DNA from: Owenia fusiformis
Taxonomy: Eukaryota; Annelida; Polychaeta; Sabellida; Oweniidae
Length of the DNA stretch: 64,000 bases
Reading direction: 5' to 3'
Assembly: GCA_903813345.2 (NCBI GenBank)
Contig: CAIIXF020000001.1
Span: 58,049,885-58,113,884 of the forward strand
The notes beneath the pieces are model-generated. The model was not told the origin of the DNA. It saw only the letters and a program-made list of their open reading frames with translations, and did no database searches. Position numbers and translations under genes: made by a program. Shown here in pieces: positions 1 through 64,000 of this stretch. Each line of letters opens with the position of its first letter. Positions within the stretch are counted from its first letter, which is position 1.

Positions 1-400
1 CTCCCCATGAGAAAAAAATAATTCATCTGATTTTTCAAAATAAAAATACTGCTTTTATTATTACATTTATATGTACACTAGTATCTTTTTGACCTATATT
101 CAGCACTGTATTGATGAATGGGCCACTTATTAGGGCCAATATTCAATCATAAAGTGTACAGGGGTCGAGATGCCAAACCAGGAAGTGTTTTTGTGTCTGT
201 CAAAATCCATTTGCATCCTACACATCCCTACATCTTCTCCAAATATGTTATTAATTAATGAAACATAACAGTATAATCTTTGGCTTTACAAAGTTGTATG
301 GGATTTCATAAGTGTAAAAGTTGCTTTTGAAGCATTTTCCTATAGCCATTTTGTAGGAAAAAAATGATGAAAAAAATGTCTAAGCCTTTAATTTGAAGTA

Positions 401-499
401 TGACCTGAATCGATTGCAAACTTTATATTTGCACATCTGATGTGATATACCATTTGTGTCATACTGTGAAATTATTTAATTTGCAATCGATTCAGGTCA
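401..499. repeat. 99-bp inverted-repeat element with perfect 20-bp arms
   Basis: TGACCTGAATCGATTGCAAA at 401-420 is matched by its exact reverse complement at 480-499, around a 59-bp AT-rich spacer. It is a small hairpin or MITE-like element in the downstream part of the RP1-like gene. Nothing else in 1-914 looks like a gene or exon. Confidence 0.75.
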
Positions 500-914
500 T
501 AGTGTATTTTAGGTATTTTTGTGAAAATCAATAGAAAACAATGGCCTCCATTGGAATCTGATGATATCCACATGTTAAGTCAATGGAGCACATCCAATGG
601 CAAGTCAATACACCCTTGCTGAACGTAATGACCTCAACCTCAGCCCATGTGGGTCCAAACGCTTAAATATTTTCCACAGTATTATGTGACATTGTATTCT
701 TTATGTTACACCTAAAAATGATTCATTTTGTTAATGGGGTAATCATAATGGCGGGTGCACTAGATCCTTTTAAGAAAATATCAAAGTGACATAACTCGCC
801 ACAGAAAAAACTCAATACTCCCTCCCTTAAACTCAATACGCTGTCTTCAATACACCATCGCGTCCCTTTCAGCAAATAACCTTTGGTATATTAATAATAT
901 GAGGAAGTCCTCAC

Positions 915-1214
915 CTTCAAACAATGAAGCAACTGATGATTTAGAAGCAGCGCTATCAACCTTCCTTTCCTCTTTAACCTCTTCCTTCACATCTTCCTCT
1001 TGAGCTACCTCTTCCTTTTCAACCTCAACCACTTTTGTACTTTCTTTCTTCTCCACTTTCTTCTTCTGTTTCCTTGAGGGTGGTGGCTTTTCTCGACTTG
1101 CAGGTGTTTTTGTTTTACTGCGTAGGGTTTTCTTGGTAGGGGGAGGGGTTGCAACCAGAGCTGGCTCAGGGACAGACTCGAGAGCGGGAGATGGGGCATT
1201 CTTTGAGAATCCAA
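915..1214 (-). CDS. Exon 15 of RP1-like gene: Pro-rich then Lys/Glu-rich low-complexity tail
   Basis: A 300-nt exon entered at TTTTAG|TTGG, where two bases complete the Phe codon begun in exon 14, and left at GAAG|GTGAGG in phase 1. It encodes a Pro-rich stretch (SPALESVPEPAL, PPPTKK), a strongly basic KQKKKVEKK block and an acidic EEVAQEEDVKEEVKEERK block. This is likely disordered or a charged single helix. Vertebrate RP1L1 also has a long acidic, low-complexity C-terminal region, but specific homology cannot be claimed. No later exon is supported in 1-914. Confidence 0.75.
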
Positions 1215-4200
1215 CTAAAATGTTAAAACAGCAAACAGAATATAGATATACTGTTGTTTTGAAAGCCAAACATACATGCAGTGTAATTACTCAGTGGTAA
1301 TGTGATGACTATTATAGATGGAATTATTAATATTTATCAATCTATGTATTAACGTAGATGAATTGTAGTTTTATTGTTGAATGTCATATCTATTTAAACA
1401 CTGTTATTATTGACCTTTAAAGTCCAGTGTCTCATAAGCCGACATCGGCTGGTGGTTTTTAGAATATGTATTTATTTGTACCAAATGTAAACCAGTGACA
1501 CTATAATAAACTATTTTAATAAATAATAAATAAATAAACTATTAATTTATTAACCTGTATTTAAACAGATTAGTACAAAACATAAAATATACAGTTATGG
1601 TGGTTCAAAACATATTTACAGTTTAGTGACACCTTGTTAAACATAAGAGATCAGGTGCACCTATAATGCATGTGTTTCACTAGTACATGTATGTTAATTG
1701 CCAGTATATTAGCTGATGAGCTTTGATCTTTTGATATACTATACATTGCATGGACAATTTTCGAAATACAAGCCATGTCTGAATAAGTGACATTGCCATT
1801 AGAGTTAAATACGATATTCTTATTGTCCGTCTCGCCGATGTCACTGTACTTGTCTAATAGTTTCGCTAATTTGATGTATTCATCAAATGAAACATGAAAA
1901 TAAAAAATGATCCAGGGTTTCAATCTCAGTCACAAAGAAGGCAGATTATTTGAAACACAACTATTATTCGAACTTATGATCGGACATAAGTATGATGTTA
2001 CTTTTACTTAATTACCATGAAGTACACATCATATTTATGTCCGATCATACATTCCAATAAAAAAGTTTTGTTTCAAATATTAATTGTATGACATATACGA
2101 GACCAATGCTAATACTACCAGGGTAATTTGACCTGCAGGCCTTACTATTTATACATATTTTTTTCTGTTTTGAAGAATTCAATATATGATGTACATTTTT
2201 CAGTTTTTCAAAGAAATCTACAAATATTACGTTGCGGTTTATCTTTACATCGTAATTTCAATCACCACCCTCACTTTTGAAACGAGTTACTTTGAAATAT
2301 CAAAACGTCATGCTATTCTCATACTTGTAAAACCTAATGTGACTGCCGTTCACAATTTACTAATAACCAGTAATAAAATGGATGACAAAATGCTTCTAGT
2401 TTCCCGTTGAATGTTGAGTCTCGCATCATACAAATGTAATTTTAGGCGATCTGTCTGCATGGGGTGTTATTAGAATTAGAAATCTTTTTGAACAAAGCAC
2501 AGTCTGACTGAAATTAATAAGGACCAGACCTTTTTCAAAATTACAGGTCAGTATGTCTGGCAAGCATTTTTTCCCTAAAGATGCCCAGACACACTAACAG
2601 ACATTTGGACAAACTGATAGTCAAACAGCTTCTGTATATCCCTAATAGGAATTTTGGTGGGATTATAAACATATCCATAAATAAGTATTACTTTGGTTTG
2701 AATTGACCCTTTTCCATATAAATGGAAAAATAGATGGCATCATGAGTGTTGGTAGGGCTAAAATACATGGCAGCCTATAGCAAGAGTCACTTAATTTCTT
2801 GATTTAACAAGTAATTTCATTTGAATCAACTTAAAACACCATTGGAATCTAACTATATGATCTTATTGACTTGTGGATTGTGATTTTACATGAGAATTGT
2901 TATGAACTTTTAAAAGTTTTTCAACATTGTGTCAATGGGGATTTAGCCCGACCTTTTATAGAAAACTCGAAAATATTTAGAATTTGAATAAAGGTTAATA
3001 ACTGTACAAATCAAAGTTGTTTTGATAGAAAATTACATACAGAATTCAAATATGCCATCAAATAGAAGAAAATGTTAGTCTATTATGGGGATCTTCTAAA
3101 ATCTCATTAAAACGAGATTTAAAACCTATGTCAAAAAGAGTCTACTGAAAAACAAACACATACAATATGTTTGTTTGATGTTCATGGTAACCTATATTAA
3201 TAATAAGCATCTTGAATGATTTCAGCTACCAGTTTGTATTTTAGATACTACTCATATATTAGGTCATGATGAACTTTGAACAAACAACTTCTATTTACAC
3301 ACAGCTTGTGCTTATCAAATGCAGTTGTGAACGAGAGTCATATAAACATTTAATGTTGAATATTGAAGCAGGACTGTGCAATATCAATATCATTTACAAT
3401 ATTATTACTAAAGAACAGAAAACACATTTGCCAATACACTAAATATATATAATATAAACACAGCATGTGTTGAATATGTAGAAGGAGTACATGTCTGTAA
3501 GAATTGGACCTATACTTAGTATCTGTTACGTGCTAGATTACCTTCATGATGAAAAACATGGCAAGACAAAAACCTACCATAAAGATGGCAGCAGTGTGCC
3601 TATTGGGTTTGATTCTTATAATAGCATGGATGTTACGTGGGCCAAATCAGAATCAAATATTGAAATCCAAATTAGATGTTTTCATAAATCATAAAATAAA
3701 CAAGAAGAAAATAAACAGCAAAGGGGAGTATCTGCCGTTCTATGGATACACTATAATTGCAAAATGTAGAGAGAATCAAGGATTGGAAAAACTTAAAGAT
3801 TTCATCCAGACATCATCATTGAGAATGTATTTTTCACCGTTACCTGTATCTTCATATCATATGACCATTTATGATGTTTGGTCAGTATCAAAACGCCCTG
3901 TTATTGCACCTGTTCAAAAATGGATGGACGAACATGGCATCACCAAAATCGACAATTCTAAACTTCTACCACCAGATGCAATGCGAGAAACGCTACAACG
4001 TGCTCAGAAATTAGCCCAAGAGATGCTACCAAAGTCAATAAAGGTCAGGCCCAAGATGGATCCTTATGGAAGACCAATACGCATACTTGAGAGCATGCTC
4101 GTTGAAATAATGGAAGAAAAAGATCAGAAAATGGTAGATAAATTTCGTGATACGTGTTCAGAGATTTTTGGCCATAAAGATGAGCGTTTAATTGGTAGAC

Positions 4201-7200
4201 TTCACATTACTTTAGTCTATCAGTATAGAAAAGTTCCTCCACAAGAAATAGATGCCATAAGCAATGATTTACAGAAACTTGAGGATCTTGCAATGAAACT
4301 CTTCCCTATTGAACTGGATCAAGGTGACCTTGTCACATTCAATGATATGACAGAGTTTACAACATATAGACTTTAGACACATTCCGAAACAAGACAAACA
4401 GAAGACTTAATAAGTAAACAAATACATTACAATATATTAGAAATACAGAATAGCAAATCCAACAATTTCCCTTTTATTAAGTGACAAATACGTATTCCTG
4501 TTATATATAATAGATATCTGAGGTAGGCGGGAGATATATATATCACCCGCTCAACAATTCCCAGTAATTTCGTTTTATAGATGTGGAATTTTAAAAAACG
4601 ATAAATGTTAAGAACTTTACATTGAGATTTAAGATATTCATGTTTTGATTGTAGTTTGTAAATAGAGGTTATTTAATGGGAGGGATGGAATATGAATTCT
4701 ATTCCGAGGGAAAATAGTGTCAATATGATATTTTCCGAGGCCAATATCATTTTCTCAAGGAAAAAATTCATATTCCATCACGACCATCAAAAACCTATTT
4801 ATTTTATAATAATTTTCTAAAACTTATTTATTTCTAATTTTTGTATGTCATCATAAAGGACATTGATTACCACAAACTCATCAACAACTATTTATTTTAT
4901 TATTATTTCACTATAGATTGAACCAGATAGAAAAGTAAATTTCAGATGCATTTTGTCAACAAACACCGGTACCTGCTTCATGTGATACAGTAGCTGTACA
5001 ATGTTATAGCACATGTAAAACTAACAATACAGCAAAGCTAACTTTCTTTCAATTATGTTGTATTCATTTTCTAATCATTTGAATGATGAAAATTGCAGTT
5101 ACTGTTTTTTTTGTAAATGTTGACAATTAATACTTGTATATCTCTGGGGCTTTGTAAACTAATTCAATAAATAATACAAATAACAATCATTTTGAACTTT
5201 TCATGATCAAAATAACGAGGCAGTTGAAGTGTCTCTCTAGGCAAATAAAACAACCCATGGCCACTGTACTCACACCACAGTATACTGTAGAAGGATATAT
5301 GAACCTGTTATAACCTCCAATGTAACTATGTTTCAATGGAAATAGTATTCAAATTAAATCTTCAGTTCAATACTTACAGTGAAGCACTTCTGGGTACAGC
5401 CGGACATTGTTCGCTCCAGTGTCTACTGTTGGGCGTACACTGCCATCTGGTGTCATCCCTACAAAGAGCCCCCTATTGGAGATTGATTCTAGCGTGACGT
5501 AGCCCTTTTCCTTGTAGCGTTCAACTTTAAACTGGCAAGACTCATCTCCAGAACCCTGAAGTGAAAATTAATAAATCACGCTTTGACAAATTGATGAAGA
5601 TATAAATGTATTTGTTTCTACTTTGCCTCTAATTTTATATACTTTTACCTCAATATCCCCCTCCAAGTCTAACAACTTACCTGGCAGTCACATTGTCCAT
5701 CTTTCATTCTCAAGAACTTATTAGGTGACACAAGACTCTCAAACATGCGGATGTTTCCCTCAGAGACTTTGTGGACTTTGAAGTGTGCTGTGCGGTTACG
5801 CTTTCCTGTGGCATAAAGGTTATCTTCATGATCCACAACCAGAGTCTGGTACAGAGATGTACAGAACATCAGAATGCCTTCCGCTCTAAACATACCCTAG
5901 GAAAATCAATGAAGATAATAAACAAACATCTTTTGGTTAAAGCTAGATTTCCGATTACAAATCTAAATCAAAAAAAAAAAATTTTTGAAAGTATTGAATC
6001 AAGATCCATCTAGTAATATATTACATCAATGAAATGGATGTTAACCAACAAAATCAATTCAATTTCCAGTTCACCCTCCTCGCCAGCAGTTCACCCCCTC
6101 TTTTCTGACAAAACTTCAAGTATCTGTTACTCAAATCATAACAAACACAAAACTAACAAGGCATTAACATGGAAAATGTCACCACCAGCCATTGACAGAT
6201 GCTGAACACCAAATGATGAATGCTGAACACCAACCGCCAAACACAGGCCACAAAAAAGTTTGAGACTATAACAATATGCCAAAAATCTCCCTTTCATAGG
6301 TAAAGGTAAAACTAATGAAATATATGGATAATTTCTTAATTTGATTTCTACTCTACCTTGCAATATGCATAGAACTGCCTATTCACAGTTGGACTAGTTG
6401 TATTACTGCGGCAATCCCCAGCTTGACCAGTGGGGAGGATGGTCATCTGTTGTAATGGATATTTCACAGATTCAAGTAAAATGCTTCTATCTTGCTGTAC
6501 TCTTATACGGAAGTCACAATAAGCACTCCCCCTCCCCTAAAATGCAGAAAAATGAAATGTGTGGTTAAGATATGAAATGATTTAGAACTTATAATCAGAA
6601 AAATATGATCTCTGGTTATATACCAAAAAATTATGAAACAAAAAGATACATAGAATATTCTTTGCACATCTTTAACATGTTATTTCTAATTGCATGACCT
6701 TATCTATTTTTACTTTGGCTCATGTCCACCATAAGTCAAACCAGAACAGGAGATGTACTTTTTTGCCCTGCCTACCCCTATACCACCACATGTAATCATT
6801 CATATAGACATTCAACGCACAACCACAATATGAAGAGTCATGCAATATAACCATGCATGTAACAAACACATGTGTTGAGTTAGAGTCTTTCATTTCCTTA
6901 CATGTGTTCAAATATTGACCACCAGGTGGTGATTTATAATGGACAATTTCACTGAGGAACTTTTTTTGATTTGTGAGCAGTCAATATCCTAGATGCGATC
7001 ACAATTCATATAACTGGTGTCATATTTGGAATATACATCTAAAATTACATCTAAAAATGTGGTTTTGAAAAGAGTATATCAACTTTGAAAATTTAATTTT
7101 CTTTGAAAATGTGACTTCTAGGTCGGGGAGATTCCCCATAGACCCCATGTTGTAAAACCACAAAAAGTGAAATATCTTTTCTTGTGTTGGGCAGATAATC

Positions 7201-10200
7201 TTTTCTTTTACTGGACATATTTTAATATGTATAACTATCACATACAAAAGGGTAATATGAAAAGTGAACCACTAAAACTGATGCATATTCCAGTTTAAGG
7301 GAATTTTGTAATACCCTGCCATGTTATTTCCCCCAAATCAGCCAACTGGTGGCGAAAATTGGTAACTACTTACTCGCATCTGAGTAATTATGATTTGGTT
7401 TGATTAAGACCACAAGCATTCATAAATACATTTGCTATTCAACTTCACAGATTCTAAATGCTTCATGACCACACTGACCAATTCTCCCAAGGTGCATTTT
7501 ACCAAGAACAAATAGATTTCTGAAAGGGAGCATTAAATATTTGTTGAAAATTGGTTGATATAAACCTCATAATTGCTTGAAATAAATCTGTTTGAAACAT
7601 AATCTCATAAATGGTAAAATACATCTCACAATTGTTTGAAATACATCTCAGAGTGGATAAAATATATGTAATAATTGGTGAAATACATCTTAATTTCTCA
7701 ATACATGTAGAGTGAATATCCTACCTTCTTACCCTTCAATACAGGGTAACTCTTGCAATGAAAATCAAATTGAAAGTACATGAATAAATATAAAGATTAG
7801 CATAAAATAATAATAAAGCAATAAAATCAAAGTGCATAAACTGAACTTACATAATATAAAGAGATAACAGGGTGAATGGACAAACAGTATACAATAGTAA
7901 TCTAGAAACTTCATATCTTACTTTGTATTAAGTGGTTTCTTAAGGAGGAGGTTTTCTTTGGTTGCTTTTACCAAAATTACAAGTGTTTTGAGCAATTTTG
8001 AAACAGTTTCCTTTTTTGAAATTATAACTTCAAATAAGGTCTGGTTTTTTCATTCATCTTTAGAAAATGTGATGATCAAATGCATTGATGTATACAGTTG
8101 TCCATGTATGTTTTATGTTCTACTGTGTCTTTTTAATCAGTTATAGGACATAAAAATAAATGAATAGATCACATAAATGTATTGAAATCTTTAATCCCTC
8201 TCACCTGTGTTCCAAGCTTTGCATTATCTATTGCAATCCAAAAGCGTGGATTGGCCACACTGTTGAACACTCGCACCATGCCACGCCTTGTAACAACTCT
8301 CAATACACCTAGAATGCAATTAACATAATAATGCCCAATCAAAGGAAAATCAAGGAATAATGATCTTAAACTGCATTAACTCATTTTTGCATTTCAACTC
8401 AAGAGCCAGGTTAAGTCTGAAAGACGTGTTCATGACTGTGTTTGATTACCTTCATGATCGCTCAAGTCCCCCTCCCCATCTACAGTACCATCTGCACGAA
8501 CCCTAAGTGCTCTTTCTGTGCTCTTGGAGAACAACATCACATGACGATCAGATTCAAACTTCCACTTCTCAAGCTCCCACTGGAAATATATCACAGTCAT
8601 TTATTTTCTCTTCACAATTAGAGCAGAGTCAATATAAAGGTCACACTTTAATTAACAAGATTTAAAATGTCACAACCTGTAATGGACACAAATAGTATAG
8701 TAATATATCACAATTAGATGGTGAGTAAATGGTATTTTTTGGCATGATGAAATATATTTAGTTACAATAAGACTGCAAAGTGAATGTATTCAATCAAACA
8801 TGAGGAGATTCAGGACATACACTCAAACATGGGTGGACATACACTCAAACATGAGTGTATTGACTCAAATGTCAGTGGGTTCACTCAAACATGAGCATAT
8901 TCACTCAGGCATGAGTGCATTTATTCTCACACAAATGCATTCACTCTTACATTCTCAATGATCTATCTGGACTCCCTACAAAAGCCACCACATGCTAAAC
9001 ACATACCAATTGTTGCTCAACAAGGTCCTGCTGAAACTCCTCCTGGACCTTAATCTCACGTACGATCTTGTTATCATCCTCCCCTGCATCTAACCACCTG
9101 AAACATTAAATATAATTGGTCTATTTGTTATCACATGACAGAAAACTACAATCTTATTATCATCCTCCCGTGCATACTACAACCTAAAACATTAAATATA
9201 ATTGGTCAATTTGTGATCACATGACAGAAAACTACAATCTTATTATCATCCTCCCCAGCATACTACCACCTGATATAGTCAACATTGTATTACTATTTGA
9301 CTCCTGATTGGTCAAAGGATGGTCACATGGAAGTTACTGCCAGTTTACCAGACTATTACAAACATAGATGTACATGTAAAGTTTATAACAGGTGAGATCC
9401 TCACTGACATTGTCAGTCATAGATAAAATCAACATACTTCCCATAAAATGATCCAACTAGCACAGAGCATGGTTTACTACAATATGGTAAATAAATATCT
9501 TACTTGCTGCAAGGGAAAGTGTAGTCTGTGTAGGCTCTTGGAGACTCCTTGACAACAACACGATCCAAGAACCATCCATCCCCTTCATCGGTTGCATCAT
9601 GACCAACGATAATCTTCTTCAGACGACCCAGGGACACTGCCTCAATGTTAAATTTATCAACCTTCAAATACAATGTAAACTGTGTTTAAGGGACTGTATC
9701 TCAATCTAAAATACAATGTAAACTATATACTTAAAATATTTAATGTAAACTTTTAGTTTGAATCTAAACCTTAATACAATGTAAACTGTGTTTAAGAGAC
9801 TGAATCTCAATCTAAAATACAATGTAAACTATATACTTAAAATATTTAATGTAAACTTTTAGTTTGAATCTAAACCTTAATACAATGTAAACTGTGTTTA
9901 AGAGACTGAATCTCAATCTAAAATACAATGTAAACTATATGCTTAAAATACTTAATGTAAACTGAATGTGAATCTAAACACTTGAATGTACAACTACTTG
10001 ATGTAAACTGCATTCTGTATATCAATCTTAATGAAACTCAAAATTTAATGTAAACTGTGTTTTATAGTCTGAACATTCCCTGTTTTCCAATCTGAGAATA
10101 GGGATTTGGGTATCATGTTTGTAACCAATACAATGATTTCTAATTCAATGAGTTCAAGGATTTACATTGCTCAAAGTCCATGATGGATTGGACCATGGGC

Positions 10201-13200
10201 TTAAAGCCCATGATTGGACTTAAGTATTTATATCTAATTCATATTTTTCTCTTAACCTTGATTGATCAAAGTGTGTCATAAAATAAATTGATAGATATCA
10301 AGATAACATAATAGTTGATGTTGATTTAATTCATGACATTAAAGTCAATTTGTACTTTAGCATTAGCATATAAATGGATACATCAAATGCTCTTAATGTG
10401 TATCTCTTCTGAATAAATACAACAAAAATGTACTTTTTATAATATTATTTCAATCTATTTTGCTATATTTTATGTTTTTATTATCCCTTTCTGACATGCC
10501 CTTCATTAATGACAACATACAACATAATATAACCACCACCAAATGTTCATGTTCATGCCAATAAGGGAGGATGCAAAGCTTATCAAGGGAGTACGATTTA
10601 TAAGTAGAATATCATTATTTGTTTCATATTTCTGATATTTATAATTTCTGATTCAAATTCAGGGCTTGTAAAGCCATGGGGTCTCTCTTGAAAGCCCATG
10701 CTAAAGCTAACAAACACTGATGAGTAAGACCAAGAATTGGCAGATACTGTGATTTGAGGAAAGAGAAAGATTCATAATTTTTGTGCATTCTGTGCTGTCA
10801 TTGAATGCTATTTCTTGGAGATCTGTTTTGAATTTAAGTCGTACAACCATTACCATACATGCAGTTTTAATACTAGCTACTACTACTTTTAGAAGTGAGT
10901 ATTTGAAGCTGATTGGCTCTGCCACATGTAAGACAACACTTAAGATTCATGGTCATCATAATGATTAATATCATGATTAATAATGATTAATATCATGATT
11001 AATAATGATTAATATCATGATTAATAATGATTAATATCATGATTAATATCAAATCTCCAAATTGGACAAAATACACCAACATTTCATGACTTCAATTTCT
11101 CAATTTTCAAATACATATGTACTTGAGTTGCAGCGCCCCCTGTTGATTCAATACTTGAGATCACTTAAACTTCATAAAGTCAATCAAAATATTTTTAACA
11201 TTTACTCCATATAAAGCCAAACAAGATTGGTCATGAATACATTGATCAATTATTGTATAGTTATTGTATGATTTAGGTAAGAATAAATAAGAATTAGGAG
11301 GAAACAGACACATATCAGGATACATGCAACACATAAAATACAGGCATAAGACAAAATACAGTATACTTCTGAAATATATAAATAATAATTCATGCCTTGA
11401 CATATCTAAATATCAGGTTTTCATTTCATCACTGAATGTTAAATGGTAAAAGATCATTCAAAGGAAATTTAAATTGTGCTTTAACTTATAGTTCAGAAAA
11501 TGAGAGATGAAATATATCTTGAGTTCTTATGCCTGCATTTAATAACCTTTATCCCTGTTACCTGATTCTTTTTGAAGATTTCCACCTATTGATCACACAA
11601 AAAACATTAAGCTACAGGTATGTGCACAAATATTAGTATGTAAAAAAGTCAAACATGATAACAGCACATATTAGCAAAGCAAAAAGGATTCAATAAATAC
11701 ATGTATGACTGGCTTGTTTGTTGTACTAAAAGATGCAACTGGCAACGACTGTGCATTTAAATAGCAAACATTTAAATATATCAATACATGAGTCATGCCT
11801 ATTAAGACTCATTTCTCTATCATAATTATAATATTTAAATGAAACATACTTTTCTTGCATATTTATACAATTTAGAATCACCACTCAAATCCATGTTGGA
11901 TTTCTGATACATGTAAAAGATTTTCATACCTTGTGAAAAAAATCACAAAATGGAACAAAAGTATAACTCTAATCTTGGTTACTATATTCTTTATTAAGTT
12001 GCAGTTTTCTCCCCTCTCATATGGGTCATAAAACATTAATGTCATGACATCATATCATGTTGACACCATATTGTTATGACAATATGATGTCATGATGATC
12101 TTCATGAGAACATGTTTAGCACATTGTTAACAAAAATACAAAAATAGCGCACAATCATTATCAATGTAACACCAAATCAATAACAAGAATTACAATCACA
12201 ACCAAACAATGAAAAATGTGAATATTTCATAAAGCAATGTATGTGAACCTACCTGAGCTTTGTCAAATTTTGGTTTTCGTTTTGGGTTGAATAATTGTCG
12301 CACGCCTGTGTCACCACGTTCTCCATATATGGTTATGTAGACATTCGCCATCGTGCCACCATTCCAGACATCCCCAGTGTGGACAGTCACTTCATATTTG
12401 TGGACTGAAATACATTCATAACTCTATAACAATATATTTAATAATTTTCTGCATTTTCATAGGAACTTTCAAAAATATAGATCATTACTGCTTGTTTTAT
12501 CTTTATTCCTAATTTACAAATTGGTTTCAAGGGAATAATTCAAATATAAATCAGTGCTCATGCAGAATCAGAGAAGTGATCTTATGAGTAATTCATGAAT
12601 ATACCAACATATTAGATAACTGTATTATTCTTAAAATTTTACTAACATTACATTTTGTTGATTGTTTTCTTATAACAATATATTATTTATTATTTCATTA
12701 AGTTTTATTTTCAAGTTATATCAACATATTAGGTAACCATGGTTACAATAAAAATTTCCTTTTTTATTGATGATTGCTTTCCAATATCAACAAGTTCATT
12801 AAATTTTATTTTCCTTTAATTTCTAAAAGTGATTCGTACAAAGGAAGACTTTACTAATCACATGTGAGTGCCGACATAACAAAAAATAACAAAAAGTCCT
12901 TAAATTCACTATTACAAGACAGGAAACACTCACTTGGCAGGACAGGTTCCCCTTCTCTAACTGCTGGCAGTTCCCGACAAATCTCAGAGTCGTCTTCGTC
13001 TCGTGACAGCCAGCGACGACAGGTGAAGATTAACTCTTCTTCTGTGTGCATGTCTCGCAACTTCACCTACAGAGGAACACAAATTCTGTGTATTATTCAT
13101 CCATCTACCATAACACATGTTTGATAATTAATAAATGCATTAAATTCCAAATTTCATAGTATTTTGCTTATTTTGAATTGACTAATTTACATATTTTACT

Positions 13201-16200
13201 TTTCCAGTGATATCAGTGGTAAGGTTATTTATTAAAGTGTTATAATGCTGTACCAACCACCCAACACCTTCCCCAAAAAGTTGGAGACTATAACAATATG
13301 GAAATGGAGTGGAAAATCAATTAAAAAATACCTCATCGAGGAACCACCCTGGAAACTCCCCTTTGTTGTCATGAGCCACACGAATCTTATATATTTCTCC
13401 TATGTTACCTATGGACACCTGAAAACAAATCTTTTAATTAGTGTTCGTAGTTGAGACATGTAATGGGCATTTTTGGAGGGAGTAGGAGAAAGTCATTGTA
13501 AACTGACTAATAGCAAAACATGATATTTACCTTTATTAAGGAAACAAAAAATTTCATGGGCCACCGTTGTTTAGTGATAAATATGGTGCCATAAATATCA
13601 TATATAGCAATATGAAGCTGGATTACAATTTAATGTTTATTAGGTGTAAATATCATATTGTCTCATGTCACCTCAAATATGTTTAAACACATAATCGTAT
13701 TTGGGAAGTCCCATGTGAGAGCCAGATGGTACCCAAAGTTGCTTTTGAAATATCACTCCCATGACATGCAATGACAATATCAAAGACCAGATGTCAACTC
13801 ATCACATTATATCTTAAAATCTTATTACGTTATGGAAGTCACTCCACAACATGCGTGCAAATAAATGTGATGACAACACCAATGGAATATGTTCTACTAA
13901 GCCAGGAATTTCCTAAATATTCTACATCTTGTAATTAAGCTAATGAATTTCAACAAACAAATCATATTGCATTTCCAAAATAAACACAGGGCTATACATC
14001 CCCAGCTGTTTGATGACACTGGTTTAGGAGGAGATATCATGATAAAACTTGATTTTTGATATACACCATGCCAAACGACAAAAACAAATACACAATACCA
14101 ATTATCCATCAAAAAATGCACTACCTTTATAACAGAGAACAAAAAAAAGTAGAACAGAATTAATAAGGGTATAATTATGCATATATACTTGAATATAGTA
14201 TGTATTAGTTCTTTATTACCAGCTCACCTCACAACAATTCAGGCTCATTAGTGCACAAATGATGTGCCAAGGATGTATTAATATTATTCTTTGACAGAAT
14301 TGATATTATTCAATGATGAGTACACTAGTCTTTTTATTGTTGTATTTTGATGTGTCAATGCTTTTTATTGTTGTATTTTGATGTGTCAATGCTTTTTATT
14401 GTTGTATCTTGATGTGTCAATGTTCTTTCATTTCCTAAGATTAAGGACAAATCTTCATATAATATACAGGGTGTCAACCTTAAAGGAGGCTGCTTATGTA
14501 GTGAACACTCTGTACATTCAAAGAAATACATCTTTTAACAATAGTCGCAGGTTCTATATTCAAAGGACAGTTTTTGCTCAGATCACAATTTAAAAATGTG
14601 TGTCAATATTAACAAAGTATGTCACATAATGTAGACATATGTAGTAAAAAAACTGATAAAAAATTTAGATTCGGTCATAAAATCATGAAATGTATAGAAC
14701 AGAAAATAACCTATTTTATATAATGTAAGTTCATGTAGTAATGAATACTTAATGTAATACGTTGCGAAAACATGATTAACAAGAGCACCTCATTCCAATA
14801 CATTCGCAACACATGGTTACAATTGACTATGGGAATGCATATTATCAGAAGCTATCAGGAAATGGAAAAATGGAAAAAGTTACTGTTTTGAAACTGCATC
14901 ACAGAAAACATACATATGTGGGTTTATACTGGTGGAATGATATATACATCAAATCACGAGATGTGAGTAAATTATTTCTGAATTCACAATAAATCTGGGC
15001 TGAAACGAGCAAGTATTGATCAAATTGATGTTTGTTTTGCATCCTGTTTGCAATGGACCATCAACATACAAATAAAACAAATCCAGACATATACTGAATG
15101 AATCAGAGCAAAAGGATTATTTAGGTAAAACGAAACAATTCCCAAAATCTTTGACTCAAAGTGGTTTCTTCTAAGAACTGATGAGTAGTAACTGTTTGTT
15201 CAAATCCCCTAATGAATATCCACAATACATATACATTACAATTCAATACATTAACAGTAAACACAATACAATAAATTAGTTTGAAACATAAATACATGGT
15301 GAGATATATGTAGGGATATTATGATCAAAGAAAAGACTCCAAGAAAACATTTAAAGGTATTAATGCATAAAAGCAGTCTGAACAATAGGATAGTTTCTAA
15401 ATAGCAGAAAAATCAATGAAATCTCGTGGTGCCATCTTTTATTCAGCTTTTAACTCTGGCTAGAGCTCCATTCACTTACATGCTAAAATCTTGGAAAAGT
15501 GGCTTAATTTCATGATTTATCAAAGTGTGTTTGTTGAATCTGTATAAAACTTGAATGATATACCACATGATGACCCTGTTTATGAACATGTTGTGATTAA
15601 ACATGCTAATGTTGATTGACATACAAATAATCCACGGTTTTAAAGAATTTTAGCATTGCATCTATGGACATTTGGCCCAACTTTTTTTAAATTGTCATAG
15701 AAAATTATTCAAATTACATAACTGTGTAAATCAAAGCTATTTTAGGAGAAAACATTCCACTGAATTCAAATATACCATTTAAAAGAAGGTAATGTAAGTC
15801 ATTAGAGGTCTAATATGCAAGTCTCTTAAAATCTCACGAAAAACGAGATTTAGCGAGATTTCAAAAGCTATATGGAAACTATACTAATTAGAAGAGGACT
15901 TAAGAAATAACACATAAACACAGTTATAACGTTATAGATTCATTTCAGAGATTATTTTTATTCAAACTCGATACTTCGTTGCCCTGCATGGACCAATTTG
16001 GTAATAATTATACTCATATTTTGAAGACTATAACTGCCAATAAATCTTGAATATTCCCATAATATTTGTAATATATATCTTCTAGCTTGGTGAAAAGAGA
16101 ATTTTATAGAAATATTTTTACTAAATTGTTTACGCCGGGCAACGGAGTATCAAGTTTGAATAATGGCTGCCAATCCTCCTTGCGACAGGAATATAAATAA

Positions 16201-19200
16201 AATTATCATTTGGACCTGACATCGTGACAAAATTAATAACTGTAAATAACTCATTCATGGACAGGGGGCAATTGGAAAATAACAAACTCTTTAAATGGTG
16301 AAAGAAATCTGAAAAATAACTTGTGTCGACTCAATTTATTTCTGAACTTCATTGAAATTAGTATAAACACCTCATGGCAATGGTTACACAAAAATTGAAC
16401 GAATAGAGGACTTTCCTTTTACACAAAATATTACAGAACACTACTACAAGTTCCAGAAAATCAGATGATGACCCTACCAAACCTCAGAATGATATTAGTA
16501 AACTATGCAGGTATATTAAGCAAAGAATAAGCACTCTGTTTTAAACACTCTATTGGCCTAGTTAGCTTAATTGAAAATCAAAAAGATTATATACACATTT
16601 AATTTGGTAAAATAGTACCTTGTTGAAATAAAGCAGTTTTCCCTAAAAAGGAGAATGCAGATTTGAAACACATGTGCAGTATCAATTTCACAAAAACTTA
16701 CCATGGATTACAAATAACATTATTGCCAAGTTTTCAAATGTATTAAGGAACCAGGTCAATGTTTTGACATTGTCTAATTTTCAATTTGGTCACAATCCTC
16801 CCCTTCCAAAATGAATGTTCGGAATAATCATCAAATTCTTCCATCAATTGTGGAGTCTATATCAATGTACTGACCTTATTTCTCATCTTTGAAAATTGAC
16901 AATTGCTAAAGAGATATTCATTATCATTTCCTAGAAGCTTTAAAATCACACATTTGATGGTACAATTACACTGTGTATTGTAGTAGCAGAATCTATCTAA
17001 AATGTGCATTATCTATATAGTAGTACAAAAGTATAGATACTATAACACTGAACATTAAATACGAAAATGGTTTGAATGCTTCATTCATTACCAAAGCAAT
17101 TTTAATAGATGTGTATAAAAAACTGATAATATGATTTATAAACATTTACAAAGGAATAGATTCAAAGATGCTTTCTTATATATAAGTATATACCATTTAG
17201 TTTGAGATTGAGATTTTCAGGGGTTTGGCACCCCCTGTATATAAGCTATAAATCATAACATCACAGTCTACATGCAGAATCATCTCTATAATGTTAGTAG
17301 AAGCATCACTTTCAAAGGTATATCTTTTGAAACTTGATATATCAAATCGTACATCAGGGAACAAAACATGCAATATAATACTTCACGCCAGGTGGTACAT
17401 AATGGAAATGACTGCTTGTTCTAATATGAATTAAGAACTATTTCATATCAAAACATGATTCAATAATGTTACTTTACCTCAAAATGATCAACATTCCCTG
17501 CGGCAAAACTTCCCAAATCAGCACCACCTAGTGGCAATGGCCCTGAGTTGCCTTTCTTCCCGTAGACTGTCAGGGTGACATTGGATCCCGTTCCTGATGC
17601 TGGCAGTTCATTGGTTGTCACCCACACCTTCCATTTGCCTCCTTCAATATAAATATTTATTTGATGATGGTGTAATTTCAAGCAATCTGATTGGTCAATG
17701 GAATATATCCAGTACCAACACCCTACATCATCTGTATAACATCCCTCTAGTAACATACTATTTTGTTAAGGCCACGATATGCGTTATCATTTCTTGGTAC
17801 TTGTATCAAAATAGGAAATACTGAAAGGATAATATACTTGAACAGTATATGTATTTCACTTGGCTAAAATACAGAACTTTTCGAGCCAAAATATTTTCTG
17901 TTAACTTGAAAACTTACTGGTCTTATTGGCTCTTTCTCTTTTATCCTTCAATCTGCCGGCAACAGTTCCATCTGATGTACTTAGACGGCCATCTTGACTA
18001 GATCGGGGGCTGCGTTTCTGTTGCATTGCGTAGGGAACCATCCCATACATGGGTTTGAATTTGTCTTTGCCAGCTAAGACAAATGTATCAGGACCATTGA
18101 ATATACCAGAAAGTCCAGAAACCTTGAACAAAAAATAATGAAGATTCAAAATACATGCAAATGAGCAGAGTTTGGGATATTTCTTTGGAATTATGAATAT
18201 AAAATAAAAGTTAGTGGTTTTTCAAATATTTTCATGAATAATTTCATTCACTATTTCGGGTTCACAACTATTTTAAAACATGATGGTCATAATATATGAA
18301 ATTATCAGTCTACTACAAGTGCTCAAGCAACAGGTTTTCAAAGTCCATTGACAGTGACTATGAGGAAAACTGTAAATTGCAATCCCCGTCTCAATCTACA
18401 TGTATATGTCCAATTCTTGTCAAAAATCTGGTGATGAATTTTTTGATTCATTCTTCATATTGCATTTTGTAATTTATATTGCTCTTGTCTAACAGCCTTA
18501 TAATCAAGATTCATCATCATTATAAGAAAATATCTTTCAATCAGAGTAAATTGGACTCTTCATCCTTGATTAGATTCATTAAATTATATGCCACTTAAGC
18601 ACTTTCACTAATAGAAGAACAGAGCTGATATCTTGCAGTTAATTAATTACTTAAGAATGAGAACATCTAATCATACGGCCAGGTAAGATTATGTTATTGA
18701 CATTAGAGATTGCCTTGGAATACTAAGATAGATGGGTACTTTATTCTTCTATATACTGAGCAGTAAATAGAATTAGTCCAGCCAAATATATCAATTTACC
18801 TATTTTCCTGAATATGGGATGAAACCTTAGCAGACCACGTCTTTCTGATACGGCACTAGCAAACACCATAAAGAAGTGCTAAAGGGTGATCTTTCATGAT
18901 AGAGTAGGTGCTATAATGCCATGCAAAGGTACCACCTGAGCCTCATTTTCCATTGATTAAAAGCCAAACTTGCTTTGATTGGATTTTCCCATTTGTGACT
19001 TTCATCGTATTTAGCAAAATAATAATGGGTGTATTGTATGGAAGTACTAAAAACTATGAAACCCTGATTGAAAAAAATTAATTGGCTCTTTTCATAGAGT
19101 TTGCTAATTATGATAAGATATGCAAAGTACAAAATACCCAATACTGAAAATAATGATTTATGTTGAGAACTTACCGGTTTTCCATCGAGAGTATACAGCC

Positions 19201-19855
19201 TCCTTGCAGGCATTTTGAAGGTAAAAGAAAGATCATTCATGACTTGGTCAAACGTCTGTGCTGTTCTCGTATTTAGTAAGATGACATGTTTATCTCCAGG
19301 TTCCCCATTCCTCATCACTGTGATTTTCCTGGGGGGTTTATGTTTGGCCTGAGGGGGTGGAGGTCTGGGAGATAAGCGTTTTTTAGAGACAGGTGGCGCG
19401 GCTCTTGGTCTATAAATCCTTTCGCTCTCAATTTGCCGTAATGAGGCATAGTACGATCGTTTGCCACTAGATGGCCTTCCAGCTTGATGCCATGAGCGTG
19501 ATCCTCGAACATGTTGAAGATTGACCCCTTTGGCACGATTAAGATGAGTTGAGCATACATATTTGCCATCATGGGCAAGATCGTCAACAGAATGAATACT
19601 GTCATGACCACCAGGGGTAAATACACTACGAACTCCAAAACTCATATTTGGTATTTTAGAATTCAACTCATTTAACAATGCATCCATATTCCGCGTTTTA
19701 CGCGAGTTAACACTGAGTCTAATCCCGGGAAAGTTAGTATCGCCATCTTTATAAAAGTAAACTGTTTTATTAGTTTGGTTTGACGGGTCTGAGTAACCAG
19801 TGGTTCCACCTGGGTTGTGGCCTGTATTGCCAGGCTGCTGCGGACTGCGCTGCAT
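915..19855 (-). CDS. RP1-family protein: DCX-DCX-PLAT-PLAT-beta-trefoil-beta-trefoil (3' end beyond window)
   Basis: Fifteen coding exons assembled by eye on the minus strand, listed 5' to 3': 19855-19175, 18122-17918, 17641-17478, 13418-13332, 13066-12934, 12404-12253, 11585-11562, 9661-9504, 9097-9007, 8579-8450, 8308-8205, 6536-6357, 5896-5681, 5555-5378, 1214-915. Each intron has GT-AG ends and codon phase closes at every junction, giving 2803 nt, about 934 residues, still open at the left. Order: DCX1 (about 30-105), Pro/Arg-rich linker, DCX2 (about 176-250), PLAT1 (about 297-410), PLAT2 (about 426-545), two trefoil modules (about 566-703 and 704-835), Lys/Glu-rich tail. The DCX pair resembles RP1/RP1L1, microtubule-binding proteins of photoreceptor and ciliary axonemes; PLAT domains usually bind lipid or protein. 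Inferred role: an axonemal or membrane-linked microtubule scaffold. The domain set is seen in the sequence; the function is inference. Confidence 0.85.
1948..2078. repeat. 131-bp MITE-like inverted repeat
   Basis: Imperfect inverted arms of about 50 bp begin ATTTGAAACA and contain ATGATCGGACATAA with its complement on the right. No coding content. Located in intron 14 of the RP1-like gene. Confidence 0.65.
2737..3147. repeat. Diverged copy of the 497-bp MITE family
   Basis: The stretch from about 2950 to 3147 (Trp-free, AT-rich; shared blocks such as ACTGAATTCAAATATACC-like and AAAACGAGATTTA) aligns by eye with the second half of the near-identical elements at 15388-15884 and 47818-48314. 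It is older and heavily mutated; its limits are approximate. Confidence 0.5.
3546..4376 (+). CDS. Membrane-anchored 2H phosphoesterase, DUF1868 type (intronless)
   Basis: A 276-codon open frame with no intron, preceded by an in-frame TAG at 3534. Residues 14-30 form one hydrophobic segment with basic residues before it, a likely signal anchor that would put the enzyme domain in the lumen or outside. The catalytic signature of the 2H superfamily is present twice: H105-M-T107 in SSYHMTIYDVW and H220-I-T222 in RLHITLVYQY. EYLPFYGYTII before the first motif and the Arg/Pro-rich middle fit DUF1868 proteins. 2H enzymes cleave or form 2',3'-cyclic or related phosphodiester bonds; the substrate here is unknown. 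The ATG at 3558 (AACATGG) has a better start context than 3546. The gene lies antisense in intron 14 of the RP1-like gene, so it may be a retrocopy that became a gene. Confidence 0.8.
   Translation: MMKNMARQKPTIKMAAVCLLGLILIIAWMLRGPNQNQILKSKLDVFINHKINKKKINSKGEYLPFYGYTIIAKCRENQGLEKLKDFIQTSSLRMYFSPLPVSSYHMTIYDVWSVSKRPVIAPVQKWMDEHGITKIDNSKLLPPDAMRETLQRAQKLAQEMLPKSIKVRPKMDPYGRPIRILESMLVEIMEEKDQKMVDKFRDTCSEIFGHKDERLIGRLHITLVYQYRKVPPQEIDAISNDLQKLEDLAMKLFPIELDQGDLVTFNDMTEFTTYRL
4662..4803. repeat. Foldback element (copy 1 of an AGGTTATTTA family)
   Basis: The left arm begins TAGAGGTTATTTAATGGG and includes GGAATATGAATTC; the right arm carries the complement, ending AAACCTATTTAT. The core repeats CAATATGATATTTTCCGAGG-like blocks. 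The same design recurs at 31275-31463. It lies just downstream of the phosphoesterase gene. Confidence 0.65.
5378..5896 (-). CDS. Exons 13-14 of RP1-like gene: second FGF-like beta-trefoil
   Basis: Exons 5896-5681 and 5555-5378 encode about 131 residues. Recognisable blocks are LYQTLVVDHEDNLYATG, FKVHKVSEGNIRMFESLVS, CQFKVERYKEKGYVTLESIS and RGLFVGMTPDGSVRPTVD, then NNVRLYPEVLHF. This closing block is close to the last lobe of FGF-type trefoils. Exon 14 ends in phase 1 (CACT|GTAAGT), which fits exon 15 exactly. Cys residues cluster around QCDCQ and SCQF; they may or may not be structural. Confidence 0.7.
6357..8579 (-). CDS. Exons 10-12 of RP1-like gene: first FGF-like beta-trefoil
   Basis: Exons 8579-8450, 8308-8205 and 6536-6357 encode about 138 residues. 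The pattern RHVMLFSKSTERALRVRADG, TVDGEGD, GVLRVVTRRGMVRVFNSVAN, FWIAIDN and a later CDFRIRVQQDRSILLESV block follows the threefold strand rhythm of FGF/fascin-type beta-trefoils. There is no signal peptide in the protein, so this would be an intracellular trefoil, as in fascins or the intracellular FGF-homologous factors. The fold call rests on pattern recognition, not on a profile search. Confidence 0.7.
8830..8960. repeat. Short degenerate tandem repeat
   Basis: Repeated ACTCAAACATGAGTG-like units, about 20-26 bp long, sit in the intron between exons 9 and 10 of the RP1-like gene. Confidence 0.6.
9007..12404 (-). CDS. Exons 6-9 of RP1-like gene: PLAT domain 2
   Basis: Exons 12404-12253, optional 11585-11562, 9661-9504 and 9097-9007 encode the second PLAT domain. 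Visible blocks are KYEVTVHTGDVW, ANVYITIYGERGDTG, VDKFNIEAVSLGRLKKI, VGHDATDEGDGWFLDRV and TFPCSKWLDAGEDD. The last exon then runs into a Glu/Gln-rich alpha-helical stretch (EIKVQEEFQQDLVEQQL) linking to the trefoils. Joining exon 6 straight to exon 8 gives KAQ-VDKFNIEA, the usual PLAT spacing, so the 24-nt exon between them looks like an optional insertion. Confidence 0.85.
9060..9275. repeat. Tandem duplication covering the 5' end of exon 9 and its acceptor
   Basis: Three units of about 83 bp share AATCTTATTATCATCCTCCC and ACATTAAATATAATTGGTC. The first unit overlaps the live start of exon 9 (acceptor at 9098). The other two lie upstream in the intron; the outermost still has an AG|GTGG acceptor-like junction at about 9272, but an in-frame stop follows directly. 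Confidence 0.7.
9664..9960. repeat. ~121-bp tandem repeat, about 2.5 copies
   Basis: ATACAATGTAAACTGTGTTT and its following sequence recur at a spacing of about 120 bp, directly upstream (minus strand sense) of exon 8 in the RP1-like gene. Confidence 0.8.
10960..11047. repeat. 22-bp AT-rich tandem repeat
   Basis: Four or so copies of AATGATTAATATCATGATTA-type units, each partly palindromic, in the intron between exons 7 and 8 of the RP1-like gene. Confidence 0.8.
11562..11585 (-). CDS. 24-nt microexon in PLAT domain 2
   Basis: A phase-0 microexon encoding VEIFKKNQ, bounded by ATAG|GTGG upstream and CAG|GTAACA downstream. Its length divides by three and both flanking junctions are phase 0, so skipping it keeps the frame. 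It falls at the loop before the VDKFNIEA strand. The acceptor's pyrimidine tract is weak, which fits regulated use. Alternatively it could be a chance pair of splice-like sites. Confidence 0.5.
12934..17641 (-). CDS. Exons 3-5 of RP1-like gene: PLAT domain 1
   Basis: Exons 17641-17478, 13418-13332 and 13066-12934 together encode one PLAT/LH2 beta-sandwich (about residues 297-410). The fold's blocks appear in order: GKWKVWVTTNE opening strand, NVTLTVYGKKGNSG, the acidic DHFEV strand, IGEIYKIRVAHDNKG, PGWFLDEVKLRD, and a late FTCRRWLSRDEDDSE strand. GNIGEIYKIRVAHDN and GWFLDEV are the strongest signatures. The 4-kb intron between exons 3 and 4 (13419-17477) shows no further exon; it holds a 497-bp MITE, a 205-bp inverted-repeat element and a 31-bp tandem repeat. 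The closest well-known PLAT arrays are those of LOXHD1. Confidence 0.85.
14331..14423. repeat. 31-bp tandem repeat, three copies
   Basis: Three head-to-tail copies of a unit that starts TTTTTATTGTTGTATTTTGA, with few mismatches, in intron 3 of the RP1-like gene. Confidence 0.85.
15388..15884. mobile_element. 497-bp MITE, copy 1 (TA target duplication)
   Basis: Nearly identical to 47818-48314 over the full 497 bp. Ends are inverted: GGATAGTTTCTAAATAGC on the left and the complement of GTATAGTTTCCATATAGC on the right, flanked by TA on both sides. No coding capacity, so it must have been moved by a transposase made elsewhere. The TA duplication fits a Tc1/mariner-type enzyme. Confidence 0.8.
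15959..16163. repeat. 205-bp inverted-repeat element
   Basis: Arms of about 25 bp: ATTCAAACTCGATACTTCGT at 15960 and its near-complement ending at 16163. The sequence just beyond the right arm (CCAATCCTCCTTG) also appears near 20010-20030, so the element may once have been longer. Confidence 0.6.
17918..18122 (-). CDS. Exon 2 of RP1-like gene: end of DCX2 and basic linker
   Basis: This 205-nt exon is entered at AAG|GTT in phase 0 and left at ACCA|GTAAGT in phase 1. It completes DCX2 (VSGLSGIFNGPDTFVLAG, then KDKFKP), the usual closing strand of the fold. A Ser/Arg/Lys-rich linker with many potential phosphorylation sites follows, joining the microtubule-binding half to the PLAT half. No motif of known function is visible in the linker. 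Confidence 0.8.
19175..19855 (-). CDS. Exon 1 of RP1-like gene: tandem doublecortin domains
   Basis: Codes for residues 1-227 and ends in phase 0 at a GTAAGT donor. DCX1 starts near residue 30 with the family's opening strand (KTVYFYKDGD) and contains FGVRSVFTPGG and a late DGKYVC block. A basic, proline-rich linker (about 110-175, with an RPPPPQ stretch) follows. DCX2 starts near 176 (KITVMRNGEPGD) and runs to LYTLDGKP, finishing in the next exon. Putting DCX1 and most of DCX2 in one large first coding exon is, from memory, also how vertebrate RP1 genes start. The 2.3-kb frame continuing past the donor to 18911 is intron read-through. Confidence 0.85.
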
Positions 19856-19909
19856 TGTGACAGTAAGCAAATTATACACGTCAGTTCTGATCTCCAATCA
19901 TGATTCTAC
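19856..19909 (-). promoter_or_regulatory. 5' UTR segment with short upstream ORF
   Basis: A polypyrimidine tract and AG acceptor end at 19910, so the first coding exon begins at 19909 and carries about 54 nt of leader; further noncoding exon(s) must lie upstream. The leader has an ATG at 19901 in another frame that reaches a stop after six codons, before the main ATG at 19855. In the main frame a TTG at 19897 also lies upstream, but the ATG at 19855 (CACAATGC context) is the better start. The upstream ORF could lower translation; that is inference. Confidence 0.5.
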
Positions 19910-22900
19910 CTGGAAAAAGATAAAAAGATTTTAAGAATGACCACTATTTAATGCAAAATACAGTTACAGTTTATATTTCAATAATCTTGGAGTATCGTGT
20001 TTGAATAACGGCTTCCAATCCTCCTTGATCATGTATGAGAACATGTTTGTTGCTTTACTAGAATTGTACGCTGCATATATTTCTAATATCTAATAATACA
20101 GCAAAAGCAAAACTATTAAATCCACTTCAGCTAATCAGAATAAGATAATTATGCTCTGCTATCAGCTTTTAACTGAAAATATATCCAACATAGAGCTGAT
20201 TCAGCTTGTGTACAACAGGTGGCGAAGAAACAAACATTCCACCATGAAAATGTCACCATGGCAACAGTAAACCACCTGCATGAAACACCTTCCCATATAA
20301 AACCTATCATTCCTTATAAATTAATGATGGATTGATCGATTTCAAATATCTAATATGCTTTATATGATTTATATATCTTTATATGTTTTGGAAATGGAAA
20401 GTGTATCCTATTGAGTAATGAATATATAAATTGATATAGCATGTCAAAATGTATCGATATTGACCAATTAAGCCTCAAAAGATAAGCTTACATGTGAACA
20501 TACTATAAAATAAAAACTTTAATTTAAGGCCATTATCACCAGGGGGGTAATACAAATGACACTTTACCGCCGAAAAAACAAAGTTAAAATATCATTCTAA
20601 TGCCAATTACAATACTCTAAAGACCCTCAATAAATAATAGATTAGAATATCAACCCTGAAATGGTTAGATTTTTTGATAAACGTGCTTATTCAGAAAATG
20701 TGACTCTAGTCCCCCTAGAAGGTAAGTTAGAGCTGATTAAAGTAACTGACATGCCCAAATTGTCAGTAGAAACGATAAACCCCGATGTTCTTAGAATATG
20801 ATAAGTAAACTCAAAATACTGGGAATTGAATAAACTTTCCAATGATACATAATATATCCTCTTTACTCTGCTTCCATTATACCATTTGGGCCTGAGGCAA
20901 GCCATGATATTTTCTGAAAAGCCCACCCTCTAGAAACATCCAGACACGGACCCATATTGATTTCCATTAATGAACTTGTATTTTATTGATTCTGAGGTAA
21001 CTAACCAACAAAAATAAGTCAGAACAATATCTTATACTGTATAACTAATTGATTGACCATTGCTGAAAAGCATGTAATTTCTGAATGTACACGATTATTA
21101 ATAATAAAGTCTATTATGAGAACCAACCATATAATCATTTTTTCTTTCCTAATATACATTTAATTATGTCCAATTGATAATTATCTTATGTTTGATGTCA
21201 AAAATTACATTCACTTATAATAATGATGTTTCCAAGCATTAAAAGAGAACATACAGAAAAGATGTATTTATTAGAAAATCACTTCCCATAAATAGTATCT
21301 AAGATATTTAGTACCCGGTCTTTGCACAAATGATACCAACATATACCTATATCTGTCAGATCCTAGCCATCAGCATTACATAAGCTAATATTGCAAGCAA
21401 AATGAACAAATCTGCACACTAGTAATTCAAGAACCCTTCTTCCCTATCATGTTACATACTCAGCAGCTATATTTAATAAAATGACCCTTTTTAGTATATG
21501 AACATTATTTCAACAATCACTTGGTAGGTTTAATGATTGCAATAGAATATACAGTGAACATATCAAAACTAAAAAAAATGAAAAGATTAATACATTTAGC
21601 CAAAGTGCCTTCAAATCTAATGAGTTCTCGAGAACTGCATCCATATTATTATAGGCATCCCAATGAAAATTAAAAATTCATGAAAAAATCATACTTGGCA
21701 AAAATGATGACCTGATTTGAGCAAAATGAGCTAAAACATGGGGGGAGTGCGGTATCACACCTTTGAAAATATGACAAACGTTTCATTGAGGTAACAGATA
21801 TACCTGTTTACTTAACTGTGATACAATAAGGGTAATAGATAATATAGATTATAATAACATTTCAATGGAAATATCACATATATAGATGTCTGTAACACTA
21901 ATCTTAGAAATCAAATGTCACAAAGGATGGTAAGATAAGCTTATGTTGTTTTGACACAATAGATATGAATACAAAGATGACATTTCAATCACAAACATTT
22001 CCTTTCTTTAGAAATCCCGGTTGAAATCATCTCATAATCTTATTTCTTGAAAATACTTTCTTGAACAGAGCTACTGTGTGCCTAGGCATTAGCATGTAAA
22101 ATCTGAAGCAAAAAATCTGTCTACTGGCATTTGAGTTTTATGTTTTTTTAAGAAAATTAGCGGCCATTTTGAAATTCAGTGGCCAAAAAAAAAAAATCTC
22201 TTCTTGAGCAAAGCTTCTTTGTGATTAGGCATCAGTAGATAAAATTTGAGTTATCAAAGATTATAAATTTTAACAAAAATGGTGGCTATTGTGACTTGAG
22301 TGGCCAGAAAAAAATTCTTTCTTGAGCAGAGGTCCTACACCCATAAGGCATAAGCCTATAAAATTTGAATCAAATCAGTCAATCGCTACTGGAGTCATTG
22401 CCAGGACACACGGACAAATGAATGCACAGTCAGATGGCTTCTCTATATCCCCCTTGAACTTCGTTCAGTGAGATAACAATGGGATTTAGAACAAAATTTC
22501 TTTCATTTTTCTCAGAACATTTTAAGATTTCATCAAAAACAGAAATAAATTTTAAATGAAGCTTTCATATGAAAATGTCACCACATGGCAAAGTGGTCAC
22601 AGAAGATGGTGGCTTTAACAATATGTTACGACTTCTTGGTGGTGACATAAAAACCTTGGATGAAGAACAGAACTTTTCTTCCTAGAAATGCTTATTTCCA
22701 TTCAAAAAAATTTAACATCCATATTTATGAAAAGATTCATAAACACAAAACACAACATCAAGGTGGCATAACAACATTAATGAGCTGGAAAACTAGATTC
22801 TTTTGTAACATTGTTAAGCAAGCAAAGCTCATGCAAGTTTAATCAATATGTAGGACTCAACACGCATCTTCCATTAACAAACAGATAAAATGTTATAGTT

Positions 22901-25900
22901 GACTATTTTTGTCAAAAAGTATTTGCATTCCGAGATATTCTCATCACACAGGTGATCCTCTATAAAAGATCTATTGTTCAGAACATACTATTCATTTTCG
23001 CACCAATATTTATATTTTATATAAACTTATATAAACTCTCAGGGTTAATACCCTTTTAATTGAGATATCAATATATTATAGATTTACATAATCCATATAT
23101 AATATACTGGTCTGTATTTCCTATATAAATATGTTGATCAATGAAAATATAATCTAAAAGCCTGCCAATTATTTTTATCCAAAAGAAAGCAAAACAAGAA
23201 CATTAATTTTATGATAGACTGAGTTTCATTAATGATATCAAAGTGAAGTGCTGCACCTTTTAGAGGACTGCATTAATATTTTTGACTTGTTATATTAACA
23301 TAGTAGATGTAGATCATAGTATATGTAGATATACTTTTTTCACATCTTTATAGACATGTACTTGCTGTGTTTCTTTTTCATGTCTTTATGGGTTTATTTT
23401 ATTCTTTCTTACATCTTATAGATTAGATGTGAGATTACTGCAGGTTTATGTACTTACTGTAGCCTTATATTTTATATTATCACACCTTACTTAACCTTTG
23501 TATTCTTGATTAAATGTATATGTAAATATGTTTTGATTTTGAAAATAATAAAAAAAAAAAAATTTAATGATATCAAGATACAAAATTAAATGCTTTGGGA
23601 GCAATCTGGCTTCAATAAAATAATATGATGAAAAAATCTAGGGGAAAAATATAAAAATCATAAGTGTATCATTATAAACATTTGAAGTGTATTTTACTAG
23701 TGAATCTCTCTCATAAGCATTTGAGTTTTGTCCCGAGGGCTCTTGGATCAGTGATGATAGCTTTTAACCCTGAGTGGAGTATCTAGTATGTATAATAGTA
23801 AGGGTGCTCGAGTGTGCCACTAACTAACTGTGATGTCACATTCCCAATACAAAATACCAACCTGATTATAGCTTTCTAATAAAATAAATATAAATATAAA
23901 TAACTTATGCAAATTCATAACATTGACCACTATCTGATGTCTTTCAAGCGATAGTATAGTTTTAATTTCATTCAGATGAAAAAGACAGATAAAATTACAC
24001 AGAGAACATTACAAAGAGAATCTGTAAGGCAAGAGTGAACCTGGCTTGGTCGCCACAACACAATCTGTAGAGATCAATAACTCTAATTCCCGAACAATAT
24101 CCAGCTGCTTTCAGGAAGCTGTTATATCAGATACACATTTTTACTTAGCACATCAAAACCATTTTTTGTTGTCTGAAAAAACAAACAGATTTGGAATTTG
24201 TTTGAACTTTTGATTTCTTACCTTTAAAATCTATTTTAATGATTCTTTAATATTTACCTGTTATGTCTTGGTGATGAGCTGTGTGTTAAAAAAATGAATC
24301 CTGAATGTGTCATCCGGTTATATTCCAATTACCAGGTTCATTGGCTTAATTCTAGCATCTAATAATTCATTTAGGGATAACACATCTGGTTTCCATGGTA
24401 ACTTATACTTAGAGACACTAATCAAGACTGGAACTTATATGCATAAGTGATTATTCCCTCCAGAACACAAGGAGTTTTGATGACATTTTCTAACTATGAG
24501 AAAGCTACAAATTGAATTTAGAAAAATGATAAGTCATCTGAGAAAAAATACTGAGATAGATTATGTATAAATATAATATTTCTAACTTACAATCATCAAA
24601 ATAAGTAAAATTGTAGAACATCATGATTTTTTGGAATAATTCATGAAACAAAATAATTTTAATTGCTTAGCTATCACAACCAGTATATCATATTTTATTT
24701 TGTCAAGTTGAACACTTCTGAAAGTAGAGCACCTTTTAGTTAAACATTTCAAAGTACAATCACCAACAACTTCATACTCAAAGAACCTTTCTAAGTTGAA
24801 CATTTCCAACTTATACAGGATTTAGACCAGGAACAACATAAATATACATATTTAAAAAATTAGTTTTTTATCCACCTGTTTTGTTACACTAATTTTATAT
24901 AAACTATGGGATAAATGTGCATCTTGTCTTTCTCAGTTAAGTCTTGAATCATTATTGATATTAATTGCTGTCAAATATTTAAAGACTAAAGCGTTAATAG
25001 CAACAGGCGGATAATTACATAAATATAAGATATACAAAGACTCATAAATAAAGTTCACAATCATATAGGTTGAATCTGGAATGATCATTCTGATACTCAG
25101 ACTATCTCTGCCTTGCCAAGAACAAACCAACAAAAAGAGAGATATAAGGCTGTGAAAAAACTATCAAATACCAAACGTTGAACACCATCCACAGAAAAGT
25201 TGGAGACTATGACAACATGTTAGATAATGTTCCCTTCTTTCTCTACCTTTGAAGTGACTCAATATTCTTTCAAATAATATTTGCATTTGTTAAATGGTTT
25301 AATATTACGATACCTCACGGTGGATTCAAAAGAGTGAGATCAGATTATTGATTGAATTCCAAGAAAACGACAGAAGTCAGAATTTGGATGGTTCTTTTCC
25401 TTGTCTAAAACAATAAACACTACGTTAAAGCTAATTAACAAGCACTTATTAGGTGTATTTTCATTAAATTTGACATCTACAAGCGCCCCTTTCATCTAAA
25501 TTGATAATATAATATTATGCAAAAAACTGAATATGAACTTGCTTATATGGTATTGATTTTGGATCAATCAATCTGTCATAATATTGAAGGTTTAATAAGA
25601 CAATGTTTATATAAATTGGTATTTATATTTGACAATGTTCATATGGTACAATGTGTGAACGTACTTGCAAGGCATTTACATGGCAAAATGTCAACACCTG
25701 ATTGTACACAATCCTAGAATCTCTTACTTATTACTTTGTAACAACAAATTGTATTTAAATTCTTGCAATGTTAAAATTCTTGCACATGTGCACTTGTTAT
25801 AATAAAATATTCTTTGTATCAATAAATAAATAAAATTCTTGCAATGCTAAGACTTCAATTACTTGTCCATGGTACAGACCGTATCACATTTCTTTTTAAG

Positions 25901-28235
25901 TTATTGCATATTATAAAAGTGTTATACAAGTGATGACTGCTCGTTACTATAGAAACAGATACTGCCAATAATATGCTTGAAACTCCTCACATTCCGAAAT
26001 TATTGCAAATAACGTAAGTGTAACGATTGTTACAGATATCAAAACTAATCAAAAAATCAATAGAATACACAAAGGGCAACATTACATGAACCCCTATAAA
26101 CCATCAACAATTTCTTGTATAAAATATCATCACCTGGTTGCAAAATTGCAAAGGTGTAACCATTTGTCACAGATGCTGATGCAAAATGTCAATACCAAGA
26201 CTGGTTACAAATTTTGGGCTATAACAATGAGTATTGAAATAAATTACTCATAAACTTTTTTTTCATTAACCATAAACAAGTAACAGTATTTTTAGCTGTT
26301 AGATTAATGAACTCATATGAAAGTAACCAGAGACAAATGATGATCCTGAGTGGGAACAAATGAGATTTCATTTCATACCTATTGTGTCAGGCTGATCTCA
26401 TAATAATTAAAATCATATAAAATCATTCCCCAAAGCATGGGTCGGATATTTACCATCAAAAATCGATGCCTAAAAGCGCCCCCTGTTTTCTCAAAATCGG
26501 GGGGCGCTCAACTGCAATCTAGATCATGTCAGTAAAATCTTAGACTTGGCATGTGCTAAGAATGAATGTTGGTCTACTCAAAATCAAACAACTTTGTGAA
26601 AAATAAATCAATAAAGCACGAAATACAGAAGATAATCCCTCAAAATCAAACAGCTATAGCAGAATACCCCAGTTGTGATGTCAAAAACGAGATAGAATCC
26701 ATCGGGTGATCGCAAATCATCAATTCTATGTGCCGCTGTTATATAGGCGTAGTTTACAAAAAAATAAAAAATGAAGATAAATTAATAAATAATACAAAAT
26801 TTGACTTACCCTGAATAACTTCAAGAGAATCTCAGCCAAGAACAGATCTCACGTTTCATGCCATCAACCATTGCTAATTGATGGCACAAAATGTGATTTT
26901 CTGCCTTCAGACAAGATCAGAACTGACATGTATAATTTGCTTACAATATGTAATCCAACAATTTTAATTATATCCCCAATTTGAATTCCTATAATACAGT
27001 ATATAATGAGATTTCTTAAGGCTAGTCTTCTGTAATGGCTATCACATAATACATTCAACAGGACTGATGTATACTGACAATATTTAAATGGACGTTATAT
27101 ACAAATTAGCTAGTAAATACTAAATAAAATATTAGATCTTAGATATAAAGCATAAAGATAACACTTGAGATTAAACAAATAGATACCATATATTGGAGCT
27201 ATCATTGGTCAAGATTAGTTGGTGTGTCTTAATGCATCCATGTTGTATTTCTAAACAAACAATTTTTAAGATATTATGACAAAAATGAAGACACTCATTT
27301 CATGTAACCCAATGATACATGAGACATTTAACATGGACATATATTGTAATGCAGTGTTTAGGCTTATTTTATAAAGTAAACAATTATGGACTTGAACTAG
27401 CTATCATTGATGTGTTTTAATCATATGTAATCCTACTACTGTCAAAAGATTGAATTTTAGTTAATTACAGATTCTTTTATGATTTTATTATTTTAAAGAA
27501 CTTGTTTAAATTGTTGGGCTTATCTATGGTAAGGTGCTAAGAAAGGTATCTTGTGTTTCCTGAATATAGACTTATATGCGATAGTTCAGAATGACAACAA
27601 TATTCTTTCCTCTCGTGTTGAAGAGCTCAAATTCCAGGTACAGATTTCTTACATCCGGGGTTTTCCCCATTGAAATAAACAGGGCCCAATTTTGACCACA
27701 TCATTTCAGGTTGAATTTTACATTCTTCTTCACATTATGCACATTTTCACAATCGATAAAATGAAATGTTTTATGATGACATCACCAATTTCATTCCCGG
27801 AGGCCAAGACCCGATGACTCGATATGAAACAAGAAGCAAGTTTCTTGTGTCTATAATGTGGGCTTGATTTCATGTTTACATTTGTTTGACTGGTATCTAT
27901 TGTGAGGTTGTATCTTGGTATTAGTATAAAATTTATCGTTCCGACAATACACAAAAACATGGTTTTAAGGTTGGGAGAATTTAGATTAATCAACGGACCA
28001 ATGAAAATTTGCATTGCGGGATGAAGATATTTATATTAATGGCCATGTTTTCGTCTATTGCGTATAAGTCTATTGGCCATCATGGGCCACCATCCACTTT
28101 TACGTGTAAGTTGGTACATGTAATGTAATCCCCCTTATACAACATATACCACCTACAGAATATTTACCCGAAGTACACATACTTTCATATTTAAGGTGTC
28201 CATTAAGAAACATGCTCTCTGTGAAACAGTAGATA
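19910..28235. other. Upstream intron/intergenic stretch without supported exons
   Basis: About 8.3 kb upstream of the first coding exon of the RP1-like gene. The short open frames here have no exon-like borders or recognisable protein similarity. It contains the tandem repeat at 22040-22460, poly(A)-rich patches near 22190 and 23550, and scattered short repeats. It should hold the promoter and noncoding first exon(s) of the RP1-like gene, but I cannot place them with confidence. Confidence 0.6.
22040..22460. repeat. ~125-bp degenerate tandem repeat, three units
   Basis: Three units share TTCTTGAGCAAAGCTTC-like starts, GGCATnAGnnnATAAAATnTGA and GTGGCCA(A)n ends. The last unit runs into GGACACACGGACAAATGAATG and TCTATATCCCCC, a tail also seen in degraded form near 2560-2645. 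It is a dispersed repeat, not a gene. Confidence 0.65.
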
Positions 28236-29125
28236 CACCCTTGGTATACGCAGCTAACGAAAATTGACCGGTACGGGTCAAAAGCTGGACCGGTACGGGT
28301 TAACGGTTTTATTTGAATTTAAAATAGCCATAACTTGCTCAATATTGACTTCCTCGTGTCTAATTTGAAATATATGGTGCCTCCCGATGCTTTTAAGTAC
28401 CCCAATTTTTTACAGATTTTTAAACGGACCAAAACTCTCTAAATGCGCATTTATGCTCTTTTCTCTCGAGAACGACTGTCTCATTTTCACGATAACTTTT
28501 ATTTAGTACTTCTAACATATAAGATCTATTTTTCCCCATCAAGGTATGATGTAAATGACATGCTATTTACATCTTGTGAGTTTCAATGACGCGCGTTTGA
28601 TTTTATAAAAAATGCCAAACTTTATGACAAAGAATTTCATCAGCTATTGCCCCGAACCGGTCCGTCTTCTCGCTGCATGCAGATTGCCCCGAACCGGTCC
28701 GTCTTCTCACTGCAAGCAGGATGAAATTCTTTGTCACAAAGTTTGGCATTTTTTATAAAATCAAACGTGCATCATTGAAACTCACAAGATGTAAATAGCA
28801 TGTCATTTACATCATACCTTGATGGGGAAAGATAGAATATATATGTTAGAAGTACTAAATAAAAGTTATCATGAAAATGAGACAGTCGTTCTCGAGAGAA
28901 AAGAGCATAAATGCGCATTTAGAGCGTTTTGGATCGTTTAAAAATCTGTAAAAAATTGGGGTACTTAAAAGCATCGGAAGGCATCATATATTTCAAATTA
29001 GACACGAGGAAGTCAATATTGAGCAAGTTATGGCTGTTTTAAATTCAAATAAAACCGTTAACCCGTGCCGGTCCAGCTTTTGACCCGTACCGGTCAATTT
29101 TCGTTAGCTGCGTATACCAAGGGTG
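28236..29125. mobile_element. 890-bp foldback element with 5-bp target duplication
   Basis: Two long inverted arms (about 400 bp, high identity) begin CACCCTTGGTATACGCAGC and its complement. AGATA flanks both ends (28231-28235 and 29126-29130). At the centre, a block starting ATTGCCCCGAACCGGTCCGT occurs twice in direct orientation. No open frame of note. Confidence 0.85.
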
Positions 29126-30049
29126 AGATATAATCTCACAAGATAAAAGATTTCCAACATCCATTTAACAAATATGTCATTTAAATTTATGCATGTGAAG
29201 AATCTTATATTAGTAATTAGTAATTTTTACTTGGACTATCATTAGATTTTAGAAAATTTTGAATCAATTAATTAATTCAAGTTATATTTCAAGCCCACGA
29301 TTTCACTATGTTCAGAATTGTTAAAAATACATATTTGATTCAACATTGTCTTTGAACTGTGCTAAAAATATGCTTTACATAATATTTGACAAAAGATTGC
29401 TGATTGTGGAAGCGAACATTACACTCTATGAATAAAACTATAAATCAAATAGAAAAACTAAATCTATCAAAAGCTATCGAAGCATCTAATCAGATGATAA
29501 GTTTAGTTGTTAAATTCCTTCCTTACCTTAAAGGTTTTTTGTCTACCAACAGCCAGCAAATATTATTTCACCATAGTTACACTATATAATAATCTTTTGC
29601 AGCAGACTCTAAAAGCACAATGCAACTGTATATTAATGTATAAGTAATATCATTACCTCTCTCGCTAGTTATTTTCTGCCACATAAAAAGATGAATATTT
29701 GAACAGCATTGTGGTGTTAATCCCGACAAACAAGTCCTCCAATAATTGTCCGGTATGAAACATTCCAGAAGACAATGATAACAGATAATGAATTAATAGC
29801 TAATACATGCATATTCATACATCCTAGATTTATCTATCAAGGACAAAGCAGTTACCCTTATATTTTTAGGAAAATCTATAAAATATATTATTTCTGCATT
29901 GATTGTACAGTCACATATACCTGTATGTGATTCAAATAATATGATAAAAGAAATACTTTGAATAGGAAAAAATATAGGACAACTGGAGTATAATGGCTTC
30001 AATAGTACCAACCAGAAAACAGCAAGAAGTACTGATCAGGAAAACCGCA

Positions 30050-30397
30050 ACACAGGGAGATATGCCGATTACTCAATTGGTACAAAATAAGTACTAAATT
30101 AGTACTCCGGCAAAAGTGCGCTTATGAGCACTTGTGCTATCAGTGCTAATTAAGTGCTAATTTTGTACTAACTGAGTACTTGGCATATATATGAGTACTG
30201 AAAAATCAATGAAATTAGCGCTATTTTATCACTCATTATATGAGTTCTTATTTAGTACTAAAAATGCAATAAATCAGTATTCATGTCATAAGTGCTCATG
30301 TTGTACTAATATTTACTGAAATGAGTACTCAATTAGCACTTAAATGCCATGATTATTATTTTAGTATGCGGCATATCTCCAGCTCCTCCCTGTGTAG
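30050..30397. repeat. ~350-bp inverted-repeat element with ACACAGGGAG ends
   Basis: The left end ACACAGGGAGATATGCCG is mirrored on the right by CGGCATATCTCC and CTCCCTGTGT, with a 7-bp insertion in one arm. The interior repeats GAGTACTNATTTAGTACTA-like palindromes. Target duplication unclear. Confidence 0.6.
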
Positions 30398-30879
30398 TAT
30401 CAACCAAAAAACAATAAGTGGTACCAACCAGGAAACCAAATTGTATGTACCATACCAGGTCGTTCAATAAGTTCACGGAAAAACGCTCTCATTTCAAGGA
30501 TTTTTGATATTTTCTCATGAAATTTTCACACAATGTATAAAAAATACTTTCTGATTGATTGTTAAAATCTCAGCATCTCTAATTAGATTGGTCAAAAATA
30601 AGGGTTACTATGGTAACTTGACTTTTTGGTAGGCGGGGCACGTTTTACGTCACACAATTTACCATTACAGAAATCTATCAATATGTGCAAAGGAAGGATC
30701 CTTATTTTTTATTTGTTCTTATTCAAATTACAAATTTTTGAGGGAAAATTGATGTTAATGGTTTTCACGAACATTTTTGAAATTGTGCTAGTTAATGCTG
30801 TACCAGTGGACCAGAAAATCAACAAAGTAATGGTATGGTAAGTTGATTAAAACTTCCATTCAGCCGAACTCTAAATCTT

Positions 30880-31185
30880 TCCATCAGAATAATGCAGCCG
30901 ATCACACTGCTAATATTGTGCAGGAAACCATCACAAATAACTGGCAAAATAGATGGCAAAGCTGCCCCAAGTTACATTCTCTCCAGATGAGACAACTTTG
31001 ATTTTGCTGTATTCACTAGGATGAAGGATCAGCTAAGAGGTTGACTTTATGAAACAATGAATCTACTTTCGACTGCAGTCCAGATTGCCCTTCAAAAAAG
31101 TTTTCGAGATGACTTCAGAGCATTGTCTCGTCAATGGCTTGAATGGAACTTACTGTGCATTAAACATGCGGGAGAATATTTCTAA
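30880..31185 (+). pseudogene. Mariner-type transposase relic
   Basis: Two short stretches in different frames match the order of the catalytic-domain end and the C-terminus of mariner transposases. Stop codons and a shift separate them, and the N-terminal half was not recognised. It is not functional. Confidence 0.55.
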
Positions 31186-31274
31186 AACCTTATGGGACAA
31201 TAGTTGTTACTATAACTACATTAAGTAATATCATGTACAAGTAGAAAGCGGAGAAGAAATTCATGTGATATATA

Positions 31275-31463
31275 TAGGTTATTTACTGGGAGGGATTGAA
31301 TATGGGTTTTATTCCGAGGGACAATATGATATTGACCGAAGGGTAATATGATATTGACCGAGGGAGCGCAGCGACCGAGTGTCAATATCATATTTCCCAA
31401 GGTCAATATCATATTTTCCGAGGAATAAAACCCATATTCAATACCGACCAGAAATAACCTATT
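31275..31463. repeat. Foldback element (copy 2 of the AGGTTATTTA family) inside the mariner
   Basis: Left arm ATAGGTTATTTACTGGGAGG then GAATATGGGTTTTATTCC, with its complement on the right. The core repeats ATGATATTGACCGAGGG and holds a GGAGCGCAGCGACC spacer. Same family as 4662-4803. Next to it (31555-31690) a block with CAATACGATTTTTGTCCCGG is tandemly repeated. Confidence 0.7.
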
Positions 31464-31971
31464 TATTCCATAATGCACTCCTCCTTAAAATGTTACATTT
31501 GGATAATGCTTTTATCAATTAGTCAAGGTTAAGAATAACCGGGAAAACCAAAAATAGGTTAATATGTTCCAATACGATTTTTGTCCCGGGGACAATACGA
31601 TTTTTCCATGTAATACGCTCCAATACGATTTTTTTCCCGGGGACAATACGATTTTTTCATGTAATACGATTCAATACGATTTTTATTCCTTCATATTTCC
31701 CTGGGAAAACAGTAGTATTATGGAATAAACTCATAAATTGCCTACTATTCTGTTGTTTTTCTAATGAATAATGTGACGTAAAAAGTGCCCCGCCTACCCA
31801 AAAGTCAAGTTACCATAGTAACCCTTATTTTTGACCAATCAAATAAGAGATGCTGATATTTTCAGAATCAATCAGAAAGTATTTTTTATACATTGTGTGA
31901 AAATTTCAAGAGAAAATATCAAAAATCCTTATAATGAGAGCATTTTTCCGTGAACTTATTGAACGACCTGG

Positions 31972-34425
31972 TACATGCCAGTAAAAACTGTTTTTCTGCG
32001 GCGACGTGGAATCACAGAATCCTTGTATCTGTGTTAAAATTAATCACAGATAACAAGTTTTTGCGCAACATGCGCAGCCCTCTTGTGACGTTCAAAAGAT
32101 CTGCGATACGTGAGCATAACGGGAAGTAGACAAAATATGTAAGTTGTTGAACTGTTTTAAAGTTATTAACTATTTCATTGGTTATGACCCTTCCTGGCCA
32201 AAATGTCTCGTCCCGAAATGGATAATTACTGTCTCAAACTGAAACTGAAATTGAAACTGCAGTGCGATACTGACTGGTCACATGTTTTGACTAATCAGTC
32301 AATATGGTACAACGAAAATGGGACTTCTGCGCATGTTAACATTTTAACTTTTGTTCAAGTTGATACGATTGTCTTTCGAACTAGAGACTTACCTCATTCG
32401 AAAGATCATAAAAGACTTTATCTATACTAAAAATCTTAGATCCAAACATAGTAGAATACGCCATCAGTCCGCATTTGATTTTTTGAAGTGAGTTTCGTAG
32501 ATCGTCAGATTTCTTCGACTGATATCGGGTTATCTCAAACTGGTTTGTTTATAAATACGAATTTCTTTACTGTTGTAAGGCGCATGCGCAAAATTGATTT
32601 ATAAACGTTATTGGTTTATGGTTTTTCTCCTGAGCATGCGTGAAGTCTGATGAACACTTATGACGAAGACCGGAGCAAACATTACTAGCTCTCGAACAAA
32701 ATTCCAAGATTCAGATCATTTCGCCGTGTTTGCTAAGCGTGTATACGTGAATGACAAGCTGTTTTGAGTAGATCAGGTACCTGTTTTAGACACAACATTG
32801 ATTTAGCTTGACATTGATTTGCACATTGGCACTTTTGAGCATGTTAATACAAGTTTTTACACTCTTAGCACGAGACGGGTTTTCGAAAAATCTGCTATCT
32901 GATTCACTCGATTATCGTATGGATATGTATTTCTTCTGACATTTCAACACCACATCACATAGAATAATAATGCAGAATGATAATAAAACACAAAACAACT
33001 ACTTAATTCCACTTGTTATTTCACAGGAGGTAAAAATGCACACTGCCTAGATTCTTTGTAAGGGTCGTCAGACATCGGATTGGCCGCCATATTTGAAATG
33101 AAAATATCACTAAATAGAGCTCTGCGCATGTCTCAACATTTCGACTGTAATAATGAATAAACAATACTTAATCTAGTAGCATTTCGGCAATTAGTCACTG
33201 GTGCTTGTCTCTGACATTCAAGCGATTAAGATAAAGTTGACAACAAACAATAGTTACAATACACATCTTTTGAGACATGTTGTGGCCCCAAGGAGACCCA
33301 ACTACAGTCAGATTCATAATTCCATGAACAATTTTGATCAAAAAATAAGCAATCAAAGGACCACTTTGCAACAGATGAAAACATAGAAAAATATGTACAA
33401 GACCTAACTAACTTTTGTATATTTCAGATAGTTAGGTATAATATGCAACAAAGCTGTGGCATTTTGTAATTTTGGGAGTTTCAGCCATGCTAATTTTTTC
33501 GAAAATAACATGGCAGAGAAGCATCGAAATATTAGAGGCCACACGCATGATAGCCAAGCTACAAAACAAACCAAAATGTACAAATGTTAGGCCCTCTACA
33601 TATGTTTTACATACAGGCATGAGAATATGAGAATTATAACATAGGGAGACTCGGATTTGATGTTTTCACCCGTGTTCTCATCAGATACAAGAATCAATAT
33701 CTCGATAAATTGTATGCCATATGTGGGAATCGAACCTAGGACCCTTAGTCTGATGCTTTATCAACTGAGCTATATAGCGCCACTGCAGCTGTGCTGTAGA
33801 AGCAACTTGCTATCCAGAGTCGTTACAATGTGCCATACATATTTCCACAATACGTGGAAAAAGAAGTTTATCGATAATTCATGTTCAAACTGTAACAATA
33901 TTACCTCATAATGGCCAACAGGAGGAAAATCTGGCAAAGGTCAGTGATCTAAGCTTCTACTTTGATTGAAATAAAAAAAGTCATGAAAAAATTGAATTTT
34001 TTGAAAAATAACAAAAACAAAGTTCGAATTCACAAAGTTTCAAGTGAATGGATATCTTAAATTGTATATTCACGTGTTTCACAATATTTCTAAGACACGA
34101 AATAAAAAAATTTATCAATATATCGAAAAGGGAAGTTAACTTATAAGCAAAAACAAACCTGAAAAGCACCTGCAGAGTTTGCATGTTTTCTCTAATCTCG
34201 TTGAAGTCTCGCTAGATACCTCAAGTCATGTGACTTTTTATATGAGTGATATTTATCCCGTTTTAACATAAATAAGGCTATCATTCATAGATTGATAGTC
34301 AAATTAGGAACCATTAAAAATGTATAACTGTATTTGTAAGGACAAACGTGTCTAAATATTTCATGGTTAGTGTTAAAGTAGAGTGAGAATTTACGAGATT
34401 TGAAACTGTATACTTTAGTTACAAA
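31972..34425. other. Upstream region of the C8orf74-like gene
   Basis: About 2.4 kb without a supported exon. It is richer in CpG than its surroundings and has several TGCGCATG words (for example GGCGCATGCGC near 32580, and near 32330, 32635 and 33125). These resemble NRF1-type promoter sites. It also holds the SINE at 33600-33782. Open frames at 32203-32430 and 33201-33386 look accidental. Confidence 0.45.
33600..33782 (-). repeat. tRNA-derived SINE fragment
   Basis: On the minus strand, the head reads GGCGCTATATAGCTCAGTTG, then TGATAAAGC (A-box) and GGTTCGATTCC (an exact B-box, 33726-33736), as in tRNA genes. The 3' side does not pair with the 5' acceptor strand, so it cannot be a working tRNA. 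A non-tRNA tail follows toward about 33600. It most likely descends from a polymerase III-transcribed SINE. Confidence 0.6.
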
Positions 34426-37400
34426 ATGGCGACAATAACAACAAATGATGTCCAAATTATCGGTTCTTTAAATGTAAGATAGGAGTCAATAGGAGTACCA
34501 ATATATGTCAAAAACAGTATCATAGTATTGTTCAGTATATTTTTCCTCAAATTAGAAGAATGACATTGACCAATACATCCAAGTCTTTTTATTTTCAGGT
34601 TCATTTTACAAAATAAAATCTTCTGTTTTCATTCAATTTTTCTGTAGGCCTAGATTAGCTGAGGCTAAGTTTGGTTGGCTTTGATATTATCATGTGTTCA
34701 ATATACATTTATAAACATGATAAACTCACATGTGCAATACATGTACAACAGTATCATATCCCAGGATTTATAATGTAGATCTTCTTGTTTTACAGCGAGA
34801 TGAAGGACATAAGAGACTTGCAACTTGTCTGGGTTGGAAGGCTTTTGACGAGGACTTTGACTTACGCAGCTCAATATTACTCGACTATCTCTATGACAAC
34901 TTGATGTTTGCTATAGCCAAAGGATTCCCATGGTCTCAAGTTCTTCATGTTTTGCATCTTGTACTGGATGTACATAATGACTCTATAGGTAAGCTTACAT
35001 GTACATGTAAAGCTAGTGTATTCATTCAGGAGCATTGGATGGGTCATAGCCCCCTCCCATGACTAAAAGCAAGAAGATAGTTGATTGTAAACCATTATAT
35101 TTGACTTAGAAACTGAACAAACCATCACAGTCATTTTAAAATGTAAAACCTTTCAAGGGGATCTAGCCATACCCCATATTGATCTACATTAGCATAAGAT
35201 CCATCCAAAGCCACTCCCACTCCCTATCCCCCACAAACCAGTGACAGCCCTGTTTATTTGTTGTATAAAAATATATATTTCCCATGACAGTGAATTGATT
35301 GTTAGGCCTATAGAATTTAGCTCAATAAAAATAAGATAGCTACATGTATTTTACAAATGATGCAATTATGTCAACTAAAATTGATTTTCAGGTAAAGAAC
35401 TTGTAGATGTGATCAAATGCTATACGTCAAAAGCTGCACAATTCTCTGACAGGATTAGTGAAAATAACATAAAAATATTTACAACAAACTATTTCTCAAC
35501 ATATTTGACCCACTATAAACTTTACAAATATGTGTTCAGTGTTGAACAAGAACGGAACTTTTACAGCTATGACTTACAAGTCGATGTTCCCATTCCTCCA
35601 TTACCTTTAAAAGACTCAAAAGAGCACAATATCTGGGAATATGAGAAAAAGATAGCTGACATTGAAGCAGTGGAAGAAAAAACTAAAGCAGAGAGAGGAT
35701 TAGACTTTGAAAATACCATTACTGAAGACCATGAACTACTTAGTAAGACATTTAAAGAAGGCTGTGTTCCAGGTGATGAGGAAGAAAATGCTGTCAAAAT
35801 TTCACGAGAGGTATATATCATTGTTGTGTAATTAAAAACATATGAAGAAGTAGTATAGTAGGAACAAGGGGTTCCCATGCACCCATAAGGTGTGAATAAG
35901 TTACATACATTTTTGTAATCCCTAGGGTGTCTATTTAATGAATCCATTTGTTAACATTGCCAACTAATGTCCCATAGTACTTTTATGGTGGCATTCAGTT
36001 ACCATGGTTACGCATCTTTAGACATCTTACCTTGGTATCTTAAATCATTTGTAGGTCTGTCATTATTTGGTCTATAGAGTAAATTATCCTAACTTGAGTA
36101 AAAATGTGTGGTAAGTAAATTCGCTATGGGCAGTTAAAGAGGCGCCATCTATTCATTTTCAAACAGGGGGTAGGGGTATAAAATAATTTTTAACACATTT
36201 TAATAGTAAAATGACATTGAAATACTAATAAAATCTTATCAAAAACATTATTTACAATCAGTATGAATTTTCTTGTGTGGATTAGGGTGAAAATAAGGGC
36301 ATAACTTGAAATTTACTACAGGGGCGCCACCTATTTTCATACTTCTACCACGTGTAATAACTTATTTTAGATTCGTTAGGGTACGAAATGTACTGAAAAA
36401 ATTCATTTTGAAGGACCTATATATGTTCATACCACATACTAAAAATTGGATCAATAGCTTTTGTACTGGCGGAGAAAAAAATTATTGAAATTTAAAATTG
36501 TGGCATCATGCAGGATAGGGGTGACCATATCTCACATGATTAACTTCCAAAATATGGAGCATTTGTATCTCAAATATGCTCAAAATGGTGTATGTACTCT
36601 TGCTTTGTCATAATATTACTAATAAGAAGTAGAAAAATGATTGTACATTTTAAAAAATATTAATTCTCATTTTGGCTTCTGACGTCTCAGGGGTGACCAT
36701 ATCTCACCTTAATAACTTCCAAAATATGGAGCATATGTATCTCAAATGAACTCAAAATGGTGAATTTACTCTTGCTTTGTCATAATATTACTAATAAGAA
36801 GTAGAAAAATGATTGTACATTTTAAAAAATATTGATTCTCATTCTGGCTTCTGACGTCCCAGGGGTGACGATATCTCACCTTAATAACTTCCAAAATATG
36901 GAGCATATGTATCTCAAATGTACTCAAAATGGTGTATGTACTCTTGATTTGTCATAAAAGTACTAATGAGAAGTAGAAAAATGATTGTACATTTTAAAAA
37001 ATATTGATTCTCATTTTGGCTTCTGACGTCCCAGGGGTGACCATATCTCACCTTAATAACTTCCAAAATATGGAGCATATGTATCTCAAATGTGCTCAAA
37101 AAGGTGTATGTACTCTTGCTTTGTCATAATATTACTAATAAGAAGTAAAAAATGATTGTACATTTAAAATAATATGAATTCTCATTTTGGCTTCTGACGT
37201 CCCAGGGGTGACCATATCTCACTTTAATAACTTCCAAAATATGGAGCATTTGTATTTCAAATGTACTCAAAAAGGTGTATGTACTCTTGATTTGTCATAA
37301 TATTACTAATAAGAAGTAGAAAAATAATTATACATTTCAAAAATTTTAATTTTAGCTTCTTATGTTCCAGGGTAATCATATTGCACCATAAAATAATAAT

Positions 37401-40400
37401 AACTTCTAAGATACTCTAAGATACATGTATGTAACATATAATCCTCAAATATTCTCAGAAAAGTCCTGTCCTTTTCATATTACTTAAATGAAATGTAGAA
37501 AAATGATTGCATTTTTTTTAATTTTAATTTTAGCCTCTGGTGTCCTAAGGGCTATCTCACCTTGATAACTCTCATGATATGCATCTCAAATGTGTGCTCA
37601 AAATGGTATAAATATAGTCTTGTTTTGTCATATTCATTGAGAATCATAAAATCAACAGTTCAGAATCAATGGATTTTGACTGTCTCCTCTACAGCTACAT
37701 ATAATTCAGGGTAAATAATATCTGCTTTCAAATATTTGCATCTGCTCCCCAAACACCCTTTACAGGTACAATGGATGAGATTATTCCCTTGCATACATTG
37801 GACCCAACGTCTTTTGTAATCCATACAGGAATCCTTTTAGCCTGTCAATAGTGGGAGTACTTCCATTTATGAAGTAATGGCAACTGTTGGTAAGGTGTTA
37901 ATATGTTATCCTGTGGCCTGCAATATATGCACCTTGGATTATACACTGAATTAAGGGATTTTGAGTATGTAAAATACAGGGAAAAGGAGCTCTTTGTAAT
38001 GATAAATCTTTCTAGCCACATTAACATTCTCTAGTTTGCATGTTTGTCATACAACATACATTGATTGTAATGAAATATTTATCTATGATTGTGATGTCCC
38101 ACACTTCTAGGGTCCCAAAGAAGAGCTTAGCTTTTGGAACAATTGCATTATTCTTAGATTTGGGGTTAAGGGGCCAATTTTGGTAAATGAGGCTACTCAC
38201 ACTACTGATAGGCTACCAGTATACAAAAGATGTTGCATCCAAGGCATGCAAAAGACTTATCGTCCATTGTTCCAAGGAGTGTTTGGGGAGAAGATGCAAA
38301 TATTTGAAAGTAGATCTTAATGTCTCTGAATTATATGTAGCTGCAGCCTGCAGGGGAGACAGTCAAATCCATAAATTCTGAACTTCTGATTTCATGAATC
38401 TCAATAAATATGACAAAACAAGACTATATTCATACCATTTTGAGCACACATTTGAGATGCATATGTTGCATATATGAGAGAGAGTTATATCAAAGTGAGA
38501 TATAATTACCCCTGAGATGTCAGATTCGGAAGCTAAAATGAAAATTTCAATTAAAAAAAGGTGTAATAATTTTTTTACATCTCATGAATAGTATTATGAC
38601 AAGGCAAGACTATACGCCCCATTTTTGGTATATTTGAGTTGTATATGTTACATAATTTTAAAAGTTATTGAGGGAAGTCAGAAGCTAAAATTAAAATTTT
38701 TTAAATGTATAATCATTTTCCTACTTCTTATTAGTAATATTATGACAAAGCAAGAGTACATACACCATTTTGAGTACATTTGAGATACATATGCTCCATA
38801 TTTTGGAAGTTATTAAGGTGAGATATGGTCACCCCTGGAATGTCATAAGCCAAAATGAGAATTAATATTTTTTAAAATGTACAATCATTTTTCTACTTCT
38901 TATTAGTAATATTATGACAAAGCAAGAGTACATACACCATTTTGAGCATATTTGAGATACAAATGCTCCATATTTTGGAAGTTATTAAGGTGAGATATGG
39001 TCACCCCTGGAATGTCAGAAGCCAAATATGAGAATTAATATTTTTTTAAATGTACAATCATTTTTTTACTTCTTTTTAGTATTATTATGACAAAGCAAGA
39101 GTACATACACAATTTTGAGCACATTTGAGATACAAATGCTCCATATTTTGGAAGTTATTAAGGTGAGATATGGTCACCCCTGGGACGTCTGAAGCCAAAA
39201 TGAGAATTAATATTTTTTTAAATTGTACAATCATTTTTCTACTTCTTATTAGTAATATTATGACAAAGCAAGAGTACATACACCATTTTGAGTACATTTG
39301 AGATACATATGCTCCATATTTTGGAAGTTAATCATGTGAGATATGGTCACCCCTATCCTGCATGATGCCAAATTTTTAAATTACAAGAATTTTTTTCTCC
39401 CCCGGTACAAAAGCTATTGATCCAATTTTAAGTATATGGTATGAACATATATAGGTCCTTTAGATTGATTTTTTTCAGTACATTTTGTACCTTAACGAAT
39501 CTAAAATAAGTTATTACACGTGGTAGAAGTATGAAAATAGGTGGCGCCCCTGTAGTGATTTTCAAAATATGCCCTTATTTTCACCCTAATCCGCACAAGA
39601 AAATTCATACTGATTGTAAATAATGTTTTTGATGAGATTTTATTAGTATTTCAATGTCATTTTACTATCAAAATGTGATAAAAATTATTTTATACCCCTA
39701 CCCCCTATTTGAAAATGAATAGATGGCGCCTCTCTAACTGCCCATAGCGAATTCACTTACCACACATTTTTACTCAAGATAGAATAATTTACTCTAGCGA
39801 GTGTCTAGAACAAAATGATACCCTCAAACCTTTTTTACTAGCCGATCACCGAAATCAGACCTGGGGACAGCACTATAGTAGAAGGTATAAGCAACATAAA
39901 AGTGAAAACAGATTCAAAATTGAATCAGTATTATGAAAGTTATGTAACTTTCGAGGCAGCTATCGTGAATGTCATTATTTGACAATAATATACATACGTC
40001 TTACCTTGGAGTCTTGAATCAATGTAGCTTCGCCATTATTTGGTCTATAGAGATAATATTGGTATCTGATTAAACCTTATTAAATTTACTATATGGTTAC
40101 AATATTCAGTTATGCAAATTAGCTAATTTGCATTAATTGTGACGTCATCAATCCATTTTTGCTTCAGAATATCCTAGTAAAGCAACATATCTATTAGAAC
40201 TGAGGCCGTATGACAGAATGTGTGCATAGTTTTGTCCCTTATTTGATGAGTGGAAGATATAAGCAACATTAAAGAGACAACAAATCTTCAAAATTGGATC
40301 AGAATTAACAAAATTATCCAGCTTTGGAGGCAGCTACTGTGAACGCCATTGTTTGACAATTATAAAAAGAATATTAAATTAACAAAAAAAGTAACAACCA

Positions 40401-43400
40401 TAGTTGTTTCAATCTTATTAAGTAAAAATGTGCATGTATTGGACTGAACTAATAAGTATGTGGAAAGGTTACATGCATTTTGACTATCATTCACAGGGGT
40501 CAAAACAGTTATCTCGACCCTGTATATTAAAGATCCAATCTTATAATTTACCATGCACTTTCAATGATTCATATAAATAGTATACATATAGTCTGCTTTT
40601 CATCATATTCTTCATATTCTTGATTCTTAAAGCATCTGAAGCATATATAGCATGATTAGAAGTGAAGATCATCATATGGTTTATGTAATATTTCTAACAT
40701 TTCAGATGCTATGGTAACATCACTTGATAATGAGGTTTTTACATTTCACGTTCTAAATGAGTTAAAAGGAAGTTATTCTCCCTTTGCTTTAGAGATAAAT
40801 AGTTGCATGAATTTGTTTAGAAAAATTATAACTTAATTAATTTAACCCCCCCCCCCTGACAGCCCCATATTTGAAGATTTTGGTGAAACCTGGCAAAATA
40901 CATTAATTATTAGGTTCCAGAAGCCCCCAGAAGCTATATGATGGCCCCCAGTGGCCCCAAGAATCTATACAGGGGCCCCAAGTGGCCCCCAGAAGCTATA
41001 CTGTGCTCCCCAGAAGCTATATGTTGGCCCCCAGAAGCTGAATAGTGGCCCCAGGGAGCTATACGGTGGCTCCCAGAAGCTATACAGGAAACCCTGTGGC
41101 CCCTAGGAGCTATACGGTGGCGCCCAGAAGCTATACAGGGGCCCCCAGTGGCCCCGAAAAGCTATACGGTGGCCCCCAGAAGCTATACGGGGGCCCCCAG
41201 AAGCTATACGATGGCCCCCAGAAGCTATACAAGGGCCCCCAGAAACTATACTATGGTCTCCAGAAGCTATATGGTGGCCCCCAGTGGCCCTCGGAAGCTA
41301 TATGATGGCCTCCAGAAGCTATACAGGGGCCCCCAGGAGCTATATGGTGGCTCCCAGAAGCTATACAGGGGACCCCAGTGGCCCCAAGAAGCTAAACGAA
41401 GGCCCCCAGAAGCTATACAGGAGCCCCGAAAAGCTACATGATGGCCCCCAGAATCTATATGATGGCCCCCAATGGCTCCCAGAAGATGTGAAGGGCCCCC
41501 AGTAGCCCCTAGAAGCTATACGGTGACCCCCAGTGGCCCTCATAGGCTATATGATGGCCCTAAGAAGCTAAATAGTGACCCTCAGGAGCTATATGGTGGT
41601 TCCCAGAAGCTACACAATGGCTCCAAGAAGCTATAAAGGGCCCCCCAGTAGCCCCTAGAAGCTATACGGTGGCCCCCAGTGGCCCCGAAAGCTATATAGT
41701 GGCCCCAAGAAGCTATACGATGGCCCCCAGAAGCTATGCAAGGGCCTGCAGAAACTGTACTGTAGCCCCCAGAAGCTATACAGGGGCCCCCAGTGGCTCC
41801 CAGAAGCTATATGATGGCCCCCAGAAGCTATGCAAGGGCCTGCAGAAACTATACTGTAGCCCCCAGAAGCTATACAGGGGCCCCCAGTGGCTCCCAGAAG
41901 CTATACGATGGCCCCCAGAAGCTATGCAAGGGCCCGCAGAAACTATACGGTAGCCCCCATAAGCTATACGATGGCCTCCAGAAGCTATACAGTGTCCCCC
42001 AATGGGCCACCATATAGCTTTGGGGGCCACCGTATAGCTTCTAGGGGCTACTGTGGGCCCTGTATAGCTTCTGGGAGCCATTTGGGGCCATCATATAGAT
42101 TCTGGGGGCCATCTTGTAGCTTCTGGGGGCTGCTGTATAGCTTCTGGGGGCCATCGTATAGCTTCTTGGGGCCACTGGGGTTCCCTGTATAGCTTCTGGG
42201 TGCCACCGTATAGCTCCTGGGGGCCACTAATTAGCTTCTGGGGGCCATCATATAGCTTCTGAGGGCCACTGGGGGTCACCATATAGCTTCTGGAGACCAC
42301 AGTGTAGTTTCTGTGGGCCCTTGTATAGCTTCTGGGGGCCATCGTATACCTTCTGGGGGCCACTTGGGGCCCCTATATAGATTCTTGGGGCCACTGGGGG
42401 CCATCATATAGCTTCTGGAACCTAATTATTAATGTATTTTGCCAGGTTTCACCAAAATCTTCAAATATGGGGGCTGTCAGGAGGGGGTTAAATTAAGTTA
42501 TAATTTTTTTAAACAAATTCATGTGATTATTTATCTCTAAAGCAAAGGGAGAATAACATTCTTTTAACTCATTAAGAACGTGAAATGTAAAAACCTCATT
42601 ATCAAGTGATGTTACCATAGCATCTGAAATGTTAGAAATATTACATAAACCATATGAAGAATCATCTTCACTTCTAATCATGCTTTATACCTCAGATGCT
42701 TTAAGAATCAAGAATATGAAGAATATGATGAAAAGCAGACTATATGTATACTATTTATATGAATCATTGAAAGTGCATGGTAAATTATAAAAATTGAATC
42801 TTTAATATACAGGGTCGAGATAACCGTTTTGGCCCCTGTGAATGATAGTCAAAATGCATGTAACCTTTCCACATACTTATTAGTTCAATACATGCACATT
42901 TTTACTCAATAAGATTGAAACAACTATGGTTGTTACTTTTTTTGTTGATTTAATATTCTTTTTATAATTGTCAAACAATGACGTTCACAGTAGCTGCCTC
43001 CAAAGCTGGATAATTTTGTTAATTCTGATCCTATTTTGAAGATTTGTTGTCTCTTTAATGTTGCTTATATCTTCCACTCATCAAATAAGGGACAAAACAA
43101 TGCACACATTCTGTCATACGGCCTCAGTTCTAATAGATATGTTGCTTTACTAGGATATTCTGAAGCAAAAATGGATTGATGACGTCACAATCAATGCAAA
43201 TTAGCTAATTTGCATAACTGAATATTGTAACCATATAGTAAATTTAATAAGGTTTAATCAGATACCAATATCATCTCTGTAGACCAAATAATGGCGAAGC
43301 TACATTGATTCAAGACTCCAAGGTAAGACGTATGTATATTATTGTCAAATAATGACATTCACGATAGCTGCCTCGAAAGTTACATAACTTTCGTAATACT

Positions 43401-44816
43401 GATTCAATTTTGAATCTGTTTTCATTTTTATGTTGCTTATAGCTTCTACTAATAGAATAAAGGACAAAACCTTTCAGAAATGTTGCCATACGGACTCAGT
43501 TTTAATAGATACGTTGCTATAGTTGGAAATTCTGAACCAAAAATAGATTGATGACGTCATAATTTATGCAAAGTAGATAATTTGCATTATTGAATATCAG
43601 AAATTTATTGGAAATTTAACGAGGTTCAATTTGGTACCAATATCATTTCTATAGACCAAATAATGACAGAGCTACAAATGATTTAAGATACCAAGGTAAG
43701 ATGTCTAAAGATGCGTAACCATGGTAACTGAATGCCGCCATAAAAGTACTATGGGACATTAGTTGGCAATGTTAACAAATGAATTCATTAAATAGACACC
43801 CTAGGGATTACAAAAATGTATGTAACTTATTCACACCTTATGGGTGCATGGGAACCCCTTGTTCCTACTATACTAAAGTAATATGTGATTGATATATAAA
43901 TGTAAATATTGTAAATTAATGCATGATTGATACAATAATTATAAATAGGTAAAACTGTGCTAGTAGTACAGCAGTACATGTACATATAACAAATAAGTGT
44001 TGGAGTTGATTTCGGCTTCAAGTAATTTTTAGAGTTATCAATAGTTGAGTTTTTACAGTATAAGGAAATATAAGAATTATGTCTTCTTTTTCCATTATTC
44101 CATATTTGTTAAGTTATGCATTCTGTTCCATAGGTCCAGCATAATGTAGCTGTCAAACGTTTCAACCATTAAAATGTGTATTTGTCTAGGCAATAGTGAA
44201 GCTTATCGCAGATGCAGCTAAGGCACATGCAACAGCCGCAACACACTCCATTGTGGCAAACATAGAAAGTGTGCTTGAAGACCTGGAGTTCAAGTTAGAG
44301 AAAACAAGTCTTCCAAGGCCTCAAGCATTAGGTATAACCTGTTTTACATATAAATCTTAGTGAAGTTTTGGATGATGACTGTCAGTGTCAGATGCCATCT
44401 ATAAATTATGCAGTAAATTATAAATGATTTATAGCCTCCCCTGACAACCAAGTTTTCTTGCAGATTAGAGAAGGCCTTGTAAGTCTGTCAGACTCTGTCG
44501 AGGACAAAACAATATATCTCGATTTTTTACTTTAAATTTAGCTATTGAAATTTCAGTTTTTTGGCCCCCCCCCCAATTTTACTGCAATGGGAAGCCCATC
44601 AAAACACTTGAAAAAAAGGTTGACATTTGTGATAACCTACATGTACTCATCCTTATTGCTGTGATATAAATGCTAAATGTTCTAATTGTAGGACCACCCC
44701 CAAGGTTCCGGGGTAAGACTCCTCTTTCTAGGGCAAAGCAAGGAGGAAAGTCACCCTCGAGAGAGAAATCACCAAAGAGAAAAGGCTCAGGCAGATCCAC
44801 TAAAAGCAAATCATAA
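34426..44816 (+). CDS. C8orf74: C8orf74 homologue, five exons, complete
   Basis: Exons 34426-34473, 34796-34988, 35392-35810, 44190-44331 and 44692-44816 join in consistent phase with GT-AG introns to 927 nt, 308 residues. The start AAAATGG has a good context. Key blocks: KRLATCLGWKAFDEDFDLRS, SILLDYLYDNLMFAIAKGFP, YFSTYLTHYKLYKYVFSVEQ, a Glu/Lys helical stretch, VKLIADAAKAHATAATHS, and a basic C-terminus with SPSREKSPKRK repeats. From memory these match human C8orf74 in order, including ILLD-LY-FA-GKGFPW and the HYKLY-YV block; the human protein is of similar length (about 294). The family is of unknown function, reported mainly from testis; I infer a sperm or cilium role. Intron 4 (8.4 kb) is almost entirely a transposable element, but the splice sites are intact. 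Confidence 0.8.
36077..39794. mobile_element. Nested foldback element B built from 172-bp tandem repeats
   Basis: Ends are inverted: GAGTAAATTATCCTAACTTG at 36077 and its near-complement ending at 39794, with TA on both sides. Each arm carries a GCGCC-containing segment and then a tandem array. In the left arm, units starting GGGGTGACCATATCTCACC lie at 36518, 36690, 36862, 37034 and 37205 (spacing 171-172 bp), with decayed units to about 37640. The right arm (about 38430-39355) holds inverted copies. The two arms mirror to a centre near 38000. Confidence 0.85.
36518..37376. repeat. 172-bp satellite-like array, left arm of element B
   Basis: Five good units, each with TTCCAAAATATGGAGCAT, CTCTTGCTTTGTCATAATAT and TTGGCTTCTGACGTCCCAGG. 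The matching inverted array lies at about 38430-39355. Short open frames within it (36914-37099, 39085-39297) come from the repeat. Confidence 0.9.
40915..42425. repeat. 21-bp minisatellite at the heart of element A, inverted at ~42000
   Basis: Units of 21 bp such as AGAAGCTATACGGTGGCCCC run in one direction from 40915 to about 42000, then in the opposite direction to 42425. Because 21 is a multiple of three, all frames stay open for long stretches and encode heptads such as MAPRSYT or GPQKLYD. These frames (for example 41045-41305, 41669-41953, 42091-42363) are products of the repeat, not genes. Confidence 0.9.
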
Positions 44817-45027
44817 ATACACTACGAACAATCTCAACATAGACTTTTGTACTTCATTATGAATTCCAGACAATAGAAAAACCATATCATATGAAAAAAT
44901 ATGTCAAAAACCATACCAAGAACCAGCTTAAGACATTTTGAAATGGTATAATCTCATTAAAAGCAATCCAATATGAGGAAATAGTTAAGACTAGACTATG
45001 TAATGTAAAATATCTTAAGTTTTGAAC

Positions 45028-45033
45028 AATAAA
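45028..45033 (+). terminator. Likely polyadenylation signal of the C8orf74-like gene
   Basis: AATAAA about 212 nt after the TAA stop at 44814-44816, followed by a GT-rich stretch (GGTTATGTTTATCTGTTGTG). It is the first canonical signal after the stop. Confidence 0.5.
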
Positions 45034-45219
45034 CAATCGTGGTTATGTTTATCTGTTGTGTGAATCAAAACAGAAATTAAATAACAATAATAACAACAAA
45101 TATCTCTTATTATCTAAAAATAAATTGACAAAGTCAAAGATAGTGTTGTACATGTACTTATAGATAGACAACATGATTTATACCCTTATACATTTATATG
45201 TCAAATTGAACTGTAATTT

Positions 45220-45610
45220 GGACTTGTTAAAGTTGTTAGGTTCATAATAGAAATCATCATCATGGCCTATCTCTCTTGCTTACTGTTGTTCTCAGTTGTT
45301 TATGATTTAAGAAATATAGATAAAGGTCACTTGTTGAAAGTCATAAATTCTGGAAGATAAAGTACCATGTGAGGTAGAGCCTTGGACCTTAAATGTTTGT
45401 TTAACATAATTTCTTGCAAAATGAACAAAAAATACATCTAGTAACCCACATGTCTTAAGTGCAGTTTTGCTACATAGTTATATAGTAAGCTTCAGGCCAA
45501 GAAAAACATGCTTTGGTCACCTTCATTTTTATGCTTTTACATAAATATGTTTTCTTTGTTTTATGAATTGCACTCTCTCAAAAATGCAAAAATTGTATCC
45601 GTGCTTTGCA
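45220..45610 (+). repeat. Dispersed repeat, inverted relative to 61120-61780
   Basis: Blocks such as ACCATGTGAGGTAGAGCCTT, GGACCTTAAATGTTTGTTTA and CTCTCTCAAAAATGCAAAAA recur in reverse complement at 61560-61620 and 61132-61151, in matching order. The copy at 61 kb has an extra internal segment of about 270 bp. Confidence 0.7.
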
Positions 45611-46479
45611 ATTTTTTAGTGATTGTTCACATACATTGATTTATATTTAAATTTCCAAAGGTTACCGGCAATAATATCTCATTCTAACAAGGGCAGTCGC
45701 AGACAAATTATCTGCAACCCAATCAGCAACTAAAGACGCATGTTTATTTTACTCCCTAACCCTAACCCTATAACTGCACGGGAGTTCGTACTGACCTATT
45801 ATTTACTCTGAGTAATGTAGTCTAGAAGCAGACACCCAGTGATGCCCTTAAAGTGGCACTGTCTGTAGTGTTAGTTACTTTTTGACTAAAAGACCAGGTA
45901 TGGTACGGCAAGTGATATGAGACAGTCGTATCTTTCACAATCATTAATTTCAGGGCATAAATACAGTGTTTTTATTAAAACAAGTGAAGTCCCCATAATT
46001 ATAAAAATATCAATCAAACTCCAACTGAAAAATTGTAGATTAGGACCTGGTCACTTTTAAAAAATGTAATAGGGCTTATTTTCTAAAAAGAGGATCTTGT
46101 TTTACTCAATTTAAAATCAAAAGTTTATTATATACTGTATTTTAGATAATCGAATATATATAGTATATAATAATATTATATACTATATATTTTAAAGAAT
46201 CTAATTGGAATTATGTTTCTAACATAGCAAATATATTAGTGCACCATGGGCTCGATAATAAATTGAATGTTAATGCTGAATAATGGTACTCATCCAAGGC
46301 GCAGATGCGAGGAAGTAGTTACCAGTTTCACCACCAAGTGGCTCGTTCGGGTCAGATAGCATGGCGGGTATAGTAGAAAGTTCCCTTTAACTTAAATTAC
46401 ACCTGTTTTAGTGGTTCAACTTTCATATAACCCTTATTTATGTAACTAATAGTTATGCAAATAAAAATATGCTAAGTAA

Positions 46480-46690
46480 AAGAAAATGTTATCTGTCCAA
46501 TAAAAGAAAAGGTATTTCACTTTTTGTGATTTTGTAAGATTGGGTCTATGGGGAATCAACCCGAACTAGAAGTTAAATTCTCAAAGTTCAAAAACAATTT
46601 TCGAAACTACATTTCTAGACGTACTATTTCAAATACGACATCACTTTGACTGAATTTTGAACATTATTTCTACTCGCATCTAGTCTATTG
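46480..46690 (+). repeat. Dispersed repeat shared with 6970-7250 (inverted)
   Basis: GGTCTATGGGGAATC and neighbouring blocks (ATTTCACTTTTTGTG, CTAGAAGTnA, TTTCAAAGTT) appear in the same order in reverse complement at about 6970-7250, in an intron of the RP1-like gene. Family not recognised. Confidence 0.55.
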
Positions 46691-46773
46691 TTTTCATCAA
46701 TTTGCAACCGACCATCCCTATCCCTTTTTAAAAATGTTAAGAGACATGTCTTTCAAGAAGCTAGAGTACCTAA

Positions 46774-47120
46774 AAAACATTCAACTTCCAAGGAGCAAGA
46801 CAAAAATTCTTAGCTAAGTCGGGTTGCTTTAAATTAGAATCAGACCTTAAAAGGTGGAATAAAAGTGATGGCTTCTGTAAATTATGTCCCTCCAATTCTT
46901 ATGACTCTATGTCCCATCGCCGGTTCCTTTGCCCCGTCCTCCAGGATAAAAGAAACCTATTCGTTAACAAGTTAATCTCTTCATATCATGTGACGTTGCC
47001 CTTGTAGGTGAATACTTATCAGCGAGCCTTAATGATAAGCTACAATGGATTATTGGTGATTCACTTCACCTGGGGGCAGGACCAAATAAAAAAATTGACA
47101 AATGTGTTTACGAATTTTTA
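46774..47120 (+). pseudogene. LINE (non-LTR retrotransposon) reverse-transcriptase C-terminal relic
   Basis: An open stretch from 46774 to a stop at 47005 reads ARQKFLAKSGCFKLESDLKR, then CKLCPSNSYDSMSHRRFLCP and QDKRNLFVNK. The C-x2-C ... H ... C-P ... R spacing is the zinc-knuckle-like tail seen at the end of many LINE ORF2 proteins. A shifted continuation (DKLQWIIGDS ... KIDKCVYEFLK, to about 47120) fits the final helices. The upstream polymerase domain is missing. It is a 5'-truncated, frameshifted fossil. Confidence 0.5.
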
Positions 47121-47817
47121 AAAGGAAATGTATTTTTAATGATTTTAACCTACTGTAACAACTTCTGAAAAGGGTATGGGTATTGAAATGCGATGAAGTT
47201 AAAAACCGCATATCCAATGTTATGGGAAAAGCCATGCTGTCCATTGTTTTCAGCCTAATTTTCGTCATCGAAAATTTATATTTTCAAAACTATACTTTCA
47301 ATACCATTCTAGTTATGAAGAAGTTTTAGACCCCTTCTTGAATAATATTTTCATTTAATAAATATCAAAAAGTAGATCCTCTTTTGAGTAAATAAGTTCA
47401 ACATTTTGAAAATGATGTTGACATTATAATTTTTCAATAGATATTTCTATAATCCTTGAGAATTTACTTGAAAGATAACATATTTTGTTGTGATAATGAG
47501 AAATGTCATATTTAAATTATTAAGAAAGTGCCGAAATCATATGACCGTCTAAAATCACTTGCCATACTACACCTGGTCCTTTACATTTTCATCCTTTTTG
47601 CCTATTAACTGAATACTTGCAGGCTCATGAGTAGTCTTTCTCTGGTTTTACAGCTTCATTGTTCTTATCTGAAAATGTTTTGACTGAGGGGTGTTTAAAG
47701 ATTTCTAAAATAGATTTTTCAACCATTTCATACAGAAGGTAAGTAAGTTAAATTCTCATTTAGTCCAATATTTTCGCTTATTTAGATCTATGATAAAAAG
47801 GCATTGTCCTTTTAATA

Positions 47818-48314
47818 GGATAGTTTCTAAATAGCAGAAAAATCAATGAAATCTCGTGCTGCCATCTTTTATTCAGCTTTTAACTCTGGCTAGAGCTCCA
47901 TTCACTTACATGCTAAAATCTTGGAAAAGTGGCTTAATTTCATGATTTATCAAAGTGTGTTTGTTGAATCTGTATAAAACTTGAATGATATACCACATGA
48001 TGACCCTGTTTATGAACATGTTGTGATTAAACATGCTAATGTTGATTGACATACAAATAATCCACGGTTTTAAAGAATTTTAGCATTGCATCTATGGACA
48101 TTTGGCCCAACTTTTTTTAAATTGTCATAGAAAATTATTCAAATTACATAACTGTGTAAATCACAGCTATTTTAGGAGAAAACATTCCACTGAATTCAAA
48201 TATACCATTTAAAAGAAGGTAATGTAAGTCATTAGAGGTCTAATATGCAAGTCTCTTAAAATCTCACGAAAAACGAGATTTAGCGAGATTTCAAAAGCTA
48301 TATGGAAACTATAC
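47818..48314. mobile_element. 497-bp MITE, copy 2 (TA target duplication)
   Basis: Same length, same orientation and almost the same sequence as 15388-15884, with TA on both sides. The very low divergence implies recent movement or recent gene conversion. Confidence 0.8.
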
Positions 48315-49758
48315 TATTGACTAAGTTCATGGAGAGGCTAATTAGAAAAAATCATAATCCAAAGGTCCAGATATTTTCTGATAACAATATTCAAACCACT
48401 ATATTTTGATGAATTGGAACTTCAATTTTTGATATATTTCTTTGGGATTGTAAAGAACACATTGCTGATAAACTATAAATGATTGTATGGAATTAGTTCA
48501 TATCATGGCATATTCTGTTGGTCACATTCAGAACGAGAGAGATGCAACGTTTCATTTCAGTGATTTCTAGCTAGTTATTAAAATCAATTATTAAAATTGA
48601 TAAAGATAGTCACGTTGCTGATGGTTTGTGTTGACTTATCTTTCAAAAGAATAATTTTCACTTTTACAGCAAAAGATACTCTATTTAAGAATACCTGGTA
48701 GGATACCAATCCCATTTTATCAACTTTTTGAAGATCTTATTAATAAAAAGATGGCCCATCTAAAAATATAGTGAGTATAATCAGGCGTTCGTAATTTTAA
48801 AGGCAGAATCACCCGGGCAAATTCGAGACTTCCTTTTGACTCATAATATTCTTTTGCTTTTTGCAAAATACAATTTCAAGAAAAGAGAAAGAGAATTTTT
48901 AACAGTACTTGTATGTTCATGAAAATCTGCATGAACTCACAATTTCTTTTATTACTTTTAATTTTTGTTTTGAAGGGGAGTTTTTCTTGAAACCAGCCAG
49001 AAATTAGCAATGCTTAACCCTGGCACCCAGTCACTGACGCCCTTCGCATAATCTTACTCATGTTAGTGCTTATCGTTTAAATTGCTACCTGAGGATAACT
49101 TCTTAAGTTTTGCTAGAGGTCAGCCAAAGCATGGTTTTGATATCACTGAAGAATCATCTTTTTATTTATACTTGTCAGTAATTAATAACCTAAAATTGAA
49201 GTACAGAATTCAAAGTGCAATTAATTTTAATTAAATAATTTTGAATTATTATACTATACGATAGTGATGTAGAACACGTGTGCTGACGACTTGATAGGCT
49301 TGAGTCATATATTGAGTTTGTAATTTCAAACTTAATGCATTGATTTACGCATTTTCAGAGCTTTGGAGACACATTCGTCGCTAGGCACTTGTGATGCAAC
49401 GTGTGAAGTTAATAATAAACTTGATGGCGGTCAAATGATTACTGATATGGACTGGACACTACCTTGCGCACAGAGTCTAGTTATAAACGAAGAAGAAAAG
49501 GGAGAAGACGGAGTTCTTTTGTAAGAAGCGAAGTCGAACGATTGCAAAGCTAAAGGATAACTGGACACCTGAATCAGAACTAAATTGTTCCAGATAAAGA
49601 TTCGTGAAATTGGACATATTAATACAAAGTTTGTACGTCATTGGGTCGCATATGCTAGCGATGGTCCCTATTATTAGTACTATCTATCGTATAAAATATG
49701 GAATAACGTAAGGATACTCAATTCTTCTGCAGCTTGGAAAATATCTAAGACTACAAAA

Positions 49759-52700
49759 ATGGCCTCATCAGATTTCGACCAAATTTTGAGACAGATCGGA
49801 GGAATGGGACGGTACCAGATTGCCATGTATTTTTTGATTGGTCTGGTTGGAATTCCTACTGGTATGCATAACTTGGTGTCTGTTTTTATAGCTGCTGTGC
49901 CTCAACATCACTGTGTTACTCCGTCATTGCATAACAACTTCAGTCGCACAGATATCCTGAATGCGTTTATCCCATATGAAAATATTGATGGCGAAAATCA
50001 GAGGAGTAAATGTAAGATTGCAAATTGGCCATTGTTGTTGACCGGCACGGAGGGGAACAGTTCTGATCCCGAGAGAAAATTGACAGAATATGTAAGAGAA
50101 CGAATCCATATAAATGGAAGTAGTAGAAACACAAGCGGATCTGATATTGAAGAAATATATTGTACTTCTTGGGAGTATGATAAATCAGTGTATACATCGA
50201 CAATTGTATCAGAAGTAAGTATTATGTACAGGTTAACACAAAAATGGAACCATCCAATTTTGGAATAACTTTTTTCATTATGAACGAATCGCTTTCTCTT
50301 TTTCGGCGTTGATATTGAACTCCTGTAAACCTAATGTCTGCAGGAAACATTAGGGTTCATTCTAATGTTCATCACATCTTCTTGCAACAGATAAGCTCTG
50401 ATTTAGGGAGTTTTGATTGAATAAGAGCAAGTTATATTGTGCGGTATAACACGATGACTGAGACCTTTGCTAGCTTTTGCCCCTTTACGCTTGTTATAAC
50501 ATACTGTTAAGTCTCCTTCAGTCTACCCTTTGCATTCGTTTGACTTCACTTCTTAAGAGCTTCGTCTATAGTTTAACTAGACTCTGCACGCAGGGTACCT
50601 TCAGTCAAACGAAATATGAAATACCTTGATGAAACATGATGCCTTTATGAAGTAGGTCAGTAAAGGTTAGTTCAACCATTTCAAAAATATCATCCCCATA
50701 CCCATGTCCCTAATCTAGGTATATTCATGAACTCATCGTGCAAAAAACAGTTGTAAACCATGTAAGAAAGTTATGAGTTATGAGTACCTGTCTGGAAATA
50801 TAAACACGTGATTCTAATGAGGAAGCCATAGATACGAATTTACCTTCAGCTCTGTTTGTTAAGTTTAAAGGTAACCCTCGCAGAACATGAAAATAAACAA
50901 GTAGGTAGATTAGGTAGTTACAACATTTTGGTGAAGATAATCTTATCAATGAACATATATAAATTGCACCATAACATAAATGACAATACTCAATTAATGC
51001 AACAATAAAGATTACACTATCAAGAACGTCCTCGAAGACGTTCTTTGGATGTCCTAATAGTAGAAAGGAGTGTTAAATGGTATAATTGAGTGTGAAAATA
51101 GAATTGCGTAGCCTTCTTCTATCAATTCATTCTAGAAGGGCAGAATACCAAAGATCGGTCGAAAGAATATTAGGTGCAATACTGGTGTGATTTGATCACA
51201 TTTCACCCCTCCATTCATTTCTCCGTTCATGTCATTGATACAATCACATAAGAAAATTAAACAGAAATATTAGACGAATTTTTCAAGAATTTCTTCATTT
51301 TTGGATTGTTTAATCTGTTTTTATGATTGAATTCTGACATCACAATCAAATTTCTACTACATTGAAAATAAGTTACAGAATATTGTAGGTTATTAAAGGT
51401 GAATCAATTGTCCATCCTTTGGTATATAATACATGGTTTGTGTATGTGATCCTAAATACTTCTAAGAATGATATAAAGTGTCGCATTTCTTATTGCCCAC
51501 CCTGTATCGTGTCACATCCTTTTATAGGAATTGCCGACGCTATTGAACATAAATCAAGAAAAATATGTTTATTCCATTATTGTTATGATATTCAAGAAAT
51601 CTACCTTTTATTTATTTATTTATTTATTACAGTGTCACCCGTAATTATACGGCCAGCCTCCAAAGGCTTATGAGACACAATTACAATCATATTACCATTT
51701 CGACACGGGGACCCGGGGCAATGGACCCAAATTTAAGGATATGGTGTAAGAAATGCCCCCGAAATTATGACTTTAAAAATATGGCAATGGTCGGATTTTC
51801 AACTTTCTGGTATCGTCTTTCTCAAAGACTTCTTCTCGGGCCTGATTCAGTTGGAAAATTAGTTTTTTTCTGTGTTGTATGGCATTGGTCCCATATTTGA
51901 ACATTTAGTATGGTATTGGTCTTATATTTGGACATTTGGTATATTTGGGGGCTATTTTGGTTGCTATGGGAACACATTGAAATTTGACAGATTGGTATGG
52001 GAACATATTGATATCTGAGGGTTCAGCCTAGAGCCCCCGCCATTTTGAATACAATGAACCCTCCCCCTGGCATTTCGACCATAATTAGCTTTTGATTAAC
52101 TATTTACTTATTCTCTGTTTTTTGATCGCCAAAAATTCCGGTTATCAATCAGTACGATCGTGGCATAAGCGAGCCAAAATATTTTCAAGATTTGTCTTGA
52201 ATTCTACAAAAATTGATGTAATTTCCTTCAAAATTGAGCCAAAAACTTCAAATAAACCTAGCATTCTAAAGGTATTTTCTTCCTCTATCTAATGGTTCTA
52301 TTACTATTGGTTATTGGTGCACCCATCACCCCCTGGCTACGCCTATGTATGCTGTTTAAATAAATACATCCCACGTAAGCAGACATGTGGCAAAACAAAC
52401 TAACAACGATTTCATGTTTTTCCAGTTTGACCTCGTGTGTGGAAGCAATTGGAAGAGAGCTCTGGCCTCGTCCATCTATATGACAGGATTTCTCCTTGGA
52501 GCGATAATTTTCGGGGGACTATCTGATAAGTACGTTAGTTGATATCAAATACTTGATGAACCAAGAAATTAAGTGACATTTTACCAGTTGGATGTCTATC
52601 ACGAATAGAATTCCGGCCTTTTATAGCCTTTCTGAGAGCGGCCTAGGGTAGTGGGCTTCAAATTCATGTGGTCCTTCATATCCATCCATAACTCATCCTT

Positions 52701-55700
52701 CTTTTTACTTGCTGTTCAGATTTGGGAGAAAGCCTGTCTTAATGTTCTCAATAGTGTTGACAGTATTGTGTGGAACTGGGGCAGCGTTTATACCAGAGTA
52801 TTGGAGCTTTGTTATTCTCCGAGCTTTGGTTGCCATGGGAGCGGCTGGCCAGTTCACCGTAGGATTTGTATTAGGTAGGTTTAAAACCGGTATAAAGATG
52901 GCAGTAGTGTCTTTTACGTGTAAACAGGTTGATTACACTGTCATCTTTTCATCAACTTATTTCTATCGCCCGTAGCATGAAAAATAAGGATAATATAGTA
53001 TACAGGGTGACCCAAAAACGTAACCCTGTAGTTTAAATTAAGTTTCTCAATTATAAAGGAATCTGCATGAAATTTTTGTGTAAATAGAGTATTCGATGCA
53101 TAAAACATCGTTGTACTTGGATAGCATCAACAACTTCGAGATTTAGCAATGTTTTTCGTGGACACATGCTCTGACGCCAAACAACTCAAAAAAGTAAGTC
53201 AGGAAACCTGTCTTTCTTTAAGTTTTCCTTTCTCAGTCAGTTCATCATATTTGACAAAATTGCTTTAGAAAAATGGGTGGATATGACACATTATTGATAA
53301 TCTGATATGTAAAAGCATTTCAGAAATGAATCAAATAATGACTAAGACAGAAATATCAATTTCAGAAACTTTGAAAGTGTATTTTTGAAAATTTCTGGAC
53401 GATTTCACGTGACAGAATACCTGGACGGAAAACCTGATTACTCCAGATTTCAAAATCATAGATGCAATACAAGTACACCAATGTTTTTTCAAATTGATAA
53501 ACACTATCTACACAAAAAATCACAAAGATCCATCATCATAAAATCACAAAATTAGACCGTTGTTAAATTAAAACGTTGTTTTGGGTCAACCTGTATACAA
53601 AGATTCTGCAATAAATTACGAGCCACAAACGCACTAATACATTTAATATTTACATATTTATAGTTATGGAAATAATGCCTCCAAAAGGTCGTATGATCCC
53701 TGGGATTTTCTTCCAAGGATTTTTCTCCGGCGGTTACACTTTACTATCGCTGATTGCATTCGGAGTTAGAGACCATATACACTTACAACTCTTGGTGTCG
53801 CTGCCGCCCCTGATATTACTCGTTTACTTTTGGTAAGGCTTGTATTATTCTGATACGGGTTGTATTTATACTTAGCTTCTATTACGGCTTACATGATAAG
53901 GATTATAGTCTCTGATTCCTTTACCATACAACCCTTTGAATATAACATCATCAATCTAATTAGTTTATCACACGTACTATGTTCTTTGATTTACCAATAT
54001 ATTGGATTTCTTTGTGTTCTTCAAAAGTCGCTCCTTGTGCTCTTCCATCGTTGTCAAATTTCTGTTCACAATATTGATGCAATATTAAAAACAGACGATA
54101 TTTCAGGGTAGCAGACGAGTCGGCTCGCTGGCTTCTAGCAGAGGAACGCGTGAATGAAGCTAACATAGTACTAACCAAAATGGCGAGAATAAACAAGGCG
54201 GAATACTCTGACAAATTGCTGATTGATTCACAAAATACTGACGAGGTATAAAACTGATTATAACCTAGAGGTAACTCTATGTGTTGTGAAATTTTCTTAA
54301 TATAACAAGCTAGTTAAAGAATAAAAATTTCATTTTTAAACAGGTCGAAACCGATGTCCAGGGAACTGTTATTGATTTGATAAGAACCCCTAACATGAGA
54401 AAGAAAACGCTGAACATTTGTTTCAACTGGTAAGTTGTTCACTACCCTTTTCCACAGTTTTATTTAGTTTCTTCAAAAGAGAGCTTCTTTTCATTATTTG
54501 TTGACTTGTTGATCAATCCCGGCAGCTCCACCATCTTTGCTCAATGCTATTCTTATTTTCCATAAAACTGGCCACTTCATCTTTTTTAGTTTCGCCCGCT
54601 GATTGGACTAAATCATGTTTTCATCAGCATGTCTTTCTTTTATGTCTGCATTAAAAAATCATTACATTTCCAGGTTTGTAAATAGCTTTGTGTACTACGG
54701 GTTATCGTTTGGCGTTGATGGTCTTCCTGGTAGTGTCTATATCAATTTATTCTTCTCGGGATTAGTGGAGTTCCCCGGTTATCTTTTTGCCGTTTTAACC
54801 CTCGACCGCATAGGACGCAGGAAAAGTCTCGCTACATGTCTTTGTGTAGGTGGGCTGGCTTGCCTTGCCTGCTTTCCCATTCCAAAACGTAAGCCATCTT
54901 AAAATATTATTTCATAATCCGCCAAGGCGTGACATACACAACGTTATGTTCTTGATGTTCAGTTGGGCTATTTAGTCAGTGCATCATATATATTATGTAC
55001 CAAAATGATATACCATCAATTGTGATACCACAAAATGATATGCAAATCACTTTTAAATGTCATAACTTATGATAATACAAAATAACATGCCACTAATCAT
55101 TATACTACAAAATGATATGCCATCACTTTGTTCTAGATCTTGGATTGCTCAAAACAATTTTCTCACTCATCGGAAAATGTGCTATTTCTGGTTCCTTCGC
55201 CATCATCTATTTATTTAGTGCCGAGCTCTTCCCAACGGTGGTTCGCAATGTTGGCGTTGGTGCAGGCTCTATGTGTGCCAGGATTGGAGGCCTTATCGCT
55301 CCTTTCATTGGCTATGCGGTAAGTTGATATTGGAAGAGTGAATACATTTTAGGGCGATCATTAAAAGGTAGTCGATATAACGAATTGAAAATTTCTCAGT
55401 TATAATATTGAACCCTTGGTTTACTTTAGTGAGAGACGGATCCATTCAGAATTTCAGATCATAGTAATATTGTTTTTGGATGTACATATAAGACACGTAA
55501 ATGATACTCTAAGAACAATCCGTGACCCCAGTCCCCCAATTCACATCTTCTCACCGGTGGTGAAGCAGATAAGGAAGGCGGTCCTTAGACTCGAAGCAAG
55601 ACTATTAGAGTAAATGATTTTCCTGAACGTTTAGTCTTACCCGATTGAGCCCGAGGGATATCCACCATATCGTTTGGTTGATCACGTGACACAACAAGTA

Positions 55701-56156
55701 CATTCCATGTGGAGAGGGTTTTGACGTTGGAGATGGTTGTGCGTTTACTGACCTATATGTATATTTATTTATTAAAGTATATACAAGCCTATAATTGCTT
55801 TACTTCTTGTACTTGCAGGCCATTGCATGGAAACCTATGCCCTATATCATATTCGGCGTTTTTTCTATCGCTGCCGGTCTGTTAACTCTCTTGCTACCAG
55901 AGACCCTCAACCGTGCACTTCCACAGACGTTGGAAGATGGAGAAAATTTTACACACAGCTCAGGGTGAGACTATCTTCCAATGCTTCAAAACTGCCAATA
56001 AAATTTGAATTTTATCCTTAAATACAATTAATTTGATTGATTAATTTACAACTCTCGATTATCTCATCGGAATATTTTGTTTATATTTTCAGAAAACAGT
56101 TGTATATCAACGGGGAAAATAACGCTGCTGAATTGAAACAACTCAACAGACCATGA
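49759..56156 (+). CDS. SLC22-family organic ion transporter, ten exons, complete
   Basis: Exons 49759-50214, 52426-52529, 52720-52874, 53664-53832, 54107-54245, 54344-54429, 54674-54888, 55137-55318, 55819-55964 and 56093-56156 join in phase with GT-AG introns to 1716 nt, 571 residues, the usual SLC22 size. Family features: [16 protein letters not shown] at the N-terminus; a large extracellular loop after the first membrane segment with N-glycosylation sites at N60, N100, N119 and N124; the major-facilitator motif GGLSDKFGRKP (182-192); about 12 hydrophobic segments; [21 protein letters not shown]; and [13 protein letters not shown] near the end. Arg490 ([11 protein letters not shown]) sits where cation transporters (OCTs) have Asp and anion (OAT) members Arg, which hints at anion or zwitterion substrates. 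The usual PESPRWL motif is changed to DESARWL. Confidence 0.92.
53001..53597. mobile_element. ~595-bp MITE in SLC22-like intron 3, mariner-type ends
   Basis: Inverted ends TACAGGGTGACCCAAAAACG and the complement of TATACAGGTTGACCCAAAA, within TATA on both sides. No coding frame. The ends resemble those of mariner-family transposons, suggesting movement by such a transposase. Lies between exons 3 and 4 without touching splice sites. Confidence 0.65.
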
Positions 56157-56251
56157 TACTTTTAATATATCCATGAATCCAACATATGTTTTTAGACATT
56201 AAGAGCAGTAAGAGTATGGAATACGGGATCAGTGACTTTTTATAATCCTTA

Positions 56252-56257
56252 AATAAA
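56252..56257 (+). terminator. Likely polyadenylation signal of the SLC22-like gene
   Basis: AATAAA about 96 nt after the TGA stop at 56154-56156, giving a short 3' UTR that ends before the MITE at 56346. Confidence 0.5.
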
Positions 56258-56345
56258 TTATAAAGAATATTAACTGATGGAAAGTTCTATTGTTAACTTA
56301 TGTTACCAGCCTGGACTTCAAATCCAATGAGTTTATATATCATAG

Positions 56346-56521
56346 CTTGTATTCGCGAATGCAACTAACGTCCGTCGGCTACCGGATTAAACTACTATCT
56401 CATGACTCATTTAAATTTGAATGGAATAGTGGCAGGTACTATTCATATTTAAATGAGTTGCCCATAAAATAGCAAGTTAATCTGGTAGCCGACAGGCGTT
56501 AGTTGCATTTGTGAATACAAG
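56346..56521. mobile_element. 176-bp MITE with CATAG target duplication
   Basis: Inverted ends CTTGTATTCGCGAATGCAAC and its near-complement, extending about 50 bp, flanked by CATAG at 56341-56345 and 56522-56526. No coding frame. It lies about 190 bp downstream of the SLC22-like stop codon. Confidence 0.8.
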
Positions 56522-56526
56522 CATAG

Positions 56527-58370
56527 TGTCATTCTTTTATTTGCTTTCTTTTGTATAATTCGTTTTTTCAATGGGGAATAGAGATTTTACATTTTGGTAT
56601 GCCATCTCCTGACACCTTAGTGAACTAAGTCATGTGATCATTTATATCCAATCAGAATGCATTTCTGCCACATAGTGATAGCATAGTGATCCAAAGCTAA
56701 ACCAAGGTCACACTACCCTACCTCGATCGCGCATGCGCGAATCTTTTGGCTTTCAAACATGTCGCTTTTGAGTATATCGACTGCTTAGTCAAAAGGTTAA
56801 TACGTTTGGTGCTCGGAGTGAGTCAATATTGCTATTCTCTACACTTCAGTGGTGCAATAGTGAAGTCCATGTTCCAAGTTATATGATAGTTGAAGAAATA
56901 ATGTAAATAATGTCGTTTTAAATTTTAAACTATTTGATATGTCATAGTACACGGTACACAACTGCAAAAGTTGATCAATACAGGGTACAAGGAATGTAAA
57001 TTGTTCAATAGTACAGGGAGCGAGAAAGTAAGCTGATTATACAGACATACTATGTCCCGACCTCATGTACATTTACGTTGCAAACAGTGAAAGTAATGCT
57101 AAAAAGGCCGCCTGTTGATGCTTTGAGGTGTCATCAATTGTTATTTAATCCAAATAAAGTAAACATTATTTTGTAGATTTAGACACGGGCTTTCAAGTCG
57201 TATGCATTTTAGTCATTAAATTAACAAGAACGCTAGATTATACGTGTTACTAGGGTATCAAATTGAAATAAAATAACGAAATTAAATATCAACACGTTAA
57301 TGATAAATAGTGACTATCCGCTATCAGTATTAATGACTATTTGCTACTCAGAATAATTAAAATTGCCTGAACTACATATGAAGAATCTTTCTATAGAACC
57401 CCTTGAATGGTCTAATTCACTACCGTCCTAAAAACCCGACCATTCAAAATGTTTTGTTCAAATTCACAAAAATACAGTTGACTAACATACTAGAAAACGT
57501 ATCCACCTATAACACGATGACACGCAGTTTAAACAACAGTTAACTGTTTTTTTTGTTACATATCAATGTAACATTTTCGAAGGGACACTTACATGCTCCC
57601 TGTACGTTGATAGATTTACTGAAATGTATCGTGTATTGCATTTGGTTTTGCTTCAATGCGCCCACTATTATCTATCTTTGCCTATAGTGGTTTTTTGCCA
57701 ACAATATTCTACACACTCCTTGATGAATCAATTCTATGTCTGGTAGAACACTAGAAATATATGTAAAATGTATTTTACGTTCAGAAATATGGAATTAAAC
57801 CCACGTCCTCCATTTGCAACTAAGCTGTACCCTGTTTCCCTTTTAAACGTGGTCACGTGGTAGGGTAGTGTGAAGGTGTAGGAAGAGTTTATATTATCAT
57901 ATAGAAGGGGTGCACTTTTCTAATTGGCCATGGTTGACATGCATGTTTGCAAACTTAGTACTTGCATCAAGAGCTCTGACTGGCATCCTAACAAAATGAA
58001 TTCATACTACACTGATGCCTGGGTCACATTTGCTCCGTTTGTTCAATATTGTATTCAATTTTGAACAAAATACTCAATCGGCATGACGCCGTAGTGAAAA
58101 TCGGAGCAATCTGCATTACTTGTACACAGTGTATACCTGAATAGCCCTTTTTCAGCATAGTAATTTCTCAGAAGGCTTTCCAAAATGCTCCATCATGTAA
58201 TACCTTGACCCTCTCTTCTTACATGATAGACACAGACATGTTTCTAGATGCGATGTGTACCAGAATGAAAGCTCTGGCTTCTTCCTAACTTGGAGGGAGG
58301 ATGCAAAGTACTTTCTTGATCATTAAAAATAAATGCCATTGTCACAGGAACTCTGCATTTTATGTAAATC
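56527..58370. other. Intergenic stretch, no gene seen
   Basis: About 1.8 kb. There are no exon-like frames. One GATCGCGCATGCGCGAATC palindromic word near 56725 resembles an NRF1-type site, but no associated gene is visible. Confidence 0.5.
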
Positions 58371-58677
58371 CCAAGGAGGATTGGCTCCCAGGATCGAAAC
58401 TCGATATTTTCCAACAATGAAAACGTCGAAATGTCGTTATTTTCTGAAATTAAAACCAACTATAAATTCAAAATAAACAGTTCAAAAGATTCGAACCAAT
58501 ATCTCGATCATTTCTTGTGAGTTTTGGAATTTTTCGTTTGGAAATAAGACCAAAATTCACGATTTAAATGTTGAAGTGAACAAAATGGCGGCTGTTTGAA
58601 TTCGAATTTTGTATTACGACATACCCATATATGGGACAGAATATCGGTGGTGCACTCTGGGAGCCAATCCTCCTTGG
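58371..58677. mobile_element. 307-bp MITE with perfect 20-bp ends and TAAATC target duplication
   Basis: CCAAGGAGGATTGGCTCCCA at 58371-58390 has its exact reverse complement at 58658-58677. TAAATC directly flanks both sides. No coding frame. Confidence 0.8.
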
Positions 58678-58889
58678 TAAATCCATTGAATATTTATCTG
58701 CATGCTCGAAGTTAAGTAAGTTATGAAGATCAGATTCTTTATAACACTTGATCCAAATCTATTTGATATTCAAAATCTGAGTAAACCTGTCTTTTTGAAG
58801 AACCAACTATCTATCATATTACTCAGATTGGATTAATCAATATTCTCATACTCTCTCTAGTTTGTATGAATGAAAGACCCTAAACATCA

Positions 58890-59190
58890 TGTGAAAGACT
58901 TCTCAGAAAATGTGCCCAATATATTACTCTAAATCATACATGTCATAGGAGCTTTGAAATTTTGAAATGTTGTCTGAAACAAATATTGTGATCATAAAAA
59001 GATAATGGATTGCTTTCTAAAGCAGTTTTCTCATTTTTTCTATTTTTAGGAATGAATTCAAATTTTCAAAAGCTTCTATAATTTCAAATAATATATTTGG
59101 CACACTTTCTCAAAAATGCAATAGATTCTGTCTGGTGACCTTTCTAAAAGTCCAACTTTTAACTGTTTTTGAGTCACATTTTCTGAGTCA
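58890..59190. repeat. Partial relative of the foldback element at 59913-60680
   Basis: Blocks such as TCAGAAAATGTGCCCAATAT, ATTGTCTGAAAC-like and GTGACCTTTCT match the inner part of the next foldback element in both orientations, around a centre near 59030. Confidence 0.6.
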
Positions 59191-59199
59191 CACTCCTCT

Positions 59200-59890
59200 G
59201 TGTATACTTTCTCCAGTATGTATGAATCGAAACTAGGTTAATTTCCCATGTGCCTAAACCAATAATTTATTGTTTTATCTACTTTCTGTGTATGTGTGTA
59301 TGGACTACTATTTATATTTTTCCAGTGTATATATGAAACAATAAATTTTAACTGTGTGTATTGACAAATATCATGTACTTTCTCCAGTGTGTATGAGCAA
59401 ATATTATGTACTTTCACTAGTTATTTAACCAATACTCTGTACGTTCATACACACTGGAGAATGTACATAGTATTTGTTTATACAAAATGTGTGTTCATAA
59501 ACAATGGAGTACATTATATTTGTTCATACATACTGGAGAAAGTATATACACAGGCGTGTTGGTTCATGATATACATGTCCATACCGGAGAAAGAGCGCAA
59601 TGTCTCTTCATACACATTATAGTTATTGTAGTACATTAGATTCGTTCATACTCACTGGTTTAGGTACATTTTATTCGTTCTGACACATTGATTAATTAAC
59701 AAAATATTGAAAACACGGAAGAGATTGAACAACGTTTTGGTTCATGCGCAATGGAGAAAGTACAAATCATTTGCTTATGCATGTTGGAGAATGGACTCAA
59801 AATATTTGTTCATACATGCAGGAGAAAGTACAAAATTGTGTTCATTGAAAGTGGAGAACCCAGATTATATACTTTCTCCAGTTTGTATGA
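59200..59890. repeat. Minisatellite of mixed orientation (ACTTTCTCCAGTGTGTATGA)
   Basis: The word ACTTTCTCCAGTGTGTATGA and variants appear in forward orientation at 59210-59400 and near 59870. They appear in reverse complement (TCATACACACTGGAGAA) many times from 59445 to 59830. Short open frames here come from the repeat. Confidence 0.7.
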
Positions 59891-59912
59891 ACAAATTCAC
59901 ATTTTAATTTGT

Positions 59913-60680
59913 AATTTAAGATGCTATGTAAGTTAACAGAAATGACAAAACAAAAAATGTCAAAACCATGCTGGATTCTGAAATTTTTTTGAAACAAGAT
60001 AACGGAGTTCTGTTTGGACCTCCAGTCAGTTTAACTAGTTCAACATATTAACATGACCGGGAACACAAGGAAAATGTTCAGAATGACCATAAACATGGTG
60101 AAATAACCTTTTCAGTCCTCTGAAAATGTGACTGAAAAATAGCTAAAAGTAGGTGCTCAGGAAAGGTCAATGAACAGAATCTCTTGATTTTTCAGAAAAT
60201 GTGTCTAATATATTGCTCTAAATGATACAATCTTTGAAATTTTTAAAAATTGTCTGAAACAATAATTGCTGTAGTTAAAAGGAAAATAGATCGATTTTAA
60301 ATTCAGTTTTTTTCATTTTTTTCTTTTTCTGAGAATGATATGAATTTTTTTAAATTGTATCATTTAGAGTATTATATTGGGCACATTTTCTGAAAAAGTC
60401 AAAAGATTCTCTTCAGTGACCTTTCCTGCGCACCTACTCTTAGCTATTTTTCAGTCATATTTTCAAAGGGCTGAAAAGGTTATTTCATCATGTTTATGGT
60501 CATTCTGACCATTTTTCTTGTGTTCCCAGTCATGTAAATGATATGTGGAACTAATTAAACTGACTGGAGGTCCAAACAGAACTCTGTTATCTTGATTCAA
60601 AAAAATTTCAAAATCCAGCATGGTTTTGACATTTTTTGTTTTGTCATTTCCTGTTAACTTCCATGGCACCTTAATCTGTA
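59913..60680. mobile_element. ~770-bp foldback element
   Basis: Two inverted arms of about 370 bp run from GTTAACAGAAATGACAAAAC on the left to its complement on the right (GTTTTGTCATTTCCTGTTAAC-like), meeting near 60300. Long shared blocks include GGAGGTCCAAACAGAACTC in the right arm and its counterpart in the left. Target duplication not clear. Confidence 0.8.
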
Positions 60681-61119
60681 TTTCCAAGTAAGATTTTTTA
60701 GAATTGTGCCTGTTTGTGAAATTTAATCAATAAACTAACCAGAAATGTCTGCAATAATAGAAAAATCAATAGTGATTTTTGGGCATTTTGGTAAAGCCTT
60801 TGGTTTGTAATGGGAAGATTGTCTTTATCACTAGAACTGTTCTGCATGGGGTCTTTTGCACAATTGATAAATTATATACTATACTAATACATTACTATAT
60901 AGATTTGCAATGTCTAGGTTTTATTCAAGTAACTGACTCCACTGAGTGTGTATTCAAATGTTGTGCTTATAAAATGTATCGACTCCTATACTACCTTTTG
61001 AATGAAAATAAACTCTTCCAAAAGTGATGGGACCTTAGTGCACCCATGCCATGGTAAGGACCTTAGGTTGGCATGCCAAAATGTAAAATCTCTATTAACA
61101 CAAACAACACCCACACCGT

Positions 61120-61780
61120 GGATACAGTTTTTGCATTTTTGAGAGAGGGTAATTTTTATTCACATCAACAAAGAACATATATTCAAGTAAAAAAATAAAA
61201 ATGTAAACCTGCTAGTGACTAAGAACAAGTTTTCTTGGTCTAAAGTTTACTATAAAACTACATTACTTGCACAAGGTCATACTCAACAAAACTGCACTCA
61301 AGACACGAGTACCTCTATGTGATCTTGTTTTCTTCCACCCTTTGTCCAAAAGCTATGGAGGGAGCGAATATGGGGCATTGAGGCCATTACACATTAAATG
61401 CCTGTTTAACAATGACTGCCTTATCATCCTAAAAGTGACTTTTAAAGTCAATGTGGAAGTTTATTTGAATGATAAACAACTTTGAACAGGACTTCAGTAT
61501 AATAATTTGATTTAGCAATTTTCGAGTAAATCAGAAAATCCGGTCATATGTGTCATCTATAAACAAATTATGTTAAACAAACATTTAAGGTCCAAGGCCC
61601 TACCTCACATGGTACTTTATCTTCCAGAATTTTTGACTTTCAACAATATTGACCTTCATCTATATTTCTTGAATCATAAACAACCAATGCTGACGAATTC
61701 TGTTATGTACCTAAAAACCTAAAAGTCCAAATTACAGTTCAATCTGACACATACAATGTATAACGGCATATTTCGCGTTG
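61120..61780 (-). repeat. Dispersed repeat, inverted partner of 45220-45610
   Basis: Carries the same ordered blocks as 45220-45610 on the opposite strand, with an internal segment (about 61300-61560) absent from the other copy. The open frame at 61267-61485 lies in this segment and shows no family I recognise. Confidence 0.65.
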
Positions 61781-61963
61781 TCTTTCTTATGTTATTACAT
61801 TTTTCTTGTTTTCAAAATTGGCACTCAATCAACTGTGAGAAAATAAAGTTACGTGAAGTTATAACTTAACTAGAAAATTTGAATATTGTTAATCACAATT
61901 AACCCTTTGGGACCCAGGGTCCTAGGTTAAACACAAAATGAAGTTGAACAGAGACGCGATATA

Positions 61964-64000
61964 GTATAGTAGGAACAAGGGGTTCCCATGCACCCATAAG
62001 GTGTGAATAAGTTACATACATTTTTGTAATCCCTGGGGTGTCTATTTAATGAATCCATTTGTTAACATTGCCAACTAATGTCCCATAGTACTTTTATGGC
62101 GGCATTTAGTTACCATGGTTACGCATCTTTAGACATCTTACCTTGGTATCTTAAATCATTTGTAGCTCTGTCATTATTTGGTCTATAGAAATGATATTGG
62201 TACCAAATTAAACCTCGTTAAATTTCCGAAAAATTTATGATATTCAATTATGCAAATTATCTAATTTGCATAAATTATGACGTCATCAATCTATTTTTGG
62301 TTCAGAATTTCCAACTATAGCAACGTATCTATTAGAACTGAGGCCGTATGGCAAAATTTCTGAAAGGTTTTGTCCTTTATTCTGTTAGTAGAAGGTATAA
62401 GCAACATAAAAGTGAAAACAGATTCAAAATTGAATCAGTATTACGAAAGTTATGTAACTTTCGAGGCAGCTATCGTGAATGTCATTATTTGACAATAATA
62501 TACATACGTCTTACCTTGGAGTCTTGAATCAATGTAGCTTCGCCATTATTTGGTCTATAGAGATGATATTGGTATCTGATTAAACCTTATTAAATTTACT
62601 ATATGGTCACAATATTCAGTTATGCAAATTAGCTAATTTGCATTAATTGTGACGTCATCAATCCATTTTTGGTTCAGAATATCCTGGTATAGCAACATAT
62701 CTATTAAAACTGAGGCCGTATGACAGAATGTGTGCATAGTTTTGTCCCTTATTTGATGAGTGGAAGATATAAGCAACATTAAAGAGACAACAAATCTTCA
62801 AAATTGGATCAGAATTAACAAAATTATCCAGCTTTGGAGGCGGCTACTGTGAACGTCATTGTTTGACAATTATAAAAAGAATATTAAATTAACAAAAAAA
62901 GTAACAACCATAGTTGTTTCAATCTTATTGAGTAAAAATGTGCATGTATTGAACTGAACTAATAAGTATGTGGAAAGGTTACATGTATTTTGACTATCAT
63001 TCACAGGGGTCAAAACGGTTTTCCCGACGCTGTATATTAAAGATCCAATTTTATAATTTACCATGCACTTTCAATGATTCATATAAATAGTATACATATA
63101 GTCTGATTTTCATCATATTCATCATATTCTTCATATTCTTGATTCTTAAAGCATCTGAAGTATAAAGCATGATTAGAAGTGAAGATGATTCATCATATGG
63201 TTTATGTAATATTTCTAACATTTCAGATGCTATGGTAACATCACTTGATAATGAGGTTTTTACATTTCACGTTCTTAATGAGTTAAAAGGAAGTTATTCT
63301 CCCTTTGCGGAAGTTATTCTCCCTTTGCTTTAGAGATAAATAGTCGCATGAATTTGTTTTGAAAAATTATAACTTAATTAATTTAACCCCCCCCCCTGAC
63401 AGCCCCATATTTGAAGATTTTGGTGAAACCTGGCAAAATACATTAATTATTAGGTTCCAGAAGCCCCCAGAAGCTATATGATGGCCCCCAGTGTCCCAAA
63501 GAATCTATACAGGGGCCCCAAGTGGCCCCCAGAAGCTATACTGTGCTCCCCAGAAGCTATATGTTGGCCCCCAGAAGCTGAATAGTGGCCCCCAGGAGCT
63601 ATACGGTGGCTCCCAGAAGCTATACAGGAAACCCTGTGGCCCCCAGGAGCTATACAGTGGCGCCCAGAAGCTATACAGGGGCCCCCAGTGGCCCCAAAAA
63701 GCTATACGGTGGCCCCCAGAAGCTATACGGGGGCCCCCAGAAGCTATATGATGGCCCCCAGAAGCTATACAAGGGCCCCCAGAAACTATACTATGGTTTC
63801 CAGAAGCTAAATGGTGGCCCCCAGTGGCCCTCGGAAGCTATATGATGGCCTCCAGAAGCTAATTAGTGGCCCCCAGGAGCTATACGGTGGCTCCCAGTGG
63901 CCCCAAGAAGCTAAACGATGGCCCCTAGAAGCTATACAGGAGCCCCAAAAAGCTACATGATGGCTCCCAGAATCTATATGATGGCCCCCAATGGCTCCCA
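61964..64000. mobile_element. Giant palindromic transposon, second copy (left arm only, cut by window edge)
   Basis: Starts GTATAGTAGGAACAAGGGGT with TA just before it (61962-61963), the same end as element A. It follows the A arm closely, includes about 200 bp (62191-62390) that A has lost where element B sits, and reaches the 21-bp minisatellite at about 63455. The minisatellite runs to the window end in the same unit order as in A. The right arm should lie beyond 64000. Confidence 0.9.
63455..64000. repeat. 21-bp minisatellite of the second giant element
   Basis: Same AGAAGCTATAC...GGCCCC units as 40915-42000, with individual variant units in the same order. Open frames at 63491-63751 and 63585-63845 are products of the 21-bp period. 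Confidence 0.9.

Follow-up and report, generated by a model that had tools for sequence, protein, structure and literature searches.

A C8orf74-like gene and a divergent tandem-doublecortin neighbour in Owenia fusiformis, probably an old gene pair shared with human 8p23.1

Can two genes that stand head to head in an annelid be the same neighbours that sit together on human 8p23.1? The question is raised by a stretch of 64,000 nucleotides of the Owenia fusiformis genome (contig CAIIXF020000001.1, positions 58,049,885 to 58,113,884, forward strand), hereafter the window, in which a first-pass annotation had described an RP1-like gene and a C8orf74-like gene. Both gene models, their order, their orientation and the rank of each gene as the best candidate found in the genome were established in the present analysis. 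We consider it probable that the pair represents conserved microsynteny, i.e., a block coming from a distant ancestor common with vertebrates, in which an orthologue of C8orf74 stands next to a divergent gene with tandem doublecortin (DCX) domains of the RP1/RP1L1 type.

The two adjacent genes are indeed divergent, a DCX-PLAT gene being read on the minus strand and a C8orf74-like gene on the plus strand, with 14,570 bp from start codon to start codon (ATG 19855 on minus, 34426 on plus). No gene was recognised in the intergenic gap among 29 open reading frames of at least 62 residues, judged by eye without a Pfam scan, and Rfam and ARAGORN gave no match over the window. The models, the strands and this inspection of the gap thus bear out the divergent arrangement that had been proposed (Table 1). 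Regarding the proposed limits of the pair, the right one (44816) coincides exactly with the stop codon of the C8orf74-like gene; the left one (915) had to be corrected, this position marking the donor site of an exon inside the gene (TTTGAAG/gtgagg) and not the end of the gene. Beyond the pair, SLC22/MFS-type transporters were recognised by eye.

Table 1. Exons, open frames and X-box motif mapped at the locus (positions in the window)
Feature	Position	Strand	Evidence or remark
DCX-PLAT exon: ATG, DCX1, most of DCX2	19175..19855	-	Pfam, splice model; possible 5' untranslated exons upstream
DCX-PLAT next exon, end of DCX2	17918..18122	-	splice model
DCX-PLAT first PLAT exon, 276 bp past DCX exon	17478..17641	-	candidate acceptor, weak context
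DCX-PLAT, PLAT 1 second part	13332..13418	-	lower end hand-counted
DCX-PLAT, PLAT 1 end	12934..13066	-	lower end hand-counted
Open frame, PLAT 2 first part	12199..12423	-	domain match
Open frame, PLAT 2 second part	9503..9685	-	domain match
Open frame, weak FGF-like (beta-trefoil) piece	8433..8600	-	E 0.06, under family cut-off
Open frame, FGF-like (beta-trefoil) piece	5370..5567	-	E 5.1e-4, 20.5 bits, under family cut-off 24
Internal lysine/glutamate-rich linker exon	915..1214	-	AG acceptor, GT donor phase 1; gene runs out of window
X-box (RFX-type) consensus	20252..20265	+	397 bp upstream of DCX-gene ATG
C8orf74-like exon 1 with ATG	34426..34473	+	GT donor, phase 0
C8orf74-like exon 2	34796..34988	+	43% to provisional human C8orf74 query, residues 12-78 of human
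C8orf74-like exon 3, second half of CLAMP domain	35392..35810	+	domain and query match, splice model
C8orf74-like exon 4	44190..44331	+	splice model; global alignment with provisional human protein
C8orf74-like exon 5 and stop codon	44692..44816	+	splice model

The C8orf74-like gene is the firmer of the two identifications. Its model is complete, with five exons (34426-44816, plus strand) encoding 308 residues, GT/AG splice sites and compatible phases. When a provisional human C8orf74 sequence, used for both search and alignment, was compared with the 498-Mb genome (13 candidates scored), both matches obtained at E <=10 fell in this gene (53.9 and 39.3 bits). The global alignment was collinear over the full length and scored 311, while none of 500 shuffles exceeded 41. 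The protein contains a CLAMP domain (PF14769, 30.5 bits for a curated cut-off of 22.7), which human C8orf74 itself also carries. Together with a separate locus for CFAP119-type sequence, these results uphold the name first given to the gene.

The identity of its neighbour is more delicate. Two DCX domains were detected on the minus strand (Pfam E 8.9e-25 in the exon, 3e-26 in the spliced piece), and the spliced product contains a full PLAT domain (E 4.7e-21). A further PLAT frame of compatible phase lies about 1 kb past the linker exon, just outside the window, and further PLAT matches of this strand extend to C1:58008368, 41 kb beyond it. Of the 72 PLAT matches in the genome, 19 belong to this locus, all on one strand and within about 59 kb. 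Vertebrate RP1L1 is described with two doublecortin domains plus an RP1 domain (PMC7600334), and the RP1/RP1L1 group holds vertebrate sequences only (PMC1550402). The vertebrate-type architecture was not found here, PLAT following DCX in the same gene model, and a simple motif pattern of the RP1 (BIF-like) domain, applied to 204 kb of minus-strand sequence, gave a single match, in an unrelated open reading frame. The label "RP1-like" thus holds for the N-terminus only.

Six DCX loci were found in the genome, the window gene included. Four of the other five could be assigned (a DCX-like gene on C2, DCLK with its kinase, a gene of DCX-EMAP type, followed 8.5 kb away by a HELP motif, and a DCDC2-like gene), the fifth being a weak single-domain piece on C4. 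With provisional human queries, the DCX region of RP1L1 matched the window gene best (49.8 and 22.5 bits), ahead of C2 (45); for RP1, the best single match was DCLK (60.1 bits), followed by C2 (57.9) and the window (55.7), the window coming first when both domains are summed, its second domain adding 37.7 bits. In the best tree, from which DCDC1 was left out, the window DCX pair grouped with RP1 and RP1L1 (ultrafast-bootstrap support 73). AU tests rejected the union of the window gene with the DCX group (p 0.032) or with DCLK (0.024), as well as that of DCLK with RP1 (0.040), and retained the window gene with DCDC2 (p 0.15), the window gene with the DCX-EMAP gene (0.26) and DCX-EMAP with RP1 (0.47). 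Two further characters were uninformative. The exon break within DCX2 corresponds in position to c.615+1, the boundary of RP1 exon 2 (PMC11878163), and was rejected as an RP1 hallmark because the DCX-like gene on C2 has the identical break (GKP/V). The solved structures matching the DCX exon (15 distinct chains listed) are all doublecortin or its kinase relative and therefore cannot separate RP1 from DCX.

These data leave room for an unlikely alternative, in which the gene belongs to a separate DCX-PLAT family or stands nearer to DCDC1. The likeness of the pair to 8p23.1 would then be a coincidence or the result of a duplication that escaped notice. The long PLAT array, the AU alternatives that were retained, the preference of the RP1 query for DCLK as single match, the FGF-like (beta-trefoil) pieces and a weak match between the second DCX domain and the model for DCX2 of DCDC1 (15.5 bits, with a cut-off of 27.8) all speak in its favour. 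It is countered by the RP1L1 query and, with both domains summed, by the RP1 query, by the assignment of the other DCX loci elsewhere, save for the weak piece on C4, and by the very fact that the neighbour of the DCX gene is C8orf74. We thus regard the DCX-PLAT gene as the best, although not decisive, RP1/RP1L1 candidate in this genome from sequence comparison.

Regarding the human side of the comparison, the gene table of PMC8027303, its order being read as map order, lists RP1L1, C8orf74 and SOX7 consecutively and agrees with the adjacency stated in the first-pass annotation. The occurrence of the pair side by side here, as apparently also in human, suggests a very old neighbourhood. We take the human genes to be divergent (RP1L1 on minus, C8orf74 on plus), with no gene known between them. 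We likewise take SoxF, ATP6V1H and XKR to be neighbours of the human RP1L1/RP1 loci, RP1 to adjoin SOX17, and 8p23.1 and 8q11 to be duplicates. A SoxF gene beside the pair, as expected from such duplicates, was rejected: the best candidate (two pieces of 81% and 74% identity, 67.0 and 69.6 bits) lies on the same chromosome, 10.4 Mb off, one-exon Sox genes on C4 reaching up to 116 bits at 59-60% identity. ATP6V1H and XKR also map to C1, the chromosome of the pair (62.2 of 498 Mb), whereas PINX1 (C6) and MSRA (C7/C3) do not. Three of the five markers thus share this chromosome, the chance of at least three being about 0.016 (hand calculation, 12.5% each).

The pair is all that the two regions have in common: within 70 kb on each side, inspected by eye in open reading frames of at least 88 residues, no further 8p23.1 gene was recognised. 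This fits a second alternative, namely that both identities are right and that the genes were joined independently here and in vertebrates, which we hold to be rather improbable since C8orf74 matches one place only and DCX loci are but six. The chance that any of the six would be its divergent neighbour is about 1/10,000 (by hand, assuming about 25,000 genes), or about 1/1,000 if other noticeable pairs are allowed for (hand estimate). Finally, it is very improbable that the plus-strand gene represents CFAP119 or some other gene with a CLAMP domain, as CFAP119-type sequence occupies a separate locus on C12 and the provisional C8orf74 query matches the window gene alone and end to end, even though the domain is the same and the only solved chains at E <0.001 are mouse CFAP119 (3.7e-5) and Chlamydomonas FAP114 (2.9e-4).

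If the pair is conserved, it remains to consider what may have held it together. Shared regulation, as initially proposed, finds little favour in the present data. The start codons lie 14.6 kb apart, making a shared core promoter unlikely; bidirectional promoters are defined by starts within about 1 kb, and unseen 5' exons could shorten the distance. The X-box consensus occurs near the DCX gene and is absent within 1.5 kb of the C8orf74-like start. Its excess in the window (13 found for 1.7 expected) was attributed largely to a transposon, because most matches sit either in copies of one TIR element (6 of 11 in the joined 204 kb) or, for two further ones (30604 and 31809), in mirrored surroundings; the X-box at 20252 lies outside both. 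Moreover, human RP1L1 is called retina-specific in PMC3072926, and C8orf74 is treated among testis candidate genes in PMC4278308.

Under conserved microsynteny, a two-gene block would have been inherited from a distant ancestor common to Owenia and vertebrates. After the vertebrate genome duplications, it may have become RP1L1-C8orf74 on 8p23.1, the copy of C8orf74 beside RP1 and SOX17 having presumably been lost. The DCX pair would bind axonemal microtubules, the PLAT array could link it to the membrane or to partner proteins, and the C8orf74 product, with its CLAMP domain, would be a relative of CFAP119/FAP114 from the C1a projection of cilia. Persistence of the pair would most likely reflect regulatory DNA of one gene lying around the other, or passive retention.

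A bolder and tentative scenario, to which we give less than even credence, traces RP1 and RP1L1 back to a giant DCX-multiPLAT protein that bridged axonemal microtubules and ciliary membrane and whose gene had C8orf74 as its partner from early bilaterians onwards. Vertebrates would have dropped the PLAT array and kept the pair, which would make RP1L1 a LOXHD1-like protein reduced to its N-terminus. Should the pair be ancestral, it would lend independent support to the naming of invertebrate counterparts, both for two genes of retinal disease and for a human gene that is still uncharacterised. C8orf74 would then take its place in a family of proteins from the central apparatus of cilia. The combination of DCX and PLAT would also offer a testable idea of what an RP1-type protein did before photoreceptors, namely a microtubule-membrane tie. 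In the literature, no title concerning the RP1L1-C8orf74 pair or a DCX-PLAT fusion appeared among the matches listed (titles and abstract starts), no listed paper combined "PLAT domain" with "doublecortin", and doublecortin with "lipoxygenase homology" returned no match.

Several known systems can be set beside this locus. RP1 and RP1L1, which are photoreceptor axoneme proteins, share the N-terminal tandem DCX and the position of the DCX2 exon break, the latter with the DCX gene on C2 as well; they differ by the PLAT array that comes next in the window gene, where the RP1 (BIF-like) motif was not found by a simple pattern. LOXHD1 has a long PLAT array in common with the DCX-PLAT gene. However, a second array on C6, without DCX match, fits a provisional and partial LOXHD1 query better (top score 131 bits, against 94 for the DCX-PLAT locus), and by this comparison the window gene is not the closest LOXHD1 relative in the genome. 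CFAP119 and FAP114, subunits of the C1a central apparatus, share the CLAMP domain with the C8orf74-like protein, while being encoded elsewhere (C12) and divergent in sequence outside the domain. The genes of the human RP1L1-C8orf74 pair on 8p23.1 are also neighbours, and we take them to be divergent, although no PLAT array is described for the DCX partner in human, and SOX7 comes next there where the transporters do here. Anciently conserved microsyntenic pairs of metazoans likewise consist of two neighbours whose orientation has been kept over great distances.

The divergent arrangement of the DCX-PLAT and C8orf74-like genes (coordinates in the table) is probably best explained by conserved microsynteny with human RP1L1 and C8orf74 on 8p23.1. 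Their start codons are divergent and 14,570 bp apart, with no intervening gene recognised among open frames inspected by eye and no RNA gene match, so that the divergent neighbourhood proposed in the first-pass annotation stands; human RP1L1 and C8orf74 are presumably divergent as well. Regarding the human order, the gene table of PMC8027303 gives PRSS55, RP1L1, C8orf74, SOX7, PINX1 and XKR6, which we take as map order, and PMC6696953 places C8orf74 at chr8:10530146-10558103, the build not being stated there.

The naming of the plus-strand gene is likewise supported. The model joins five exons through GT/AG splice sites in matching phases, encodes 308 residues and reaches the annotated end. 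A human C8orf74 query matched this gene alone in the whole genome, at exons 2 and 3, and the alignment spans the whole length, scoring 311, where none of 500 shuffles exceeded 41; on sequence, we take it as the putative C8orf74 orthologue. The spliced protein carries a CLAMP domain (PF14769, residues 52-136, 30.5 bits, Pfam cut-off 22.7) and matches, at E < 0.001, the solved structures of mouse CFAP119 and Chlamydomonas FAP114, described as C1a projection subunits (PMC12297659, PMC9113940). The genome has a separate CFAP119-type gene on contig C12. Most of intron 3 is occupied by a repeated element whose 228-bp terminal inverted repeats (TIR) are 98-99% alike. Three copies were found in 204 kb, and the one in intron 3 additionally contains an inverted 172-bp tandem array.

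Table. Features discussed (window positions unless a contig is named; the window spans C1:58049885-58113884, C1 being CAIIXF020000001.1; C2, C4 and C6 are other contigs of this genome).
Feature	Position	Strand	Remark
C8orf74-like gene	34426-44816	+	
DCX-PLAT gene	ATG at 19855; exon end at 915	-	runs past window start
X-box	20252		exact consensus
2H-phosphodiesterase-like frame	3537-4376	+	279 aa; within DCX-PLAT span
TIR element	35851-43875		
TIR element	61962-66354		crosses window end
TIR element	C1:58010998-58015392		inside PLAT array span
SLC22/MFS-type transporter	49678-54902		
SLC22/MFS-type transporter	86689-93759		in flank, beyond window
GPCR-like frame	C1:58000931-58003831 (-48953 to -46053)		967 aa, single frame
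PLAT array	C1:58008368-58067514		behind DCX
PLAT array	C6:29068760-29104675		22 PLAT matches, no DCX match
DCX-EMAP type (L025, L032)	C1:8989044-8999202		tandem-DCX frame; HELP motif 8.5 kb on, same direction
DCX-like gene	C2		63% identity to human DCX
DCLK			kinase present
DCDC2-like gene			
Weak DCX piece	C4		single domain

Genome-wide, nine DCX matches fall in six loci. The RP1L1 query preferred the window gene; the RP1 query did so only with both domains summed (93.4 bits versus 74.8 for DCLK and 57.9 for C2), the window gene coming third by best single match. In the best tree of 162 columns and 10 sequences (five human, one covering DCX1 only; DCDC1 left out), the window gene stood beside RP1+RP1L1 with an ultrafast-bootstrap support of 73. 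AU tests retained its grouping with DCX-EMAP (0.258) or DCDC2 (0.147), and DCX-EMAP with RP1 (0.465), while rejecting the window gene with the DCX group (0.032) or DCLK (0.024), and DCLK with RP1 (0.040). The DCDC1 DCX2 model matched the window gene's DCX2 weakly (15.5 bits, cut-off 27.8). The DCX2 exon break coincides with the published RP1 boundary c.615+1 (PMC11878163), but the C2 gene has it too. RP1-type is the label that fits best, though unproven: the proposed RP1-like identity is favoured by the RP1L1 query, by the RP1 query with domains summed and by the best tree, and is weakened by the modest support, the unrejected groupings and the PLAT architecture.

Two DCX domains are encoded over two exons, and the first PLAT exon starts 276 bp past the second, which makes a single gene likely as far as the first PLATs. 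When the first five exons are spliced, the product reads DCX-DCX-PLAT and its PLAT is complete (E 4.7e-21); further PLAT and weak FGF-like pieces follow. A phase 1 GT donor closes the exon that ends at 915, a compatible-phase PLAT frame lies just beyond the window, and same-strand PLAT matches continue to C1:58008368. Genome-wide there are 72 PLAT matches; this locus accounts for 19, three of them within the window. On the gene models, DCX domains and PLAT array would belong to a single gene instead of a tandem pair of genes, with less certainty towards the far end. The 2H-phosphodiesterase-like frame on the opposite strand matches PF08975 (24.5 bits, cut-off 21).

Regarding regulation, the X-box lies 397 bp upstream of the DCX-PLAT ATG, and none occurs within 1.5 kb of the C8orf74-like start; six of 11 consensus matches in 204 kb fall within the TIR element. 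RP1L1 is described as retina-specific (PMC3072926) and C8orf74 is handled among testis candidate genes (PMC4278308). An X-box at the DCX gene only, together with these differing descriptions, leaves a shared programme unsupported; that the two genes use a common core promoter is improbable.

Within 70 kb on either side, open frames of at least 88 aa, read by eye (short exons would be missed), included CAD, a GPCR, a sulfotransferase-like gene and SLC22/MFS-type transporters, and no recognised 8p23.1 gene. The two similar transporter genes, identified by eye, lie in tandem after the C8orf74-like gene, the one frame with any Pfam matches staying just under the cut-offs; in the GPCR-like frame, also read by eye, the membrane segments are separated by a long tandem repeat with a unit of ~20 residues. 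Among five further markers from the human neighbourhoods, SoxF, ATP6V1H and XKR are on C1 (62.2 Mb of a 498 Mb genome), PINX1 and MSRA elsewhere, a distribution that fits common chromosome ancestry with local order mostly lost.

The more surprising part of the result is the DCX-PLAT architecture next to C8orf74. Vertebrate RP1L1, as described in PMC7600334, has an architecture unlike that of the DCX-PLAT gene, and a LOXHD1 piece fits the C6 array better than the DCX-PLAT locus (top 131 versus 94 bits).
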